From Gemmatimonadota bacterium (GTDB lineage Bacteria; Gemmatimonadota; Gemmatimonadetes; Gemmatimonadales; GWC2-71-9): DNA of 64,000 nucleotides. How positions within the stretch are numbered: the stretch's first letter is position 1; the number at the start of each line of letters is the position of its first letter. Position numbers and translations under genes: made by a program. Location of the stretch: NCBI GenBank assembly GCA_003221035.1, contig QHUB01000014.1, positions 1 through 64,000 of the forward strand. Reading direction: 5' to 3'. Shown here piece by piece: positions 1 to 64,000 of the stretch. Below the pieces are notes generated by a model that was not told the DNA's origin, searched no databases, and saw only the letters and a program-made list of their open reading frames with translations.

Positions 1-2168
1 GCCAGGCTGGCGCTGAGCGTCCGGGGATTTTGGAAGTTCTTGTCGAACACGAATACGTCCGGGTGGTTCACGGCATTCGGCGCCACGTTGTCAGGCAACT
101 GGGCGTTCAAGGCAGGCACGGCACTGTTGAAATTCGAGTACGTCATGCCGATCGAGCCGTTCGTGCTGCGGCTCGACGCGAGGTTCAAGCCGGGGATTCG
201 GGCATAGAAAACCCCCACGCTCCCGCGGAAGACCCTGCGACCGTCAGCCGCCGGATCGTAGGCAAAGCCAAACCGCGGCTGCCACATCTTTTTGTCGGAC
301 GGGATCGTCCCATCCGACGGGAACGTGCTGGTCACCCCGCCAGCGGTGACCGTCTGGCCAATGAAGGGCCCAAAGAACACCTGGGACGGCGGCGTCAACG
401 GGTCAGGCTCGATCTGGGCTTCCCAGCGCAGTCCGTAATCCAACGTCAACTTGCTGTTTGGCTTCCACGTGTCCTGCAAGAACAGCGCGTACTCGGTCTG
501 GGGAATGTTCTGCGTTCCGGCCTCCTGGACCGAGCGTCCGACGCCGGCCTGCTGGAGGAACAGCAGCAATCCACTGGCATCGCCGGTGCTTTGGAACGCC
601 AGGAATGCGGGAACAGACGCGAAGATGTAGCGGGAGTTCGCAAACCCAACGAAGGTCTGAATCGAATGGACCTTGTTGTACTCGAAGCCTGCCTTGAAAA
701 AGTGGTCACCGCGCGAAAGTGAAACGTTGTCCAGCAGCTGGGTCCGCGTGTCGTAATAGGTGACCGGCAGGAAGAACGGCATGCCGAACCGGTAGCCGTA
801 CGTGAAATCCATCGCGACATCCGGGAACGGCCGGTTTCCGCCATCCACGCGGTTGGGACCGAGCAGCGCACTCCGCGGCCCCGCATACGGCCGCGGCCGG
901 TCCTCGCGCGAAAACTGGAAGCGGAACTCGTTGGTGAGATTCGGCTTCAGGAACGAGTTGAGGCTGCCGTTGATCGCGTTCGAATGATCCTGTTCGAGCC
1001 CATTGGCGCTGCGCGCCCAGTGATCGTAGTCGAACGTGCCGTTCTGCTGCTCCGACCAGGTGTAGTTGTACTTGAGCGACAGGTTATGCCGGGCCGAAAG
1101 CCGGAAATCCACCTTGGCCAGGAACGCCCGCGCATCATTGGTCCGGTCGATCGCGCCGTAATCACCGGCCAATGCGCCCCCGTACGCAGTATCCATCCAC
1201 GCCCGCAACAGGGGATCGATCCGGTTTGGATCAGTCTGCTTCGTCTCATCGTAGATCTGCTGGTCATACGCAACGAAGAAGAAGGCGCGGTCTTTCTTGA
1301 TCGGCCCGCCCAGCGTGAACCCGAACTGGTGCTGGGTAAAGTCCGGCGCCGGCAGAACCTCGCTCCCATGGTGCGGCTGCCCGGAAAGCGCGCCGTCCTT
1401 TCCATAGTAGTGGAGCGAGCCGTGCAGCTGGTTCGTGCCTGACTTCGTCACGACGTTGACGAAGCCCCCGCCCGAGCGCCCGAATTCGGCATTGGCGCCC
1501 GACGAGGTGACCACGATCTCCTGCACGGCGTCGAGGTTGAACGTGAACGGCGGACGCTGGCCGCCCCGCTGCTCGCCGAAGAACGGATTGTTGAAGTCGG
1601 CGCCATCCACCGAGACGTTGTTGTGAATCCCGCGCTGGCCGCTGATCGAGAGCTCGTCGCCGTCCGGTCCCTGCACCGTAGCCACGTGAGGCGTGAGCAG
1701 CGTCAGGTTCAGATAGTTGCGGCCGTTGTTCGGGAGACGCTGGACCGCCGCATCGGGCAGCCGAGTAGACGCCTCGACCTTCGTCGCCTCGACCACGGCC
1801 TGGGTCGCTTCGACCACCACGGCCTCCAACTGCACCGCCCCGAGCGCCAGGTTCAGGTTTACGGTCTCGCCGACACCCACTCGCACGCCGGTCTTGCTGG
1901 CCTCACCGAACCCCACCGCGCGCGCCGACACGTCGTAGGTGCCGAGGGGCATGAGCGGCGAGATGAAGATACCGCGGTCATTGGTCGTGACCTGCCGTTG
2001 GAAGCCGGTCTGTGTTTCGCGCAGCGCGACCGTGGCACCCGAGACCGCGGCTCCCGACGGATCGGTCACCGTGCCGCGAATGACGGCTGTCGTGGCCTGC
2101 GATTGTGCCGCGAGAACAACCGGAAATGCGAGAGCTACCGCCAGCGACGCAAGAAGCTTCCGCAGCAT
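1..2168 (-). CDS. TonB-dependent receptor with carboxypeptidase-regulatory domain (C-terminal part cut by window edge)
   Basis: Outer-membrane receptor of the TonB-dependent family; the substrate cannot be named from sequence. The ATG at 2168 follows a GGAGG Shine-Dalgarno and opens a signal peptide of about 21 residues ending in VLAAQ. Residues about 27-105 form an Ig-like CarboxypepD_reg repeat (IRGTVTDPSGAAVSGATV), followed by a plug domain with VDGADFNNPFF and then long barrel strands rich in alternating aromatics. The frame stays open to base 1, so roughly 722 codons are visible and the end of the barrel is missing. It is divergent from polX across a 140-base gap. Large receptors of this build are common in Gemmatimonadota, Acidobacteriota and Bacteroidota. 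Family assignment is firm; the ligand is unknown. Confidence 0.88.
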   Translation of the reverse strand, partial: MLRKLLASLAVALAFPVVLAAQSQATTAVIRGTVTDPSGAAVSGATVALRETQTGFQRQVTTNDRGIFISPLMPLGTYDVSARAVGFGEASKTGVRVGVGETVNLNLALGAVQLEAVVVEATQAVVEATKVEASTRLPDAAVQRLPNNGRNYLNLTLLTPHVATVQGPDGDELSISGQRGIHNNVSVDGADFNNPFFGEQRGGQRPPFTFNLDAVQEIVVTSSGANAEFGRSGGGFVNVVTKSGTNQLHGSLHYYGKDGALSGQPHHGSEVLPAPDFTQHQFGFTLGGPIKKDRAFFFVAYDQQIYDETKQTDPNRIDPLLRAWMDTAYGGALAGDYGAIDRTNDARAFLAKVDFRLSARHNLSLKYNYTWSEQQNGTFDYDHWARSANGLEQDHSNAINGSLNSFLKPNLTNEFRFQFSREDRPRPYAGPRSALLGPNRVDGGNRPFPDVAMDFTYGYRFGMPFFLPVTYYDTRTQLLDNVSLSRGDHFFKAGFEYNKVHSIQTFVGFANSRYIFASVPAFLAFQSTGDASGLLLFLQQAGVGRSVQEAGTQNIPQTEYALFLQDTWKPNSKLTLDYGLRWEAQIEPDPLTPPSQVFFGPFIGQTVTAGGVTSTFPSDGTIPSDKKMWQPRFGFAYDPAADGRRVFRGSVGVFYARIPGLNLASSRSTNGSIGMTYSNFNSAVPALNAQLPDNVAPNAVNHPDVFVFDKNFQNPRTLSASL

Positions 2169-2251
2169 GCTGCTGCCTCCGAATGGGTGGGGGAAATCGG
2201 TGTGCGGCTAGCCTATCACGCGCCGGGAGAGATGGCAAGCTCGGAAAACCG

Positions 2252-2297
2252 GACGGTAGGGGATGGTAGATACGACGACGGTAGAAGACGGTAAGGG
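2252..2297. repeat. Imperfect 10-base tandem repeat upstream of polX
   Basis: GACGGTA or GATGGTA occurs at 2252, 2262, 2277 and 2287, a roughly 10-base period interrupted by a 5-base insert. It fills most of the divergent gap between the TonB receptor and polX. The same kind of short-unit array recurs elsewhere in the window with different units (39665, 38165, 53012, 56477). No inverted partner is seen here. Confidence 0.6.
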
Positions 2298-2308
2298 TAC
2301 TTTATAAC

Positions 2309-4036
2309 ATGCAGAACGCCGAGATCGCACGATTGCTGGGAGACGTTGCGGACCTCTTGGAGATTTCCGCAGGCAATCCATTCAAGGTGCGCGCGTACCG
2401 CAACGCCGCCCGCACCGTCGCCGATCATCCTGACCCGATCGCCGAGCTGGTGTCGGGGGGGGAATTCGACCTGACCGACCTGGCCGGTATCGGTGGAGGA
2501 ATCGCCAAGGAAATCACCGCACTCGTCGAGACGGGCGTTCTGCCCCAACGTCAGCAGCTCATTGCCGCAATTCCGCCCGGCCTGCTCGATCTCCTGAGGA
2601 TCGCGGGCCTCGGACCGAAGCGCGTGAAGCTCTTTCACGACGAGCTGAAGGTGAACAGCGTGGCGGATCTGAAAGCGGCGCTGGATGCCGGCAACGTCGC
2701 CAAGCTGCCCGGCTTTGGCCCCAAGCTGCTCGAGAAAATTCGGGAAGGCGTGGCGGCGGCCGCGAGCGGCGACGGCCACAAGCGCATGGTGCTGCACGAG
2801 GCCGAGCAATATGCGCGGGCGATCGTGGAGTACCTGAAAGCCGGAGGAGGCATCGACGAGATCGACGTCGCGGGAAGCTTCCGCCGGCGCAAGGAAACGA
2901 TCGGCGATCTCGACATCGTCGTCACGTCATCGAAACCGGCGGCCGTGATCGAGCGCTTCGGCAAGTACGGCGAAGTCACGCATGTCGCCGCGCAGGGCGA
3001 CACGCGCTCGACCGTGCGGCTGTCGAGCGGACTGCAGGTGGACCTGCGCGTGGTCGAGCCGTCCTGCTTCGGCGCCGCGATGCAGTACTTCACGGGCTCC
3101 CAGGCGCACAACATCGAGTTGCGCAAGATCGCGCAGGCCAAAAAGCTGAAGCTGAACGAGTACGGCGTATTCCGCGGGTCGAAGTGCATTTCGGGCCGCA
3201 CCGAGCGCGACGTGTATGCCGCACTCGGCCTCGACTGGATCCCGCCCGAGCTGCGCGAGAATCGCGGCGAAATCGCGCTCGCGAAAGCGCACAAACTCCC
3301 GGCGCTGGTCACGCTCGACGACATCCGCGGCGATCTGCAGATGCACACCGACGCGAGCGACGGAAAAGCCACGCTCGCAGAAATGGTCGAAGCGGCCCGC
3401 GGCCTGCGCTACGAGTACATCGCGATCACCGACCACTCACCGCGGACGTCCATGGCCGGTCAGACGCCCGCAGAAATCCGCGCGCAATGGAAGGTGATCG
3501 ATACGCTGAACAAGGGAATGCGCGGCTTCCGCGTCCTCAAGAGCGTCGAGATGGACATTCTGGAGAGCGGCAAGCTCGACCTGCCCGACGACCTGCTCGC
3601 CGAAGCGGACTACGTCGTGGCGACAATCCATTACGGGCTCAAGCAAACCGAACGGCAGCTCACCGACCGGGTGCTCGGCGCCATCGCGAATCGCTGGGTG
3701 GATGCGATCGGCCACCCGACGGGGCGCATCGTGCCGGTGCGCCCGTCCTACCCGCTCGATTTCGACGTCGTGGCGAAAGCCGCGGCAGCCGCGAAATGCC
3801 TGCTGGAAATCAACGGCAGCGAGCGTATGGACTTGCCCGACACGCTGGCGGTGGCCGCGAAATCGCACGGCGTGCGGTTCGTGCTCTCGACGGACGCGCA
3901 CAACACGCGCGAGCTGGGATTCATGAAGTTTGCGGTCGCGGTGGCGCGACGGGCGGGACTCGAGGCCGGCGATATCGCCAACACGCGGCCGCTCCCGGAA
4001 TTCCTGAAAGGGTTACGTCGCAGCCGAAATCATTAA
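2309..4036 (+). CDS. polX: DNA polymerase/3'-5' exonuclease PolX
   Basis: Family X DNA polymerase for gap filling in base-excision repair, fused to a PHP nuclease domain. It has 575 residues, the normal bacterial PolX length. An N-terminal helix-hairpin-helix region (EIARLLGDVADLLEI near residue 5, then LAGIGGGIAKE) precedes the Pol-beta-like palm with the metal-binding pair in GDLDIVV near residue 200. The PHP domain starts near residue 341 with HTDASDGK and continues through AITDHSPR, VEMDIL, IGHPTGR and STDAHN, so the metal ligands look intact. Only a weak AAGGGT precedes the ATG, 11 bases away. The 3' end overlaps convergent rnhB by 24 bases. Confidence 0.95.
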   Translation: MQNAEIARLLGDVADLLEISAGNPFKVRAYRNAARTVADHPDPIAELVSGGEFDLTDLAGIGGGIAKEITALVETGVLPQRQQLIAAIPPGLLDLLRIAGLGPKRVKLFHDELKVNSVADLKAALDAGNVAKLPGFGPKLLEKIREGVAAAASGDGHKRMVLHEAEQYARAIVEYLKAGGGIDEIDVAGSFRRRKETIGDLDIVVTSSKPAAVIERFGKYGEVTHVAAQGDTRSTVRLSSGLQVDLRVVEPSCFGAAMQYFTGSQAHNIELRKIAQAKKLKLNEYGVFRGSKCISGRTERDVYAALGLDWIPPELRENRGEIALAKAHKLPALVTLDDIRGDLQMHTDASDGKATLAEMVEAARGLRYEYIAITDHSPRTSMAGQTPAEIRAQWKVIDTLNKGMRGFRVLKSVEMDILESGKLDLPDDLLAEADYVVATIHYGLKQTERQLTDRVLGAIANRWVDAIGHPTGRIVPVRPSYPLDFDVVAKAAAAAKCLLEINGSERMDLPDTLAVAAKSHGVRFVLSTDAHNTRELGFMKFAVAVARRAGLEAGDIANTRPLPEFLKGLRRSRNH

Positions 4037-4654
4037 CAGCTCGATCTGCGCGACGGGCTCGAAGCTGTAGCGGTGATGGCGCGTGGGACCGAGCCGCTGG
4101 ATGGCGTCGAGGTGCTCGGGCGTGGCGTAGCCCTTGTTCGTATGCCAGCAATAGCCGGGATAGCGCGCGGCGAGCCGGTCCATCAACGCGTCCCGCAAGA
4201 CCTTCGCGATGATCGAGGCGGCGGCGATCGAGTGACATTTCGCGTCGCCATCGACGATGGCCTCGTGCTCGCAACCGAGCTCGGGACAGGGCAGGCCGTC
4301 GATCAGCACGTGCGCGGGCACACAGCCCAGGCGATGCAGCGCGCGTTCCATCGCCAGGATCGACGCGCGCCGGATGTTGAGCCGGTCGATCTCGCGGACG
4401 CTGGCGGCTCCGATCGCAACGGCGAACGCCCGCTCGCGGATCTTCGTCACAAAACGCTCGCGTTTCGCGGCCGTCAGGACTTTGGAGTCGTCGAGCCCGC
4501 GGATCGGCTTGGCGCCCACCGGAAACACGACGGCCGCGGCCACCACTGGACCGGCCAGTGGGCCGCGGCCGACTTCATCGATTCCGGCGACGATGCCGCA
4601 ACCTTCACTCCACAACGCCGCCTCGCGTCTCAGCGATGGGCGGCGCTTGTTCAC
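4013..4654 (-). CDS. rnhB: Ribonuclease HII
   Basis: Removes RNA from RNA/DNA hybrids and single ribonucleotides from DNA. The 213-residue protein shows the RNase HII signature [15 protein letters not shown] near residue 24 with the catalytic Asp-Glu pair, LDDSK, and later [10 protein letters not shown] and [11 protein letters not shown]. The GTG start at 4654 overlaps the rplS stop in a GTGA arrangement, so it is the last gene of the ffh-rpsP-rimM-trmD-rplS-rnhB run and probably translationally coupled. The C-terminus overlaps polX on the other strand by 24 bases. Confidence 0.95.
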
Positions 4655-5064
4655 GCCGGCGCTTGCTCCTGATCCGACGAACCGACACTCGGGACCGTTA
4701 TCGCCTGGCCGGCGCCGCGCTTCTCGCGAATCCGGGCCGCCTTTCCGGCGAGCCGGCGCAGGAAGTAGAGCTTGGCGCGCCGCACACGGCCTTTGCGCAT
4801 CAAGCCGATCTCGGCAATGGACGGCGCGTGCAGCGGGAAAATCCGCTCGACGCCGACACCCGCGGAGATCTTGCGCACGGTAAAGGTCTCGTTGATGCCG
4901 CCACCGCGCCGGGCGATGCAGATGCCCTCGAACGCCTGCAGGCGCTCTTTTTCACCCTCACGCACGCGCACCATGACGCGCACCGTGTCCCCGGGAGCAA
5001 AGGCCGGAATGTCAGCCCGCAGGTTCTCCCTGGCGATGTCCTCTAGGAATCGTGTCTTTGCCAT
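4651..5064 (-). CDS. rplS: 50S ribosomal protein L19
   Basis: Protein at the 30S-50S interface of the large subunit. It has 137 residues; the core matches L19 throughout ([64 protein letters not shown]). A tail of about 20 residues after KAARI (REKRGAGQ then an acidic/Ser stretch) is longer than in E. coli. The start overlaps the end of trmD by 22 bases and the stop overlaps rnhB by 4, in the usual trmD-rplS order. Confidence 0.96.
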
Positions 5065-5726
5065 AAATCCGGTCTCCGTTCACGCGTCAGGCGTTCGGCC
5101 TCGGCCTCGCGCCACGCCGCAATCTTGTCGTGGTCGCCACTCAACAATACGTCCGGGACGTCGTGCCCGCGATAGCTGGGCGGGCGCGTATAGCTCGGCG
5201 GCGCCAGCAGACCTTCATAATGCGAATCGGTCGACGCCGATTCATGGTCGCCGAGCGCGCCCGGCAGCAACCGCACGACCGCGTCGATGATGCAGAGCGC
5301 CGCCGGCTCGCCTCCCGACAACACGAAATCGCCGATCGACACCTCTTCCGCGCTCAGCACGTCGACCACTCGCTGATCGACATCTTTGTAGTGCCCGCAC
5401 AGCAAGGTCAGCTCGCTGCCCAGCGAATAGCGAACCGCGGCGTCGTGCGTGAACACCTTGCCGCGCGCGGACAGCACGACCGTCGGACCGTCGACCACCC
5501 GCAGATCCTCCACGGCCTCGACCATCGGCTCTACTTTCAACACCATGCCGGCGCCGCCGCCATAGGGCGCATCGTCCACCTTCTGATGCTTGTCGTGCGT
5601 GTAGCCGCGCAACTGCACGACACGGTATTGGACGATGCCTGCTTGTGCCGCCCGGCCCAGAATGCTCGATGCGAGCGCCGCGGTGAACCAGTCCGGAAAC
5701 AGCGTCACCACATTGATCCTGAGCAT
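5043..5726 (-). CDS. trmD: tRNA (guanine-N1-)-methyltransferase TrmD
   Basis: Methylates G37 at N1 in tRNAs that read CNN and CGG codons, which prevents +1 frameshifting. The 227-residue protein has the trefoil-knot SPOUT motifs [15 protein letters not shown] and [20 protein letters not shown], which bind S-adenosylmethionine, and the C-terminal [18 protein letters not shown] block. The ATG lies 2 bases after the rimM stop and the 3' end runs 22 bases into rplS, so the genes are almost certainly co-transcribed. Confidence 0.96.
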
Positions 5727-5728
5727 CG

Positions 5729-5944
5729 CTACTCATCCACCGCGACGAGCTGGTCCCGCCACCCTTCGACCGCCGCGCGCGACGTGACACCCTCGAATCC
5801 CAGCAACCATTCGCGGTGATAGGCGCGTCGCCGGGCCACCACCAGCGGGCCGGCGAGCACCTCACGCGCCTCATTCAGCACGTACATCCGCGCCTTGGGG
5901 ACGAACACTGTCCCGGGATTCTCGACGAGGGGAATCACCGACAC
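5729..5944 (-). CDS. rimM: RimM-like ribosome maturation factor, N-terminal domain only, start unresolved
   Basis: RimM helps mature the 30S head and binds S19. Position between rpsP and trmD and the motif GRLRKPHGQQGEV identify it. Two oddities are visible. First, the conserved N-terminal motif lies upstream of the first usable GTG (5944): the open frame continues back through GTC at 5983 into rpsP with no ATG, GTG or TTG. The real start may therefore be non-canonical (CTG at 5974 or ATC at 6013), or the sequence has an error. Second, the frame stops right after LVAVDE, the end of the N-terminal domain; the PRC-barrel domain that normally brings RimM to about 170 residues is absent and trmD begins 2 bases later. 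Coordinates given use the canonical GTG. Confidence 0.72.
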   Translation of the reverse strand: MSVIPLVENPGTVFVPKARMYVLNEAREVLAGPLVVARRRAYHREWLLGFEGVTSRAAVEGWRDQLVAVDE

Positions 5945-5982
5945 CTCGCCCTGTTGCCCGTGCGGCTTGCGCAGCCGCCCGA

Positions 5983-6258
5983 CTACGCGGCGGGCGTTGC
6001 CGGGCGAGCCGATTTGCCTAGTACGCCGGCCTTCTTCAAGAGCGAGCGCACGGTATCCGTCGGCAGCGCGCCCTTCTCGAGCCAGGCCCGCGCCTGCTCG
6101 GCGTTCACTTGGATCACCGCGGGGTTCGCGCGCGGATTGTAATTGCCGATCGTCGCCACAAAGCGGCCATCACGCGGCGACTTGGAATCCGCGACGACGA
6201 TGCGGAAGTACGACTGCCCCTTGCGTCCCTCGCGGCGTAGACGAATTCGAGTTGCCAT
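5983..6258 (-). CDS. rpsP: 30S ribosomal protein S16
   Basis: Small-subunit assembly protein. The 91 residues match S16: MATRIRLRREGRKGQSYFRI at the start, then VVADSKSPRDGRFVATIGNY and the AWLEKGALPTDTV block. It lies 8 bases downstream of ffh. Its last codons overlap the likely true start of rimM in another frame. Confidence 0.97.
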   Translation of the reverse strand: MATRIRLRREGRKGQSYFRIVVADSKSPRDGRFVATIGNYNPRANPAVIQVNAEQARAWLEKGALPTDTVRSLLKKAGVLGKSARPATPAA

Positions 6259-6266
6259 AGTGTGCT

Positions 6267-7574
6267 CTACATCCTTTTCAAGAACTTGCCCATCTTGCGC
6301 ATCTGCTGGAACTGTTCCAGCAGGCGATTCACTTCCTGCACGGTCCGTCCCGAGCCCTTCGCGATCCGTAGCTTCCGATTGCCGTTCAGCAGACCGGGAT
6401 CGGCTCGCTCTGCCGGCGTCATCGAGAGGACGATCGCCTCGACGTGCTTCAAGCGCTTGTCGTCCATCGAGACACCCTGCAGCGCCTTCGCGTTGAGTCC
6501 CGGCAACAGCCCCAGCACCTGCTTCAGCGGACCCATGTTCTGCATCTGCTTCAGGGCGACCAGAAAATCCTGCAGGTCCATCCCCTTTTTCGACTTCACT
6601 TTTTGCTCGAGCCGCTTCGCAGCGTCCGCGTCGATCGTCGCGGTCGCTTTCTCGACGAGCGCGACGACGTCACCCTGACCGAGGATCCGCCCCGCCATCC
6701 GGCCGGGATCGAACGGTTCCAGCGCTTCGGTCTTCTCGCCGACGCCGATGTACTTGATCGGCACGCCGGTTACGCCGTGAATCGACAGCGCCGCACCGCC
6801 GCGCGCATCACCGTCGAGCTTCGTCAGAATCACACCCGTGAGCCCGACGCCGTCGTGAAAGCCGCGCGCGATTTTTACCGCGTCCTGCCCCGTCATGCCA
6901 TCGGCGACGAGCAGCACTTCCTTCGGCGACACCGCCGCCTTCAGTGCCTTGAGCTCATCCATCATCTCGGCATCGATCTGCAGGCGACCGGCGGTATCGA
7001 CGATCACCGTGCGGGCACGCGCAGATTCGGCCTCGCGCAGCGATCGCTTCACCAGCGCCGGCACATCCGAGTCCCGGCTCCCGGCTCCCGGCTCCGGCAG
7101 CACCGGCACGTCGATCTGCTTGCCGAGCTGCCGCAGTTGCTCTGCCGCCGCCGGGCGATAGATATCCGCTGCGACCAGCGCCGGCGCCTTCTGCTCGAGC
7201 TTCAGGCGCCTCGCGAGCTTTGCCGCGGTGGTGGTCTTCCCCGATCCCTGTAACCCGACAAGCAGAACAACCGTCGGACCTACGGAGGCGAATTCGATGC
7301 CGGCTCTGGTGCCGCCAAGCAGCGTCGCGATTTCGTCATGTACCAGCTTGACGACTTGCTGGCCGGGACTCACGGACTTGACCTGCAGCGCTCCCACGGC
7401 TCGTTCGCGGACCCGCTCGACGAAGCCGCGCGTGACCTCGAAACTCACATCCGCCTCGAGCAGGTGGCGGCGAATCTCGCGCAGCGCGTCCGTGACGTCG
7501 CTTTCCGAGAGCACCCCGCGACCTCTGAGCCGGCTCAATACGCCGGTCAGCTGCTCGGAAAGGGCCGTAAACAT
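6267..7574 (-). CDS. ffh: Signal recognition particle protein Ffh
   Basis: GTPase subunit of the signal recognition particle; targets nascent membrane proteins to FtsY and the Sec translocon. It has 435 residues with an N domain, a G domain (G1 VGLQGSGKTT near residue 108, DTAGR, TKLDGDARGG) and a Met-rich M domain ending in MRKMGKFLKRM. Between VPVLPEPG and ALVKRSL (about residues 159-168) there is an insertion, encoded by a 7-base tandem repeat at 7073-7093, at a place where Ffh proteins usually have a short acidic turn. It heads the ffh-rpsP-rimM-trmD-rplS-rnhB run. Confidence 0.96.
   Translation of the reverse strand: MFTALSEQLTGVLSRLRGRGVLSESDVTDALREIRRHLLEADVSFEVTRGFVERVRERAVGALQVKSVSPGQQVVKLVHDEIATLLGGTRAGIEFASVGPTVVLLVGLQGSGKTTTAAKLARRLKLEQKAPALVAADIYRPAAAEQLRQLGKQIDVPVLPEPGAGSRDSDVPALVKRSLREAESARARTVIVDTAGRLQIDAEMMDELKALKAAVSPKEVLLVADGMTGQDAVKIARGFHDGVGLTGVILTKLDGDARGGAALSIHGVTGVPIKYIGVGEKTEALEPFDPGRMAGRILGQGDVVALVEKATATIDADAAKRLEQKVKSKKGMDLQDFLVALKQMQNMGPLKQVLGLLPGLNAKALQGVSMDDKRLKHVEAIVLSMTPAERADPGLLNGNRKLRIAKGSGRTVQEVNRLLEQFQQMRKMGKFLKRM
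7071..7098. repeat. 7-base tandem repeat inside ffh
   Basis: CCCGGCT occurs three times head to tail (7073, 7080, 7087), followed by a partial copy. On the coding strand the unit is AGCCGGG, close to the GGAGCCGGGA core of the repeats flanking the rhomboid gene. It lies in frame in the Ffh G domain. Confidence 0.7.
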
Positions 7575-7626
7575 AAGCGTAGCAAGCTAAACCGCGAGTA
7601 CCCGTAAACCAAGTGGGGGTCTTATT

Positions 7627-8961
7627 TTGGCGGTAATGCAGACGCCACAAACACCGCAGACGCAGCAGACGCCGCAGGTAGGCTCGCCGCCAGCCGTCCC
7701 GACGCCCCAGTGGGAGCGGCCGGATGATGCCGCGCGCGAGGCCCGCCTGAATGCCATGAAGCGACGCGCCACGGGGTTACTGCTGGTGGCGCTCGCCATC
7801 TTCGTGGTCGCCAGCCTGCTCGAGGCCCAGTACCCCTGGCTCGGCTACGTCAGAGCGACAGCGGAAGCTTCTCTGGTCGGCGGACTCGCCGACTGGTTCG
7901 CCGTCACCGCGCTGTTCAAGCATCCGCTGGGCTTGCCGATTCCGCACACCGCCATCGTGGCGACGCGCAAAGAGCGCATCGGGCAGATCCTTGGCAACTT
8001 CGTACAGAACCACTTCTTGTCGCGTGAAGTCATCGCGGCAAACCTGCGGCGCGTTCATCCCGCCGAGCGGGCGTCGCAATGGCTCGCCGACCGGAAGCAT
8101 GCTCAGCAGATCTCCCGGCAATTCGCGAGCGGCTTGATGAAGACGCTGGATGGCTTGCCCCCGAACGAGCTGCAGGATCTGCTCAGCCAGGTCGTCCGCA
8201 ATCGCGTGCGCACAATCCGCGTCGCGCCCGCCCTCGGCAAGACACTCGCGCTCGCGCTCGCCGACAACCGGCAAGAAGAGCTGCTCAACGCGACCGTGAA
8301 GCTCGCCGCCGAAGCGGTACGCAACAATCGGGAGTTGATCCGTGAGCGCGTGAAGCAGGAGACGCCGTGGTGGGTGCCGCCCGTGGTCGACGACAAGATC
8401 TATCAGAAGATCATCGTCGCGGTCGAACGGCTGCTGCAGGACATGGTGATGGATCCGGCGCATCCGCTGCGCACGGCGTTCGACAAGGCGCTCAACGATT
8501 TCATCGAGCGGCTGCAGCATTCACCCGAGGTCATCGCGCGCGCCGAAGCGCTCAAGGAAGAGTGGCTGATGGGCGCGCAGACCGATGAGCTCGCGCGAAA
8601 GCTCTGGGACGGCGTCCGCGAGGCGATCGACAAGTACGCGACGAAGACCGATGGCGGCGAGAGTCCCAATCCCCTCGACAGCGGCCTCGCGGAATTCGGC
8701 ATTGCCTTGCTGTCGAACCCGACGCTGCTCGCCGACATCGACGACCTGCTGATCGATCTCACGGCCGGCGTCGTCGAGCGGTACCGGCACGAGATCGGCG
8801 ATCTCATCGCCAAGACGGTCGCGAGCTGGGATTCTCAAGCGACGTCACGGCGGTTCGAGCTGGCGGTGGGGCGTGACCTGCAGTTCGTACGAATCAACGG
8901 CACGCTGGTCGGCGGGCTGGTCGGCCTGCTGATCTACACGATCACTCGTTTCCTCCGCTGA
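7627..8961 (+). CDS. DUF445 family membrane-anchored protein
   Basis: Protein of the DUF445 (YjiN/YheB) family, function unknown. After about 35 residues rich in Gln, Pro and Thr (a QTPQ repeat) there is a hydrophobic segment (LLLVALAIFVVASLL), then the family core with GGLADWFAVTALFKHPLG and TRKERIGQILGNFV. A second hydrophobic segment closes the protein (LVGGLVGLLIYTITRFL), giving an N-in/C-in two-pass layout with a large soluble, largely helical middle. The frame opens with TTG at 7627; ATG at 7636, three codons later, is the more likely start. It is divergent from ffh (52-base gap) and overlaps the convergent metallopeptidase by 20 bases. Confidence 0.85.
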   Translation: MAVMQTPQTPQTQQTPQVGSPPAVPTPQWERPDDAAREARLNAMKRRATGLLLVALAIFVVASLLEAQYPWLGYVRATAEASLVGGLADWFAVTALFKHPLGLPIPHTAIVATRKERIGQILGNFVQNHFLSREVIAANLRRVHPAERASQWLADRKHAQQISRQFASGLMKTLDGLPPNELQDLLSQVVRNRVRTIRVAPALGKTLALALADNRQEELLNATVKLAAEAVRNNRELIRERVKQETPWWVPPVVDDKIYQKIIVAVERLLQDMVMDPAHPLRTAFDKALNDFIERLQHSPEVIARAEALKEEWLMGAQTDELARKLWDGVREAIDKYATKTDGGESPNPLDSGLAEFGIALLSNPTLLADIDDLLIDLTAGVVERYRHEIGDLIAKTVASWDSQATSRRFELAVGRDLQFVRINGTLVGGLVGLLIYTITRFLR

Positions 8962-10165
8962 GCTTCACGGTCGGAATCGCGGACCACCCCTTCCACGTCG
9001 CCGGCGCATCGACCAACCGCACGACCGGTCTGCCGTCGAGAACCAGCGGCTTCACGTCGGCCCGCCGGCCCGGAACGCCGGCACGTCGCTTTGACCACGC
9101 GCGTTGGAGTCCGGCCGTGAATCGGCTCGCGGCCGCCGGATCGTCCCACACGCTGTACCACACGAGTGCATCGCTCTTGGGGCCGAGCACCTCGTAGCGG
9201 TCTCCGTCCCATCCGCTCGCGAGCGTCACCGCCTCCGTCTCGTCGCCTAACAATTGCTGAAACAGCAGCCTGGTCTCGTACTCACCCAGATTGTCTTCCC
9301 ACTGCACCGTGTCCACGCCGTCGACGAATCGCAGCTCGGTCGGCTCGTCGTGCAGGGCGAATTTTTCGGGATGCAGAATCTGCTCGGTGGAGTGCGGGAT
9401 CGAATCGAGGACGGAGACGCCGAAGTACTTGTGCCGGAACCACACGATGAAGTCGGCGCCCCCGAGGTAGGGGAAAATCAGACCTTCACGGATCCACAGC
9501 GGCGCGTGCGCGTACTGCTTCATCTGATTCTGCTGCGACGCCATCGCCGAGCGCTGGTTCCAGAACCAGCCAAGCGGAAGCGTATCGGGCTTTTGCTCCG
9601 GCATCAGCACGGGGATCTGGGCCACCGTCGCCTGGCCCTCCAGAATTGCCTGCGCGGCGGAGCGACGATCATTGGCGTGGCGCTGGCTGATGATGGAGTC
9701 GAGACGCACATACTGATCCTGGAGCGCGTGCACGAGCTCGTGCGACACGACGATCCGCAGCTGAAACGGCTCGATGTCCGCGGGGATGTAGAGGGCGTTG
9801 GAATCGGGATCGTAGTAGCCGGCGACCTGTTCGGTGAGCACGTCGATCATGGTCGGCCGGAGCTGCAGCGAATCGGGGATCAAGCCGAACAGCCGCAACG
9901 CCGCCTGCAAGCCGTTGAGCTCGGGGGCTGGCAGATCCTCGTCGAACTTGTGGATCAGGTAGTCGCGAACCTGCTCCCGCGAGCGCCGCAACACCACCGG
10001 TTCGCTCTTGAAGCGCAACCCGGTTGTTTGAGCCACGGCGGGCATCATGCGATGCACCATGTCCTTCAGCTCCGCCTCGCCCTGTACCGCCTGCGCGCGC
10101 TCGCGGCACGCCAGCGTCAACGCCGCCACGGTGGCAGCCGTTGCGAATCGGGTCAGCCCGCCCAC
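8942..10165 (-). CDS. Exported zinc-metallopeptidase-like (HExxH) protein
   Basis: 407 residues. The N-terminus (residues 1-20, ending LTLAC) looks like a lipoprotein or Sec signal. The clear zinc motif is HELVHALQDQ near residue 141, with a downstream Glu in AILEGQATVAQ as a possible third ligand, typical of gluzincin-like peptidases. The rest is not recognisable to me; similar large HExxH lipoproteins of unknown substrate are frequent in Gemmatimonadota and Myxococcota. Its start overlaps the AAA+ ATPase stop by 13 bases, so both are probably translated from one message with pilD and the SpoU methyltransferase. Peptidase activity is inferred from the motif only. Confidence 0.75.
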   Translation of the reverse strand: MGGLTRFATAATVAALTLACRERAQAVQGEAELKDMVHRMMPAVAQTTGLRFKSEPVVLRRSREQVRDYLIHKFDEDLPAPELNGLQAALRLFGLIPDSLQLRPTMIDVLTEQVAGYYDPDSNALYIPADIEPFQLRIVVSHELVHALQDQYVRLDSIISQRHANDRRSAAQAILEGQATVAQIPVLMPEQKPDTLPLGWFWNQRSAMASQQNQMKQYAHAPLWIREGLIFPYLGGADFIVWFRHKYFGVSVLDSIPHSTEQILHPEKFALHDEPTELRFVDGVDTVQWEDNLGEYETRLLFQQLLGDETEAVTLASGWDGDRYEVLGPKSDALVWYSVWDDPAAASRFTAGLQRAWSKRRAGVPGRRADVKPLVLDGRPVVRLVDAPATWKGWSAIPTVKLSGGNE

Positions 10166-11310
10166 TCGATCCCTTTTCCGGCGGCGAGCCCCACGACGCG
10201 CGCGATATCCTTCCCTGTGACGACGAGCCCCTGGCGCTCGAGCTCCTGGCGGAGCTTGCGATCCAGGTCGGATCGCTGGTCCTCGAGCGCGGGCGCGGGA
10301 GGGCGGTCGGGGGCGGGCGCGGGCGGAGCCGTGCGCTCACCGCCCTCGTCCGCCCTCGTCCGCCTTCGCCCGCCCAGCAGGTCTTCGATTTCCTCACCGA
10401 ATCGCTGCAACACCGTCGCGAGATCCGGCACGGGCTCTTCAGGTCCAGCCTCTTCCTCGACCGTACCGAGGCGCAGCGCCGCTTCGACCTTCTTCCGATC
10501 GCGGATCAGCCGGTCGAGCTCGGGCGTCACTTTCGCCGTTGCCTGTGCGTGCGCGCACGCTTCGTCGAGCACGTCGATCGCCTTGTCGGGCCGCGCGCGC
10601 TCCGGGACGAAGCGATCGGTCAGCACGATCGACGCTTTGAGTGCGTCATCGGAAATGGCCACGGCGTGGTGGCGCTCGAGGCGGGGCCGGCGAGCGACCA
10701 GCACCTCCCACGTCTGAATCGCGTCCAGCTCTTCGATCGTAACCGGCTGGAAGCGACGCTCGAGCGCGGGATCGCTCTTGACCCACTTGTTGTATTCCTC
10801 GCCCGTGGTCGCTCCGACCACGCGGATGTCGCCGCGCACGAGCGCGGGCTTCAGCATGTTGGCGGCATCCATGGCGGCGCCCATCGCCGTGCCCTGGCCG
10901 ATGAGATTGTGCAGCTCGTCGACGAACAGAATGAGATTGCGGTCCGCCTGCAGCGCCTGCACGAGGCGGCGAATCCGCTCCTCGTACTGCCCGCGGAACG
11001 AAGTGCCCGCCAGCATCGAGACGTGATCGAGGCCGATGATGCGCGCGTCCTTGAGGGCGGGCGGCACGTTGCCCGAAGCGATGCGGTGCGCGAGTCCCTC
11101 GACGATCGCGGTTTTCCCGACGCCGGCTTTCCCGACCAGGGCGGCATTGTTCTTTCGCTGCCGCAGCAGGATATCGACCACGCGCGCGATTTCCTCGTCG
11201 CGGCACCGCACCGGCTCGAGATCGCCGCGGCGCGCCTGTGCGGTGAGGTCGATCCCCACCCGCGCGAGCACGTCACCGGAGTCAAACAATCCTTCGAACG
11301 GGTTCCCCAT
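10153..11310 (-). CDS. ClpA/ClpC-like AAA+ ATPase with a single AAA domain
   Basis: 385 residues. The AAA+ module (about residues 30-285) resembles the first ATPase domain of ClpA/ClpC/ClpB: Walker A GKAGVGKTA, substrate-loop region TSFRGQYEERIR, Walker B LILFVDELHNL, and ALERRF with the arginine finger, then a small helical lid. The second AAA domain that carries the ClpP-docking loop is absent, as is the N-terminal Clp repeat domain. Residues about 312-340 are a low-complexity Pro/Arg/Gly linker encoded by a G+C-rich inverted repeat; the tail has a small helical region (DRKLRQELERQGLVVTGKDI). It sits 5 bases after pilD and overlaps the HExxH gene by 13. It may be a remodelling ATPase; partners are unknown. 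Confidence 0.8.
   Translation of the reverse strand: MGNPFEGLFDSGDVLARVGIDLTAQARRGDLEPVRCRDEEIARVVDILLRQRKNNAALVGKAGVGKTAIVEGLAHRIASGNVPPALKDARIIGLDHVSMLAGTSFRGQYEERIRRLVQALQADRNLILFVDELHNLIGQGTAMGAAMDAANMLKPALVRGDIRVVGATTGEEYNKWVKSDPALERRFQPVTIEELDAIQTWEVLVARRPRLERHHAVAISDDALKASIVLTDRFVPERARPDKAIDVLDEACAHAQATAKVTPELDRLIRDRKKVEAALRLGTVEEEAGPEEPVPDLATVLQRFGEEIEDLLGGRRRTRADEGGERTAPPAPAPDRPPAPALEDQRSDLDRKLRQELERQGLVVTGKDIARVVGLAAGKGIEWAG
10291..10376. repeat. G-rich/C-rich inverted repeat in the AAA+ gene
   Basis: A G-rich arm (10291-10327, with many GGG runs) faces a C-rich arm (10340-10376) that contains CGCCCTCGTC twice in tandem (10341, 10351). It encodes a low-complexity linker, so the host protein tolerates it. 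The G-rich arm matches the canonical G-quadruplex pattern of four or more GGG runs with short loops. Confidence 0.6.
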
Positions 11311-11315
11311 GTATG

Positions 11316-12086
11316 TCAGTCACCCTTCAAGAAATGCCCGTACCAGGCGATGATCGCGTCACCGAACACGAATGTCACGACCGCGCCCACCGCGAGGAAT
11401 ACCCCGAACGGGACGAGTCGCTTCTTCTTGATAGACAACGGAATAAAAATCAGCGAACCCAGCGCGGCACCCGCAAACACCGTCAGCAGCACCCCCTGCC
11501 AACCGACGAAGCTGCCGACCATGGCCATCATCTTGACGTCGCCGCCGCCCATCGCGTCTTCCTTGAAGACCCACGTGCCCGCCATGCCCACGACCCACAC
11601 CAACACGAAGCCCACCGCCGCGCCGAGCAGCGCCATGAGAAATCCGTGCACGCCGCCGCCGACGGCGAGCAGGAGGCCGATCACGAGCCCGCCCCAGGTA
11701 AATTCGTCGGGGATGATGTAGTGGCGGGCGTCGGTGATTGCGATGCCGAGCAGGATCGAGCCCAGCAGCGCGGCGCTTACCGCGCGCAGCGTCGGGCCGT
11801 ACACGAGCACCGAGACACCAAACAGGATGCCGACGAGCGCTTCGATCAGCGGGTATTGCCCCGAGATGGGCGTGTGGCACCAGCGGCATTTGCCGCGCAG
11901 CCACAGCCAGGAGAACAGCGGAATATTGTCGCGCCAGGCGATCGGCTGCTTGCAGTTGGGACAGGTCGAACGCGGCCGCAGCAGCGATTGATCACGCGGC
12001 AGCCGCAGAATACAGACGTTGAGAAAGCTGCCGACGCACAGACCGAGCAGGACCGCGGCGGCGACCACCACCGCGTCAGTGCCCAC
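11316..12086 (-). CDS. pilD: Prepilin peptidase (A24 family)
   Basis: Inner-membrane aspartic peptidase that cleaves the leader of type IV prepilins or pseudopilins and N-methylates the new N-terminus. It has 256 residues from the GTG at 12086; a longer frame to 12185 only adds sequence overlapping the upstream gene. It starts with GLCVGSFLNVCILRLPR, has the methylase-domain zinc motif CPNCKQPI with CRWCH, and the two catalytic aspartates in ITDARHYIIPDE and GGGDVKMMA. About eight membrane helices are visible. The start overlaps the SpoU gene by 11 bases. A PilB-type ATPase occurs at 61158-63431, so the organism probably builds a pilus or type II secretion system. Confidence 0.93.
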   Translation of the reverse strand: MGTDAVVVAAAVLLGLCVGSFLNVCILRLPRDQSLLRPRSTCPNCKQPIAWRDNIPLFSWLWLRGKCRWCHTPISGQYPLIEALVGILFGVSVLVYGPTLRAVSAALLGSILLGIAITDARHYIIPDEFTWGGLVIGLLLAVGGGVHGFLMALLGAAVGFVLVWVVGMAGTWVFKEDAMGGGDVKMMAMVGSFVGWQGVLLTVFAGAALGSLIFIPLSIKKKRLVPFGVFLAVGAVVTFVFGDAIIAWYGHFLKGD

Positions 12087-12873
12087 GCAGGACCTCGTAG
12101 AGCAGAATTCCCGCGGCGACCGCGACATTGAGCGACTCGGCGCCACGCGCGAGTGGAATTGCAACGCGTTCCGCGGCGATCGCATTGAGTTGCGGCCGGA
12201 TTCCTGCCCCTTCGTTGCCGACGATCACCGCAATGAGCTCCTGGCTCGAGGTCCGATTGTCGAGCGCCCGCGGCAGCGGCACACCGTCCGCTGCGGCGGC
12301 CCACAACGTGAACCCGCGCTCGCGGGCCCAGGTGATGAATGGCGCGTCGTCGAGCTGCACGACCGGATGACGGAACGTCGCGCCCATCGCGGCGCGCAGC
12401 GCCTTCGCATTCAGCGGATCCGCGCTGCCGCGAAGCAGCAGGCTCGCCGCGGCACCGAGTGCGTGCGCCGTACGGATCAACGTCCCGACGTTCCCCGGGT
12501 CCTGCACCCCGTCGATCACGAGCAGGGGTCCTCCGGGAATCTCCGTCAGCGTCCAGACGCGCGGCTGCACGATCGCCAGCACACCTTGCGGCGTGTCGGT
12601 GCCTGCCAGATCGGCGAATATGCGCGAGCCGACTTCTTCGACTGGTACGGCGTGACTGGCCAGCTCGGTCGCGAGTGCCTGGCCGCGCGTGGTGCGCGCG
12701 AGCTCGGGAGCGACGAGCGCACCCTTGAACTCGAGCCCCGCCGACAGGGCCTCTTCGACCAGGCGGACGCCCTCGACCACGGCCAGCCCGCGCCGGCCTC
12801 TGGCCTTGCGGCGTTGGAGATCGCGAACGGTCGACTGCAGATTACTGCGGATGCGGCCTCTTGTGCTGGTCAC
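12076..12873 (-). CDS. SpoU (TrmH/RlmB) family RNA 2'-O-methyltransferase
   Basis: SPOUT enzyme that methylates a ribose 2'-OH in tRNA or rRNA; the target nucleotide cannot be assigned. The 265-residue protein has an N-terminal L30e-like RNA-binding part (VVEGVRLVEEAL) and the three SpoU motifs: NVGTLIRTAHALGA, IVGNEGAGI and IPLARGAESLNVAVAAGI. It is the first gene of the minus-strand run with pilD and is divergent from thiD across 29 bases. Confidence 0.92.
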   Translation of the reverse strand: MTSTRGRIRSNLQSTVRDLQRRKARGRRGLAVVEGVRLVEEALSAGLEFKGALVAPELARTTRGQALATELASHAVPVEEVGSRIFADLAGTDTPQGVLAIVQPRVWTLTEIPGGPLLVIDGVQDPGNVGTLIRTAHALGAAASLLLRGSADPLNAKALRAAMGATFRHPVVQLDDAPFITWARERGFTLWAAAADGVPLPRALDNRTSSQELIAVIVGNEGAGIRPQLNAIAAERVAIPLARGAESLNVAVAAGILLYEVLRGH

Positions 12874-12902
12874 GTGTCACCTAAGATGATCTGGCCCTAT
12901 TC

Positions 12903-13718
12903 ATGCGGATAGCCCTCACGATCGGCGGCTCGGATTCCGGAGGCGCGGCGGGCATTCAGGCGGACCTCAAAACCTTCCATCAGTTCGGCGTCTTCGGAAC
13001 GAGCGCGATCACCGCCGTGACCGCGCAGAATACGCGCGGCGTCACAGACTGGCAGGCCATGCCGCCGGCTCTCGTCGCCAAACAGATCGACGCGCTGACC
13101 GAGGACCTGCGGCCCGCGGCCCTCAAGAGCGGCATGCTCGGATCGTCGGCGATCGTGGAGACCGTCGCAGAGCGAATCGCCCGGTATCGACTCGCCACCT
13201 ACGTGCTGGACCCCGTGATGGTGGCGACATCGGGCGACCGATTGCTCGATCGCGACGCCGAGCAGCTGATCGCGCGACGGCTCGCGCCACTCGCGCTCCT
13301 CGTGACACCGAACCTCAACGAAGTCGAGATCCTGATCGACGGCGAGGTGCGGACCCCGGATCAGATGGAGCGAGCCGGTCGTGCGCTGGTCAGCATGGGC
13401 GCGCGCGCCGCCCTCGTGAAGGGCGGTCATCTCGAGGGGACGACGCTGGTCGACGTGCTGGTACACGAGGGACGCGTCCGGCGCTTCACGCATGAACGGA
13501 TCGACACGACGTCGACCCACGGCACCGGGTGCACGCTGTCGGCCGCGATCACGGCCGGGCTCGCACTCGGCCGACCGCTCGAGCAAGCGGTGGCGGATGG
13601 CTTGGACTTCGTGCACCGCGCGATTGCCGCAGCGCCGGGGCTCGGAAGCGACGAGGGGCACGGGCCACTCAACCACTTCGTGCCCGCGCCCCCCCGACCG
13701 CCAACCGAAGGTTGTTAG
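12903..13718 (+). CDS. thiD: Hydroxymethylpyrimidine/phosphomethylpyrimidine kinase
   Basis: Phosphorylates HMP and HMP-P in thiamine biosynthesis. The 271 residues show the ribokinase-fold signature GGSDSGGAAGIQADLKTF, VLDPVMVATSGDRL, LVTPNLNEVEIL and the ATP/anion-hole motif DTTSTHGTGCTLSAAI. It is a stand-alone thiamine gene here; no TPP riboswitch fits in the 29-base upstream gap. The last codons run through a C-rich stretch (PAPPRPP) and the stop lies 1 base from the convergent DUF5916 gene. Confidence 0.95.
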   Translation: MRIALTIGGSDSGGAAGIQADLKTFHQFGVFGTSAITAVTAQNTRGVTDWQAMPPALVAKQIDALTEDLRPAALKSGMLGSSAIVETVAERIARYRLATYVLDPVMVATSGDRLLDRDAEQLIARRLAPLALLVTPNLNEVEILIDGEVRTPDQMERAGRALVSMGARAALVKGGHLEGTTLVDVLVHEGRVRRFTHERIDTTSTHGTGCTLSAAITAGLALGRPLEQAVADGLDFVHRAIAAAPGLGSDEGHGPLNHFVPAPPRPPTEGC

Positions 13719-13719
13719 G

Positions 13720-16404
13720 TTACGGATTCCACCAGTACGTCGCCTTGATCATGAAAATGTTTTCGGCCGGCGCATTCATCATCCGGTGCATCGACTGCCC
13801 GAAGTTGAAGTCGCCGTTCGCCTCGTAATCCGACCGGTTTTGCGTCCACACGAAGTACAGCGTCGAACCCGGCATGTACTCCCACCGGAGCACCGCATTG
13901 CCGCGCAGGGATTTGACATTGAAATCCTGTCGCGCAAACGACATCGGCAGCGCGGGACCGGCGCCATCGGGATCGACGGTGTACGAGTTCGTCGAATCGA
14001 TGTACGTGATCGTCGAGCCGTTGTCGCGACCGTAGCGGATGAAGTCGTTGCTCCGCGCCTTCGCGAGCTCCTGGTAGTACGGATAGGCGCCGGCCGAGAT
14101 CAGCGGCTGCATGTACAGCTGGAGCGACAGCTTGGGTGTGTACGTCCAGTTGAGACGGATCGACGCCGACAGTTCGGTCTGATCGAGCCCGCCGAATACG
14201 TAGTGGCTGTTGTACGTATTCGGCGCACCGCCCGTCGAATCGGATATCGTGGCGACGTACTGATAGGGCTGCGTCTGCTTGTACAGGTTCGGACCGAACG
14301 CGACCGAGACATTCGCCGCGGGACGATACTGCACGTTGACGTAGGTCGACCACTCGACGTCCTGGGATGAGCGGAAGTACGTGAAGGCACCCGCGCTCAG
14401 CGTGAGTGACTTGCGACTGTCGGAGCCGAGGTCGATCCCGAACTGATAGCCCGGCGGCATCAGCATCAGCGGCCCGCCGCGCGTGCGTCGATTGTCGACC
14501 GTCCAGGGATTGTACGCGATGTTCCAGTTGATCGAGTAGTAATTCTTGAGCTGGATGTAGCCGAAGTTGAACACACCCGACCAGTTGATGTTGCCGTCCC
14601 AGTCGTAGTTGCGAAACAGCGCGCCGCCCGTTTCCGCGTAGCGGAAGAGCCCCGGTTTGCTCCACGTGCGGCCGCCGCCGAAATGCATGTTGATGTAGCC
14701 GGCGCGCGACAGGAATCCCAGGTCGTTCACCTCGAAGCCCGGCGAGATCATGCCGACCGCGGAGTTCACGAAGGTATTGCCGCGCTGCTTCGCGAGTGTG
14801 AGCCGCGCCGCGGTCCCGGTGAGTGACGTTGCATTGCTGTCCACGCCCAGGCTCGGTGCGTCGGGCCGCTGGAAGTAGTGGACCGAGCTGGTCTGCACGT
14901 CGGTCATCCGCTCGCGCGTGCCGTCGACGCGCGACGCTGCGACCCATGCCGTCGTCACCCACGTCTTCGACGTGTCGAGGAAGATCCAGCCGTCCGAACC
15001 GGCGCTGACGGCGTCGTTATTCCGAACGAGGCGGAGCGCCGGATCGTCGAAGGAGCGGCCGGCCAGCGTCGACATGAAGCCGAGGCCTTGCCTGCCCTTA
15101 TCGAACTCCTTCTGCGCGCGATAGACACCGTAGGCCGAGAGCGGCTCCATCTCCTGACTCCAACGCACTCCGGTGCTGTCCTGGATTGTGGCGTGCTCGC
15201 GCGCCGTCACGGCGGTGAGCCCCCCCACGTTCCAGCTGCCGGCAACTTTGCCGGTGAGCTTGACGGCGCCGAGGATGTGGACGCCGTCGGGTCCATCGAC
15301 GTAGCCATCGGCGGGAGCGCCCGGCACGGACAACGACCGACCGATGCGCCGGCTATAGAAAAAACTCGGCCCCGACCAGTTGAATCCCCAGAAGTTGCTC
15401 TGGCCGCCGAATCCAAACTCGAAGACCGACGATCCTTCGATGAAGAAGGGCCGTTTTTCGTTGAAGAAGGTCTCGCGGTCGCTCAGGTTCACGACGGCGG
15501 GATCGACTTCGACCTGACCGAAATCGGGATTGATCGTGGCGTTCAGCGTGAGGTTCGAGCCGAGCCCGATCTTGGCGTCCGCCCCGAACCCCTGCTCGAT
15601 TTTCGAGCCGTCGTTGAAGGGATTGCCCGCCGGCTGCTGGGTGAATGCCGCCCGGCTGGTCACGTAGGGCAGGATCTCCCGGCGACGGGGCGGCTGGATC
15701 TGCTCGATCCCGATGAGATCCGGGAACCGTGAGACGAAGCCGCGGCCGTCGCGCGGTGTGTAGGCGATGAAGTCGAATTCGTTCTTGCGCGCGATATCGC
15801 GCCGGAAATTGATGCCCCAGACGTACTGGCTCCGGCGCACGAACCGCAGCTGCGAGTACGGGATCCGCATCTCCGCGATCCAGCCCTCGGCGTTGCGCGT
15901 CACCTTCGCTTCCCAGACGCCGTCCCAGGTATTGTCGTCCCAGTCGTCGTTGTAGAGCGTGCCGTCGTACAGCGTGCCCGCGGCATTGACGCCGAAATAG
16001 AACCCGCTGCGCTTGTCGTGGTAGGAATCGATGTACACCTGGAACCGATCGGAGCTCGTTCCCTCATCGCGGCGCGCGAGCCGGGCGACGATCGAGTCGG
16101 GATGCGCGTCGTAGAGCTTCGCGCCGATGTAGAGCGCGGCGTCGTCGTAGGCGATGTAGACGACCGTGCTTTCGGTCGGCACCGCGCCCTGGTTGGGATC
16201 GCGCTGGGAAAAACCCGTCACGCGCTCGGCAGACTGCCACAATGCCTCGTTGAGCACGCCGTCGATGTTGATCGACTGCCCACCCCCGAGGCGGATCGCG
16301 CGCAGCTGCTGCGGCGCTGGAGGGGCAGGTGGTGGCGAATCGACTGGAGCAATGGGCGGCTGGCCGGCAGCCAGACCAAGCAGCAGCTGGAGCATCGTCG
16401 GCAT
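13720..16404 (-). CDS. CBM9-like/DUF5916 outer-membrane barrel protein
   Basis: 894 residues with a Sec signal peptide (MPTMLQLLLGLAAGQPPI). Residues about 35-220 form a carbohydrate-binding-family-9-like beta-sandwich (IDGVLNEALWQSAERVTGF, VYIAYDDAALYIGAKLYD). The rest matches the DUF5916 beta-barrel type (FNEKRPFFIEGSSVFEFGFG, then many aromatic-rich strands) and ends in a barrel-like WNP. The family is common in Gemmatimonadota and Bacteroidota and is often near proteases or sugar systems; its function is unknown. No obvious operon partner is seen; the gap to pnp is 127 bases. Confidence 0.85.
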   Translation of the reverse strand: MPTMLQLLLGLAAGQPPIAPVDSPPPAPPAPQQLRAIRLGGGQSINIDGVLNEALWQSAERVTGFSQRDPNQGAVPTESTVVYIAYDDAALYIGAKLYDAHPDSIVARLARRDEGTSSDRFQVYIDSYHDKRSGFYFGVNAAGTLYDGTLYNDDWDDNTWDGVWEAKVTRNAEGWIAEMRIPYSQLRFVRRSQYVWGINFRRDIARKNEFDFIAYTPRDGRGFVSRFPDLIGIEQIQPPRRREILPYVTSRAAFTQQPAGNPFNDGSKIEQGFGADAKIGLGSNLTLNATINPDFGQVEVDPAVVNLSDRETFFNEKRPFFIEGSSVFEFGFGGQSNFWGFNWSGPSFFYSRRIGRSLSVPGAPADGYVDGPDGVHILGAVKLTGKVAGSWNVGGLTAVTAREHATIQDSTGVRWSQEMEPLSAYGVYRAQKEFDKGRQGLGFMSTLAGRSFDDPALRLVRNNDAVSAGSDGWIFLDTSKTWVTTAWVAASRVDGTRERMTDVQTSSVHYFQRPDAPSLGVDSNATSLTGTAARLTLAKQRGNTFVNSAVGMISPGFEVNDLGFLSRAGYINMHFGGGRTWSKPGLFRYAETGGALFRNYDWDGNINWSGVFNFGYIQLKNYYSINWNIAYNPWTVDNRRTRGGPLMLMPPGYQFGIDLGSDSRKSLTLSAGAFTYFRSSQDVEWSTYVNVQYRPAANVSVAFGPNLYKQTQPYQYVATISDSTGGAPNTYNSHYVFGGLDQTELSASIRLNWTYTPKLSLQLYMQPLISAGAYPYYQELAKARSNDFIRYGRDNGSTITYIDSTNSYTVDPDGAGPALPMSFARQDFNVKSLRGNAVLRWEYMPGSTLYFVWTQNRSDYEANGDFNFGQSMHRMMNAPAENIFMIKATYWWNP

Positions 16405-16531
16405 ATGCGTCCCGGTGCGGAGGTGAAAGCTGAATCCCGGTCGCGAACGCTGACGGCGGGCGCGCGGCGGTTATCGGTTCATATGACAGAGCAGGAAGGA
16501 AAAAGGTTGCACACGAACGGTCAGGAACGGA

Positions 16532-17362
16532 TCAGCAGTCTATCCGACGCAGGATGCCTTTCAACACGATGGCCAACTGCCGGGCGACCTGCTCGCTTAC
16601 CGCGAGCACCTCTGTGTGCGACAGCGCCTCGCCCGTGATCCCGGCCCCGGGGTTCGTAATAATGGAAAAGCCCAGACACCGCACCCCCCGCGAGCGCGCC
16701 ACCAGCACCTCCGGAACGGTGGACATGCCGACCGCGTCCGCGCCCAGCCGTTCGAGCATGCGCACCTCGGCCGGCGTCTCGTACGAGGGTCCGAGCAATC
16801 CGGCGTAGACACCCTCCTCCATCGTGATCTTCGCCTCGCGCGCGACTGCCCGCGCGAGCGCGCGGAGCTCGGGGTCGTACGGTGCATGCATGATCGGGAA
16901 GCGCTGCTCGCCGGGCTGGGGTTGGCCGATCAATGGATTGCGCCACATCAAGTTGAGATGATCGGCGATCAGCATGAGCGTCCCGCCCGGGAAGGTGCGG
17001 CGCACGCCGCCGGCGGCGTTCGTGACGATCAGGATCTGGACGCCGAGCTCCGCGAAGACCCGCGCGGGCAGGCCGGCGACCTCGGCAGGATGTCCCTCAT
17101 ATAGATGAAAGCGACCGGCTTGTACGAGAACCGGCACGCCCTCGAGCGTGCCGGCCACCAGCTCTCCCTTGTGGCCCGCGACGCCCGGCTCCGGGAAGCC
17201 GGGAATGGTGCTGTAGAGGATGCGAACCGGGTCGGCGACTGCGTCCGCGAGAAACCCCAGGCCCGAGCCCAGGACGATCGCGACGCGCGGTTTGAGCGTG
17301 CCCAGACGTTTGCGTACCGCCGCGACGGCCGCACTCGTCCCTCCCTCGTCCCCCTTCCCCAT
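16532..17362 (-). CDS. punA: Purine nucleoside phosphorylase (trimeric class)
   Basis: Cleaves inosine and guanosine with phosphate to base and (deoxy)ribose-1-phosphate. It has 276 residues from the ATG at 17362; a longer frame to 17731 only reads antisense-like sequence inside nupC. Motifs are IVLGSGLGFLADAV, VLVQAGRFHLYEGH, LIVTNAAGGV, GPSYETPAE and GMSTVPEVLVARS, typical of the mammalian-like trimeric enzyme. Its ATG shares one base with the nupC stop (TGATG), so it is translationally coupled as the last gene of the purine salvage operon. The first residues (GKGDEGG) come from a G-rich repeat-like stretch. Confidence 0.94.
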   Translation of the reverse strand: MGKGDEGGTSAAVAAVRKRLGTLKPRVAIVLGSGLGFLADAVADPVRILYSTIPGFPEPGVAGHKGELVAGTLEGVPVLVQAGRFHLYEGHPAEVAGLPARVFAELGVQILIVTNAAGGVRRTFPGGTLMLIADHLNLMWRNPLIGQPQPGEQRFPIMHAPYDPELRALARAVAREAKITMEEGVYAGLLGPSYETPAEVRMLERLGADAVGMSTVPEVLVARSRGVRCLGFSIITNPGAGITGEALSHTEVLAVSEQVARQLAIVLKGILRRIDC

Positions 17363-18801
17363 CAGAGCAGGATGCCCGCGAGTGTCGCCGAGAGGAAGTT
17401 GGCGAGCGTGCCCGCGATCATGGCGCGGAAGCCGAGCCGCGCGAGGTCGTGCTTGCGCTCGGGGGCGAGCGCGCCGATGCCGCCGATCTGGATGCCGATC
17501 GAGCTGAGATTGGCGAAGCCGCACAGCGCGAAGGTGGCGATCGTGAAGGACACGGGATCGAGGCTGGCTTTCATCGGACCGAGGTGCGCGTAGGCGACAA
17601 ACTCGTTGACCACCATGCGCTCGCCGAGCAGCGCCCCGACCCTGCCGCTGTCGTGCCACGGCACGCCCATCACCCACGCGATGGGTCGGAAGATCCAGCC
17701 GAGCACCGTCTGGAGTGTTTCGGGAAACCACGAAATGCCGCTGTGGATCCAGCCGAACAGCCCGTTGACGAGCGCGATCAGCGCGATGAAGGAGATCAGC
17801 ATCGCGATCACGTTCAGCATGAGGTGCAGGCCTTCGCCCGTCCCGCGGGACGCCGCATCGAGCACGTTCACATCGGTGCGCGGGATGTCCACCTTGACGC
17901 CGCCGAGCGTCTCGGGGACCTCGGTCTCCGGCTCGAAGATCTTGGCCATCATGATCGTGCCCGGCGCCGTCATGATGACCGCCGTCAGCAGATGACGCGC
18001 CTCGATGCCGAAGGCGATGTACGCCGCCATGATCGAGCCGGACACGTGGGCCATGCCCGCCGTCATCACCGTCATCAGCTCCGAGCGCGTCATCCGCGGC
18101 AGGAACGGCCGGATGGTGAGCGGCGCCTCGGTCTGTCCCATGAAGATCGACGCCGCCACGTTGAGGCTCTCCGCGCCGCTCGCACCCATGATCTTATTCA
18201 TCACGACCGCGAACGCCTTCACGACCACCTGCATGACGCCGAGGTAGTACATGATCGCGAACAGGGCGGACACGAAGATGATCGCGGGCATGATCTGGAA
18301 CGCGAACACGACGCCCAGGCTCGAATGCTGCTTGCCGATTTCACCAAACACGAATTCCGAGCCGGCGTAGGAGAAACTCAGAATCTTGGTGACGGTTGCG
18401 CCGAGCCACCGGAAGATCGTTTGACCGATCGGTACGCGCAGCACGAAGATGGCGAAGAGGAGCTGCAGGCTGACGCCCCACGCCACGATGCGCCGGCTGA
18501 TCGCGCGCCGGTTGCGCGAGAACGCCACGCCGATCCCGAGGATGAGAATCAGGCCAAAAATCCCCGTCAGCCGGGCGCCCAGCGACCGGGGCGTCACGGC
18601 GACGGGCGCCGCGGGCGCCTGGGTGAGCGGGGCCGGCGGCGCGGGTTGGGCCTTGGTGGTGTCCTGGTGCCGGGTGGTGTCCTGCGAAAACGTGTGAAGT
18701 GCCGCGCCGATCGCGCGGTTCATGTAGCGGGGCAGCGTAAAGACGATGGCGGCACAGACGAACGTCGCGGCAAAGGCGACGACGGAACGGCGCCAAAGCA
18801 T
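17362..18801 (-). CDS. nupC: Concentrative nucleoside transporter (NupC/CNT family)
   Basis: Inner-membrane symporter that imports nucleosides with H+ or Na+. About 479 residues from the ATG at 18801 (GTG at 18804 is also possible). After an N-terminal hydrophobic segment there is a periplasmic-type linker rich in Asp, Thr, Pro and Ala (DTTRHQDTTK), then the CNT core with GQTEAPLTIRPFL, MTRSELMTVMTAGMAHVSG, RTDVNVLDAASRGTGEG, GERMVVNEFVAY and CGFANLSSIGIQIGGIGALAPERK. Its start overlaps the adenosine deaminase stop as TGATG and its stop overlaps pnp the same way. The extra N-terminal helix plus linker is longer than in E. coli NupC. Confidence 0.93.
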   Translation of the reverse strand: MLWRRSVVAFAATFVCAAIVFTLPRYMNRAIGAALHTFSQDTTRHQDTTKAQPAPPAPLTQAPAAPVAVTPRSLGARLTGIFGLILILGIGVAFSRNRRAISRRIVAWGVSLQLLFAIFVLRVPIGQTIFRWLGATVTKILSFSYAGSEFVFGEIGKQHSSLGVVFAFQIMPAIIFVSALFAIMYYLGVMQVVVKAFAVVMNKIMGASGAESLNVAASIFMGQTEAPLTIRPFLPRMTRSELMTVMTAGMAHVSGSIMAAYIAFGIEARHLLTAVIMTAPGTIMMAKIFEPETEVPETLGGVKVDIPRTDVNVLDAASRGTGEGLHLMLNVIAMLISFIALIALVNGLFGWIHSGISWFPETLQTVLGWIFRPIAWVMGVPWHDSGRVGALLGERMVVNEFVAYAHLGPMKASLDPVSFTIATFALCGFANLSSIGIQIGGIGALAPERKHDLARLGFRAMIAGTLANFLSATLAGILL

Positions 18802-20051
18802 CACGGAGTTCTCCCTCCCAGCTCGTCGAGTTCACTCTGCACGCGGGACACCAGGGCAACCTTCTCGTACTCGGGAAGAAACGCGCTCTCGCAGCCGTTC
18901 AACACGACGCGCTGCAACTCGTCAGGCGAGAGACCCAGTACGGCATGGGCCAGGAAATACTCATCGGTCAGCGTGACGCCGTCGGTCAGCGGGCCGTCGG
19001 TGTTGAGGGTCACGACGACGCCCTGCTGGAAATAGCGCTGGAAGGGATGTTCCGCTACGGACGGCACGACGTGCGTGTGGACGTTGCTCGTCAGACACAT
19101 CTCCAGCGGGACGCGGCGTTGAACAACTTCGTCGAGCAAGGCCGGATCTTCAAAGAGGCGCGTCCCATGGCCGATGCGCTGCGCGCCGCACTCGTGCAAC
19201 GCTTGATGAATCGACTGCGGGCCGTCGCCTTCGCCGGCGTGGCAGGTGCAGGCCATGCCGTGCGCCGCCGCATACTCGAACGCCGCACGGTGGTCCTTGG
19301 CCGGATGACCGCGCTCGGCGCCGGCCAGATCGAACGCCGTCACACCCGCCGAGTGATATTCCGCCGCCACGCGCGCCAGCTCGAGTGATTCGGCAGGTGG
19401 CTTGGTGCGCATGGCGCAGACCATCAATCCGACTTTCGTGCCGGTTTCGGCGGCGGCGCGTTTGATCCCGGCCAAGGGCGCTTCGATGGCCTGCGCGAGG
19501 GTCAGCGCGGGGCGATGCAGCAGGGGCGAGTAGCGCACCTCCATGTACCGGACATTCTCCGCTGCCTTGTCGATGACGAATTCGTACGCAACACGCTCGA
19601 GTGCCTCGGCGGTCTGCAAGACGGACAGCGTGATTTCATATTTCTCGAGATACTCCTCGAGATTCCTGGCGTGGCGAACGAGCATCGCCTTGGCGAGCGC
19701 GTCCGGCGTATCCGCCGGCAGCGTGATTCCCTGGCGGCGCGCGAGGTCCAGCATCGTGGCCGGCCGGAGCGCCCCGTCGAGGTGGACGTGCAGCTCGACC
19801 TTGGGCCACCGCCTGAGCGCGTCCTTGGTGAGGCGCGGTTTTTCCGCGCGTCGCGCCGAAACGACAACCCGATAGACGGAGCCGGCTTCGCCGACGGCGT
19901 CGCCGGCATCGATCGTCCGGCCGGCGGCGTCCGTGACGTAGGCGGCGCTATCGAGCAACCGCGCGAGACCGTCGTCCGCCTGCGCGACCGCGTCGCGCAC
20001 CCGGGCGCCCCGCGGGACGTCGACCGCCTTGTCGTTGACGAAAACCCGCAT
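18801..20051 (-). CDS. add: Adenosine deaminase with N-terminal beta-grasp-like domain
   Basis: Converts (deoxy)adenosine to (deoxy)inosine. 416 residues, versus about 330-340 for most bacterial enzymes. The catalytic part starts near residue 85 with zinc motif ELHVHLDGALRP, then CHAGEGDG, RIGHGTRL and LNTDGPLTDGVTLTDEY. The usual DDP is DGP here; I recall a bacterial subgroup in which the second Asp is replaced (LNTDN), so activity is not excluded. Residues 1-70 (MRVFVNDKAVDVPRGARVRD to VYRVVVSA) look like a ThiS/MoaD-type beta-grasp fold fused to the enzyme. The ATG at 20051 shares one base with the nucleotidase stop (TGATG). Confidence 0.9.
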   Translation of the reverse strand: MRVFVNDKAVDVPRGARVRDAVAQADDGLARLLDSAAYVTDAAGRTIDAGDAVGEAGSVYRVVVSARRAEKPRLTKDALRRWPKVELHVHLDGALRPATMLDLARRQGITLPADTPDALAKAMLVRHARNLEEYLEKYEITLSVLQTAEALERVAYEFVIDKAAENVRYMEVRYSPLLHRPALTLAQAIEAPLAGIKRAAAETGTKVGLMVCAMRTKPPAESLELARVAAEYHSAGVTAFDLAGAERGHPAKDHRAAFEYAAAHGMACTCHAGEGDGPQSIHQALHECGAQRIGHGTRLFEDPALLDEVVQRRVPLEMCLTSNVHTHVVPSVAEHPFQRYFQQGVVVTLNTDGPLTDGVTLTDEYFLAHAVLGLSPDELQRVVLNGCESAFLPEYEKVALVSRVQSELDELGGRTP

Positions 20052-23000
20052 CAGCGACCGGCGGGAGCGGCGCCCCCATGGAAGCGGACGTCGTTCGGGG
20101 CCTCCACGGGAGTGCGCAGGGTTCCCAAGTACCGCGTGAGCGCGTCGATATCGACGACATCGAGATCCTCGCGGGGCGCGCCCGCCAGCATCCGGAATCC
20201 GGAGCCGCCGGTCGCCATAAAGTCGCTCACCACCAGCGTGTAGGTGCCGCCCTGGTCGATGCCCTTCCCGCTGGGAAGGCGCGTGCGCTCGATCCGGCTG
20301 CCGGGTTGCCGGTGCGCGTCGTACCACACCTCCACGCCCGCGATGTGGCAATCCGGAATGTGATCGCTTCCAGCGACGCAATGCTCGAGAGCCTCCTGCA
20401 GAACCGATCCCTTGACGGTCAGGCGCATCAACCGGTTCTGGAAGGGCTGGACCTGATAGACCTGACCCCAATTGATCGTGCCTTCGGCGAGATCGGCGCG
20501 GATACCGCCGTTGTTCATGATCGCCACGTCGGCGCGACCGGCTGCGCGCTGGGCGTCCGCGATCAGACGACCGAGCCCGTACTCGTCGCCTTCGCGCTTG
20601 AGCGGAACCCGCAGCACCGCAACGACGCGCTCGGTGACGTTGCGGACCGCCTGCTGTTGACGATTCAGCGCGTCCGTCAGCGCGATGTCCGGTCTCACTT
20701 GATCGACGTAGGGCGTCACGAGCTGGGTGCGGACCGCGCGGCGCCCGCCGCTGCGCATCAGATCCACGACGCCAATGGAGCGCGCGCTCGACTGCGCCTC
20801 GATGATCGGAATGCCGTTCACCGTCTCGTTGACGCGGATATGGGTGTGACCGGCGACAATCAGGTCCACCGACCCCGAATCGAGCTGGCGCGCGAGGTCG
20901 ATGATCTCGCCGTGACACGACGCCATGGTGCCGCCACCGGCGCTCGAATCGCACAGCGCGCCCGCGTGCGCCACGACGACGACATAATCAGCCGCGGCAC
21001 GCGCTTCAGGCAGATATCGCTTGACCGCCTGCGCCTCGTCACCGAACGCGAGGCCCTGGATGTTCCGCGCCGCGGTGCTCGTCGGCGTTTCAATGGTCGT
21101 CAGCCCGATCACGGCGATCTTCACGCCGCCTTTCATCACGAGTTTCCACGGCGTCGCCCAATCGGGCCGTCCGGTCCCGCCGCTGTTCGTGATGTTGGCC
21201 GACAGGAACGGATATTTCGCTTCGCGCATTCTCGCGCGGAGCGTATCCACAGACCAGTCGAATTCGTGATTGCCGATCGCCGCGGCATCGATGCCGAGCT
21301 CGTCGAGTGCGGCCACGGTGCCTCGGCCAAAGGTCGCGTTCGACAACGCCGTGCCCTGCATCTCATCGCCCGCGTCGAGTCGGACCGATGTGCAGCCGCA
21401 GGCGTTGGCGAGACTGTCGAGCCACGGCTTCAGCGCCGCGACGCCGCCCACCTGCCGCCCGCCCGACCAGTCCCAGACGCGCGGCTCGAGCTGGCCGTGC
21501 AGGTCGCTGAGCGCGAGGACTCGCAGCAGTATGCTGTCGCGCGTGGGAATCGTGGCGATCCCGGCCCCCGCCCCTGCCCCTGCCGCCGCCCCAGCCGCAG
21601 CCGCCGGACCGAACGCCGCACGCGCGGCAGCCCGCGCGGAATCCGGAATAATGGCCCAGCTCGGACGCAGATACGCGGCCGTCTGCAGTGTACCCGCGCG
21701 CTTGATCTCATCGACCAACAGCTCGCGGATGTCCTCGCCCTTGTCGTAGACCACCGGGGCGCGCGTCACCATGTCGTAACCGCCGCCGCCCACCTGGCGA
21801 TAGTTGTTCAGCGCCATGACGAAGCTGTCGGTCGGCTGCACGATCTTGCCATTGTAGGCGAGGCCGCGGATACGCAGGCCGGCAGGCCGCGAGAGGTCGA
21901 TGTTGTAGACCACCCCACTCACGACGTCGTAGTTGTAACCCGGGAAGCTGTCGTTGAGAATCGTGGTGCCGGCCTGGTAGCTGCGGAAATAACGCGCCGA
22001 GTGCTCCAGGTACTCGCGGAGCTGCTGGCCGGAAATCTTCACGGCCCGGAGCACGTTCTCGTACGGATAGATCCCATACACGTCGCGCTGATGCACGTCG
22101 CCTTCGGGGAGGCCAAGCTGGACATCATAGGCGGCCGCCGCGGACAATTGGGCGCCCGCGCGCCGGCGCTGCACCTCATTGACGAAGTCCAGGAACGGCG
22201 TGTCCTGCGCCCGCGCGTAGCGCGCATCGAATCCGGGTGCGGCGCTGCCAATCGCCGTGCCCGCCCACAGGCGCGCGGCCTGATGCGCGGCGCTGAACCG
22301 CTGCACATAGCGCGGAGACTCCGCCACGTTGCCGAGCTGGATCAGGTCGGAGCGCACACCGGTCACACGGTAGCGGTTGGTGCTCGGATCACGCGCCAGC
22401 GAGATGTGCACCACCGCCAGGCTCTGCACCCAGTTCTTCGGCTGCACGAAATGCACACCGTTGATGACCGAGTCACGCATCTCGCGGTGCGTGTGACCGA
22501 CGATCACGAGATCGGGCTTGGGCGTCACCGCCGCGAGCGCTCCGGCATCGTTCTCGGGACCCACACCGGTCGTGTCGTAGTACGACTCGCCAAACCCACT
22601 GTGAATGACCACGATCTTGAGATCGACGCCCTGGCGCTCGAGCGTCGTGAGCGCGGCGGGGGCCGCCTCGGCGATACGTCGGACACGCGCGCGACCCGCC
22701 AGCAGCCACTTGTCCGAGACCATCACACTCGGCGTCGTGAAGCCGGTGATGCCGACTTTGACCGCTCCACGCGGAAAGACCACCGTGGTGGCGAACATCG
22801 CCTTGCCGCTGTCGTCCGTGACGTTCGCCGAGACGTAGCGATAGGTCGCCTGGCTGGCTGCGCGCCGCAGGAAATCGACACCGAAGTCGAAGTCGTGGTT
22901 GCCGGGCGTGACCGCGTCGTACTGCAGGTAGTTCATCGCATCCACGATCGGCTGCGGCTGCCGCTTGTCGTAGCGGCCGTAATAGACGGCGAACGGATTG

Positions 23001-23260
23001 CCCTGCAGCAGATCGCCGGCGTCGAGGAGGACGACCTGGCCGGGATAGCGGCTGCGCAGCGTTTCGATGGCCGTCGCGGCGCGGGAGAGGCCGCCCGGCG
23101 CGGCGGCATCGCGGACATAATCCCAGCCCATGACGCGGCCGTGCACGTCGGTCGTCGCGACGACAACGATGTGCGCGGTGTCCGGGGCTTGTTTGGCGGC
23201 TGCAGGTGTCGACGCCTGGAGCGCCAGCAGGAGCGCGGACAGAAGGAGCATAGTCCGCAC
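20051..23260 (-). CDS. Double-module 5'-nucleotidase / 2',3'-cyclic phosphodiesterase family protein
   Basis: Exported phosphoesterase, 1069 residues, with two complete copies of the UshA-type architecture in one chain. After a signal peptide (LLLSALLLALQASTPAAA), module 1 has metal motifs TTDVHGRV, DAGDLLQG, GNHDFDFG, GHTHREM and a 5'-nucleotidase C-terminal domain (about residues 345-545). A Gly/Ala-rich linker (about 553-568) leads to module 2 with SDLHGQLEP, DAGDEMQG, GNHEFDWS, AGHTHIRV and a second C-terminal domain containing NNGGIRADL. Normal UshA is about 550 residues, so this is a tandem duplication or fusion. It should release nucleosides and phosphate in the periplasm for the downstream NupC, Add and Pnp. 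Confidence 0.92.
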   Translation of the reverse strand: MRTMLLLSALLLALQASTPAAAKQAPDTAHIVVVATTDVHGRVMGWDYVRDAAAPGGLSRAATAIETLRSRYPGQVVLLDAGDLLQGNPFAVYYGRYDKRQPQPIVDAMNYLQYDAVTPGNHDFDFGVDFLRRAASQATYRYVSANVTDDSGKAMFATTVVFPRGAVKVGITGFTTPSVMVSDKWLLAGRARVRRIAEAAPAALTTLERQGVDLKIVVIHSGFGESYYDTTGVGPENDAGALAAVTPKPDLVIVGHTHREMRDSVINGVHFVQPKNWVQSLAVVHISLARDPSTNRYRVTGVRSDLIQLGNVAESPRYVQRFSAAHQAARLWAGTAIGSAAPGFDARYARAQDTPFLDFVNEVQRRRAGAQLSAAAAYDVQLGLPEGDVHQRDVYGIYPYENVLRAVKISGQQLREYLEHSARYFRSYQAGTTILNDSFPGYNYDVVSGVVYNIDLSRPAGLRIRGLAYNGKIVQPTDSFVMALNNYRQVGGGGYDMVTRAPVVYDKGEDIRELLVDEIKRAGTLQTAAYLRPSWAIIPDSARAAARAAFGPAAAAGAAAGAGAGAGIATIPTRDSILLRVLALSDLHGQLEPRVWDWSGGRQVGGVAALKPWLDSLANACGCTSVRLDAGDEMQGTALSNATFGRGTVAALDELGIDAAAIGNHEFDWSVDTLRARMREAKYPFLSANITNSGGTGRPDWATPWKLVMKGGVKIAVIGLTTIETPTSTAARNIQGLAFGDEAQAVKRYLPEARAAADYVVVVAHAGALCDSSAGGGTMASCHGEIIDLARQLDSGSVDLIVAGHTHIRVNETVNGIPIIEAQSSARSIGVVDLMRSGGRRAVRTQLVTPYVDQVRPDIALTDALNRQQQAVRNVTERVVAVLRVPLKREGDEYGLGRLIADAQRAAGRADVAIMNNGGIRADLAEGTINWGQVYQVQPFQNRLMRLTVKGSVLQEALEHCVAGSDHIPDCHIAGVEVWYDAHRQPGSRIERTRLPSGKGIDQGGTYTLVVSDFMATGGSGFRMLAGAPREDLDVVDIDALTRYLGTLRTPVEAPNDVRFHGGAAPAGR

Positions 23261-23272
23261 AAACTATCGTAA

Positions 23273-24142
23273 TCAGCCGCCTGGCACGAGCACCGGAATC
23301 GTCGTCTCGACCTCGAACCGCACCTTGCCCTGCCGCGGTCGCTTTTCGTCCGGCCAGACCTTGTCGTCGATATGCCCACTGTCGCGGGTCCGCCAGGGTG
23401 CGATCTCGACCGAGCGGACGCGAATCGGAACGACGGGGCACCGGGCGCGCTTCCCGGCGGCCAGGCGTTCGAGGTATCGGGTGAACGCATTTCGATCCGA
23501 GTCCCCGACCAATACCAGATCGAGGCTCCTGTCTCCCGGATCGGCACCGGGCGCGTAGACGACCCGCGGGCCCACCGCATTGATGTTCATGACGTGGACG
23601 ACTACGTAGCGACCGCTCAGATCGCGGTCGCCGGCACGGATGCGCAGGTCGTGGACGGCCGCCGTGCGGAATTTGGCGCGCAGCACACCGAGTGCGGCCC
23701 GTAGCGTCGCTACCTCGGTGCGGAGTAACGTCGCGAGCGGGCCAATACCGGCGGATTCCACAAAGCGCACCTTCCCCCACGGGCTGCGGATTAATCCGAT
23801 GGCCAGGCGCGCATTGGGCGGCTGCTCGATGGTCCGCGCCAGCTGCGACACCGAGCCCGACGCGCCGAGAGCGCGGGCGATGTTGTTCGCCTTCCCGCCG
23901 GGTATAACGGCAAGCGGCGTCTCGAGACCGTGTTTCGCCAATGCGATCGCGACTTTCGCCACCGTCCCGTCGCCGCCGGCCACGACGATGACCTCGGCCT
24001 TGGCGAGACGACGCTTCCAGTGCGGTTTGTGCATCGATCGGTAGCGGACCTCGTGGCCCGCTCGCTCGAACGGCTGGACGAGATTGGCCTTTGAAAACCG
24101 GCCGCGTCCCGCGCGTTCACTGTGCAGAATGAGAACCCGCAT
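23273..24142 (-). CDS. Diacylglycerol-kinase-like lipid kinase
   Basis: Cytoplasmic kinase of the DAGK catalytic-domain family (YegS/DgkB-like), which phosphorylates diacylglycerol or related lipids. Motifs are VVAGGDGTVAKVA and PGGKANNIARALG; in most relatives the second reads PGGTANDFAR, so Lys replaces Thr. Length is 289 residues from the ATG at 24142, where typical family N-termini (RVLILHSERAG) begin. An alternative ATG at 24160 sits in the palindrome GCATGC shared with the surE start on the other strand. It lies 12 bases upstream of the nucleotidase gene and may be first in the purine operon, although the functional link is not obvious. Confidence 0.84.
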   Translation of the reverse strand: MRVLILHSERAGRGRFSKANLVQPFERAGHEVRYRSMHKPHWKRRLAKAEVIVVAGGDGTVAKVAIALAKHGLETPLAVIPGGKANNIARALGASGSVSQLARTIEQPPNARLAIGLIRSPWGKVRFVESAGIGPLATLLRTEVATLRAALGVLRAKFRTAAVHDLRIRAGDRDLSGRYVVVHVMNINAVGPRVVYAPGADPGDRSLDLVLVGDSDRNAFTRYLERLAAGKRARCPVVPIRVRSVEIAPWRTRDSGHIDDKVWPDEKRPRQGKVRFEVETTIPVLVPGG

Positions 24143-24158
24143 TCCTTGAGGTACCCGC

Positions 24159-24920
24159 ATGCGACTGCTATTGGTCAACGACGATGGGATCTACAGCCCG
24201 GGGCTGCTCGCTCTGGCGCGCATCGCGCGCCGTTTCGGCGAGGTGCGCATTGTCGCCCCTGATGTGGAGCAGTCATCCATGGGCCAAGCCATCACACACA
24301 GCCGACCCCTGAGCATCAAGCAGACGCCGATCGGCGACTTCGATGCCTGGCGGGTGAACGGCACACCCTCCGACTGCGCCGCGCTCGGCCTCAATGCCTG
24401 GAGTCAGGTCCACGCCGTCCTGTCCGGCATCAACCTCGGCCTGAATCTCGGCAATTCCGCCTGGCACTCGGGGACGCTCGCCGCCGCGCGGCAGGCCGTG
24501 TTGCTCGGATGCCGTGGCATCGCGCTGAGTGTCGTCGTCGGCGATGGCGAGCCCGACTTCGCAGGTCTCGAGCCATTCCTGAATCGGGTGCTCGAACTGC
24601 TGCTCACAGGCGATGCGCCGAGGCTTGTGAATGTCAATTTTCCCCGCGAGCCGGAGGGATTGTACTGGACGCGAGTCTCGGTCCGGCACTACGACGGCCG
24701 CGTCGTTCCCGATAAAGATCCGTACGGCCGCGAGCTGTTCTGGCTGGCCGTCCGTCCGGTCGAGGAAGTCGAGCCCGACACCGATCGCTGGGCCATCCGA
24801 CACGGCCTCGTGTCGCTCAGCCCACTGCGTCTCGACCTCACAGACGAAGAGGCTCTGGTCCGCATGAAGCTGCCCAGAGCCTCGGAGACATCCGTCCTCG
24901 CTACCGCGCCGCCCGTGTAA
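24159..24920 (+). CDS. surE: 5'/3'-nucleotidase SurE
   Basis: Metal-dependent phosphatase acting on nucleoside 5'- and 3'-monophosphates and, in some species, short polyphosphate. The 253 residues carry the N-terminal metal site LLLVNDDGIYSPGL, then SSMGQAITHSRPL, VNGTPSDCAALGL and SGINLGLNLGNSAWHSGT. GAGG at 24148-24151 sits 7 bases before the ATG, supporting this start. It is divergent from the lipid kinase with at most 16 bases between the two starts. Its place beside polyphosphate genes fits the reported polyphosphatase side activity, but that is inference. Confidence 0.94.
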   Translation: MRLLLVNDDGIYSPGLLALARIARRFGEVRIVAPDVEQSSMGQAITHSRPLSIKQTPIGDFDAWRVNGTPSDCAALGLNAWSQVHAVLSGINLGLNLGNSAWHSGTLAAARQAVLLGCRGIALSVVVGDGEPDFAGLEPFLNRVLELLLTGDAPRLVNVNFPREPEGLYWTRVSVRHYDGRVVPDKDPYGRELFWLAVRPVEEVEPDTDRWAIRHGLVSLSPLRLDLTDEEALVRMKLPRASETSVLATAPPV

Positions 24921-25002
24921 CGACGACGAACAGCGAGCGGCGCGAAGGCTCGCGCCGGTGTGCAACCTTCCGTTCACTTGTTTTTCGTGCGACGTTGTCG
25001 AG

Positions 25003-25500
25003 ATGCAATTGCTCGTTGTCCGTCATGCGATCGCTGAAGAGCGGGAGAAGTGGTCGCCGCGTGACGACAAGCTGCGGCCGTTGACCGATGACGGGAAAAA
25101 GAAGATGAAGGAAGCGGCGAAAGGGCTGCGCGCGCTGGTTCCAAAAATCGACGTGCTCGCCACCAGTCCGCTGACACGCGCCGCGCAGACGGCGCAGCTC
25201 CTCGCGAAGGTCTACGAAACCGGCGAGCCCGTGACCGTGGAGGCGTTGGCGCCGGGCCAGCGGCCGCCGGCCCTCGCCACCTGGCTTCGCACGCAGGCGG
25301 TGCAGAAAACCGTGGCGATCGTAGGACACGAGCCAGGGCTGGGCGCGATCGTCAGCTGGCTCGCCGCCGGCACGGAGCGGTCGTTTGTAGAGCTCGGAAA
25401 AGGCGGGGCATGCCTGCTCGACCTGGGGGAGCGGATCGACGCCGGCGTGGCCATGTTGTCGTGGCTGCTGCGTCCCAGCCAGCTCCGCGCACTCGACTGA
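25003..25500 (+). CDS. sixA: Phosphohistidine phosphatase SixA-like (histidine phosphatase family)
   Basis: Small 165-residue histidine phosphatase. The catalytic motif VVRHAIAEE is near residue 6, with LTDDGKKKM, ATSPLTRAAQTAQLLA and the second catalytic His in GHEPGLGAI. SixA removes phosphate from phosphohistidine on PTS or His-containing transfer domains; the exact substrate here is unknown. The ATG at 25003 matches the family N-terminus; a longer frame from 24958 is unlikely. The stop overlaps the CHAD gene start by one base (TGATG). Confidence 0.88.
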   Translation: MQLLVVRHAIAEEREKWSPRDDKLRPLTDDGKKKMKEAAKGLRALVPKIDVLATSPLTRAAQTAQLLAKVYETGEPVTVEALAPGQRPPALATWLRTQAVQKTVAIVGHEPGLGAIVSWLAAGTERSFVELGKGGACLLDLGERIDAGVAMLSWLLRPSQLRALD

Positions 25501-26492
25501 TGGCCCCCGCCCCCGCCCCCAGCCTCGCCCCTACCCCCGGCGGTGCCCAATTCTCCGCGGACCTCCTCGAGCAGCCGGCGGTCCAGGCTGCATCGATGGT
25601 TGCGCTGGCGCACCTCGACGCCGCCGCCGCGGCCGCGACGCGCCTCACCGACCCCACCGATCACGACGCGTTGCACGATTTTCGCGTGGCGATCCGGCGG
25701 CTGCGCGTCACGATCCGGGCGTATCCCGGCGTGCGCGAGAGCATCGCCAAAAAGCAGCGGCGCCGCCTTCGCAGGCTCGCGCGCGCGACCAACACCGCGC
25801 GCGACACCGAGGTGCAGCTCGCGTGGTTCCGTGCGCGCCTGGCGCGATTCGCCCCGGCCGAGCGCCGGGCGCTGGCGCCGTTGCGCGTGCGTCTCCGCGC
25901 CCGGCGCCGCCGCGAGATCGCGCGCACACAGCCGGAGCTGCTCCGTCAGTTCGGCAAGATCGAGCGTAAGCTGCGGCGCCGGCTCATGGCGGCGCGGGAC
26001 TCGGGCGCGCACGAAGCACAGTTCCGCGGAATTGCCGCCGCCACGCTGGTGCAATACGCGAATGACCTCAGCACGCGCCTGCGCGTCCTCGCGCCGACCT
26101 CCAAGGCGACCGACGTGCACGCGACACGGATCGCCGCCAAGCGGCTGCGCTATCTGCTCGAGCCCCTGCGCGCGGTCCTGGCGGATGCGGCACCGATCGT
26201 CGATCGACTCAAGGAGCTGCAGGACCTGCTCGGCGAGCTGACGGACGGACACACACTCGAGGCGGTGCTGCAGGAGGCCGGCAATGTCGCCGCCGCAGCG
26301 GGGGCGGAGTTCCTGCGCGCGGAAGCCGGGAGGCTGTTTTCGACCCTGAGACAGTCATGGTCGCAGGCGGGACCGGAGTTCGTCCGAGCAATCGATGTGG
26401 TGGCGCAACAGCTCCGGCCCGTGATCACGGCACCCGTCCCGCCCTCGCTGCGCCAGCGCGCGCGCCGGCGGCGGCAGACCGCGACGGCCTAG
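25500..26492 (+). CDS. CHAD domain protein
   Basis: CHAD (conserved histidine alpha-helical domain) proteins bind polyphosphate in bacteria where tested. After about 20 residues of Ala/Pro-rich sequence (from a C-rich repeat-like stretch at 25503-25540) the protein shows HDFRVAIRRLRVTIRAY, RLRRLARATNTARDTEVQL and HATRIAAKRLRYLLEPL, with the regularly spaced His and Arg expected of CHAD. It has 330 residues from the ATG at 25500, coupled to sixA by TGATG. The 3' end overlaps convergent ppk1 by 4 bases. The SixA-CHAD pair next to ppk1-ppx supports a role in polyphosphate granules (inference). Confidence 0.9.
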   Translation: MAPAPAPSLAPTPGGAQFSADLLEQPAVQAASMVALAHLDAAAAAATRLTDPTDHDALHDFRVAIRRLRVTIRAYPGVRESIAKKQRRRLRRLARATNTARDTEVQLAWFRARLARFAPAERRALAPLRVRLRARRRREIARTQPELLRQFGKIERKLRRRLMAARDSGAHEAQFRGIAAATLVQYANDLSTRLRVLAPTSKATDVHATRIAAKRLRYLLEPLRAVLADAAPIVDRLKELQDLLGELTDGHTLEAVLQEAGNVAAAAGAEFLRAEAGRLFSTLRQSWSQAGPEFVRAIDVVAQQLRPVITAPVPPSLRQRARRRRQTATA

Positions 26493-28732
26493 GATCCCTC
26501 GTCGGGGGGCTTGCGGCCGCTCGCGCCTTTGGCGCCGCGGCGCGTGCGGGGCCTGGCGACGGTGCGCCGCGCTTCGCGCCTGCCCTCTCCATTTCCGTTC
26601 CGCCTGAGCACCGGCACAAACAGCCTCCGGCCCGGTTCGATGACCTGCGCGGAACCCCGCGCCTGGCTGTGCAGCGCCACCTGCGATCGCACCGCCGGCT
26701 GCCCCTCCGCCGGCGCCGCCCGGCGATAGGACCCGTCCGGATTCTGCACGCGCGCCTTCACGTTGTCGCTGAGAATGGTGGGCAGAATGGCTTCGCAGAC
26801 CCGCGCCTTGAGCTGTGCGTCTTCGACCGGGAACATGACTTCGATCCGCCGGAAGAAGTTGCGCGGCATCCAGTCCGCACTGCCGAGGAGTACTTCGGGA
26901 TTGCCGGCGTTGGCGAAGTAGAAGACGCGGCTGTGTTCGAGGAAGCGATCGACGATGCTCGTCACACGGATCCGCTCGGACACACCGGGCAATCCGGCCC
27001 GCAAGCAGCAGATGCCGCGGATGATGAGCTCGATCTCGACTCCGGCCTGCGACGCCCGATACAGCGCATCGATGACCGAGACCTCGACCAGCGCGTTCAT
27101 CTTGACGATGATCCGCGCGGGCTTGCCGGCCTCCGCGTGGCCGCGCTCGCGCTCGATCAGTGCAATGACGCGTTCGCGCAGCGCCACCGGCGCGACCACC
27201 AGTTTGCGCCAGCGACGCCGCTGCGAATACCCCGTGAGCAGGTTGAACATCTCGCTCACGTCCTCACCGAAGTCGGGGTTCGCCGTGAACAGGCCGAGAT
27301 CGGTGTAGATGCGCGCGGTGGTCGGGTTGTAGTTGCCCGTCGCGAGATGCACGTAGCGCCTCAGCCCGCTCTTTTCCCGCCGCACGACCAGCGCGGCCTT
27401 GCAGTGCGTCTTCAGCCCCACGATGCCGTACACGACGTGCACCCCGGCCTGCTCGAGCTCCCGCGCCCAGACGATGTTGTTTTCTTCGTCGAACCGCGCC
27501 TTGAGCTCGACGAGCGCGGTCACCTGCTTGCCGTTCTGGGCCGCGCGGGCGAGCGCGGAAATGATGGGACTCGCGCCGCTGGTGCGGTACAGCGTCTGCT
27601 TGATCGCGAGCACCTGCGGATCGTCGGCGGCGCGATCGATGAAATCGACGACCGCGCCGAACGACTCATACGGATGATGGACCAGCACGTCCTGATTCCG
27701 AATGACGTCGAACGGATTCTCGCCGCTCGCGAACGCGGGCGACGGGCGTGGCAGCAGCGCGTCGTCGCGCAGCGCACGGAACCCTTCCCCGCGATGCAGC
27801 GCCATCAGCGCGGTCAGGTCCACGGGCCCGCCGACGCGGTACACGTCGCGCTCGCGCAGGTCGAGCGCGCCCATCAGCACCTGCGCAAACCGCGCGTCGC
27901 CGGACGCGAGGATCTCGAGCCGCACCGCCTCGCCGAGGATGCGCTGGCGCAGCGTCTCTTCGATGGTCTGCAGCAGGTCTTCGGCTTCGTCTTCGTTGAT
28001 GACGAGATCGGTATTGCGCGTCACGCGGAACACGGTATGCGCCAGCACCCGGAAACCGCCGAACAGGTCGCCCAGGTGCGCGGCGATGACCTCTTCGAGC
28101 AAGACAAACCGCAGCCGCTCCGGCGCGTCGGCGCCCGCACCCGGCAACGCAACCACGCGGTCGAGCAGCGCGGGCACCTGCACCACCGCGTAGAGCTGCT
28201 GGCCCGACTCCGTGTTCTCCACCAGCAGCACGATGTTGAGACTCTTGTTGTGCACGTGCGGGAACGGGTGACCCGGATCGATCGCGAGCGGCGTCAGCAC
28301 GGGATAGATCTCCCGCGCGAACAGGCGATCGACGTACTCGCGCTCTGCCGGCTCCAGCTGGTCCAGCGAGACGCGCTGGATTCCGGCCGCGGCCAGACCC
28401 GGCATGACCTCGCTGTCGAGCAAACGGTGCTGTGCGGCGACCAGGGCATGCACGCGGGTCTCGATCCGGGACAGTTGATCCATCGGACCGAGGCCGTCCG
28501 CTCCGTAGTCTTGCGGCTCGATGCCCGCGTAGAGCTGCTGTTGAAGTCCCGCAACCCGCACTTCGAAGAATTCGTCGAGGTTGGAGCTGAAGATCGCCGC
28601 GAACTTGAGCCGCTCGAGCAGCGGATTGGTCGGATCGGCTGCCTCTTCGAGCACGCGCGCGTTGAACTCGAGCCAGCTCAGCTCGCGATTCAGGTAGTGG
28701 TCGGGAGGAAACGCCGGCTGGTAGGAAGCCAT
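26489..28732 (-). CDS. ppk1: Polyphosphate kinase 1
   Basis: Polymerises the gamma-phosphate of ATP into polyphosphate, reversibly. 747 residues from the ATG at 28732; the longer frame to 28918 only reads ppx antisense-like sequence. The N-terminal PPK domain begins with LNRELSWLEFNARVLEEA and FFEVRVAGLQQQL. The catalytic domains carry GLKTHCKAALVVRRE (the phospho-accepting His near residue 445), TGNYNPTTARIYTDLGL and FLEHSRVFYFAN (second conserved His near 597). A basic, low-complexity tail of about 60 residues (RRTVARPRTRRGAKG) is longer than usual. It starts 2 bases after the ppx stop, so the pair is an operon. Confidence 0.97.
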   Translation of the reverse strand: MASYQPAFPPDHYLNRELSWLEFNARVLEEAADPTNPLLERLKFAAIFSSNLDEFFEVRVAGLQQQLYAGIEPQDYGADGLGPMDQLSRIETRVHALVAAQHRLLDSEVMPGLAAAGIQRVSLDQLEPAEREYVDRLFAREIYPVLTPLAIDPGHPFPHVHNKSLNIVLLVENTESGQQLYAVVQVPALLDRVVALPGAGADAPERLRFVLLEEVIAAHLGDLFGGFRVLAHTVFRVTRNTDLVINEDEAEDLLQTIEETLRQRILGEAVRLEILASGDARFAQVLMGALDLRERDVYRVGGPVDLTALMALHRGEGFRALRDDALLPRPSPAFASGENPFDVIRNQDVLVHHPYESFGAVVDFIDRAADDPQVLAIKQTLYRTSGASPIISALARAAQNGKQVTALVELKARFDEENNIVWARELEQAGVHVVYGIVGLKTHCKAALVVRREKSGLRRYVHLATGNYNPTTARIYTDLGLFTANPDFGEDVSEMFNLLTGYSQRRRWRKLVVAPVALRERVIALIERERGHAEAGKPARIIVKMNALVEVSVIDALYRASQAGVEIELIIRGICCLRAGLPGVSERIRVTSIVDRFLEHSRVFYFANAGNPEVLLGSADWMPRNFFRRIEVMFPVEDAQLKARVCEAILPTILSDNVKARVQNPDGSYRRAAPAEGQPAVRSQVALHSQARGSAQVIEPGRRLFVPVLRRNGNGEGRREARRTVARPRTRRGAKGASGRKPPDEGS

Positions 28733-28734
28733 GA

Positions 28735-30351
28735 TCAGCTCGCCGCGAGCCGCAGCCGCGGGGAGCGCTTCTCGGCAGCGCGTACCCAGACGAATCGCGG
28801 CTCGAGCTTGAATGCACGCTCGAACAATCCCGCCTTGCGCTCGGCGTCCCAGATTTCGACCCGCGGATCGGTGCGCGCGTGCACCGTCAGCTCCGCAAAG
28901 CCGCGGTGCACGGCACACAGGGCGTCGCTGATGCGCTGTGTATGCGTGCGGTCGAGGCCGTCCGCGACCCGCAGAATGCCCGCGAGCTTGCGCACGAGAC
29001 GACGGTCCCCGCGCTCGAGCCGCGCGAATGCCCCGTGGCGCTTGGAGGGGTATGCTTTTCGATGGTATCGCGCCACGCAGGCGACGATCTCCAGCTCGCG
29101 CTGCGTGAACCCCAGAAGGTCGCCGTGCAGAATGAGGTGGTATGCGTGCTTGTGATGTTTCGCGTGGTTGATCACGTAACCGATGTCGTGCAGCAGCGCG
29201 CCGGCTTCCAGCAGCTCACGCCCTTCTTTCGGGAGCTCGAACCGCTCAGCCAGTCCGTCGAACAGCTGCGTCGCGAGTCGCGCGACCTGCTCGCAGTGCC
29301 GCTCGCTCGAGTGACACTGGCGTGCGAACGCGCGGGCGGAGTCGAGACGGTACGGCCGGCGGCCGCCCTCTCCGTCGGCCGCATCGCGCGGCCGGTGATC
29401 CGCGATCATCGCGAGCAGCAATCCGTCCCGCAGCCCACCACCGTTCACGAAGATCTGCTGGGTGTCGAGCCGCTTGGCGAGCCGTGACACGGCAGCGGCG
29501 CCGGCGACGATGATGTCGGCGCGCTTGGGGTTCAGTCCCGCGATGTCGCGGCGCTCGGCGAGCGTGGTCGCGCGCAGCCGGTGCAGCAGATGCACCACGT
29601 CCGCCCGCGACATCGCATAGCCCTGCACGGTGCGCAGATCGCCCTCGCGCTCGACTTGCACCATCTGCGCGAGGTTGGTGAATGTCCCGCCGCTGCCGAT
29701 CATGATTTCGGGATGGAAGGGCGGCTTGCGCAGCTGCGCGTCGAGCACGCGATCGATGCCGCGTCGCAAGCGCCGCCAGCGCCTGGGCGACAACGCGTCG
29801 TCGCCGCCGTACCGCTCGCTCAATCGAACGGCGCCAAGCGGCAAGGTCCAGACTTCTTCGACTACGGCGCCCGCGGTCAGCGTCACCTCCATGCTGCCGC
29901 CGCCGATGTCGACGATCGCGACGGAACGGCCGGAGAGGTCGAAGTGATGCAGCGCGCTGCGCAGCGCAAGCTGGGCTTCTTCTTCTCCCGAGATGATCTC
30001 GACACGCAGGCCGCACCGCCGTCGCACGTCCTGGCAGAACGCCCGTCCGTTCGACGCCTCGCGCACCGCGCTCGTGGCCACCGCCCGCAGCTCGGCGACT
30101 TCGAAGCCTTTCGCGATCGTTTTCATCTTGGCGAGCACGGCCAAGGATCGCTCCATCGGCTCACTGAGGAGGCGGCCCCGCTCGAACAGGCCATGACCCA
30201 GGCGGGTCATTTCCCGTTCTTCCTCGAGCACGCGATAGTGGCCGTCGCCATCCACCTCGGCCACGACCAGCCGAATGGAGTTCGTGCCGATATCGATTGC
30301 GCCGAGGCGCAGAGGATCCGGGGAAACGGCGCTACGGGAGGAAGCGGGCAT
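28735..30351 (-). CDS. ppx: Exopolyphosphatase / GppA-type phosphatase with HD domain
   Basis: Hydrolyses polyphosphate from the end and/or pppGpp to ppGpp. It has 538 residues with an actin-like ASKHA fold: phosphate-1 motif GAIDIGTNSIRLVV near residue 17, ISGEEEAQLALRSA and the phosphate-2 motif VDIGGGSMEV. A C-terminal HD-type domain starts near residue 380 (GALLHDIGYVINHAKHHKH, RYHRKAYPSKRHG), as in long Ppx enzymes. It is translated ahead of ppk1 with a 2-base gap. A candidate Pho box at 30400-30426 lies about 50 bases upstream of the start. Confidence 0.95.
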   Translation of the reverse strand: MPASSRSAVSPDPLRLGAIDIGTNSIRLVVAEVDGDGHYRVLEEEREMTRLGHGLFERGRLLSEPMERSLAVLAKMKTIAKGFEVAELRAVATSAVREASNGRAFCQDVRRRCGLRVEIISGEEEAQLALRSALHHFDLSGRSVAIVDIGGGSMEVTLTAGAVVEEVWTLPLGAVRLSERYGGDDALSPRRWRRLRRGIDRVLDAQLRKPPFHPEIMIGSGGTFTNLAQMVQVEREGDLRTVQGYAMSRADVVHLLHRLRATTLAERRDIAGLNPKRADIIVAGAAAVSRLAKRLDTQQIFVNGGGLRDGLLLAMIADHRPRDAADGEGGRRPYRLDSARAFARQCHSSERHCEQVARLATQLFDGLAERFELPKEGRELLEAGALLHDIGYVINHAKHHKHAYHLILHGDLLGFTQRELEIVACVARYHRKAYPSKRHGAFARLERGDRRLVRKLAGILRVADGLDRTHTQRISDALCAVHRGFAELTVHARTDPRVEIWDAERKAGLFERAFKLEPRFVWVRAAEKRSPRLRLAAS

Positions 30352-30399
30352 ACCTCACAAAAGTACCGCAAAACAGAAGGGCGCGTCGAAACGGCATTT

Positions 30400-30426
30400 G
30401 TCACGAACTAGCTACATTCATGTAAC
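30400..30426. promoter_or_regulatory. Candidate Pho box between ppx and phoB (three 11-base-spaced repeats)
   Basis: GTCAC at 30400, GCTAC at 30411 and GTAAC at 30422 are spaced exactly 11 bases, one helical turn, as expected for tandem OmpR/PhoB-family dimers. The same GTNAC spacing is found upstream of the porin gene (33226) and pstC (35483). The core is palindromic, so orientation is not fixed and the site could serve both ppx (50 bases away) and phoB (about 190 bases away). Proposed from pattern and context only. Confidence 0.55.
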
Positions 30427-30542
30427 CGCGTGATACATGAGGCCGGTAGGCCGATTGCGCGGCAGTGTGTGCCGGATAATTTCAGCGCGACGCGACGCCC
30501 TTGCGCGTCACGCAACGTTGGGAATGTCAAAAGGAGAATCCG

Positions 30543-30629
30543 GTGACTGCGCGTCCCGTCGCTGATCTGCTCGTCACGCTCGCCGAACCCAGGCGGCTGC
30601 GTCCCGAGACTCGTGTCCCGGCGTCCTGA
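30543..30629 (+). CDS. Possible 28-codon leader ORF overlapping the phoB start
   Basis: A canonical AAGGAG (30531-30536) lies 6 bases before GTG at 30543, opening a 28-codon frame (VTARPVADLLVTLAEPRRLR then PETRVPAS) that ends at TGA 30627-30629. This overlaps the phoB GTG start (30613) by 17 bases in another frame. phoB itself has no visible Shine-Dalgarno, so ribosomes may load here and reinitiate at phoB. Translation is unproven; it could also be a chance frame. Confidence 0.35.
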   Translation: MTARPVADLLVTLAEPRRLRPETRVPAS

Positions 30630-31377
30630 GACCGCCGAGCCACATCGCATCCTCGTCGTAGACGACGAGCCCGATATCACCGCGCTCGTCGCCTATCATC
30701 TGGCCAAAGAGGGGTATCGCGTCACGACCGCCGGCACCGGCGCGGACGCGCTCCGGTCGGCGCGCGAAGAACGGCCCGACCTGGTCGTCCTGGATCTCAT
30801 GCTCCCCGGACATTCGGGATTCGAAGTCCTGGCCGAGCTGCGCCGTCGCGAGGAAACGCGGGACGTCGGCGTCCTGTTGCTGACGGCGCGCAAAGAGGAA
30901 CCCGATCGCATCAAAGGACTCTCACTCGGCGCCGACGACTACCTCGCCAAGCCGTTTTCTCCGAAAGAGCTCGTGCTGCGCGTCGGCGCCATCCTGCGGC
31001 GGCTCGCGGCGCCGCCCGTCGCGAGCGGCGGCCGGCTCGTCGGCGGACCAATCGTCCTCGATCGGACCGCGCATCGCGTGACCGCCGACGGCAAGGAAGT
31101 CGAGCTGACCGCCACCGAATTCAAGTTGCTCGAGCGCCTGATCGAGCGCCGCGATCGCGTGCAGTCGCGATCGCAGCTGCTGGAATCCGTCTGGCAGGCG
31201 CAGCCCGATATCCAGACCCGCACCGTCGACATGCATGTCCAGCGCCTGCGCACGAAACTCGGCGCGGCGGGCGACTGGATCGAAACCATCCGCGCCGTCG
31301 GCTACCGCTTTCGCGAGCCGGTCGCCGCTGCCAAACGCCCCACGACGACACCGCCCTCGCGCCGGCGGCGCTCATGA
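30613..31377 (+). CDS. phoB: Phosphate regulon response regulator PhoB
   Basis: Transcription factor of the OmpR/PhoB family that activates Pho genes under phosphate limitation. 254 residues: the receiver domain has acidic pair VVDDEPD, phospho-acceptor VVLDLMLPGHSG, LTARKEE and AKPFSPKEL. A winged-helix DNA-binding domain (about 150-240) has LTATEFKLLERLIE and TRTVDMHVQRLRTKLG. The GTG start has no Shine-Dalgarno. The ATGA overlap with phoR and position upstream of pst genes fix the PhoB assignment. The Ser/Arg-rich tail (PTTTPPSRRRRS) is an extension. Confidence 0.94.
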   Translation: MSRRPETAEPHRILVVDDEPDITALVAYHLAKEGYRVTTAGTGADALRSAREERPDLVVLDLMLPGHSGFEVLAELRRREETRDVGVLLLTARKEEPDRIKGLSLGADDYLAKPFSPKELVLRVGAILRRLAAPPVASGGRLVGGPIVLDRTAHRVTADGKEVELTATEFKLLERLIERRDRVQSRSQLLESVWQAQPDIQTRTVDMHVQRLRTKLGAAGDWIETIRAVGYRFREPVAAAKRPTTTPPSRRRRS

Positions 31378-33083
31378 GACTCGTCACGCGGCTGTTCGCG
31401 AGCATCGGGCTGCTCGTGGCTGCCGCGGTCGTTGGATCTATCATCGCCGCGGACGTACTCCTGCGCCGCTATCTCGAACAGGAAATCGCGTCCGATCTGG
31501 CGCGGGAGGCGCGCCTCATCGCCGCATTCGCGCCGGCGGACTCCGCCCGGTGGCCGGACTTCGCGATGCAGGCCGGAGCCCGGCTCGGGCGCCGCGTCAC
31601 CCTCATCGATCCCGAGGGACATGTGCGTGGCGACACGGAATTCGATCGCGGCTCTCTCGGACAGCTCCAAAATCACCGCAGCCGTCCTGAAGTCATGGCG
31701 GTGCTCGATTCCGGACGTGCCGTCGGCGTGAACGAACGGCTCAGCGCAAGCACGAACGAGCCGCAGATGTACATCGCGATCAAGGACGGCCCGCCCGGCC
31801 TCGCGGTCGTGCGCGTGTCGACGACACTGGCCGTCGTCGACACGCAGGTTCACGCGGTGCAGCGAGCGCTCGCGATCGCCGGGCTCCTGATGTTGCTGGC
31901 CGCCTGGTTCGTCGCCTGGTTCCTCGCGGCCGCGCTCGCACGCCCCCTGGTCCGCATCGCGGATGCGGCCCGCGACATCGCCGCCGGCCGGCCCGCCGAA
32001 TTTCCCGACGTGAGTGGACCCGAGCTCGCGCATCAGGTCGATGCCCTGCGCGCGATGCACCACGAGCTCGAGCGCCGCTTCGAAGACCTGCGGCGGGAGC
32101 GCGAGGAGTCGCGAACCCTGCTCGACGCATTGTCCGACGGCGTCCTGGCCGCGGATAAGCGCGGCGTCGTCATCTCCACGAATGGCGCCGCCCGCCGCCT
32201 GCTGGGCTATCGCGACGACGAGGCGCTGCCACCGCTGGGTGAGCTCTTTCACGATCGCGCCCATCGCGCCTTGATGCGGGAAGTTCTGAACGGCGCCGTC
32301 GTGGAAGAGGGTGAGCTCGATCTGGGCGACCGCACCGTGCTGGTCTCGGCGCGCCCCCTCGAGGACGGCGGCACACTCCTGGTGATGAGCGATGTCACCG
32401 ACGTCCGCCGGCTCGAAACGGTCCGGCGCGATTTCGTCGCCAACGTCTCGCACGAGCTGAAAACGCCGCTCACCGCGATCGCGGGCTATGCCGAGACGCT
32501 CGCCGCCGAGTCGACGGATTCGCAGCTGGGCGGTTTCGCGCAGACGATCGTCGACAACAGCAGGCGCATGCAGCGCCTGGTGGACGACCTTCTCGACCTG
32601 TCACGGATCGAGTCGGGCGGCTGGCAGCCCGAGCCGCGCAAGATCGGCGTGGATGCGGCGGCACGCGAAGCCTGGCGTCCCTTCGCCGAGCGCGCCGAAA
32701 GCCGGACGATCGATTTCGAGACCAAGGCGGATTCTGCGTCCGTGAACAGCGATCCCGAGGCTTTACGGCAGATCTTCACCAACCTGTTCGACAATGCCTT
32801 GCGCCACACGCCACCGGGCGGCCGGATTCGTGTCCTGGCCCAGCGCGCCGGCAACGCGCTGCTGATTCGGGTAACCGATACGGGCTCCGGCATTCCACCG
32901 GATCACCTGCCCCGCATTTTCGAGCGCTTCTATCGCGTGGATCCCGGACGGTCGCGCCAGGAGGGGGGCACCGGGCTGGGTCTCGCGATCGTGAAGCACC
33001 TCGTGGAGGCTCACGGCGGTCGCGTCGAAGCCGAAAGCGAAATCGGTCGCGGCACCACAGTCCTGTTGTACTTCCCGACTTAG
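31374..33083 (+). CDS. phoR: Phosphate regulon sensor histidine kinase PhoR
   Basis: Membrane sensor kinase paired with PhoB. 569 residues: TM1 at about 8-30, an extracytoplasmic domain of about 130 residues, TM2 at about 162-187, HAMP to about 235, PAS near 244-340 (LLDALSDGVLAADKRG), and a HisKA with phosphorylated His in FVANVSHELKTPLTAIAGY near 356. The ATPase domain has NLFDNALRHTPPGG, DTGSGIPPDHLPRIFERFYR and GGTGLGLAIVKHL. Unlike E. coli PhoR it has a sizeable periplasmic sensor, as in Bacillus-type PhoR. The start overlaps phoB by 4 bases (ATGA). Confidence 0.94.
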   Translation: MRLVTRLFASIGLLVAAAVVGSIIAADVLLRRYLEQEIASDLAREARLIAAFAPADSARWPDFAMQAGARLGRRVTLIDPEGHVRGDTEFDRGSLGQLQNHRSRPEVMAVLDSGRAVGVNERLSASTNEPQMYIAIKDGPPGLAVVRVSTTLAVVDTQVHAVQRALAIAGLLMLLAAWFVAWFLAAALARPLVRIADAARDIAAGRPAEFPDVSGPELAHQVDALRAMHHELERRFEDLRREREESRTLLDALSDGVLAADKRGVVISTNGAARRLLGYRDDEALPPLGELFHDRAHRALMREVLNGAVVEEGELDLGDRTVLVSARPLEDGGTLLVMSDVTDVRRLETVRRDFVANVSHELKTPLTAIAGYAETLAAESTDSQLGGFAQTIVDNSRRMQRLVDDLLDLSRIESGGWQPEPRKIGVDAAAREAWRPFAERAESRTIDFETKADSASVNSDPEALRQIFTNLFDNALRHTPPGGRIRVLAQRAGNALLIRVTDTGSGIPPDHLPRIFERFYRVDPGRSRQEGGTGLGLAIVKHLVEAHGGRVEAESEIGRGTTVLLYFPT

Positions 33084-33225
33084 CTCCCGTTACAATTCCG
33101 CACCGCAGGTCAACGGCGTCACGAAATGGTCGCGCCGCGCTATCCGGGGCACCCATCGGATGACGCGAACGAGCCGAGAGCCCCTCTGCCTCGTTGCCGC
33201 GGTGGAATGCTGTATGAGCCGGCCC

Positions 33226-33263
33226 GTTACCCGATCGTGACATTCTCGACTCAAGGCGGTGAT
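33226..33263. promoter_or_regulatory. Candidate Pho box upstream of the porin-pst operon
   Basis: In the 243-base non-coding gap after phoR, GTTAC (33226) and GTGAC (33237) are 11 bases apart; keeping the same phase gives GACTC (33248) and GTGAT (33259). The stretch ends about 64 bases before the porin GTG start (33327), a usual activator position. The remainder of the gap (33084-33225) shows nothing else I can name; a 63-codon frame there has no family features. Confidence 0.55.
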
Positions 33264-33326
33264 GGCGACCGTCCAGCATTCCCCTCGTTGCAGATGTTCA
33301 TCCTTCATCCGTCTTGAGGAGTAATC

Positions 33327-34397
33327 GTGCACGCAAGACTCGTCGCCGCATTGTGCGCGCTGAGCGCGACCGCACTCCCCGCGTTGGCCCAGACGAGCGG
33401 CAGCCAGGCACCGCCAGTCACGGTCGGCGGCGTGGTGTACGGCCAATACCAGTACAACCTCCAGGACAGCATCGGGGCCGGCGGGCTCAACACCGGGAAG
33501 CAGAACTACTTCGCGATCAAGCGCGCCTACATCAACGTGATCGGGCGCTTCAGCGGCGGGTTGCTGACGCGCATCACCGCCGACATCGCGCCGGCGGGCA
33601 CGGGAAACCAGGTCTACCGCCTGAAATACGCGTACGCCGCCTGGACGCCTACCAACAGCTCGCTCACCTACAAGTTCGGTTTGATCCACACACCCTGGCT
33701 CGACTGGGAAGAGGCGCTCTGGGACTATCGGATGCAGGGCACCATGCCAATCGAGCGCGCCGGCTACGCGACCTCCTCGGACTTCGGCGCCGGCATCGAC
33801 GGCCACTGGAGCAGCGAGGGGGTCAACGCGCAGCTCACGCTGGTCAACGGCGAAGGGTACTCCGGCGGCACGGGCGACAAGGGCAAAGACGTCCAGCTGC
33901 GCGTGTCGGTTCGGCTCAGCAAAACCGACGATGCGAGTCGAGTCGGTGGTCTCCGGCTGACCGGGTATGCGGGTTACGGCAAGCGTACCGGTGGCGGCGA
34001 CCGCAACCGCTTCATCGGACTGATCTCATACAAATCGAAGCAGTTCACCGTGGGCGGCGAATTCGCCTCCACCAAGGACACGGTTTCGCCGGTGGCCGCG
34101 GACAGCTTGAATCTCGGCGGCGGGGCGAACGCGACCGGCACAGTGCTCGCCGCCTATGGCGTGCTCCACTTCACCAACAGCCCCGTCGCGGTGATCGGGC
34201 GCGTCGATGTGAGCGATCCAAACACGAGCACCAACCCGAACAAGCTGACGCGGGGCATTGCGGGCATCTCTTATCAGCTCAATCCCAATCTGCGGATGCT
34301 CGCGGACGTCGACTTGCTGTCGTTCGAGGCCACGCCGACGAATACAACCAATTCGACGAGGCAACAGGCGCTCGTCCAAATGCAGTTCACGTTCTAA
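33327..34397 (+). CDS. Outer-membrane porin, OprO/OprP-like (probable phosphate-selective)
   Basis: 356 residues with a Sec signal peptide (LVAALCALSATALPALAQ), then a 16-stranded-porin-type barrel pattern ending in LVQMQFTF with the C-terminal Phe typical of outer-membrane barrels. Sequence such as AYINVIGRF and LKYAYAAWTP resembles the phosphate-selective porin O/P family. GAGGAG sits just upstream of the GTG start. It lies 20 bases before pstS and below a candidate Pho box, which supports phosphate uptake. Selectivity itself is inferred from context; arginine-ladder residues cannot be confirmed by eye. Confidence 0.82.
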   Translation: MHARLVAALCALSATALPALAQTSGSQAPPVTVGGVVYGQYQYNLQDSIGAGGLNTGKQNYFAIKRAYINVIGRFSGGLLTRITADIAPAGTGNQVYRLKYAYAAWTPTNSSLTYKFGLIHTPWLDWEEALWDYRMQGTMPIERAGYATSSDFGAGIDGHWSSEGVNAQLTLVNGEGYSGGTGDKGKDVQLRVSVRLSKTDDASRVGGLRLTGYAGYGKRTGGGDRNRFIGLISYKSKQFTVGGEFASTKDTVSPVAADSLNLGGGANATGTVLAAYGVLHFTNSPVAVIGRVDVSDPNTSTNPNKLTRGIAGISYQLNPNLRMLADVDLLSFEATPTNTTNSTRQQALVQMQFTF

Positions 34398-34417
34398 CAA
34401 GGATTTGGAGAGAACTC

Positions 34418-35467
34418 ATGAAGCTGACTCGATTCCTCGCGGTCGCCGGGTTGCTGGGCGGTGCCACGCCGCTCGCCGCGCAGATTCAGTTGAACGGCGC
34501 GGGAGCGACATTCCCGAACATCATCTACTCGGACTGGATGCTGACCTATAACCAATCGCATCCCGACGTGAAGCTGAACTATCAGTCCATCGGCTCGGGC
34601 GGCGGCATCCGCCAGTTCTCCGACGGCACCGTTGATTTCGGCGGGACTGACGCCCCGATGAGTGACTCCGCCATCGCCGCGATCCAGGGCAACGTGCTCC
34701 ACATCCCCACGGTCATGGGCGCCGTGGTGGTGGCCTACAATCTTCAGGGCCTGTCGCAGCCGGTGAAGTTCACGGCCGACGTGCTCGCCGACATCTTCCT
34801 CGGCAAGATCACAAAGTGGAACGACCCGCGCCTCGTCAGCATCAACGCCGACGTAACGCTGCCCGCGACAGATATCGTGGTCGTCCACCGCGCCGACGGC
34901 TCGGGCACGTCGTTCGTGTTCACAGACTATCTCTCGAAGGTCAGCTCGGAGTGGCAGCAGAAGGTCGGCAAAGGCACGTCGGTGAACTGGCCGGTGGGGC
35001 TGGGCGGCCGGGGGAACGAAGGCGTGTCGGCCACGGTGAGTCAGACACCGGGCGCGATCGGCTACGTCGAGCTCGCCTATGCGCAGAAGAACAACATTCC
35101 GTTCGGCACGATGCGCAACAGCGCCGGCAACTGGATCACCCCGAGTCTCGAGGCGGTGACGGCGGCCGCCGCCGGTGCGATGAAGGACATGGGGCCAAAC
35201 ACGGACTTCCGCGTGTCGATCACGAACTCGCCGGGCAAGCAGGCGTACCCGATTTCCAGCTTCACGTGGTTCTTGCTGCACAAGACCTACGCCGATGCCG
35301 ATAAGGCGCGCGCGCTGGTCCAGTTCCTGGCGTGGGCGGAGGGCGAGGGCCAGGCCAAGGCCTCTTCGCTCGGCTATGCTCCCCTGCCCAAAGAGCTGCA
35401 CCCCTGGATCGAAAGCCGTTTGAAGACCATCACGGCCGGTGGGCGGGCGGTCTGGAAGGCTGAGTAA
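34418..35467 (+). CDS. pstS: Phosphate ABC transporter substrate-binding protein PstS
   Basis: Periplasmic phosphate receptor, 349 residues from the ATG at 34418 after GGAGAG. The signal peptide is FLAVAGLLGGATPLAAQ. Phosphate-binding landmarks are LNGAGATFPNIIYSDWM, YQSIGSGGGIRQF, DFGGTDAPMSD, VHRADGSGTSFVFTDYLS and TPGAIGYVELAYA. No lipobox Cys is present, so it should be a free periplasmic protein behind the porin. It is 78 bases ahead of pstC. Confidence 0.97.
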   Translation: MKLTRFLAVAGLLGGATPLAAQIQLNGAGATFPNIIYSDWMLTYNQSHPDVKLNYQSIGSGGGIRQFSDGTVDFGGTDAPMSDSAIAAIQGNVLHIPTVMGAVVVAYNLQGLSQPVKFTADVLADIFLGKITKWNDPRLVSINADVTLPATDIVVVHRADGSGTSFVFTDYLSKVSSEWQQKVGKGTSVNWPVGLGGRGNEGVSATVSQTPGAIGYVELAYAQKNNIPFGTMRNSAGNWITPSLEAVTAAAAGAMKDMGPNTDFRVSITNSPGKQAYPISSFTWFLLHKTYADADKARALVQFLAWAEGEGQAKASSLGYAPLPKELHPWIESRLKTITAGGRAVWKAE

Positions 35468-35482
35468 CTCGCGTTAGCCGCA

Positions 35483-35511
35483 GTGACACATCCGTTACAC
35501 CGCCGTGACGG
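35483..35511. promoter_or_regulatory. Candidate Pho box in the pstS-pstC gap (three 11-base-spaced repeats)
   Basis: GTGACAC (35483), GTTACAC (35494) and GTGACGG (35505) are 7-base direct repeats separated by 4-base spacers, the geometry described for PhoB/PhoP boxes (compare the 11-base direct repeats of Streptomyces PHO boxes). Being inside the operon, it could drive an internal promoter for pstCAB1B2-phoU. The ATG of pstC is about 35 bases after the last repeat. Confidence 0.6.
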
Positions 35512-35545
35512 ACACTTCGGCGCGCACCGGTAGGTTTTCCGGCGC

Positions 35546-36544
35546 ATGTCAAGCTTCCCCATCGAGGGTGTTCCCCCCGGCCGGCCCAGTGCCGAGACGC
35601 GTTGGCGCTCCCTCGTTGGAAACGATCGTAGCGATCGTGTCTATCGCAATGTGCTCACGGGTCTGGCGCTCGCGCTCCCCGCGCTGATCCTCATCATCCT
35701 GGGCGTCCTGTTCATGGGCGCGCTGCCGGCGCTGAAACGGTTCGGGCCTTCGTTCATCTGGACGTCGACGTGGGATCCCGTGGCCGAGGTCTATGGCGCC
35801 GCGCCGATGATCTTCGGCACGCTCGCGTCCTCGTTTCTCGCCCTGCTGATCGCGGTGCCGCTGGCGTTGAGCGTCGCGATCTTCCTGACCGAGTTTTCCC
35901 CCCGCTGGCTGCGACAGCCTGTCGGGTTCGTGATCGAGCTGCTCGCGGCAATCCCCAGCGTCGTGTACGGCACCTGGGGCATCTTCGTGCTGATCCCGTT
36001 CCTGCGCGCGCACGTGGTACCGCCGCTGAAGGCGGTGCTCGGCTGGACCCCGTTCTTTCACGGCGTGTTCTACGGGAATTCGCTGCTGGCCGGCGGCATC
36101 ATCCTCGCGATCATGATCGTGCCATATATCGCCGCGGTCTCCCGCGAGGTGCTGCTCGCCGTACCGGGGAGCCAGCGGGAGGCCGCGCTCGCGATGGGGG
36201 CGACCCGCTGGGAGGCGGTGCGCTCGGCGGTGCTGCCCTACGGCCGCGCGGGACTCATCGGTGCGGTGATTCTCGGGCTCGGCCGCGCTCTGGGCGAGAC
36301 GATGGCGGTGACGATGGTGATCGGCAACCGGCACGACATCGGCGTCTCCGTGTTTCAGCCCGCGTACACGATGGCCGCGGCGATCGCCAACGAGTTCTCC
36401 GAGGCGACGACCCACTTGTACCTGTCCGCCCTGTTCGAGGTCGGCCTCATCCTGTTCGTCCTCACCGTGGTCGTGAACGCCATCGCCCGCATCTTGATTT
36501 GGCGGGTCGCGCGCGGGCAGGCCGTCGGGAGCCAGGCCCTATGA
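35546..36544 (+). CDS. pstC: Phosphate ABC transporter permease PstC
   Basis: Inner-membrane channel subunit paired with PstA. 332 residues with six predicted helices (first near residue 42, ALALPALILIILGVLFMG) and the permease EAA-type loop REAALAMGATRWEAV. Conserved blocks are VYGTWGIFVLIPFL and LGRALGETMAVTMVIGN. The first 35 residues are a hydrophilic extension. The stop overlaps the pstA start by 4 bases (ATGA). Confidence 0.95.
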   Translation: MSSFPIEGVPPGRPSAETRWRSLVGNDRSDRVYRNVLTGLALALPALILIILGVLFMGALPALKRFGPSFIWTSTWDPVAEVYGAAPMIFGTLASSFLALLIAVPLALSVAIFLTEFSPRWLRQPVGFVIELLAAIPSVVYGTWGIFVLIPFLRAHVVPPLKAVLGWTPFFHGVFYGNSLLAGGIILAIMIVPYIAAVSREVLLAVPGSQREAALAMGATRWEAVRSAVLPYGRAGLIGAVILGLGRALGETMAVTMVIGNRHDIGVSVFQPAYTMAAAIANEFSEATTHLYLSALFEVGLILFVLTVVVNAIARILIWRVARGQAVGSQAL

Positions 36545-37389
36545 GCACGCGCGCGCTGCGCCGCCACATCACCAGCCGCATCATGACGGGCCTGGTCATC
36601 GTGCTGTCGTTCACCGCGGTGCTGGCGCTGTTCCTGATCCTCGGCAATCTCATCATCAAGGGCGCATCGTCCCTGGACTGGGCGTTCTTCACGAAGAGCC
36701 CGGTGCCGGCCGGCCAGAGCGGCGGCGGCGTCGCCAACGCCATCGTCGGAACGGGCATCGTCGTCGGCCTTGCGGCGATCATCGGCGTGCCGCTCGGCGT
36801 CGGCGCGGGGATGTATCTGGCCGAGTACGGCTCGGGCCGGCTGGGCTGGCTGGTTCGCTTCATCGCCGACGTGCTCAACGGCACGCCGTCGATCGTCATC
36901 GGCATCGTGGGCTGGACATTCATCGTCAGGCCGACCAGCCGCTTCTCGGCCGTCGCGGGCGCGGTCGCCCTGGCGATTCTGATGATCCCCATGCTCGCGC
37001 GTACCACGGAGGAGATGGTGCGGCTCGTGCCCCATTCGCTGCGCGAGGCCGCGCTCGCCCTCGGCTACCCGCGCTGGCGCACGTCACTCAAGATTGTCGC
37101 GCGCACGGCGCTCGGCGGCATCGTGACGGGATCCCTCGTCGGCATCGCCCGCGTCGCCGGCGAGACCGCGCCGTTGCTGTTCACGGCGCTGGGCAACCTC
37201 AATTTCTCGGTCCACATCACGCAGCCGATCCAGACGCTGTCGCTCCAGATCTACGTGTATGCCACCGGGCCGTTCGAGGAATGGCATCGCCTCGCGTGGG
37301 CGTCCGCGCTGGTGCTGATGGGGCTCGTACTGATCATCTCGCTCGTCGCCCGCTGGGTGACACGGCAGCGCTATGGTCGCATCCGCTAA
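36541..37389 (+). CDS. pstA: Phosphate ABC transporter permease PstA
   Basis: Second permease subunit, 282 residues from the ATG at 36541. Six helices; family motifs [44 protein letters not shown] (EAA loop) and [20 protein letters not shown] longer frame reaching back to 35770 only reads through pstC out of frame. The 3' end overlaps pstB1 by 17 bases. Confidence 0.95.
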
Positions 37390-38149
37390 CGCGCGGCTCC
37401 GCCTCGAGACCGTCAAATTGACGGCGCTGTTCGGCCAGCACCGCGCCGTCCGCGACGTCTCGCTGCTGTTCCCGGCGCACACCGTGACGGCGATCATCGG
37501 ACCCTCCGGGTGCGGCAAGAGCACCATGCTCCGCTGCCTCAACCGCATGCACGAGCTCACACCGGACGCGAGCGTCACAGGCGAGGTGCTGCTGGACAAC
37601 GTGAACATCTATGGCGGCGCCGTGAGTCCCGTCGAGCTGCGCCGCCGCATCGGCATGGTGTTCCAGCGACCCACCCCGTTCCCGACGATGTCGATCTACG
37701 ACAACGTGGCGGCGGGGCTGCGAGTGAACGGCCGGCGGCCCCGAACCGAGATCGACCACGCGGTGAGCCGCGCGCTGCAACAGGCGGCGCTGTGGGACGA
37801 AGTGAAGGACCGGCTCCATACCAGCGCGCTCGACTTGTCGGGCGGGCAGCAGCAACGCTTGTGTATCGCGCGCGCCGTGGCGCCCGAGCCTGAGATACTG
37901 CTCCTGGACGAACCGACGGCGTCGCTCGATCCCGCGGGAACGCAGCGCATTGAGGAACTGTGTCACGTCCTGAAGCGGCTGTACACGATCGTGATCGTCA
38001 CGCACAACATGCAGCAGGCGGCGCGCGTGTCGGACTACACCGCCTTCATGTACCTGGGCAGCCTGATCGAGGTCGGCAAGACGAACGAGCTGTTCACAAA
38101 GCCCACGATCGATCAGACGGAAGCGTACATCACAGGGCGGTTCGGATGA
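37373..38149 (+). CDS. pstB1: Phosphate ABC transporter ATPase PstB (copy 1)
   Basis: ATPase that powers phosphate import. 258 residues with Walker [20 protein letters not shown]-loop [16 protein letters not shown], signature [16 protein letters not shown], Walker [13 protein letters not shown] and switch [13 protein letters not shown], ending ITGRFG like classical PstB. It is followed by a second full pstB (4-base ATGA overlap). The start could be a few codons downstream of the long-frame start; the overlap with pstA is 17 bases. Confidence 0.93.
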
Positions 38150-38985
38150 AACTTGCGTCGGACAGTCGGACGGTCGGACCGTCGGACCGCGCCGCGCAGG
38201 TCAGTCAGACTGTCAGACCGTCCGACCGTCCGACCCCTGTGCTCGAGTCACGCGCCTACAACTTCTGGTACGGGACCAACCATGCTCTGCACGATATCTC
38301 GATGGGGATTCCCCGGCGCGCCATCACCGCCCTGATCGGCCCATCGGGCTGTGGCAAGACGACGTTCCTGCGCTCGATCAATCGGATGCACGATCTGACG
38401 CCGGGCGCCCGGCACACGGGCGAAATCCTGCTTGATGGCGCCTCGATCTTTGGGCCCGGAACGGACGTGGTGACATTGCGGCGTCGCATTGGCATGGTGT
38501 TTCAGCGACCCAACCCGTTTCCGAAATCGGTCTACGACAACGTGGCGTACGGGCCGCGCCTCAATGCGCTTGCGCACGCGCGCGAGCTGCCTGATCGGGT
38601 CGAACGAGCGTTACGGCAGGCGGCGCTGTGGGAGGAAGTGGCCGACCGCCTGCGCGAGCCAGGCACGGCGCTCTCCGGCGGCCAGCAGCAGCGCCTCTGC
38701 ATCGCGCGCGCGCTCGCGAACGAGCCCGAACTGCTGCTGATGGATGAACCCTGCTCCGCCCTCGACCCGATCGCCACGCAGCGGATCGAAGAACTCCTGG
38801 TCGAGCTGAAGAAATCGTATACCATCGTGATCGTCACGCATAACATGCAGCAGGCGGCGCGCGTGTCTGATTACACCGGCTTCTTCTACGTCGGCAACCT
38901 CGTCGAATTCGGCGTGACACAGCAGCTGTTTACGCGTCCCAGTGATGAACGGACCGAAGCATACATTACCGGAAGGTTTGGATAG
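38146..38985 (+). CDS. pstB2: Phosphate ABC transporter ATPase PstB (copy 2), with repeat-encoded N-terminus
   Basis: 279 residues from the ATG at 38146. All ATPase motifs are intact: [74 protein letters not shown], ending ITGRFG. Residues about 7-30 (Ser/Asp/Arg/Pro-rich) are not PstB-like; they are encoded by an 8-base tandem, inverted repeat (38165-38235). The recognisable domain begins at [20 protein letters not shown]. Two consecutive pstB genes could make homo- or heterodimeric ATPases; which is used cannot be told from sequence. Confidence 0.93.
38165..38235. repeat. 8-base tandem units in inverted arrangement inside pstB2
   Basis: Left arm: GTCGGACG, GTCGGACC, GTCGGACC (38165, 38173, 38181). 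Right arm: GTCAGACC, GTCCGACC, GTCCGACC (38212, 38220, 38228), whose complement carries GGTCGGAC. The arms can pair across about 23 bases. The element is in frame and codes the unusual N-terminus of PstB2. Confidence 0.8.
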
Positions 38986-38987
38986 CC

Positions 38988-39665
38988 ATGAACGTGCAAG
39001 CAACGAGTCACCGCCATTTCCACGACGAGCTCTCCGAGCTCAAGGTCGCGCTCCTCAACATGTCGGGCGAAGCGCAAGGCGCGCTGGCGACCGCCGTTGA
39101 GGCGGTCTTGACGCGCGACGGCGAAAGCGCCGCCAAGGTGATCGAGGGCGACACGGAAGTCGACACGCTGGAGCTCGAGGTCGAGGAGACCGTGATCCGG
39201 CTGCTCGCCACCCAGCAGCCGATGGCGCGCGACCTCCGCTTCCTGACGGCCGCGATGAAGATCGCCAACGACCTGGAGCGTGTGGGCGATCACGCCGTCA
39301 ACATCGCGCAGTCCGCCGAGCGCCTGCTGCGGGCGCGCCCGATCGTGCCGGAACCCGAGCTGCTCGAGATGGCGCGCCAGGCGCGCACCATGCTGGCCGA
39401 CGCCCTCGATGCGTTCGTGCGGGGTGACGCGCAGGCCGGCCGCGCGATCTGCCGCCGCGACGACAGCGTGGACGCGCTGCACCAGTCGATGTTCCGGATT
39501 CTGCTGACGCACATGATGGAGGACCCGCACATCATCGGGACCGCGATGGAGCTATTCCTGGTGAGCCGGAACCTCGAGCGTGTCGCGGATCTGGCGACGA
39601 ATATCGCGGAAGACGTCGTGTTCTTGGTGGAGGGGAAGTCGATCAAGCATCACGCGGAAGGATAG
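38988..39665 (+). CDS. phoU: Phosphate uptake regulator PhoU
   Basis: Negative regulator that links Pst activity to PhoR signalling. 225 residues, all-helical, with the two PhoU repeats and metal-site motifs ETVIRLLATQQPMARDLRF, NDLERVGDHAVNIAQSAE and, in the second half, SRNLERVADLATNIAEDVVF. The ATG at 38988 lies 2 bases after the pstB2 stop. The stop (TAG at 39663-39665) shares its last base with the first unit of a 14-base tandem repeat. Confidence 0.95.
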   Translation: MNVQATSHRHFHDELSELKVALLNMSGEAQGALATAVEAVLTRDGESAAKVIEGDTEVDTLELEVEETVIRLLATQQPMARDLRFLTAAMKIANDLERVGDHAVNIAQSAERLLRARPIVPEPELLEMARQARTMLADALDAFVRGDAQAGRAICRRDDSVDALHQSMFRILLTHMMEDPHIIGTAMELFLVSRNLERVADLATNIAEDVVFLVEGKSIKHHAEG

Positions 39666-39740
39666 GAGCCGGGATCTTGGAGTCGGGATCTTGGAGTCGG
39701 GATCTTGGAGTCGGGATTCTGGATCCTAGCTCCCGACTCC
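39665..39740. repeat. Four 14-base tandem units plus an inverted copy after phoU
   Basis: GGAGYCGGGATCTT-type units start at 39665, 39679, 39693 and 39707 (last one ends TTCT). An inverted TCCCGACTCC follows at 39731-39740 and can pair with the units. It sits between convergent phoU and the rhomboid gene and could act as a two-way terminator, though no T-run follows. The rhomboid stop codon begins at its end. A related copy occurs on the other side of that gene at 40502-40560. Confidence 0.85.
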
Positions 39741-40501
39741 TAGTAAGTTCGATACCGGTAGTACGGCGGCGGCTGCACGGGCCGCCGCTTGAGTGCGTCC
39801 TCCGACGCGAACAACTTGACGAGCACCAACCCTGCGATGAACCCACCCACATGGGCGAAGAACGCCACCCCACCCTTGTCGATCTCGCTGAGACTGCCGA
39901 GCCCGCTCAGCACCTGCAGCAAGATCCAGTAGCCGAGCATGACCCAGGCCGGAAGTGCGACGGTGGTGATGTAGATCGGCAGGATCACCAGGGTGTGCAC
40001 GCGTACCCGGGGGTAGAGCAGCAGATAGGCACCCAGGACGCCACTGATCGCGCCTGAGGCTCCCACCATGGGGACCACCGAATGCGGGCTGACGAAGACT
40101 TGCGCGGCGGCCGCCGCCGTTCCGCACAACAGGTAAAAGATCAGGAACTTCCCGTGCCCCATGACATCTTCGATGTTGTTTCCGAACACCCACAGAAACA
40201 GCATGTTGCCGATCAGGTGAAACCAGCCGCCGTGCATGAACATGGAAGTCAGCACGGTCCAGTATTTCGGGACCGCGTCCACCATGCAGATCATGCCGGG
40301 CGCGAGCTCGACGCCGCTTCCGGGCCGCACGCTATGGAGCACCTCTCCTGGGATTAGGCCCAGATCGCAGACCGACCGCGCCAAAGGCCCCTGTGCCCCC
40401 GCTCCCTGTATAAGGATGAAGGCGAGCGCGTTGGCGACGATGATTGCAACGGTGATGACGGCGGGATGCTCGGTGGGGTTTTCGTCTTTATAGGGGAACA
40501 T
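39740..40501 (-). CDS. Rhomboid family intramembrane serine protease
   Basis: Membrane protease that cuts transmembrane segments. 253 residues with six or seven hydrophobic segments; the N-terminal one is VITVAIIVANALAFILIQ. The catalytic Ser is in GASGAISGVLGAYLLLYPR (about residue 139) and the catalytic His in AHVGGFIAGLVLVKLF. WFHLIGNMLFLWVFGNNIED is the usual loop-1 and helix-2 block. It is bracketed on both sides by copies of one G-rich repeat (39665 and 40502), so it may have been inserted or duplicated as a unit; its codon use looks like that of its neighbours. Confidence 0.93.
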   Translation of the reverse strand: MFPYKDENPTEHPAVITVAIIVANALAFILIQGAGAQGPLARSVCDLGLIPGEVLHSVRPGSGVELAPGMICMVDAVPKYWTVLTSMFMHGGWFHLIGNMLFLWVFGNNIEDVMGHGKFLIFYLLCGTAAAAAQVFVSPHSVVPMVGASGAISGVLGAYLLLYPRVRVHTLVILPIYITTVALPAWVMLGYWILLQVLSGLGSLSEIDKGGVAFFAHVGGFIAGLVLVKLFASEDALKRRPVQPPPYYRYRTY

Positions 40502-40562
40502 GGACTAGGAGTTTGGAGCCGGGAATCTGGGGTGGGAAGGGCCAGATCCTGACTCCCAAATC
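40502..40562. repeat. G-rich inverted repeat between rhomboid and dnaK
   Basis: GGAGCCGGGAATCT at 40515-40528 is the same 14-base unit as at 39665. After a GGGGTGGGAAGGG spacer comes CCAGATCCTGACTCCCAAA (40542-40560), an inverted copy able to pair with it. Bases 40521-40540 hold four GGG runs with short loops, a canonical G-quadruplex pattern. The element lies between the rhomboid start and the dnaK leader. No CIRCE operator is seen in the 162-base gap. Confidence 0.75.
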
Positions 40563-40663
40563 GTCAATCCTGCCTTAATGACAGCGAATCGAGGCATGAT
40601 GCTTGCCCTCTGCGACCCCCAGCAGTGGACCGGCATCAAAATCCCTACCAGGAGACTGAAAGT

Positions 40664-42604
<1,941 letters not shown>

Positions 42605-42616
42605 AAGGGGGCGCTG

Positions 42617-44167
42617 ATGTCGGTGAAGACGCGGGACTGGTTGAAGTTTGGGACGCTGGTGGCCTTGGCGTTTGCGCTGGGTCTGGCATTCGCTTCGGCC
42701 TTCAGGCTCCCGACACGGGGCGAAGCGGCTGTCCGGTCGGTGCTGCAGGATACGAGCCGACCAGTGCCTCAGGCCAAGGCTGCGGTCGACCTCGGTGAGG
42801 CGTTCGCGTCCGTTGCCGAGCACGTGAAGCCGGCGGTGGTCTACATCAAGTCGGAGCGGCGCGAGCGGGTGTCGAACCGCCGTCTGCCGCCGGGGTTCGA
42901 GGATTTCTTCCAGGTACCGCGTCGCCCCCAGATCGAGCAGGGCTCAGGCTCGGGCTTCATCGTTTCGCAGGACGGGTACATCCTGACCAACAATCACGTC
43001 GTGCAAGGCGCGGATCGCGTCACGGTCCGGCTCTATGACAATCGTGAGTTCGAGGCCAAGACCGTCGGGACCGATCCGAGTACCGACGTCGCGGTGATCA
43101 AGATTCAGGCGACGGGCCTGCCCACCGTCCGCATGGGCGACGCCGATTCCACGAGAATTGGCAACTGGGTCCTGGCCATCGGCAATCCACTCGGTGAGAA
43201 CTTCACGTTTACCGTGACGGCCGGCATCATCAGCGCGAAGGGACGGTTGCTTGCGGGGCTCAACCAGAGCCGGTACGCCATTCAAGACTTCATTCAGACG
43301 GACGCCGCCATCAATCCCGGAAACTCGGGAGGTCCGCTCGTCAACGTGCGTGGCGAGGTCATCGGCATCAACTCGGCCATCGCCAGTGAGACCGGGTTCT
43401 ACGCCGGGTACGGGTTTGCAATCCCGATCAACCTCGCCCGCACCGTGATGACACAGCTGATTGCGACCGGCCACGTCGAGCGCGCCGTCATCGGCGTCTC
43501 GATCCACGCGATTACGCCGGAGGACGCGGAGAACGCCAAGCTGTCGGAGATCCGCGGCGTGGTCGTCGACCAGTTTTCGCCACCCGATGATTCGCCGGCG
43601 AAGCGCGCGGGAATCCAGGAAGGGGACGTCATTATCGCCGTGGATGGTGAGCAGATCGGATCGGTGGCGCAACTGCAGCAGAAGGTCGGGTTCAAGAAAC
43701 CCGGGGAGACCGTGCAGGTCACGGTCGTTCGAGAAGGCGGCGTAAAGAAGACGCTGCCGGTCAAGCTCGCAGCCGCCCCGACGAGCGAGCCGGAAGAAGT
43801 GTCGAGCAACGACGACGCCGCGAGCTCACGGGATTCGGCGCCGATGGAGAGCAAGCTGGGGATTTCGGTCGAGCCGCTCTCGCAGGAGACTGTGCGCGAT
43901 CCGGATCTCCGCCAAGTGATGCGGTCGGGTGGCGGTCTGATCGTGTCCCAGGTCTCTCCCGATGGACCGGCCTTTCAGCGGTTGTCCGACGCGAGCACCA
44001 ACTACCCGGACATCATCCTGAAGGTGAACGGGAAGGCGACCACGTCACGCGCCGAGCTGCGGCAGGTCATGGCCGCGGTGAAGCGCGGTGACATCGTGAC
44101 GCTGACGGTCCTCGTCAGCACGCCCGACGGGTGGCAGCAGCGGATTGTGCGGTTACGCGCGAGTTGA
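42617..44167 (+). CDS. htrA: Do/HtrA family periplasmic serine protease
   Basis: Envelope quality-control protease. 516 residues: a membrane anchor or uncleaved signal (TLVALAFALGLAFASAF), a trypsin-like domain with the triad in YILTNNHVVQGAD, TDPSTDVAVIKI and INPGNSGGPLVNVRGEV, then two PDZ domains (about 290-375, with IAVDGEQIGSVAQLQQKV; and about 410-510). AAGGGGG precedes the ATG, 12 bases after dnaK, so cytoplasmic and envelope folding control are co-expressed. The 3' end overlaps the convergent membrane-protein gene by 15 bases. Confidence 0.95.
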   Translation: MSVKTRDWLKFGTLVALAFALGLAFASAFRLPTRGEAAVRSVLQDTSRPVPQAKAAVDLGEAFASVAEHVKPAVVYIKSERRERVSNRRLPPGFEDFFQVPRRPQIEQGSGSGFIVSQDGYILTNNHVVQGADRVTVRLYDNREFEAKTVGTDPSTDVAVIKIQATGLPTVRMGDADSTRIGNWVLAIGNPLGENFTFTVTAGIISAKGRLLAGLNQSRYAIQDFIQTDAAINPGNSGGPLVNVRGEVIGINSAIASETGFYAGYGFAIPINLARTVMTQLIATGHVERAVIGVSIHAITPEDAENAKLSEIRGVVVDQFSPPDDSPAKRAGIQEGDVIIAVDGEQIGSVAQLQQKVGFKKPGETVQVTVVREGGVKKTLPVKLAAAPTSEPEEVSSNDDAASSRDSAPMESKLGISVEPLSQETVRDPDLRQVMRSGGGLIVSQVSPDGPAFQRLSDASTNYPDIILKVNGKATTSRAELRQVMAAVKRGDIVTLTVLVSTPDGWQQRIVRLRAS

Positions 44168-44848
44168 CGGCGATGGTAGGGGCGCAGCGTGCTGCGCCCC
44201 TACACGGCGTTCGGCCAGCATCACCACGGCCGTCGCCGTCAGCCACAGGACGAATAACCCCTGCGCGTAATACATGTAGTTCAGGAACTCACTGAAGATC
44301 AGGGCCACGGCGGCATTCACGAGCGCCACGACCCAGGCCATCCAAGCCAGCCACCGCGGCCACACGCGACCGTTCCGGACCGCCCAGCCAAACATGTAGG
44401 CCACGAGGCCGAGCATGAAGGTGGCCAACCGTTCGGCCGCGAGACCCATGGGATGCAGCATGTCGTACACGAACACGGCGTGCGTTCCGGTCAACCCGGC
44501 GTCGGACACCGTGTAGGAGCGCGCGAGCTGATACCCCGCCCCGACCATGAACAGGATGTTGATCGACCAGACGGAGAATGCGAACGCGCCCATCCGCACC
44601 GCCGCGCGACCGGGTGTCGCGCCGGGAGTGTCGTTGTGCCTCAGCGCGACGCCGATCACGCCGGCGTACATGAACGCGAGTCCGAACAGCAGCGCCCAGT
44701 GGATGAAACGCCAGCGCGCCGTGTGCGCGATGATGGAGAGCTGCGCGGCGCCATCACCGGAGAGCACCGGGTGCATGAGTCCTGCGATTCCAAACAACAG
44801 CACACCCACGAGAAGGCAAAGCCCGTAGAACAGCGGACGACGCGTCAT
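44153..44848 (-). CDS. Unidentified multi-pass membrane protein
   Basis: 231 residues with about six hydrophobic segments (YGLCLLVGVLLFGIAGLM, ALLFGLAFMYAGVIGVAL, AFSVWSINILFMVGAGY, RLATFMLGLVAYMFGWAV, LAWMAWVVALVNAAVALIF, LFVLWLTATAVVML). I do not recognise the family; it may relate to small membrane proteins near cytochrome oxidases. His residues in TARWRFIHWALL and DMLHPMGLAAER could bind metal or heme, which is speculation. The C-terminal tail (RRVGAQHAAPLP) is encoded by a 28-base perfect hairpin repeat (44176-44203), so the gene end has probably been altered by that repeat. Confidence 0.6.
   Translation of the reverse strand: MTRRPLFYGLCLLVGVLLFGIAGLMHPVLSGDGAAQLSIIAHTARWRFIHWALLFGLAFMYAGVIGVALRHNDTPGATPGRAAVRMGAFAFSVWSINILFMVGAGYQLARSYTVSDAGLTGTHAVFVYDMLHPMGLAAERLATFMLGLVAYMFGWAVRNGRVWPRWLAWMAWVVALVNAAVALIFSEFLNYMYYAQGLFVLWLTATAVVMLAERRVGAQHAAPLPSPSTRA
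44176..44203. repeat. 28-base palindromic repeat (REP-like) between htrA and a convergent gene
   Basis: GTAGGGGCGCAGC and its exact complement are separated by GT, giving a 13-base-pair stem. It lies 9 bases after the htrA stop and is translated into the tail of the convergent gene. The GGGGCGCAGC...GCTGCGCCCC type palindrome recurs widely in bacterial genomes as a dispersed element (from memory). It could terminate htrA transcription, although no T-run follows. Confidence 0.8.
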
Positions 44849-44896
44849 GAGGCCCTAATCTAGCACGCGGTTGCCCCGACGATATATTGTGCCGCA

Positions 44897-45400
44897 ATGG
44901 ACCTCAATCGCATTCTGCGCGAGGGCTTCATCGCCGGGTGCATCGGCGCCGCCGCCGTCGCCCTGTGGTTCCTCATCGTCGATACGATCAACGGCCAGCC
45001 CCTCTTCACTCCCGCCATGCTTGGCAGCGCGGTGTTTTGGGGGGCGCCGAGTCCCGCACACGTGCTGATCGAGCCCGCCCGCATCTTTGGCTACACGATG
45101 ATCCACGTCAGCGCGTTCGTCGTCGTCGGCTGCATTTGCGCCGCGCTGGCAGCCGAAGTCGAGTACGCGCCGTCGACGTTGTTTCTGGTGGTCGTAGGGT
45201 TCTGCTTCTTCGAGGTCGGCTTCTACATCCTCGTCGCGTTGATTGCCAAGCCGCTGCTGGGCTATCTGGCCTGGTGGAACGTGGCGATTGGCAACGGCTT
45301 GGCGGCGTTGGCGATGGGCTATTATCTCTGGCGCGAACATCCGCGAATCGGCGAGGACCTGCGGCGCCATCCGCTGGGGGAAACGGAAGACGGCGAATAG
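44897..45400 (+). CDS. Unidentified small membrane protein (4 TM)
   Basis: 167 residues, four hydrophobic segments (FIAGCIGAAAVALWFLIV, MIHVSAFVVVGCICAALA, TLFLVVVGFCFFEVGFYILV, NVAIGNGLAALAMGYYLW) and a hydrophilic C-terminal tail. No family is recognised. It is divergent from the preceding membrane protein with a 48-base gap containing a TATATT at about 44882 that could be part of a promoter. The stop codon is immediately followed by a 14-base tandem G-rich repeat. Location beside the cytochrome oxidase operon is suggestive only. Confidence 0.6.
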   Translation: MDLNRILREGFIAGCIGAAAVALWFLIVDTINGQPLFTPAMLGSAVFWGAPSPAHVLIEPARIFGYTMIHVSAFVVVGCICAALAAEVEYAPSTLFLVVVGFCFFEVGFYILVALIAKPLLGYLAWWNVAIGNGLAALAMGYYLWREHPRIGEDLRRHPLGETEDGE

Positions 45401-45466
45401 GGCTGGGGCCTGGGGGCTGGGGCCTAGGGCTTACCGTTCAGGCCCCGAGCCCGAGGCCCTAGCCCC
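45401..45466. repeat. 14-base tandem G-rich units with inverted partner
   Basis: GGCTGGGGCCTGGG (45401) and GGCTGGGGCCTAGG (45415) are tandem 14-base units; the inverted partner runs 45440-45466 (AGGCCCCGAGCCC then GAGGCCCTAGCCCC). The left arm matches the G-quadruplex pattern. It joins the ends of two convergent genes; the right arm encodes the last residues of the CtaG-like protein (ARASGSGPER). Confidence 0.8.
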
Positions 45467-46249
45467 GTAGGCTTCTTCCGGAACTCTCGTTTCAGCATCC
45501 GCTCTTTGGTCCCACACGGAATAACGGAACCAGATAACAGTCATCACGATCCACAGCATCAGCCCGCCGAGTACCCACATCAGGAGTCCACCGACCTGCT
45601 GGTCGTCCAGCGGTGACAACGCGCTCACCCGTGGCGCCGCCGCATAGAACGGATAGAGCACCGAATCCGAGAGTGTAATCAGTGCGCCCGTCACGGACAT
45701 CGGGATTCCCAGCAGGAAGAGATAGAGCATCTGGATCAGATGCTGCGCGCGTGGCAGCTCTGGCACCGGCGACAGCACCGGCCACCACATGATCACGGCG
45801 GTGGTGAGAAAGACGAGATGCTGCACGATGTGCAGGCCGTGGTGGCGGAGTGCGGCTTCGTACAGCGCCGGCACATGCCAAAGCACGATCGGTGCCGTGA
45901 AGATGAGCGCGGCGGGCAGCGGGCGCGTCACGACGCGCGCGACCGCCATCACCCACCGTGGCCGAAGTATCGGCCGAACGACATGCGCCGGCGTCCCGTA
46001 GAGCAGCAGCGGTGGAAACACGAGCGTCAGCAACAGATGCTGCGCCATGTGCGCGCTGAACAGATAGGTGTCTGAGAGATTGTGGAGCGGTCCGTTCAGC
46101 GCGACAAAAAGCACCGCCAGCGCGCTGGCAAAGCTTACAACGTATCGACGTGGCGACTTATGACCGCCTAAATAGACGTAGAGCCCGCCCAACAGGACGA
46201 GCCCGATCACGACGCTGGGATGAAGATCCCACCTATTCCACGTGTTCAC
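45431..46249 (-). CDS. ctaG: Cytochrome c oxidase assembly protein, caa3-type CtaG
   Basis: Membrane protein of the CtaG_Bac family needed for caa3 oxidase assembly, probably for copper insertion. 272 residues with seven hydrophobic segments and conserved His-containing blocks: LSDTYLFSAHMAQHLLLTL, VLWHVPALYEAALRHHGLHI, VQHLVFLTTAVIMWWPVL and LYPFYAAAPRV. It ends the oxidase operon, overlapping subunit IV by 4 bases. The C-terminal tail is encoded by a G-rich repeat arm. Confidence 0.9.
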   Translation of the reverse strand: MNTWNRWDLHPSVVIGLVLLGGLYVYLGGHKSPRRYVVSFASALAVLFVALNGPLHNLSDTYLFSAHMAQHLLLTLVFPPLLLYGTPAHVVRPILRPRWVMAVARVVTRPLPAALIFTAPIVLWHVPALYEAALRHHGLHIVQHLVFLTTAVIMWWPVLSPVPELPRAQHLIQMLYLFLLGIPMSVTGALITLSDSVLYPFYAAAPRVSALSPLDDQQVGGLLMWVLGGLMLWIVMTVIWFRYSVWDQRADAETRVPEEAYGARASGSGPER

Positions 46250-46548
46250 GTTCCTGTCCGCAGGCGGACCGCTCCATAGAAGATGAAGAGGAGACTCACG
46301 ACGACGGCCAGCGCCAGCAGCAGCGGGCCTCCAAACAGAAACACAAAGAACCGGTTGTCGAACTTGAGATGCATGTAGAACATCACGACGAGCGTGAATT
46401 TCACGGCCGACAGCACCAACAGCGCCGGTACCAGCACCGCCTGGAACGCGGGCACGTAGAAGACGCCCACCTCGATCAGCGTGATCATCACGAGGATCGC
46501 GGCGATCCGCAAATACGTCCCGGTCGTGGCGTGCGCCTGTTCGCTCAT
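46246..46548 (-). CDS. ctaF: Cytochrome c oxidase subunit IV (caa3 type)
   Basis: Small 100-residue subunit with three membrane helices (YLRIAAILVMITLIEVGVFY, LVPALLVLSAVKFTLVVMFY, GPLLLALAVVVSLLFIFY) and the family motif FYMHLKFDNRFF. The ATG at 46548 is chosen over the longer frame to 46617, which overlaps subunit III. It is 8 bases downstream of subunit III and overlaps ctaG by 4. Confidence 0.88.
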   Translation of the reverse strand: MSEQAHATTGTYLRIAAILVMITLIEVGVFYVPAFQAVLVPALLVLSAVKFTLVVMFYMHLKFDNRFFVFLFGGPLLLALAVVVSLLFIFYGAVRLRTGT

Positions 46549-46556
46549 CGAGACCC

Positions 46557-47141
46557 CTATTGAATCAGATAGACGACCGTAAAGATCACGATCCAGACGA
46601 CGTCCACGAAGTGCCAATACAGTCCCGTGATTTCAACCGTCATCGCGTTCGCGGGACCGAGCTTCCCGCGCAGCGCTTGCACCCACAGCGTCAGGAGCCA
46701 GATGACGCCTACCGTGACGTGCGCTCCGTGCGTTCCCGTGAGCACGTAGAACGTCGAGCCGAACAGGTTGGTCGTGAGGCCGAGCCCTTCGTGCACGAAG
46801 TGGCTGAATTCCCAGAACTGGCCGCCGAGGAACACCAGGCCGAGGAACGCCGTCACGAAGAGCCAGATCTTCCCCTGCTTCATGTCGCCGCGCTGTACCG
46901 CGGCAAGCGCCAGCACCATCGCCAAACTCGACATCAGCAGGTCGAACGTGCTGAACGACGTGAACGGGATGTTCAGAATCTCGTGCGGGAATGGGCCCGT
47001 CAGGCTGCGTCCTTTGTAGATCAGATACGTCGAGATGAGCGAGCCGAAAAGCAGGCATTCCGAGCCGATGAACGCCCAGAAGGCCATCTTGCGGCTGTCG
47101 AGCCCCAGGCTCGTGCGGTGCGCCTCGTGCGCGTGCGCCAT
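46557..47141 (-). CDS. ctaE: Cytochrome c oxidase subunit III
   Basis: Core subunit that stabilises the oxidase. 194 residues with five helices, the short caa3/quinol-oxidase-like form. Family features are MAFWAFIGSECLLFGSLIST, LGGQFWEFSHFVHEGLGL, THGAHVTVGVIWLLTLWVQ and GLYWHFVDVVWIVIFTVVYL. It starts directly at the end of subunit I. Confidence 0.95.
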   Translation of the reverse strand: MAHAHEAHRTSLGLDSRKMAFWAFIGSECLLFGSLISTYLIYKGRSLTGPFPHEILNIPFTSFSTFDLLMSSLAMVLALAAVQRGDMKQGKIWLFVTAFLGLVFLGGQFWEFSHFVHEGLGLTTNLFGSTFYVLTGTHGAHVTVGVIWLLTLWVQALRGKLGPANAMTVEITGLYWHFVDVVWIVIFTVVYLIQ

Positions 47142-48935
47142 TTACATCTCGAAGGGCTCAAAGGCCCAGCGGTAGATCCCCACGATGACGACTGCGACGC
47201 CGACGAACACGACGGGCAGGGTGCGAGAGATCGCGCCGATCGCCAGGATCGGCAGGCCGGTCGCGGTGATCATCGGCCACCACGAGCCGCCGGGAACGTG
47301 AATCGGCGCGGGTGGCCGCTCGGGCAGCGGCGGCATCGGCGCGTGCCGCTCCGTTTTCCAGAGCGGCATGCGGCTCTCGACGGTCGGAATGACGGTGAAG
47401 TTGTAGACCGGCGGTGGCGAAGGGATCGCCCATTCGAGCGTTGAGCCGCCCCAGGGGTTGCTCGGCGCCGTGATCGGCTGCCACCGCGTCCGCAGGAGGT
47501 TCCAGAAGAACACGAGCGTCGCGATCCCGACGATGAGTGCACCGATCGTGGAAACCTGGTTGAGCCGCGTAACGCCGAGCTCCGCCGAATAGGTGTAAAT
47601 GCGCCGCGGCATGCCGAAGAGGCCGGAGAAATGCATCGGGAAGAACGCGAGATTCATCCCGATGATCGTGAGCCAGAAGTGCACCTTCCCGAGCGACTCC
47701 GAGAGCAGGCGGCCCGTCATCTTGGGCCACCAGTAGTAGATCCCCGCAAACAGCCCGAGAATCGTTCCGCCAAACAGCACATAGTGGATGTGCGCCACCA
47801 CGTAGTAGGTGTCGGTCTGTTGCAGATCGGACGGCGCCGAGGCGTGGGACACGCCGGAGAGGCCCCCGATGATGAACATCGCGATGAATCCGAGGGCGAA
47901 CAGCATGGAGGTCGTGAACCTGATCTGCCCGCCCCACAGCGTACCGATCCAGTTGAAGATTTTCACGCCCGTCGGGATGGCGATGAGCATCGTGGTGCCG
48001 GCGAAGACCGAATCGGCGATCGGGCCGAGGCCGGACGAAAACATGTGGTGGCTCCAGACGCTCCACCCCAGAAACGCGATGACGACGCCCGAGTACACGA
48101 CGACGGTATAGCCGAAGAGCGGTTTCCTCGAAAACGTCGGCAAGACCTCGGAGACCACACCCATGGCGGGCAAGATCAGGATGTAGACCTCGGGGTGGCC
48201 GAACATCCAGAACAGGTGCTGCCACAGGATCGGATCGCCGCCGCCCTGCGGCACAAAGAAGTGCGTGCCGAAGAAGCGGTCGAACATCAGCAGCACGAGC
48301 GCGACGGTGATGACCGGGAACGCCGTAATAATCAGGAACTGGGTGACCAGCGCCATCCAGGTGAACGGCGGCAGGCGCAGCATGCGCATACCGGGCGCGC
48401 GCATGTTCAGAATCGTGACGATGAAGTTGAATCCCGCGGCCAGCGACGCGATGCCAAGGACCTGGAGTCCCAGGAGCCAGAAGTCGACGTTCGGACCGGG
48501 CGAAAACTGGCGCGAGGTGAGATTGGCGTAGCCGAACCAGCCCGCGTCGGGCGCGACGGAGAGCCTGTCGGCGCCGAACAGCGGTCCCGCAATGAAGCTC
48601 GCATTGAGAAACAGGCCGCCGAGCAGGAAGACCCAGTAGCTGAACGCATTGAGTCGCGGGAAGGCGACGTCGCGCGCGCCGATCTGCAGCGGAATAATGA
48701 AGTTGAAGAACGCGGCCGACAGCGGCATCAGAGCCAGGAACACCATCGTGGTGCCGTGCATCGTGAACAGCTGGTTGAACGTCTCGGCGCTGACGCCGAG
48801 CCCGCCGTCCGGTTTGATGAGCTGCGCCCGGATGATCAGCGCTTCGAGTCCGCCGATCAGGAAAAAGCAGAACGCCGTCCAGAAATAGAGGAGGCCGATC
48901 CGCTTGTGGTCGGTCGTCGTCAGCCAGCTCTTCAT
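47142..48935 (-). CDS. ctaD: Cytochrome c oxidase subunit I
   Basis: Catalytic heme-copper subunit that reduces O2 and pumps protons. 597 residues. Ligands are visible in LFTMHGTTMVFLAL (heme a His), HPEVYILILPAMG (CuB His and the cross-linked Tyr), SHHMFSSGL (CuB) and VVAHIHYVLFGGTI (hemes a3 and a). GHPEVY with the Tyr indicates the A-type family. Two extra C-terminal helices (ITATGLPILAIGAISRTLPV, then VFVGVAVVIVGIYRWAF) after a Pro-rich loop are an addition often seen in this lineage. The start overlaps the ctaC stop by 4 bases. Confidence 0.97.
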   Translation of the reverse strand: MKSWLTTTDHKRIGLLYFWTAFCFFLIGGLEALIIRAQLIKPDGGLGVSAETFNQLFTMHGTTMVFLALMPLSAAFFNFIIPLQIGARDVAFPRLNAFSYWVFLLGGLFLNASFIAGPLFGADRLSVAPDAGWFGYANLTSRQFSPGPNVDFWLLGLQVLGIASLAAGFNFIVTILNMRAPGMRMLRLPPFTWMALVTQFLIITAFPVITVALVLLMFDRFFGTHFFVPQGGGDPILWQHLFWMFGHPEVYILILPAMGVVSEVLPTFSRKPLFGYTVVVYSGVVIAFLGWSVWSHHMFSSGLGPIADSVFAGTTMLIAIPTGVKIFNWIGTLWGGQIRFTTSMLFALGFIAMFIIGGLSGVSHASAPSDLQQTDTYYVVAHIHYVLFGGTILGLFAGIYYWWPKMTGRLLSESLGKVHFWLTIIGMNLAFFPMHFSGLFGMPRRIYTYSAELGVTRLNQVSTIGALIVGIATLVFFWNLLRTRWQPITAPSNPWGGSTLEWAIPSPPPVYNFTVIPTVESRMPLWKTERHAPMPPLPERPPAPIHVPGGSWWPMITATGLPILAIGAISRTLPVVFVGVAVVIVGIYRWAFEPFEM

Positions 48936-49918
48936 TTGAGGCTCTGGAGGTAGGCGACGATGGCGTCGAGGTCCGGCGCCGACAGATTCTGCGGCGGCAT
49001 CAGCGCGCCCGGTTTGAGCGACGGCGCGTTCATGATCCAGCGGTGCAAGCTCTCGGTCGTATTCGGGAACAGCGCCCCGGCAATCGTCGTACGGCCGGCG
49101 ACGTGACTCAGCTCCGGCCCTACCTTGCCCTGCGCGACGCCTTCAATTGTATGGCATCCGATGCACGCGCTGCGCTTGAACACCTGCTGCCCCGTCTCGG
49201 CGGGAGAACCCTTCGCCGGCACGGCAGGCGGAGCGCGCTGCTGGTCCACCCACCGCTGGAATTGCGAATCGCTCTGCACGAACACCCGGAGCCGCATGTT
49301 GGCGTGGGACGCGCCACAGAACTCCGCGCATTGGCCCCAGTACTCACCGGTCGAATCCGCCTTGAACGCGATGCGGTTCGTGCGGCCCTGAATGAGGTCG
49401 CGCTTGCCACCCAGGGCGGGCACCCAGAAGCTGTGAATGACATCGCCGGACGTCAGCTCGACCTGAATCGGCGTGCGAACCGGGACGTGCAGCTCGTTGT
49501 ACGCGCTGATTTTCAGTGTGGGATATCGGTATTCCCACCACCACTGATGGCCGATCACCTGGACCCGCAGCGCCCCTTCCGGAGCGTGGCCGGCGGTGTC
49601 GAACACGGTGCGCATGGTGGGGACGGCGATAAAGACGAGAATCAGCGCCGGCGCGAGCGTCCATCCGATCTCGAGAACCGTATGCCCGTGGACCGGTTTT
49701 GGCTCGGGCGCGCCGGGACGGGCGCGAAACCGCGCGATCGCGATCAGGAGCAACGTTTCGACGACGAGGAACACCACCACCGCCCACCAGAAGATGTTCT
49801 TGAACAGCCCGTCCAACTCGGCGCTGAAATCGGAGCGCGGAGCGAAGATCGTCTGTGGGTGATGGACGCCGGCGCAGCCGGCGAGAACGAAGAGAAGGGC
49901 GACGAGTACTAATCGCAC
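48932..49918 (-). CDS. ctaC: Cytochrome c oxidase subunit II with fused cytochrome c domain
   Basis: CuA subunit of a caa3-type oxidase. 328 residues: a lipoprotein signal with lipobox (LLFVLAGC), two membrane helices, the CuA cupredoxin domain (EYWGQCAEFCGASHANM, with QWWWEYRYP earlier), then a C-terminal cytochrome c with heme motif CIGCHTIEG and axial Met in GALMPPQNL. The fused cytochrome defines the caa3 class and removes the need for soluble cytochrome c. It is the first gene of ctaC-D-E-F-G; the promoter should lie in the 65-base gap shared with the divergent kinase. Confidence 0.96.
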   Translation of the reverse strand: MRLVLVALLFVLAGCAGVHHPQTIFAPRSDFSAELDGLFKNIFWWAVVVFLVVETLLLIAIARFRARPGAPEPKPVHGHTVLEIGWTLAPALILVFIAVPTMRTVFDTAGHAPEGALRVQVIGHQWWWEYRYPTLKISAYNELHVPVRTPIQVELTSGDVIHSFWVPALGGKRDLIQGRTNRIAFKADSTGEYWGQCAEFCGASHANMRLRVFVQSDSQFQRWVDQQRAPPAVPAKGSPAETGQQVFKRSACIGCHTIEGVAQGKVGPELSHVAGRTTIAGALFPNTTESLHRWIMNAPSLKPGALMPPQNLSAPDLDAIVAYLQSLK

Positions 49919-49983
49919 GGCGTCAAAGTAGACGGGCGCTACAGGCCCCGCAACCCATCAACGCCGCGTTATCTTAGCCGGCA

Positions 49984-52908
49984 ATGGCTGAATTATCTGA
50001 GCGGCTGCAGACCGCACTCGGGACCGCGTACCGCGTCGAGCGAGAGCTCGGCGGCGGCGGCATGAGTCGCGTATTCGTCGCGGAAGAAACGCGGCTCGGC
50101 CGGCGCGTGGTGATCAAGGTGCTGCCGCCTGACCTCGCGCTGGAAATGCGCATGGACCGGTTCAACCGGGAGATCCAGCTGTCGGCCTCGTTGCAGCATC
50201 CGCACATCGTGCCGCTGCTCGCGGCCGGTGGAGCGGACGATCTCCTGTACTACACGATGCCGTTCGTCGAGGGCGAGCCGCTGCGCGCGAAGCTGAGCCG
50301 CGATGGCGGGCTGCCGGTGCGCGACGCGGTCCGCATTCTGAAGGACGTCGCGGACGCGCTCGCGTACGCGCACGCGCGCGGTGTAGTGCACCGCGACATC
50401 AAGCCGGACAATGTCCTGTTGTCCGGCCATCACGCCGTCGTCGCCGATTTCGGGGTGGCCAAGGCGGTCAGCCAGGCCAAGACCGAAAGCGGGCTGACGT
50501 CCGTCGGGGTGGCGCTCGGCACGCCGGCGTACATGGCGCCGGAGCAAGCCGCCGGCGATCCCAACATCGATGCCCGCGCCGACATCTACGCGTTCGGCGC
50601 GATGGCGTACGAGATGTTGACCGGGCGCTCGCCGTTCGCGGGACTCGCGCCGCATCAGATGCTCGCGGCGCACATCACCGAGCCGGTCGTGCCGATCACC
50701 GACCGCCGTGCCACCGTGCCGGCGCCGCTCGCGAGCCTCGTCATGGCCTGCCTCGCGAAGAACCCGGCGGACCGTCCGCAGACAGCCGATGAGATTCTCG
50801 CGACGCTCGAAGCGATGGCGTCGCCCAGCGGGTCGGTCCCGATTACGTCGCCGGTCACGACGGTCCGGCACATGCTGCGCCGCCCGCGCAATCGCGTCGC
50901 GGCCGTCGCGGTGCTCGTCCTGGTTCTCATCACGGCAGGATGGCTTACGCTGCGCGCGCGCGGGGGCCTTGTGCTCGACCCGAATCGTGTGGCCATCGCG
51001 CCCTTCGACGTGCTTGGCGGAGGAGCGGACTTGCAGCTGTGGCGCGAAGGGCTGGTCGATGTGCTCTCGCGGAGTCTGGACGGCGCCGGCCCGCTGCGCA
51101 CCGTTTCGCCTACCCTTATCGTGCGCCGCTGGGGCAGCCGACGCCCCGACATACCTACCGCGCAGACCCTCGGGCGGGAGACCGGCGCCCGCACGGTCGT
51201 GTCCGGAATACTCATCGGCGCAGGTGATTCCGTCAGGATGCAGGCGTTCGTGCTCGACGTGCCTGGCGGGAACGTGCTCGCGGCGTTCGAGCTGCGCGAG
51301 AAAGCGGATCGGATCGACCGGCTCGCGGACTCGCTCACGGTCGCGGTGTTGCGTGAGCTCGGACGCACGCGGGCCATCGGACTCGTGCGCTCCGCGTCCC
51401 TCGGCTCGCATTCGCTGCCGGCGTTGAAGGCCTTTTTGCAAGGCGAGCAGTTTTTGCGGCGCTCCGAGTGGGATTCGGCGCTGGCCTATCATCAGCGCGC
51501 GATCGGGCTGGACTCGAGCTTCACCCTGGCCTGGAGCCACGCGGGCCAGGCGGCGGGCTGGACACACTCGGCGCAGGATTCGGTTTCGCGCACCTACAAG
51601 CTGCGCGCGGGCGCGCTCAATCACGGGCTCGCGCCGCGCGAGAGTCTCATCGTGGTGTCGGAGTCGCTCGCATCGGTCGTATACGCGGGCCCGCAGCAGA
51701 TCGCCGGCGCCTGGTGGACCTACGGCAAGCGCCTCATCGCGACGCTCGACGACGCGGTCCGCCGCTATCCGAACGATCCCGAGCTGTGGTACATGCTGGG
51801 GGACGCGCGCTTCCACGCCGGTGCACTCGCCCGGGTGTCGCCGCGAGCGAGCCTGGAGGCGTTCGACCGCGCCATCGCCCTGGATTCGGCGTTCACGCCG
51901 TCGTACGTGCACGCGGTGCCGCTGGGTCTCGAATACGGCAGCACCGAGACAGGGCGGCGATACGCGAAGGCATTCTTGGCCGCCGGCGCGATGGGGACGT
52001 ACGCCCAGAGCACTAATCTCGTCTTACAATTGCTGGATCCGTCGACGCGCGGCGCGGCGATCACCTATCTGGCCGACAGCGCCGACAGCCACCTCTTCTC
52101 GACGGTGTGGCTCGCGATCGGCCGCTGGATGGACTCGTCGGAAACTGTCGTGCAACTGGTGCGCGCCCGTGGCGAGGCCGAGAAGAAATCGGGCAACAAG
52201 TCGAATCTCAGTGTGTTCGCGCTGCCAAGCTCGCTTGCCGCGCGCGGGCACATCCACGAAGCGATGTCGCTGACGACATTCCCTTCCCTGCTGTCCCAGT
52301 ACGCGATGACGGGAGCGATCCCGGCCGACAGCGGGGCACGGATCGCGCGCGCGTGGGTGACCACTGCAACCGACGGCTTGCTGTTCGCGATGCCGCTGCT
52401 GGCGAACGCGCGCGACACGGCCGCGATCGCCGGCGCACTACGGCGGACCGACTCGATCCGCGTCCATCCGCCGCGGAACCTGCCGCCCATTGCGAAGGAT
52501 TTTTTCGGCTATGTGCTTGCGTCGCAGCGGGCCCACCTGGCCCTCGCGCGCGGTGATACCACAGCGGCGCTCCGCCTCTTCGAGGCGCGCCCGGACACTG
52601 CGGCGTTCGGCGGATCCAGTCTCGATGATCTCGTGTACGCGCAACTGCTCGTCTCGCGCAAGCGCTTCAACGAGGCCGCCGCGCTGCTCGAGCGGCCGAC
52701 GGTTGGATTCAACCCCGCCCCTACACCCGTGGAGATCCTGCGCGCGCTCCAGCGCGGCCGCGTCTATGAGCAGCTCGGCAAGAAGGACCTCGCCGTCGAT
52801 GGATACGGCTTTGTGGTCCGGGCGTGGCGCAACCCTGATCCCGCGCTCCAGCCGTATGTGGCGGAGGCACGCGCGGCGCTGGTACGGCTCGCGGCGGAAA
52901 AGCGCTAG
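49984..52908 (+). CDS. Membrane-anchored Ser/Thr protein kinase with TolB-like and TPR-like C-terminal half
   Basis: 974 residues. The kinase domain (about 10-275) is complete: glycine loop ELGGGGMSRVFVAEE, Lys in VVIKVLPPDL, catalytic HRDIKPDNVLL, VADFGVAKAV and GTPAYMAPEQAAG. One membrane helix near 305 (VAAVAVLVLVLITAGWL) separates it from an extracytoplasmic part: a TolB/adenylate-cyclase-type alpha-beta region (VAIAPFDVLGGGADLQLWRE) and many helical TPR-like repeats (about 480-960). This architecture is characteristic of Gemmatimonadota and Acidobacteriota. Targets and signal are unknown. TTATCT at about 49970 could be part of its promoter. Confidence 0.92.
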   Translation: MAELSERLQTALGTAYRVERELGGGGMSRVFVAEETRLGRRVVIKVLPPDLALEMRMDRFNREIQLSASLQHPHIVPLLAAGGADDLLYYTMPFVEGEPLRAKLSRDGGLPVRDAVRILKDVADALAYAHARGVVHRDIKPDNVLLSGHHAVVADFGVAKAVSQAKTESGLTSVGVALGTPAYMAPEQAAGDPNIDARADIYAFGAMAYEMLTGRSPFAGLAPHQMLAAHITEPVVPITDRRATVPAPLASLVMACLAKNPADRPQTADEILATLEAMASPSGSVPITSPVTTVRHMLRRPRNRVAAVAVLVLVLITAGWLTLRARGGLVLDPNRVAIAPFDVLGGGADLQLWREGLVDVLSRSLDGAGPLRTVSPTLIVRRWGSRRPDIPTAQTLGRETGARTVVSGILIGAGDSVRMQAFVLDVPGGNVLAAFELREKADRIDRLADSLTVAVLRELGRTRAIGLVRSASLGSHSLPALKAFLQGEQFLRRSEWDSALAYHQRAIGLDSSFTLAWSHAGQAAGWTHSAQDSVSRTYKLRAGALNHGLAPRESLIVVSESLASVVYAGPQQIAGAWWTYGKRLIATLDDAVRRYPNDPELWYMLGDARFHAGALARVSPRASLEAFDRAIALDSAFTPSYVHAVPLGLEYGSTETGRRYAKAFLAAGAMGTYAQSTNLVLQLLDPSTRGAAITYLADSADSHLFSTVWLAIGRWMDSSETVVQLVRARGEAEKKSGNKSNLSVFALPSSLAARGHIHEAMSLTTFPSLLSQYAMTGAIPADSGARIARAWVTTATDGLLFAMPLLANARDTAAIAGALRRTDSIRVHPPRNLPPIAKDFFGYVLASQRAHLALARGDTTAALRLFEARPDTAAFGGSSLDDLVYAQLLVSRKRFNEAAALLERPTVGFNPAPTPVEILRALQRGRVYEQLGKKDLAVDGYGFVVRAWRNPDPALQPYVAEARAALVRLAAEKR

Positions 52909-52924
52909 ATTTCGCGCCGGACAG

Positions 52925-53006
52925 GCGACCGTGGCGGAACTGGCAGACGCGCCAGCCTTAGGAGCTGGTGGGGCAACCCGTGGGGGTTCGAGTCCCTCCG
53001 GTCGCA
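52925..53006 (+). tRNA. tRNA-Leu (anticodon UAG)
   Basis: 82 bases; acceptor GCGACCG pairs with CGGTCGC and discriminator A at 53006. The D-arm begins TGGCGGAACTGG, the anticodon loop CTTAGGA gives UAG (reads CUN), the long class II variable arm is TGGTGGGGCAACCCG, and the T-arm has GGTTCGAGTCC. CCA is not encoded. It lies 16 bases after the kinase gene and is followed at once by a G-rich inverted repeat. Confidence 0.95.
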
Positions 53007-53008
53007 TT

Positions 53009-53092
53009 CTGGGGACTTGGGATTAGGGACTGGGGGTCGGGCTCTGACGACTTAGAGCTCCCCAAACCCTAGGCCCCAGCCCCTAGACCCCG
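53009..53092. repeat. 7-base-phased G-rich inverted repeat after tRNA-Leu
   Basis: Left arm units GGGACTT, GGGATTA, GGGACTG and GGGGTCG start every 7 bases from 53012. The right arm (53059-53092) is the C-rich inverse; on the minus strand it reads GGGGTCT, AGGGGCT, GGGGCCT, AGGGTTT. Both arms contain four or more G-runs with 2-4-base loops, i.e. G-quadruplex patterns on opposite strands, and they can also pair with each other. The element fills the tRNA-tig gap and could be a terminator for the tRNA. Confidence 0.85.
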
Positions 53093-53111
53093 CAGTTAGA
53101 TTTTCCACCAC

Positions 53112-54359
53112 ATGCCAGAGATTCTCGTCAAAAAAACGAAAGTCGAACCGGGAGAGGCCTCCCTTGAGGTCACGATCCCACCCGACAACGTGAAGGCCGC
53201 CGAAGCGCGCGCGACGAAGTTCTATCAGGAGCGCGCGCGCCTGCCGGGCTTCCGTCAGGGGAAAGTCCCGGCGGCCGTGGTGCGGAAGAAATTCGCCGAC
53301 GGCATCCGGGAGGAAACGCTGCGCGAGCTCGTGCAGGAGAGCTGGCGCGTGGCGCAGAAGCAGGAAGAGCTGAAGCCTATCGCCGATCCGCACATTCACA
53401 ACCTGAAATGGGAGGACGGTGCTCCCATCACGTTCGAGTTCCACGTCGAGCTCAAGCCCGAGCTGAAGCTCGAGCGACTCGGCAAGTTCAAGCTCACGCG
53501 CAAGGTTGCCGCGGTCACGGCGGCGCAGGTGGATGCGCAGCTCAACGCGATGCGCGAGCAGCGCGCGCCCTGGACCCCGATCGCGGGTGAGAAGCCGAAA
53601 CCCAAGGACCTCGTCGATGTGACGATCGCCACGCGCGAAAACGGCGAAGTGAAGGATCCGCAGCCCTTCCAGTTCGTGCTCGGCGAAGGGCGCGCGATTC
53701 CCGACGTCGAAGAGCGAGTCATGAACCTGCTGCCGGGCGAATCGGTGGACGCCACCGTTCGCTTCCCCGACGACTTTGCCGAGGAAGCGAAGCGCGGCCA
53801 GACGCGCGACATCCAGCTCACGCTCCGCGAAGTGAAGCGTCAGGAGCTGCCCGCCCTCGATGACTCATTCGCGCGCGAGATGGGCGACTTCGAATCGCTC
53901 GACGCGCTGCGCACGGCGATCACGACCGACCTCGGCAAGGAAGCCGAGCGGGAAGCGGACGCGCGCATGCGCGCCGAGCTGCTCGAGCAGATCGTGCAGG
54001 CCAACAATGTCGTGGCGCCGCGGCCGCTCGTCGAGCGCGTGCTGGGCATGTACGCACAGGCGTACGAAGTCCCCGAAGAGCGCGGCGAGCAGTTCACGAA
54101 GGAATTCCGCACCGTCGCCGAGTCGCAGGTCCGGCGCGATCTGGTGATGGATTACGTGGTCGAGTCTCAGAACCTGCGCGCCACCGAGGCGGACCTGGAC
54201 CAGAAGATTCAGGAGCTCGCCGAACGGCGCGGCATGAAGCCGGCCGAGCTGTACGCGTCGCTGGAAAAAGCCAAGCGGCTCCGCGATGTCGCGCGGAGCA
54301 TCACCGAGGAGAAGGTGTTCACCTATCTCCTGTCGCAGTCCACCGTGGAGCAAGCGTGA
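53112..54359 (+). CDS. tig: Trigger factor
   Basis: Ribosome-associated chaperone. 415 residues: an N-terminal ribosome-binding domain with the signature [18 protein letters not shown] near residue 43, an FKBP-like domain (about 150-240, with [20 protein letters not shown]), and a helical C-terminal domain. No Shine-Dalgarno is evident before the ATG. The stop overlaps the clpP GTG by 4 bases (GTGA) in the classic tig-clpP-clpX order. Confidence 0.95.
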
Positions 54360-54988
54360 CGACGAGCGAAAGCCATATCTATCCGCCCTACATCATCGAA
54401 CGCTCGAGCCGGGGCGAGCGCACCTACGACATCTTCAGCCGCCTGCTGATGGACCGCATCGTGTTCCTCGGCACCTCCATCAACGACGACGTCGCGAACA
54501 TCATCATCGCCCAGCTCTTGTTCCTGGATGCCGACAATCCCGAGCGCGACATCTACCTCTACATCAACTCACCGGGCGGCATCGTGTCGTCCGGAATGGC
54601 GATCTACGACACCGTGCAGTTCCTGCGCGCGCCGGTGAACACGATCTGCATGGGGATGGCCGCCTCGATGGGCTCGTTTCTTCTGGCCGCCGGCCGCAAA
54701 GGGAAGCGCTCCGCCCTGCCGCACGCCAGGATCATGATGCACCAGCCCTCGGGCGGCACCCAGGGCACCGCGGCGGACATCGAGATCCAGGCCAAGGAGA
54801 TCCTGTTCCTGCGCCGCAAGCTCAACGAGCTGTACGCCAAGCACACCGGCAAGACGGTCGAGCAGATCGAGAAGGACATGGACCGGGATCGCTTCATGTC
54901 GGCCGAAGAGTCGAAGGAGTACGGGCTAGTGGATCACGTCATTTCGAACTACGAGGAAATCAAGGAAGACGGGAAGGCCAAGAAGTGA
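54356..54988 (+). CDS. clpP: ATP-dependent Clp protease proteolytic subunit
   Basis: Serine peptidase that forms the ClpXP/ClpAP barrel. 210 residues: [20 protein letters not shown] at the N-terminus, [17 protein letters not shown] (oxyanion-hole region), catalytic Ser in [15 protein letters not shown], catalytic His in [12 protein letters not shown], and the Asp in the [10 protein letters not shown] region. The GTG start overlaps the tig stop; clpX follows after 43 bases with its own AGGAAG. Confidence 0.97.
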
Positions 54989-55031
54989 CGCACTTGCGCC
55001 GCTAGGCACGCGTTCCCATACTAGGAAGACG

Positions 55032-56282
55032 ATGTCGCACGATAAACACCTCCGCTGCTCATTTTGCGGCAAATCCAAGGATTCGGTCCGGAAGTTCATC
55101 TCCGGCCCGTCGGTCTACATTTGCAATGAGTGCATCGCGCTTTGCAATGAGATCCTGGCCGAGGATGAAGAGCGCGAAGTCGCCGAAGCGATCACGCAGG
55201 TCCCCATCCCGTCGGAAATCAAGGACGTGCTGGACCAGTACGTGATCGGGCAGGACCGCGCCAAGAAGACCCTCGCGGTCGCCGTGTACAACCACTACAA
55301 GCGCATCAATTCGCACTCGGGCCGGGACAACGAGGTGGAGCTCGACAAGAGCAACATCCTCCTGATCGGTCCTACAGGTGTCGGCAAAACGCTCCTGGCG
55401 CAGACGCTCGCCCGCATTCTGGACGTGCCGTTCACGATTGCCGACGCGACCACCCTCACCGAAGCCGGCTATGTCGGTGAAGACGTAGAAAACATTCTCG
55501 TGCGCCTGCTGCAGGCTGCCGACTTCAACGTATCCGAGGCCGAGCGGGGCATCGTCTATATCGACGAGATCGACAAGATCGCGCGCAAGTCTGAAAACCC
55601 CAGCATCACGCGCGACGTCTCGGGCGAAGGCGTACAGCAGGCGCTGCTCAAAATCCTGGAGGGCACGGTTGCCAGCGTGCCCCCTCAGGGTGGCCGCAAG
55701 CATCCGCAGCAGGAGTACATCCAGGTCAACACCAAGGACATCCTCTTCATCTGCGGCGGCGCGTTCGACGGGCTCGAGAAGATCATCGAGTCGCGGACCG
55801 GGCGGCGGCAGATCGGCTTCACCAAAGAAGAGGTGGCCGAGGGCGTCGCGGCCAAGGTCAAGAAGAATCCGTTTGGGGACGTGGAGCCGGACGACCTGCT
55901 CCGCTACGGGCTCATTCCCGAGCTCGTGGGCCGCCTGCCGGTCACCGTCCCGCTCGATGCCCTCGACGAAGACGCGCTCGTGAAGATTCTCACCGAGCCC
56001 AAGAACGCGCTCGCCAAGCAGTACCAGAAGCTGTTCGACCTCGAGGACGTGCGGTTGACGCTCGAGAAGGAAGCGCTGCGCGCAATCGCGCAGAAGGCGA
56101 TGAAGCGCGGCACGGGCGCGAGAGGGCTGCGCGCCATTCTCGAAGAGATGATGACCGAGATCATGTTCGAGCTGCCCAGCCGCGATGACGTTCGCGAGGT
56201 CGCGATCACGGCGGAATGCGTCACATCCGGCCGCGCCCCACTGCTCGTGACCGAGCGCCCACGGCAGAAGAAAGAAGCCTGA
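55032..56282 (+). CDS. clpX: ATP-dependent protease ATPase subunit ClpX
   Basis: AAA+ unfoldase of ClpXP. 416 residues: zinc-binding domain [14 protein letters not shown] with ICNECIALC, Walker [16 protein letters not shown], Walker [14 protein letters not shown], the pore-loop region after [16 protein letters not shown], the IGF loop IGFTKEE for ClpP docking, and the sensor II area [16 protein letters not shown]. Sequence is typical in length and order. The stop (56280-56282) overlaps the probable engB start in a CTGA arrangement. Confidence 0.98.
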
Positions 56283-56899
56283 CCGACCCGAAGTTCATCG
56301 GCTCCTTCCCTCGAGCCGACACGCAGCTCGATCCCCCGCTCCCCGAAGTCGCATTCCTCGGCCGATCGAACGTCGGCAAATCGTCGCTACTCAATGCCCT
56401 TGTGGGTCGGAAGATCGCGAAGACCTCCGGAACGCCGGGCAAGACTCGGGCGCTGAACGTGTTCCTCATCGAAATCGGGAGAAGGGAGAAGGGAGATGTA
56501 CATCTCCCTCCTCCCATCTCCCTGTACTTCTTGGACCTCCCCGGCTATGGCTATGCGCGAATCGGCAAAACCGAACGCACCGCGTTTCGCGGGCTGCTCA
56601 AGCATGCGCTCCGCCGCGAGCGCCTCCGCGGCGTCGTGTGGCTCCTCGATATCCGCCACCCACCCTCGGTTGACGATCGAGCCATGCAAGAGGTCATGGT
56701 TGATGCGGAGATCAATGTCCTCGCCGCATTGACCAAGAGCGATAAGCTTTCCCGGGGCCAGCGGGAGACCCGCGAGCGGGAGCTTGTCGCGGAGCTGGAG
56801 CTGCCGGAAGACCAACTGATCGTGACGAGCGCGAAGACGGGGGAAGGGATTGTGGACTTGCGGGAAGCTATTGCCGGGTTAGTCGGAGCGGCCGAATGA
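56216..56899 (+). CDS. engB: Ribosome biogenesis GTPase YsxC/EngB
   Basis: Essential GTPase for 50S assembly. G1 [17 protein letters not shown]2 [15 protein letters not shown]3 [12 protein letters not shown]4 [10 protein letters not shown] and G5 VTSAKTGEG are all present. The frame opens at ATG 56216, but its first 21 residues (Arg-rich) are only clpX overlap; homologues begin near [10 protein letters not shown], which is preceded by CTG at 56279 overlapping the clpX stop (CTGA). The real start may therefore be CTG. Residues about 88-103 ([15 protein letters not shown]) are an in-frame insertion encoded by a hairpin repeat (56477-56522), between the strand after G2 and the G3 motif. Confidence 0.93.
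56477..56522. repeat. 7-base tandem hairpin repeat inserted in frame in engB
   Basis: GGGAGAA, GGGAGAA, GGGAGAT start at 56477, 56484 and 56491; the last joins an 18-base perfect palindrome (GGGAGATGTACATCTCCC, 56491-56508) and the inverse units continue to 56522. Its length keeps the EngB reading frame open. Same architecture as the intergenic repeats in this window. Confidence 0.85.
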
Positions 56900-57522
56900 G
56901 ATGGAGGTCGGCACGTCTGCACGTCGGCACGATACTGCTGTGTCTTGCCGTCGCGCCGATGTGCAGACTTGAAGCGCAGGATACCGTCCCGAAGAGTTAC
57001 GGCACATTACGCCGCGACGACATCACCGTGCAGTTCAGCAATGAGACCGTCGAGATCCAGGTGCTCCCGCTCGAGGAGCAGGTGATCCGGCTGCTCGCGC
57101 CCGATACCTATCGTTCGCTCAGCCAGCTGATGTACAGCCGCGCCGCGGACATCGCCGACGCCGCGCGGCGCGGCGGGACGGAACACCCGACCCTCGTCAT
57201 GGTCACGTTCCTCGGGGTGGTGCCCCAGGCGCGCTTCAATCCCGACGAGCTGAACATCACGAGCCGGGGCCGCTTATTCCGGCCCATCGGGATCGTGCCT
57301 CTGTCACCGACGTGGAGCTCGTTTCAACTGGATGCCCGCCAGCAGGCGGCGGCGATCTACCTGTTCGAGCCGGGGATCAGCGTGCGTGAGCAGCTGACCG
57401 TCACGTATGATGGACTGTCCAGTGACGCGTGGAGCCGCTCGCTGCGATTGCTCGACCAGGAACGCGCCCGCGTCAGGGCGCGCGCGCCGCCGGAAGTGAA
57501 ACACGATTCTGGAGTCCCGTAG
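56896..57522 (+). CDS. Unidentified secreted protein
   Basis: 208 residues with a signal peptide (residues 1-27, HVGTILLCLAVAPMCRLEAQ). The mature part is mixed alpha/beta with no membrane segment: DDITVQFSNETVEIQVLPLE, HPTLVMVTFLGVVPQARFNP, GRLFRPIGIVPLSPTWSSFQ. I recognise no family; similar small secreted proteins of unknown role are common in Gemmatimonadota. The ATG overlaps the engB stop by 4 bases. The signal-peptide region is written by 8-base repeats (56907-56930, inverted copy at 56961). The 3' end overlaps the convergent ApbE-like gene by 50 bases. Confidence 0.65.
   Translation: MRWRSARLHVGTILLCLAVAPMCRLEAQDTVPKSYGTLRRDDITVQFSNETVEIQVLPLEEQVIRLLAPDTYRSLSQLMYSRAADIADAARRGGTEHPTLVMVTFLGVVPQARFNPDELNITSRGRLFRPIGIVPLSPTWSSFQLDARQQAAAIYLFEPGISVREQLTVTYDGLSSDAWSRSLRLLDQERARVRARAPPEVKHDSGVP
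56907..56968. repeat. 8-base tandem units with inverted copy in a signal-peptide region
   Basis: GTCGGCAC, GTCTGCAC, GTCGGCAC occur head to tail at 56907, 56915 and 56923; GTGCAGAC at 56961-56968 is the exact complement of the middle unit. Same style as the 8-base units in pstB2. They code for residues 4-25 of the secreted protein. Confidence 0.75.
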
Positions 57523-58225
57523 CCCACCGCACTCCCGTCGAATCCGCGCAGAGCGCGTGCATACCCTGTTGTGCGATCGGCAGCGCGCGATCGCATCCTA
57601 ACGCGAGAAACGCCGCCGCCCAGGCATGGGCCGTCAGGCCGTCGTCCGCCAGGACCGTGACGGAGCGCGCGGCGCCATGCGGCGCGTTACGCTGCGACTG
57701 CGTCCGCACCGAGCCCCCCTGCAGATCGACCACGGCCAGCGTGCGCAATGTGTTGTCGGGATCGGGAACGCCGACGGCGCGGTGTGTGCCGCGGCCCGGA
57801 GGACCGAACCACGAGTACTGGCCTCCCAGATCGAGGAGCACGCTGTCGACGTCGCGGCCGAGGCCGAGCATCGCGCGATCGAGTGCGTATCCGGACGCGA
57901 GGCTGTCTGCGCGCAAGGTGATGCCGGTGCGGCGGCGGATCTCGGACCGCATCGAATCGATCGCGCGAATCGCCGCATGGCGCTGCATCAGCGAATCGAC
58001 GCGATCGACAGAGTCGTACGCCGCTTCGAGCGCGTGCGCCACGCGTATGCTGTCCGGTCCCCACCCGGCGGCGGACATCATCGTGCCGAGCGCCGGCCAA
58101 ACACGCGCGACGGCAGGCGGCGCGTCAGTGCGGCAAGTCCGGACCGCACCGGCCGCGCTCCCCGAAAGGGTCACGCAGAGGAAAAGATTGATTCTCAAGA
58201 TGGAGAGGTGAATATAGATGGCCAT
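57473..58225 (-). CDS. ApbE-like (FAD:protein FMN transferase) protein, reduced
   Basis: 250 residues with an N-terminal hydrophobic signal (ILRINLFLCVTLSGSAAGA). It carries ApbE landmarks: WPALGTMMSA near the start, RADSLASGYALDRA (homologues read KGYAVD), VLLDLGGQYSWFG, and the C-terminal block VTVLADDGLTAHAWAAAFLA where homologues have the Mg-binding T/D. The usual middle section with the Ser-Asn-rich FAD-binding motif (about 80-100 residues) is missing, and Lys of KGYAVD is Ser. It may be a degenerate or repurposed ApbE; flavinylation activity is doubtful. Its start overlaps that of the divergent histidine kinase by 8 bases (ATGGCCAT). Confidence 0.65.
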   Translation of the reverse strand: MAIYIHLSILRINLFLCVTLSGSAAGAVRTCRTDAPPAVARVWPALGTMMSAAGWGPDSIRVAHALEAAYDSVDRVDSLMQRHAAIRAIDSMRSEIRRRTGITLRADSLASGYALDRAMLGLGRDVDSVLLDLGGQYSWFGPPGRGTHRAVGVPDPDNTLRTLAVVDLQGGSVRTQSQRNAPHGAARSVTVLADDGLTAHAWAAAFLALGCDRALPIAQQGMHALCADSTGVRWATGLQNRVSLPAARAP

Positions 58226-60371
58226 GGACGTCCTGCTGCGACAATATCCACTCGCCTACACGACTGCCGGCGTCACGCTGGCGCTGGTGATCGTCGGCGT
58301 CGCGTTGTGGCGTCTGCGGCAGCGTCTGGTGAAGTCCGAGTTGGAGCGGCGCCGCGCCTCGGAGGAGCTGAATCGCAGGCTGTCCGAACTGTTTTCGCTG
58401 CAAGAGCTGTCGTACGTCCTGTCCGACTCGCTGGAGCTCGATCACATCGTCGCGCAGGTGGTGCGCTATGCGGTGCGGTTCCTCGACGCGCAGGGCGCGC
58501 TGCTCGCGCTGCTCGGTGAGGCGCCCCAGGACCCGCTCCAGGTAGCGGCCGCCGAGGGCACGCTCGCGCCCCTGCGCGGGCAGAGGATTCAGCGCGGAGA
58601 CGCGGGTCTGATCGGGCGGTCCACCGGGCACGAGCACCTCGAGCTGGTGCGCAACTCCGGCGCGGGGGCGGTCCCGACGCTGATTGCGGAAGGATTCGAG
58701 GCGGCCGCGGCCGCGGCGGTGCCGCTGCGCTCGCACGGGACCGTGATCGGCACCCTGATCATCACCGACCCCAGAGAAGGCGTATTCGTCCCCGAGGACA
58801 TTCGCCTGCTGTCGACACTCGCGACGCACGCGGCCGTCGTCATCGCGAACGCGCGCTTCTTCGAGATGGTGCGCCGCGCCAAGGAGCAATGGGAGACGGC
58901 GTTCGACGCGCTCAGCGAAGGCATTGCCGTCGTTGACGATGAGGGCCACGTGCGGCGCTCCAATCGCGCGCTGGCGAGCCTCCTGGGCATGCCGCTCCAG
59001 AACGTCGTCGGCGCGCGGCTCGGCGAGGCGCTGCTCGGCAACCCCGGCGTGCTGCACGAGCTCCTGGCGGCTACGCGCCGCGGCGAGCGCCCTGCCCCGC
59101 TGGTCGCGCGCTCCGAGCGCCTGAACCGGACGGTTCGCGTGAACGCCGCCCGCATTCCCGGCGCCGCCACCGAGCAGAGCACCGTGGTGATGGTCGAGGA
59201 TGTGACGGAGCAGCAAGCGCTCGAAACGCAGCTCGTGCAGAACGAAAAGCTCGCCGCCGTCGGCCAGCTCGTTTCCGGCGTGGCGCACGAGCTGAACAAT
59301 CCGCTGACCTCGATCGCGGGCCTCTCGGAGTTTCTGCTCGAGCAGAAGGAGCTGGGGAAGAAAGACCGCGGCCACCTGCAGGTGATTCACGAACAGGCGG
59401 AGCGCGCCGGGCGCATCGTGCGCAACCTGCTCACATTCGCCCGCAAAGGCTCGGCCGAGCGCGTGCCCGTCGACCTCAACGACGTGATCCGTCGCACGCT
59501 CCAGCTCACCGCGTACGACTTGAAGATGAAAGACGTCACGGTCGAGCGTGAGCTGAGTGGCGCGCTCCCCGAGGTGCTCGGCGACCGGCACGGCTTGCAG
59601 CAGGTCGTCCTCAATCTCGTGACCAATGCGGCGCAGGCAGTCTCGGAAAATCCGCGCGAGCGAATGCGCGAGATCACGATCTCGACCTGGTTCGACGGGC
59701 AGGTGCACCTGCGCGTCGCCGATACGGGCCCCGGCATTTCCGACGAGATCGCGCCGAGCATTTTCACGCCGTTTTTCACGACCAAAGAGCCCGGCAAGGG
59801 CACGGGGCTTGGCCTCTCGATCACCTATTCAATCGTGGAAAGCCATGGCGGGCAGATCACGCTCGAGCCTCGCACCGCCAGAGGCGGTGCGGCATTCCGG
59901 GTGGATTTCCCGCCCGCCCCGGCGGACGCGGTGCGGCCCGAGCTCACGCCCGTTCACGGGACCTCGATACCCAACGCGTCGCCCGGCGTGAAGCGCACCA
60001 TCCTGCTCGTCGACTCCGATCCCGCCGTGCAGCGCACGATCAAGGCCCTGTTCTCGGGCGACGGGCACGAGGTGGAAGTCGCCGGCGATCCGAAGCGCGG
60101 GCTCGAGCTCGCGCAGCGCGGGGGATTCGATCTCGTCATTACGGATGCGCGCGCGATGGCGCCGGGAAAGCGTGGGACGCTGCTGGCGGAGGAGCTGGTG
60201 GCGCGCATGCCGGCGTTACGGGAGCGCATCATCGTCGCCACCGGCGACGTGCGACCGGCGACCGAAGAGACGCTCGCGCGTCTCGGCGTGCGCTACGTGC
60301 GCAAGCCTTTCAACCTGCGGGATCTGCGTGTGGCCGCGGCGCGCTTGTGGGAAGCGACGGCGCTGTCGTAG
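58218..60371 (+). CDS. Hybrid sensor histidine kinase (GAF-PAS-HisKA-HATPase-receiver)
   Basis: 717 residues. One N-terminal membrane segment ([17 protein letters not shown]), then GAF (about 70-215), PAS (about 224-328, [15 protein letters not shown]), an NtrB-like HisKA with [20 protein letters not shown] near 342, a HATPase ([49 protein letters not shown]) and a C-terminal receiver (about 593-717, [10 protein letters not shown] with phospho-Asp in [12 protein letters not shown] and Lys in RKPF). No partner regulator is adjacent. AGAGGTG lies before the ATG at 58218. The 3' end overlaps the ATL gene by 79 bases. Confidence 0.93.
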
Positions 60372-60682
60372 GCTTCGGACGGCCATCCAAACGTCGAGAG
60401 ATTGACCGCGCCGCCGGGCGCGAAGCGCACGCCCTCGCGCAGCAACAGCGCGCGCTGCAACACCGCGCTGTGATCGTGTCCGGAAAATGAAATGCGGCCC
60501 GCCGCGTTGATGACGCGCCACCACGGCACATCATTGTCTTCGGGAAGCGCCGAGAGCGCCCAGCCGACGGTGCGCGCCGCGCCGGGCCGTCCCGCGAGCC
60601 GCGCCACGATCCCGTACGTCGCCACGCGTCCCTTGGGGATGTGACGGACCACGCGGTAGATCCGATGATAGAATGGATTCAC
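60293..60682 (-). CDS. Alkyltransferase-like protein (ATL, MGMT family without active Cys)
   Basis: 129 residues of the DNA-base-flipping MGMT family. The active-site PCHR of repair methyltransferases is replaced by PWWRVI, so it cannot accept alkyl groups; ATL proteins instead bind O6-alkylguanine and hand it to nucleotide-excision repair. Other features are YRVVRHIPKGRVATYGIVAR and RTVGWALSALPEDNDVPWW, then NAAGRIS. It starts with GTG 14 bases after the Nudix gene, in one minus-strand run with pilB. The last 26 codons overlap the kinase gene on the other strand and are less conserved-looking. Confidence 0.88.
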   Translation of the reverse strand: MNPFYHRIYRVVRHIPKGRVATYGIVARLAGRPGAARTVGWALSALPEDNDVPWWRVINAAGRISFSGHDHSAVLQRALLLREGVRFAPGGAVNLSTFGWPSEAYDSAVASHKRAAATRRSRRLKGLRT

Positions 60683-60696
60683 TTGGGAGCCTGCTA

Positions 60697-61122
60697 CTAG
60701 CTTACGCGCAGGACGTCTTCAAGCAAGCCTGCGTCGCCCCCCCCCACTATTGACAAAATGTCCTCCACTGCTCTCCGCTCTCTGGGCCAGGCAAACCGCT
60801 TGACGGCCTCGGCCGCGCTCAACCACTCCGCGCGATCGTGCTCCTCCGACAAGCGGACGCTCGCGGTCGGCGGCACGAACGCGGCGAACACGGGAATCAG
60901 CGCCATCTCGTTCGTGCGATGCTGATAGAATGCTTCCGTGCGACTGAGATTGTAGAATTTGTCCGGCACGAGTCCGGTCTCTTCCCGCAATTCGCGCAGC
61001 GACGCCTGCTCGGGGCGCTCCCCGGCTTCGATCGTGCCGTGAATGGTTTCCCACGAGCCGATGTTGCGTCCCGCGGTGCGGCGCAAGGTGAGGATCTGCA
61101 GGCGCTCGCCGGCGCCGCGCAC
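60697..61122 (-). CDS. Nudix hydrolase
   Basis: Hydrolyses a nucleoside diphosphate linked to another moiety; the substrate cannot be named (the size suggests dATP or dihydroneopterin-triphosphate types). The full Nudix box GTIEAGERPEQASLRELREE, then TGL, is present. The first canonical start is GTG at 61122, giving 141 residues, but the expected first strand (TTVRVAFVDTYAV) lies upstream in the same open frame, back to CTG at 61161, which overlaps the pilB stop as CTGA; the real start may be CTG. A run of nine G on the coding strand (60739-60747 as C in the listed strand) lies about 16 codons before the end. Confidence 0.85.
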   Translation of the reverse strand: MRGAGERLQILTLRRTAGRNIGSWETIHGTIEAGERPEQASLRELREETGLVPDKFYNLSRTEAFYQHRTNEMALIPVFAAFVPPTASVRLSEEHDRAEWLSAAEAVKRFAWPRERRAVEDILSIVGGGDAGLLEDVLRVS

Positions 61123-61157
61123 CGCGTATGTGTCGACGAACGCGACGCGAACCGTGG

Positions 61158-63431
61158 TCAGCGGCGGCGGCCGAGAACGGCTTCGAGTCGCGCCGAGAGC
61201 GCGCGGGCGCGGAACGGCTTGGTGAGAAAATCGTCGGCGCCGAGCTCGAAGACGCGCACTTCGTTGTCTTCGTCCCCCTTCGCCGTCAGGACGATCACCG
61301 GAATGCCGGCGGTGGCGGGCCGCGAGCGGAGATGGGACAACACGCCGTAGCCGTCGAGACCGGGAAGATTCAGGTCGAGGACGATGATGTCGGGACCGAC
61401 GCGGTCCACCTGGTCGAGCGCCTGGACGCCGTCGCGGGCCTCGGTGACGACATACCCATCGCGCTCGAGCAGGTCGCGCATCACCTTGCGCAAGCTATCC
61501 TCATCGTCCACCAGCAGTACCTTCGAGGCCGGCAAACCGTGCGCACCCGAGCGCCGCGCCGGCGGCACGTGCTCCTCGAGCAGATCGAAATGCGTCGAGA
61601 CGGTGGCGGGAACGGCGGTCTCGGGCGGAATCGTCACCGTGCCGGTGAACCGCTGCGCGTCGGACATCCCGGAGTTACGCCCCGGCCCGGAGACGCCCTT
61701 CCCCGCCGGAGGGGAGCCGGGCTTCTCGCCATACCCATCCGCCTCTGATTCGTCGGCCGGGATGTCCACCACGCGCGTCAGCTCGTCGAGCGTGGATTCG
61801 CCCCGCGTGACGTGCGCGAGCCCCGAGTCCCACAGCCCCTTCATCCCGCCGCGCCGCGCCGACTCGGCGATCCGATCGGCGGCCTCGCCCGCGGCGATCC
61901 GCCGCTCGAGCTCCGGCGTCATCGTCAGAATCTCGAGAATCGAGAAGCGGCCGCGGTAGCCCGTCATCGCGCAGTCGGGACAGCCGCCGGCGCGATACAG
62001 CGGCGTGCCCTGGGGAATCCAGCGGCGCAGGCGCTCGGGCGGCGCTTCCATCCACACCTCTTTGCAGGTCGGACACAGCTTCCGCATCAGCCGCTGGGCG
62101 ACGACCCCGCGCAGCGAGGCCGCGATCTTGTAGGCCTCGACGCCGATGTCCACGAGGCGTGTGACGGCATTGGCGGCGTCGTTGGTGTGCAGGGTGGAAA
62201 GCACCAGGTGCCCGGTCAGCGATGCCTGGACCGCGATCTGCGCCGTTTCCTTGTCGCGGATCTCGCCGACGAGGACCACGTTCGGGTCCTGCCGCAGGAT
62301 CGACCGCAGCGCCGCTGCGAAGGTCAGGCCTGCCTTCTCTTGCACCTGGACCTGTACGATGCCCTGCATCCGGTATTCGACCGGGTCCTCCACCGTCACG
62401 ATGTTCACGCCTTCGCTCTTGATCTGATTGATGCAGGAGTAGAGCGTCGTCGTCTTGCCGGAGCCCGTCGGGCCGGTGACGAGTAAAATGCCTTCGTGGT
62501 TCTCGAGCAGCCGCTTGATCGCTTCGGCTTCGCCGGCGTTGAGGCCGAGCGAGTCGAGCGACTTGACGGTCGCGCGGGAATCGAGAATGCGGATGACGAC
62601 TTTTTCGCCGAGCTGAGCGGGGAGCGTCGAGACGCGCAGGTCGATCGGCTGGCCGTTGACCGCCACGCGCGCCCGGCCGTCCTGCGGCCGCAACCGGTCG
62701 GCGATGTCGAGTGACGACATGATCTTGATGCGCGAGATCAGCGGCAATCCGGCCTGGCGCGGGATCTTCATGACCTGGCGGAGCACGCCGTCGATGCGGT
62801 AGCGGACCGCGACGCCGCCCTCCTCGGGCTCGACGTGGATGTCCGACGCGCGCGACAGGATGCCCTCGGAGATGATCATGTCCACGAGCCGGACAACCGG
62901 CTTCTGCTGGGCGTCCGCCTCGGTGATTTCATCGACCGGCGTGTCGGGCAGGGTCTGCAAGATGTCGGCGTCGCCCATGCCCTCGAGCAATTTGTCGATC
63001 GCTTTGTCGGGCTTATACAGCTCGTCCAGCTTCTCGCTGATCTTGGAGGGCGCGAGCAGGAACAGCCGGATTTCGCGGGCCGTGTTGAAGGCGAGCGCCT
63101 TCTCCGCATCGAGATCCAGGGGATTGGCGGTGCCGATCTCGAGGTACGAATCGGTGAGCCGCAGCGGCAGCACGTGGTGGCGCCGCGCCAGCTGCTCGGG
63201 CACGCCGTCGCGCGCGATTTTATCGATCTTGGAGACGTCGGCAATCTTGAGGCGGAAGCGGTGGGACAGCTTGTCGACGATCTCGGCATCGGTCGCCAGC
63301 TTCTCGGCGACGACGCACTCCCACAGCGTGCGGCCGGACTCCGCCTTCCCGCGCAGCTCCTGGAGCCGCTCGGGGGTCAGGCCCTCCACGGACTGGGCCA
63401 ACCATTCGTCGGGGAACTGAGTCACCGGCAT
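61158..63431 (-). CDS. pilB: PilB/GspE-type secretion ATPase fused to a response-regulator receiver
   Basis: Traffic ATPase that powers type IV pilus extension or type II secretion. 757 residues: an MshEN-type N-terminal domain, an ATPase core with Walker A VTGPTGSGKTTTLYS near 320, Asp box TVEDPVEYRMQGI, Walker B PNVVLVGEIRDKETAQIA, His box GHLVLSTLHTNDAANAV and zinc motif CPTCKEVW with CPDCAMTGY. After a Gly/Pro-rich linker (about 560-630) a complete CheY-like receiver follows (VLLVDDEDS, phospho-Asp in IIVLDLNLPGLDG, LTAKG, TKPF). Receiver fusions to PilB are unusual. pilD is at 11316-12086; no other pilus gene is in view. Confidence 0.93.
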   Translation of the reverse strand: MPVTQFPDEWLAQSVEGLTPERLQELRGKAESGRTLWECVVAEKLATDAEIVDKLSHRFRLKIADVSKIDKIARDGVPEQLARRHHVLPLRLTDSYLEIGTANPLDLDAEKALAFNTAREIRLFLLAPSKISEKLDELYKPDKAIDKLLEGMGDADILQTLPDTPVDEITEADAQQKPVVRLVDMIISEGILSRASDIHVEPEEGGVAVRYRIDGVLRQVMKIPRQAGLPLISRIKIMSSLDIADRLRPQDGRARVAVNGQPIDLRVSTLPAQLGEKVVIRILDSRATVKSLDSLGLNAGEAEAIKRLLENHEGILLVTGPTGSGKTTTLYSCINQIKSEGVNIVTVEDPVEYRMQGIVQVQVQEKAGLTFAAALRSILRQDPNVVLVGEIRDKETAQIAVQASLTGHLVLSTLHTNDAANAVTRLVDIGVEAYKIAASLRGVVAQRLMRKLCPTCKEVWMEAPPERLRRWIPQGTPLYRAGGCPDCAMTGYRGRFSILEILTMTPELERRIAAGEAADRIAESARRGGMKGLWDSGLAHVTRGESTLDELTRVVDIPADESEADGYGEKPGSPPAGKGVSGPGRNSGMSDAQRFTGTVTIPPETAVPATVSTHFDLLEEHVPPARRSGAHGLPASKVLLVDDEDSLRKVMRDLLERDGYVVTEARDGVQALDQVDRVGPDIIVLDLNLPGLDGYGVLSHLRSRPATAGIPVIVLTAKGDEDNEVRVFELGADDFLTKPFRARALSARLEAVLGRRR

Positions 63432-63481
63432 GAGGGTGCCTCCAAGCTAGTCCAGCCGGCCGATCATGCCAGTATCAGAAA

Positions 63482-64000
63482 TCACAAAATGTCCCAAAAA
63501 TCACGCGTGACGTCGAAGGTGACGTGCAGATTGCGGCTCTGGACGCCATAGCCCGCTTCGAGCCGGAACACCCCCAGCCATTCGGCACCGAGTCCCACGG
63601 TCATGCGAGTCCCGGGGGTGGCCAGCCACGGCGTGAATATGAACGGCTCGGCCGCCCATCCGGTCGCGACGTACGGCGCGAGCGTAAGTGTGCCCGGCGT
63701 GCGGGCCGGGCCAACGCCCACGCTGAAGAAGGGCACCGGCACGCGCCATTCGACATGCACGAGGGCGGCGCGCTTACCGCCCCACTCGCGGAATTCATCC
63801 CCGAGCAATGTCGCGCGCCCGCCGAGGACAAAGATCCGATGCTCCGGCAGCCTGTCACTTCCGAGTCCGAACTCGATCCGAGTCAATAACCGCGTGGATC
63901 CCACGGGGACCAACACATGGCCGTTGCCGCTGAAGCGCAGGTAATGCTGGCCGACCTCGAGCGTCGTTTCCCCGGCGACGTCGCGCCGCACCGCAAAGCC
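63482..64000 (-). CDS. C-terminal part of an outer-membrane beta-barrel-like protein (truncated by window edge)
   Basis: The frame is open to base 64000, so the N-terminus lies outside; about 172 codons are visible. The sequence shows alternating hydrophobic strands with turns (HRIFVLGGRATLLGDEF, LTLAPYVATGWAAEPF, GLGAEWLGVFRLEAGYG, LHVTFDVTRDFWDIL) consistent with the end of a surface-antigen/BamA-like or similar barrel. The last residue is Leu, not the usual Phe. It lies 50 bases upstream of pilB on the same strand. The family is uncertain. Confidence 0.55.
   Translation of the reverse strand, partial: GFAVRRDVAGETTLEVGQHYLRFSGNGHVLVPVGSTRLLTRIEFGLGSDRLPEHRIFVLGGRATLLGDEFREWGGKRAALVHVEWRVPVPFFSVGVGPARTPGTLTLAPYVATGWAAEPFIFTPWLATPGTRMTVGLGAEWLGVFRLEAGYGVQSRNLHVTFDVTRDFWDIL

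What the first reader, a model, noticed from the sequence alone, without database searches (positions are those of the whole stretch)
2252..56968. Dispersed short-unit tandem/inverted repeats with one architecture but different unit sequences
At least nine loci show tandem units of 7 bases (7073, 53012, 56477), 8 bases (38165, 56907), 10 bases (2252, 10341) or 14 bases (39665, 45401). Six of the nine (38165, 39665, 45401, 53012, 56477, 56907), and the G-rich/C-rich pair at 10291-10376, are clearly followed by an inverted copy. Unit sequences differ, so this is not one transposed element; the shared feature is the layout and, for the 7- and 14-base sets, a G-run every 7 bases. Several arms match the canonical G-quadruplex pattern on one or both strands. 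That suggests a local process (slippage or template switching at hairpins or quadruplexes) that keeps creating them, or an undescribed repeat class.
Basis: partly seen in the sequence, partly recalled or inferred. Interest (0 to 1): 0.85.

Follow-up and report, generated by a model that had tools for sequence, protein, structure and literature searches.

The report
Seven-base-repeat hairpins swapping at gene ends
Soil bacteria of the Gemmatimonadota carry many short DNA hairpins built from repeats of seven (sometimes eight) bases, mostly placed right after the ends of genes, and related species have different hairpins or none at the same spot, which makes this a fast-changing member of a little-studied kind of bacterial repeat.

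Summary
Six window loci combine tandem units with an inverted copy; of 200 dinucleotide shuffles 196 gave none and 4 gave one. A hairpin search blind to periodicity, on about 1.09 Mb from ten genomes of this Gemmatimonadota genus, finds 38 hairpins with periodic arms (period 7 in 26, 8 in 10, 10 in 2), G-rich arm first in 36 of 38.

Units are not all different: they fall into about ten families (GGTGTCN, GGATTGC, GGAATGC, GGGAGNN, GTCGGACN and others) that recur at unrelated loci and are amplified in some species and absent from others. At 8 of 10 orthologous sites examined, different species carry different families; empty versions exist at most sites. Most copies outside coding sequence abut a stop codon; one lies in frame inside EngB.

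G-rich heptamer repeats with inverted pairs are known from Xanthomonas and Nostoc, so the kind is known. New are the phylum, the multi-family repertoire, site-by-site replacement and clean empty sites. The copying mechanism is inferred. A Y1 (RAYT) transposase or RVT_1 reverse transcriptase is not needed in every genome that has them.

The parts
38157..38234 (.). Octad hairpin (GTCGGACN)n / inverted, directly after the stop codon of the ABC-transporter gene 37373-38149 and running in frame into the N-terminus of the next ABC gene (38146-38985)
   Evidence: empty in G001, G004, G006, G008; other octads in G003 and G005
39665..39743 (.). 14-mer (double heptad) hairpin between the convergent genes phoU-like (38988-39665 +) and rhomboid (39740-40501 -), overlapping both gene ends
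   Evidence: (z -2.8); gap of 4-17 nt in G002, G003, G005, G007, G008, G009; GGTGTC hairpin plus an extra gene in G001; about 400 nt of other sequence in G004 and G006
45400..45466 (.). Heptad hairpin GGGCCTN between convergent genes; supplies the C-terminus and stop of the CtaG gene (45431-46210 -)
   Evidence: (z -5.1); empty in G004 and G008, other heptads in G009, G006/G007
53009..53088 (.). Degenerate heptad hairpin (GGGGACT/GGGATTA type) directly after tRNA-Leu (52925-53006)
   Evidence: (z -3.0); other units at the same place in G002-G006
56477..56522 (+). Heptad hairpin (GGGAGAA)n in frame inside engB (56216-56899), at the turn before the LDLPGYG motif; adds 14 residues
   Evidence: absent from 7 of 7 readable genus mates, an insert at the same turn in G020
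56907..56971 (+). Octad array (GTCGGCAC/GTCTGCAC) and inverted arm flanking the hydrophobic core of a predicted signal peptide (gene 56896-57522)
10291..10375 (.). Period-10 G-rich/C-rich hairpin inside the AAA-ATPase gene 10153-11310 (-); doubtful member, may be low-complexity coding DNA
7072..7095 (.). TCCCGGC x3.4 tandem (no inverted copy) inside ffh (6267-7574 -), at a small insert relative to the solved Ffh 7o5b

Best explanation
These are heptad-repeat hairpins: a dispersed, high-turnover class of short non-coding repeats. Shown: arms are arrays of a 7-nt (sometimes 8-nt) unit; units come from a limited repertoire of families shared across the genus; families are amplified in some genomes and absent from others; copies sit mostly 0-13 nt after a stop codon or after a tRNA, sometimes in frame in a protein; sister species hold a different family or nothing at the same site. 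Inferred: a new copy starts when a strand end at a gene end or another tolerant spot copies a few units from an existing array elsewhere (microhomology template switching at GG-rich units); the strand then folds back and copies itself, giving the inverted arm; slippage in seven-base register changes the unit number. Survivors are those that do no harm, in the very short spacers of a genome about 93% coding; there they form a strong RNA stem on both strands that may mark or protect transcript 3' ends, without the T-tract of an intrinsic terminator.
For: Arm autocorrelation at lag 7 is 0.53-0.68 while most other lags lie at 0.2-0.4 (lags 8 and 16 reach 0.46-0.65 and 0.45-0.57 in the coding sets, lag 14 follows 7), in hairpins found without using periodicity. 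Families recur: 17 identical unit pairs among 25 elements against 0.57-0.79 expected. Genome-specific amplification (matches): GGTGTCN triple 17 in G002, 15 in G001 and G003, 0 in G007; GGATTGC 11 in G005, 5 in G002, 0 in six of ten genomes including G009, which is 93.2% identical to G002 in the compared region; GGGAGAA hairpins at 7 loci in G000, 3 in G008, 1 each in G003 and G005, 0 in six; read-backwards controls 0 in all three searches. Loops differ in length (3-28 nt) and sequence among 11 GGTGTC copies, two of which look orthologous, so arms, not a core, recur. Site replacement. Stop-codon abutment: 16 of 20 co-directional copies have an edge within 13 nt of a stop, 4 within 13 nt of a start; in the 12 gaps with slack on both sides 11 are within 13 nt of the stop against 5.1 expected (0 of 100,000 simulations). 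Fold-back step: at 56907 the left array, reversed, holds a 17-nt exact match to the G007 orthologue, which lacks the left array.
Against: No copying event was seen; the donor of no copy is identified. The GGGAGAA family matches across its loop (88% over 68 bp to two other loci), which looks more like ordinary transposition of a whole element. Variants inside the arms are hardly mirrored (0.867 in register against 0.832 with units permuted, and the register was chosen as the best), which speaks against arms being recent fold-back copies of finished arrays. Fold-back alone does not explain the G-first order (36 of 38). The spacer after tRNA-Leu folds strongly (z -2.8 or lower) in only 5 of 9 parsed genomes, so a stem there is not obligatory.
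Confidence: 0.45

Rival explanations
1. Purely local origin: each hairpin is made on the spot from neighbouring host sequence by slippage and quasi-palindrome template switching, and unit likeness is coincidence or composition.
For: At 56907 the loop is the host signal-peptide core and the left array matches the neighbouring host sequence of G007 over 17 nt in inverse orientation. At 38157 two empty sites (G001, G008) keep the 10-bp palindrome GACGGCCGTC. All filled 38157 and 56907 sites have period 8, as if one array drifted.
Against: The same units recur at unrelated loci far above chance, with genome-specific amplification.
Confidence: 0.2
2. A non-autonomous transposon (MITE- or REP-like) moved by a host-encoded transposase, with fast-decaying arms.
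For: Clean empty sites; GGGAGAA copies align over their whole length at 78-88%; Y1 transposase genes occur in 9 of 10 genus genomes.
Against: PF01797 is absent from G007, which has such hairpins, and from G026, G029 and G036, which have 162-220 G-run heptad matches (those counts can include poly-G). Loops are not conserved in the GGTGTC family. I saw no shared terminal tag or regular target duplication in the aligned sites, although genus mates are too diverged (77-88%, one pair 93%) for a firm test.
Confidence: 0.25
3. Arms are added to both 3' ends of a break by a repeat-adding activity, then joined, with the loop as junction.
For: G-rich arm first in 36 of 38 (p 5e-9), non-periodic hairpins 13 to 9, shuffled 14 to 13; idiosyncratic loops; variants not mirrored between arms.
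Against: RVT_1 is found in 3 of 41 genomes and not in G000; no candidate enzyme or template was identified; 2 of 38 genus hairpins and one in G029 are C-first.
Confidence: 0.08

Closest known systems
G-rich heptamer repeats GGGNATC of Xanthomonas and GGGGA(C/T)T of Nostoc (Rehm et al. 2015, PMC4692102; I read parts 1-5 of 8)
   Same: Seven-base units with a G run; dispersed; mostly intergenic, close to stop codons; inverted pairs in 70 and 75 cases in two Xanthomonas genomes. One other-family genome here (G040) has GGGGACT/GGGATTA arrays without inverted arm in the 60 kb seen, as in Nostoc.
   Different: [quoted passage not shown] here about ten families coexist, many have only GG, and sites change family or are empty between species.
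P6b stem-loop of the Nostoc tRNA-Leu (UAA) intron, Class I/II repeats (PMC4476775; abstract, outline and passages seen)
   Same: A hairpin built of repeats (the passages name a seven-nucleotide repeat), in which one repeat class was repeatedly and independently replaced by another at one site.
   Different: One site inside a group I intron; here many sites, mostly after stop codons.
TAACTGA heptamer direct repeats of Beggiatoaceae (PMC4679880; passages seen)
   Same: Intergenic heptamers; its introduction reports heptanucleotides as the most abundant long simple repeat in most genomes and a slippage idea based on the polymerase contact length.
   Different: One fixed unit, direct repeats, one inverted case only, placed before start codons.
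REP palindromes of RAYT type (PMC3733652; listing only)
   Same: Short dispersed palindromes; one with GTAG ends is also present in this genus.
   Different: One conserved palindrome rather than heptad arrays.
Rickettsia palindromic elements (recalled, no call)
   Same: Palindromic DNA in frame inside proteins, as in EngB here.
   Different: Longer, sequence-conserved elements.

Membership tests
Xanthomonas/Nostoc G-rich heptamer repeats | tandem units of 7 nt | tested here: met
   26 of 38 periodic hairpins have period 7, 10 have 8, 2 have 10
Xanthomonas/Nostoc G-rich heptamer repeats | four G3 runs able to form a G4 | tested here: not met
   3 of 8 window loci match; common families GGTGTCN and GGATTGC have GG only
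Xanthomonas/Nostoc G-rich heptamer repeats | mostly intergenic and near stop codons | tested here: met
   28 of 38 not wholly inside a called gene with about 93% coding; 16 of 20 co-directional copies within 13 nt of a stop
Xanthomonas/Nostoc G-rich heptamer repeats | one consensus unit GGGNATC or GGGGAYT | tested here: not met
   about ten unit families
Nostoc P6b-like heptad hairpins | repeat hairpin replaced by another repeat class at one site | tested here: met
   8 of 10 sites hold two or more unit families across species, one of the 8 with units that differ by one base
Nostoc P6b-like heptad hairpins | part of a group I intron | tested here: not met
   only a tRNA in the Rfam scan of the window
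RAYT/REP elements | Y1 (RAYT-type) transposase in the genome | tested here: inconclusive
   20 of 41 genomes; absent in G007, which has the hairpins
RAYT/REP elements | one conserved palindrome with a terminal tetranucleotide tag | tested here: not met
   arms are variable heptad arrays
MITE | constant terminal inverted repeats plus target-site duplication | tested here: inconclusive
   no regular duplication seen in alignments of 77-93% identical genomes; GGAG-family copies align full length
Intrinsic terminators | G+C hairpin followed by a T run | tested here: not met
   none of the 16 terminator-like sites in 38000-57200 coincides with an element (that scan allows loops of 3-8 only); 1 of 38 periodic hairpins has 7 or more T in the next 12 nt

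The most novel reading that the evidence does not exclude
Bacteria of this group have an end-repair process that adds short G-rich repeat units, drawn from a small inherited repertoire, to both 3' sides of breaks near gene ends before joining them; each event leaves a G-first heptad hairpin, like two short telomere-like tracts fused head to head.
Probability: 0.08. Interest if true: 0.9.

Novelty: new variant of a known kind. Interest (0 to 1): 0.55.

Why it matters
Heptamer repeats have been noticed in unrelated bacteria for decades without a known way of spreading. This genus offers what those cases lacked: clean empty sites, several unit families competing for the same sites, one 93%-identical genome pair with different contents, and an in-frame insertion in a conserved GTPase. 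Resequencing of close strains could show how such repeats are born, why the period is seven and why the G-rich arm comes first.

Tried and rejected
RAYT/Y1 transposase as the necessary mover: searched in 41 genomes, no match with presence of the repeats. Reverse transcriptase (RVT_1) as the source: 3 of 41. Intrinsic terminators: no coincidence with elements. G-quadruplex as common feature: 3 of 8. Known RNA families: only tRNA-Leu in the window. Mirrored variants as a signature of arm-to-arm copying: weak. In one search two of the eight stretches (L071:14594-14686 and L078:6330-6425) were given with wrong coordinates, are not elements and are not used. In one search the G003 spacer after tRNA-Leu was not parsed and is missing (9 of 10 genomes). 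In one search one of the 26 period-7 elements was dropped (G006, orthologous to the G007 copy). In one search (register test) only elements with period 7 or 8 and three or more whole units were used: 28 of 38. An earlier count gave 6 of 9 folded spacers and gaps of 0-18 nt; on recount these are 5 of 9 and 0-15 nt. The distances used were copied by hand. Literature: (gemmatimonad, G-quadruplex, repeat) found 0 papers; the listings (20 of 123; 8 of 263) show no paper on such repeats in this phylum, but most of each hit list was not seen.
Full report
What and where. The window is contig C93 of a 3.36-Mb MAG (G000). Nine further genomes of the same genus were on hand (G001-G009), about 77-88% identical to each other over the compared region, except G002-G009 at 93.2%.

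Observation. Six loci in the window show tandem units followed by an inverted copy; 200 dinucleotide shuffles gave one such locus in 4 and none in 196. I then searched hairpins without reference to periodicity. At a net arm score of 15 the G000 sample (564 kb, window included) has 15 against 1-3 in five shuffles, G002 (261 kb) 16 against 0-3, and stretches of eight other genus members (142 kb, chosen for synteny and therefore biased) 10 against 0-1. In the window alone the same finder at score 14 gives 4 against 0-4 in ten shuffles, so the large sample carries the claim. The arms are self-similar at lag 7 (0.53-0.68) while most other lags lie near 0.2-0.4; the coding sets also show lag 8 (0.46-0.65) and its multiple 16. 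With a slightly lower threshold 38 of 62 hairpins have periodic arms: 26 with period 7, 10 with 8, 2 with 10. The G-rich arm is first in 36 and second in 2 of the 38; among 24 non-periodic hairpins it is 13 to 9 (2 ties), in shuffled sequence 14 to 13. Since the reverse complement keeps this order, it is a property of the element and not of the strand.

Families. Consensus units of the period-7 and -8 elements fall into about ten families: GGAATGC, GGATTGC, GGTGTCN, GGGCCTN/GGGGCTN, GGGAGNN, GGTGCGT/GTGCGTC, GTCCAAT, and with period 8 GTCGGACN, GGGCGGTT and a few singletons. Among 25 period-7 elements 17 pairs have identical units against means of 0.57 and 0.79 under two nulls (maxima 7 and 4 in 1000 rounds). 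Genome-wide pattern searches in the ten genomes give, as numbers of matches, for three GGTGTCN units 17 (G002), 15 (G001), 15 (G003), 11 (G009), 6 (G005), 6 (G008), 3 (G000), 2 (G004), 1 (G006), 0 (G007); for GGATTGC 11 (G005), 5 (G002), 3 (G004), 1 (G003) and 0 in six, G009 included; GGGAGAA hairpins occur at 7 loci in G000, 3 in G008, 1 each in G003 and G005, and 0 in six. The read-backwards controls of these three searches are all 0. Families are therefore amplified genome by genome. The GGGAGAA copy at G000:C73 aligns over its 68 bp, loop included, at 88% with two other G000 loci and at 71-83% with others, while 11 GGTGTC copies (five genomes, chosen because they matched one copy; two look orthologous) have loops of 3-28 nt without evident likeness.

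Site turnover. I looked at ten sites in the genus. 38157: GTCGGACN in G000, G002, G009, other octads in G003 and G005, empty in G001, G004, G006, G008, unclear in G007. 39665: G000 only among those with a short gap (4-17 nt in G002, G003, G005, G007, G008, G009); G001 has a GGTGTC hairpin and an extra gene, G004 and G006 about 400 nt of other sequence. 45400: GGGCCTN in G000, GGCGTGC in G009, GGAATGC type in G006 and G007, empty in G004 and G008. 53007, after tRNA-Leu: different units in G000, G002, G003, G004, G005 and G006 (those of G000 and G006 are alike), a different palindrome in G001 and G008, none in G007 and G009. 56477: G000 only, absent in 7 of 7 genus mates with readable engB. 56907: GTCGGCAC type in G000, GGGCGGTT in G002, G006, G009, empty in G003, G004, G005, G008. 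G000:C13: GGGAGAA in G000, GGAATGC type in G001, G005, G006, GGTGCGT in G007, one arm in G008, none in G002, G004, G009. G000:C73: G000 only, none in seven mates. L122:7403: GGTGTC in G002, GGAGTC type in G003, GAAATGC type in G006; G000, G001, G007, G008, G009 have 0-15 nt between the two gene ends. L122:13762: GGATTGC in G002, GGAATGC in G000, one-armed octads in G008 and G009. So 8 of 10 sites hold two or more unit families in different species (at L122:13762 the two differ by one base), and 2 are filled in one species only. The period tends to be kept at a site (8 at 38157 and 56907, 7 elsewhere).

Position. Of the 38 periodic hairpins 10 lie wholly inside a called gene and 28 do not, in sequence about 93% coding by my own gene caller. 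Of 20 between co-directional genes, 16 have an edge within 13 nt of a stop codon and 4 within 13 nt of a start; in the 12 gaps with room on both sides, 11 lie within 13 nt of the stop against 5.1 expected by random placing in the same gaps (0 of 100,000 simulations). All 5 between convergent genes have an edge within 13 nt of a stop; two follow tRNA-Leu. I did not measure the same distances for the non-periodic hairpins.

Inside a protein. The 56477 hairpin is in frame in EngB and adds 14 residues at the turn between the two strands before LDLPGYG; the solved YsxC/EngB 1sul has a 14-residue gap there. Of 33 aligned EngB rows (two of them the same locus) only G000 and G020, a different genus of the family, carry an insert there; the G020 insert is again a G-first hairpin, of GGGAGCA type. 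Two independent gains are the simplest reading, not a proof.

Local step. At 56907 the arms flank the host's signal-peptide core. Reversed, the G000 left array contains CGTGCCGACGTGCAGAC, which G007 has on the right-hand side without any left array, while G000's own right arm differs from it by two bases. This is what fold-back copying of neighbouring sequence leaves. G002 and G009 differ at this site by a paired change that keeps the stem.

Mechanism. See Best explanation. PF01797 (Y1) is found in 20 of 41 genomes and is absent from G007, which has the hairpins; RVT_1 is found in 3 of 41 and not in G000. Function is open: stems are strong (z -2.8 to -8.1 for the six true elements folded), but none of the 16 terminator-like sites in the region coincides with an element, 1 of 38 has 7 or more T in the next 12 nt, and the spacer after tRNA-Leu folds strongly in only 5 of 9 genomes.

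Range. The G-run heptad pattern is met in 39 of 41 genomes of the order with counts from 0 to 774, poly-G included. In small samples of other genera, periodic hairpins were 0 in G024 (60 kb), 0 in G040 (60 kb, which has long GGGGACT/GGGATTA arrays instead), 1 in G029 (67 kb, C-rich arm first) and 0 in 120 kb of three genomes with low counts.

Known or new. Rehm et al. (PMC4692102) describe G-rich heptamers with inverted pairs in Xanthomonas and Nostoc; Kaasalainen et al. (PMC4476775) describe repeated replacement of one repeat class by another in one Nostoc hairpin. The present case joins both behaviours genome-wide in another phylum, with many families. I file it as a new variant of a known kind.

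Noticed in passing
L122:10539-10566: GTAGGGGCGCAGCATGCTGCGCCCCTAC, a perfect palindrome of REP type with GTAG ends; the capped listing shows matches of about 30 nt at many places over the genus.
   Followed up: partly
L124:4100-4236 and the spacer after tRNA-Leu in L069 and L075: A second, sequence-conserved palindromic element of about 100-130 nt (GGACATGCAAAG...), present at L124 and at the tRNA-Leu site of G008 and G001.
   Followed up: no
L072 and L073 ends: Two G002 contigs end on either side of the 45400 site, as if such hairpins broke the assembly; counts from draft genomes may be too low.
   Followed up: no
window:39665 site in L071, L074, L077: G006, G001 and G004 have about 400-465 nt of other sequence at this site, by eye coding for a low-molecular-weight phosphatase/ArsC-like protein (label recalled, no search).
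   Followed up: no
G008:C28 and G008:C123: Two EngB genes in one MAG, 80% and 76% identical to the window's protein: a paralogue or contamination.
   Followed up: no
window:42473-42518: Tandem GGGCGGCGAA units inside a gene without inverted copy.
   Followed up: no
L212 (G009:C39): At the L122:7403 site G009 has a 15-bp tandem duplication across the junction of two genes instead of a hairpin.
   Followed up: no
L093:2352-2477: Long (GGCGGC...ACTGGA) repeat with a glycine-rich look, period 6-36, picked up by the detector but not a heptad hairpin.
   Followed up: no

Follow-up and report, generated by a model that had tools for sequence, protein, structure and literature searches.

Pilus motors are usually controlled by separate proteins or by c-di-GMP. 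One locus in the window (the whole stretch of Gemmatimonadota DNA analysed here, 64,000 nucleotides) raises the question of whether such a motor may be switched through a domain of its own: an uninterrupted ORF of 757 aa on the minus strand (61158-63431) encodes an MshEN-T2SSE motor ATPase, a linker and a CheY/PhoB-type receiver. The sequence-only reading of this locus had proposed that a motor ATPase is fused to a complete CheY-like receiver, and the proposal was borne out by the single ORF, by the Pfam matches and by the presence of all residues of the receiver site. The fusion and its parts are as follows.

61158..63431, minus strand: the MshEN-T2SSE-REC fusion ATPase, a single ORF, by Pfam and NCBIfam matches and by relatives in the phylum
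63003..63230, minus strand: MshEN domain, residues 68-143 (PF05157, E 8.5e-15)
61773..62912, minus strand: T2SSE motor ATPase domain, residues 174-553 (PF00437, E 9.7e-133; Foldseek matches PilB/PilF/GspE)
62451..62474, minus strand: Walker A motif GPTGSGKT, residues 320-327, invariant in 68/68 fusions except at T327
61971..62075, minus strand: zinc tetracysteine motif CxxC...CxxC (C453/C456/C484/C487), each position kept in 67/68 fusions
61548..61733, minus strand: predicted flexible linker, residues 567-628 (AlphaFold2 pLDDT about 36-46)
61185..61520, minus strand: CheY/PhoB-type receiver, residues 638-749 (PF00072, E 2.1e-32)
61374..61376, minus strand: predicted phospho-acceptor Asp686, present in 65/68 fusions and 56/56 syntenic orthologues

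The ATPase part scores 442.8 bits for the T2SSE family (PF00437), against a cut-off of 24.9 bits, and among 68 non-redundant fusions its Walker A, Asp box, Walker B and His box show little or no variation (residue 327 of Walker A is T in 67 and S in 1). Its nearest solved structures by sequence are PilB, GspE and PilF; a Foldseek search with an AlphaFold2 model of the fusion, built on 51 relatives, returned structures of the same three proteins. The ATPase part and the receiver are well folded in the model, with pLDDT >90 for most residues (about 93-97 in the receiver), and residues 567-570 and 573-628 have pLDDT <50. The linker is about 60 residues long, ranges from 11 to 90 residues among relatives with a mean identity of 19%, and is, as modelled, a disordered and flexible tether between ATPase and receiver. 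The N-terminal region is a member of the MshEN family (PF05157), for which MshE-type c-di-GMP binding motifs have been defined as RLGxx(LVI)(LVI)xxG...LxxxLxxQ (PMC10333796). By inspection, RLG and the final Q are absent both from the N-terminus of the fusion, ahead of its MshEN match, and from the 68-sequence consensus, and we rejected c-di-GMP binding by this region on that ground; the canonical PilB of the window's genome retains the motif as KLGEILV...EQ.

The receiver is a member of the PF00072 family, finds its best PDB receiver match by sequence in PhoB, and carries the acidic pair D642/D643, the phospho-Asp D686, T716 and K738. With D or E accepted as the first residue of the acidic pair, and either T or S at 716, 65 of the 68 non-redundant fusions have a complete site, as does each of the 56 non-redundant syntenic orthologues. 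In comparisons with four relatives, dN/dS was 0.010-0.049 in the receiver; the ranges elsewhere were 0.024-0.094 (ATPase), 0.13-0.34 (MshEN) and 0.28-0.59 (linker), which makes the receiver the part of the protein under the tightest constraint. Its β4-α4 loop, α4, β5 and β5-α5 loop are conserved at 0.89-0.95, equal to the active-site loops and above α1/α2, a pattern that would be expected of a functional switch whose docking face is fixed.

An assembly error or a read-through, against which the sequence-only reading had warned, is excluded, and a chance ORF likewise: the window does come from a 113-contig assembly and a few relatives are frameshifted, but the fusion recurs in the phylum and is under strong purifying selection over both domains. 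Among the matches listed, the alignment runs through the receiver in 52 of 150 Gemmatimonadota genomes, and a separate scan of GTDB contigs gave about 30 Gemmatimonadota fusion records, some of them probably from the same organisms as the 150-genome sample. The frameshifted relatives (L024, L036, L037 and L044) look like MAG errors or decay rather than a clean two-gene split, because their breaks lie at differing places, some of them within the ATPase domain. The MshEN-T2SSE-REC fusion is real, ancient and strongly conserved in Gemmatimonadota. A search for the same fusion in 20 genomes from other phyla gave no alignment that extends into REC. Among 297 Desulfobacterota genomes, two have C-terminal receiver fusions (L182:1420-3813 and L186:1477-3717); these lie outside the Gemmatimonadota REC clade, on long branches, and their placement suggests, with low certainty, an independent origin. 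L186 starts KLGEILIEAGLIQ..., which resembles an intact c-di-GMP binding motif; in this respect it differs from the fusion of Gemmatimonadota.

Which motor, then, has acquired the receiver? The earlier description of the ATPase as a full PilB/GspE holds for its domain content and fails at the level of NCBI equivalogs: the fusion scores 521.9 bits for PilB (TIGR02538, cut-off 675.65), 558.3 bits for GspE (TIGR02533, cut-off 630.25), which is its best NCBIfam score, and 468.6 bits for TfpB (NF053534, cut-off 850). The window's genome has a canonical PilB elsewhere, a 620-aa ORF that scores 761.6 bits and passes the TIGR02538 cut-off of 675.65. Its gene, pilT and the first part of pilC occupy, in this order, the end of contig C34; the end of contig C69 carries the remainder of pilC, together with PilS/PilR-like genes, PilM and the sole secretin of the genome. 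We considered and rejected the presence of two platform proteins, as the two T2SSF matches are the halves of this single pilC at contig ends. No T4P genes were found in the flanks of the fusion that were examined; pilBTC lies on C34 and C69 instead.

In the ATPase-core tree the Gemmatimonadota fusions form one group (SH-aLRT 95), apart from the canonical PilB of this and other phyla, and on this grouping REC probably joined the ATPase once in the lineage. The sole exception, on a long branch, is L130:6626-9343 (plus strand), a 905-aa protein with a degenerate receiver, its phospho site lost, and an added C-terminal GAF domain. The fusion is an orphan second PilB-like motor ATPase in a clade of its own, separate from the PilB of the same genome. 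It shares with PilB (TIGR02538; PDB 5tsh, 5zfr, 6olj), its best structural neighbours, the MshEN-like N-terminus, the N2D/CTD motor domain, the Walker A/B, Asp and His boxes and the zinc tetracysteine; it differs from PilB in its separate clade, in its position outside the pil cluster and in the added C-terminal receiver. GspE (TIGR02533; PDB 1p9r, 4pht) has the same fold, with about 48% identity between the fusion and EpsE over the core (Foldseek match), whereas the fusion has the added receiver and no T2SS platform locus was found in the window's genome. It is very improbable that the fusion serves a type II secretion system as its ATPase, as its top NCBIfam score (558 bits for TIGR02533) might suggest: this score is below the 630-bit cut-off for GspE, and relatives with T2SS-like loci have a separate ATPase there (in G002, contig C18, T2SSE at 401710, T2SSF at 401117 and a secretin at 402886). 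For the window's genome, with a single secretin (in the cluster with pilM) and a single platform, we rejected this assignment.

The surroundings of the fusion bear on both the fate of the receiver and the source of its phosphoryl group. Four neighbouring genes in the window are relevant.

63482..64000, minus strand: 3' part of a DUF5686/Omp85-like outer-membrane gene upstream of the fusion (weak Pfam matches), a conserved neighbour
60697..61122, minus strand: Nudix hydrolase, 35 nt downstream of the fusion (PF00293), a conserved neighbour
60293..60682, minus strand: gene with an MGMT-like DNA-binding domain (PF01035)
58218..60371, plus strand: hybrid histidine kinase GAF-PAS-HisKA-HATPase-REC (Pfam), a candidate donor

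A block common across the order consists of a divergent FHA-GAF-nucleotide cyclase gene, the DUF5686/Omp85-like gene, the fusion, Nudix, EngB, ClpX and ClpP; in the loci examined the surroundings are GlmS/Maf/cyclase/OMP/ClpX, with no T4P gene beside the fusion. L125:7042-8664, just past the right end of the window, encodes the FHA-GAF-class III nucleotide cyclase that is the conserved divergent upstream neighbour.

The receiver is absent in part of one family. In eight retrieved loci (L129, L132, L134, L154 and L167-L170), a Nudix hydrolase whose Nudix box is intact is joined to the ATPase where REC would otherwise be, and in L133, L162-L164 and L171 the tail is truncated or absent. The ATPase-to-Nudix fusion arose at least twice, independently, on the ATPase-core tree; after what was probably a single fusion event, REC was lost several times and was replaced by Nudix twice or more. 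Given that the Nudix gene lies 35 nt downstream on the same strand, loss of the receiver together with removal of the intergenic stop would yield such an ATPase-Nudix fusion.

The hybrid kinase at 58218, which had been put forward as the phosphodonor, is convergent to the fusion and two genes away from it. It is a neighbour of the fusion in 20 relatives, all from one family of the order; 12 relatives whose flank reaches clpX are without it, and their receiver is complete wherever it was read through. The kinase is thus not a general donor, and it may serve, as a weak candidate, within its own family. Distant paralogues also adjoin two-component genes: L126 and L161 have an adjoining REC-GGDEF gene with a 4-nt overlap, and L135 and L136 have stand-alone CheY-like receiver genes nearby. 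This adjacency supports a link between the wider family and phospho-signalling. At L137:5331-6101 (plus strand), a 256-aa MshEN-REC protein without an ATPase is encoded upstream of a fusion paralogue, beside an HK-REC-Hpt gene.

T2SSE ATPases work on GspF/PilC-type platforms. The window's genome has one canonical PilB, PilT, one PilC, one secretin and no second platform, and two T2SSF matches, i.e. one platform, were found in each of G012, G075, G132, G027, G101, G115 and G068. As the fusion has neither a platform nor a secretin of its own, it must share PilC if it drives a filament. Eight genomes of family f5 (G033, G081, G084, G102, G109, G117, G121 and G131) have no secretin, have at most a weak, partial T2SSF match, and lack the fusion family; same-genus piliated relatives have the fusion (G133 vs. 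G131, G115 vs. G117, and G135 vs. G081). This co-loss is not significant by itself (8/27 vs. 0/8, one-sided p about 0.09 by hand calculation). In six f5 genomes that have neither a secretin nor T2SSF, T2SSE proteins are missing altogether. G015, which is 99% complete, has an intact fusion and a broken pilC, and pilB, pilT and a secretin were not found in it. At L142:9778-12921 of this genome, pilC is truncated, and HTH mobile-element-like and Fic-like ORFs stand where the 5' part of pilC, pilT and pilB would be expected. Because a remnant of pilC persists, G015 suggests a recent loss of the pilus; alternatively, it may be a sign of another function. A further T2SSE-domain protein, of 529 aa, is encoded at L003:1231-2820 (minus strand); its N-terminal part matches no Pfam family, and T2SSE ORFs of similar size occur in many Gemmatimonadota genomes, including G015 with no intact pilus cluster.

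We propose that the fusion is a phosphorylation-gated auxiliary extension ATPase that shares the T4aP machine with PilB, and we give this reading a probability of roughly 0.5. Phospho-control of the motor is plausible because the fusion is real, the receiver is competent and selection is strong. In the mechanism that we have in mind, a histidine kinase would phosphorylate Asp686; the receiver, on its flexible linker, would contact the ATPase ring or an adjacent receiver through its conserved α4-β5-α5 face; this binding would alter motor assembly, ATPase rate or docking on the cell's single T4aP PilC platform; and a two-component signal would gate pilus extension alongside the unregulated PilB. 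Here we infer the phosphorylation, the common use of PilC and the sign of the effect, which could be activation or inhibition. Three observations count against this reading: T4P genes were not seen beside the fusion in the loci examined; G015 keeps the fusion, which is not decisive given its pilC remnant; and the ATPase persists in several relatives after REC was lost or replaced by Nudix, so that it can act without REC.

A different possibility is that the fusion has a role independent of the pilus, such as building the envelope together with the DUF5686/Omp85-like protein and the Nudix enzyme. The OMP and Nudix genes keep their place beside the fusion, two independent Nudix fusions arose, and G015 retains the fusion with no intact pilus machine; all of this is consistent with such a role. 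We nevertheless consider it quite unlikely, since the platforms on which T2SSE ATPases work are of the GspF/PilC type, T2SSE protein is wholly absent from the six f5 genomes without secretin and T2SSF, and G015 may represent a recent loss.

Less readily set aside, and still unlikely in our view, is a regulatory ATPase that polymerises no pilin of its own: a phospho-controlled signalling protein or an antagonist of PilB, which could act by competing for PilC, by forming mixed rings with PilB or by reporting to surface-matrix pathways. A precedent is PilB of Myxococcus xanthus, which acts as an exopolysaccharide signalling protein (PMC5544727). The signalling genes near the fusion (the hybrid kinase and the FHA-GAF-nucleotide cyclase) point the same way, as do those adjoining its paralogues (REC-GGDEF in L126 and L161, CheY-like in L135 and L136, HK-REC-Hpt and MshEN-REC in L137) and the continued presence of the canonical PilB in the genome. 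However, neither the ATPase motifs nor the zinc motif have been lost, and pure signalling would not obviously need a full motor.

For the reading that we prefer, a gated second extension motor, there are partial parallels in known systems. TfpB of Acinetobacter baylyi, a second extension motor for one T4aP, is likewise an extra, phylogenetically distinct extension ATPase beside the canonical PilB, whereas no receiver is described for TfpB in the part of the source used here (PMC8213720). EmvR of Xanthomonas oryzae, a response regulator with a single domain, binds to PilB and reduces the ATPase activity of the motor by about 40%, an effect that requires Asp15, Asp59 and Thr87 (PMC11973254). Like EmvR, the receiver of the fusion is predicted to be phosphorylatable and to target a PilB-type ATPase directly; the target of EmvR, reached in trans, is the canonical PilB, whereas the receiver of the fusion is covalently part of a separate motor. 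In the FimX-PilZ-PilB system (PMC8389850, PMC11656802), an extension motor is under post-translational control by signalling domains, as we propose for the fusion, but the components are separate proteins driven by c-di-GMP and the REC of FimX is without the phospho-Asp. The fusion joins in one protein the idea of a receiver acting on PilB, as in EmvR, and that of a second motor, as in TfpB. Both domain families and the control of PilB by REC in trans are already known. In the open-access literature we found no description of a PilB/GspE-receiver fusion, nor of a covalent fusion within an orphan clade of motors, of its phylum-wide conservation or of the REC-to-Nudix swap; subscription papers and older response-regulator censuses may mention such a fusion.

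In conclusion, a fusion that is real, ancient and strongly conserved argues for direct two-component control of a surface-pilus motor. More tentatively, it is possible that Gemmatimonadota possess a widespread second motor that would be phospho-switched by its own domain and would share PilC with a constitutive motor; the Nudix swap would then mark an exchangeable input slot, in which a nucleotide-sensing or hydrolysing domain replaced the phospho-input in some lineages. With a receiver that is covalently attached and strongly conserved, direct phospho-control of a motor can be tested within one polypeptide, with no search for a partner, and the fusion bears on why many genomes retain two extension ATPases per pilus machine.
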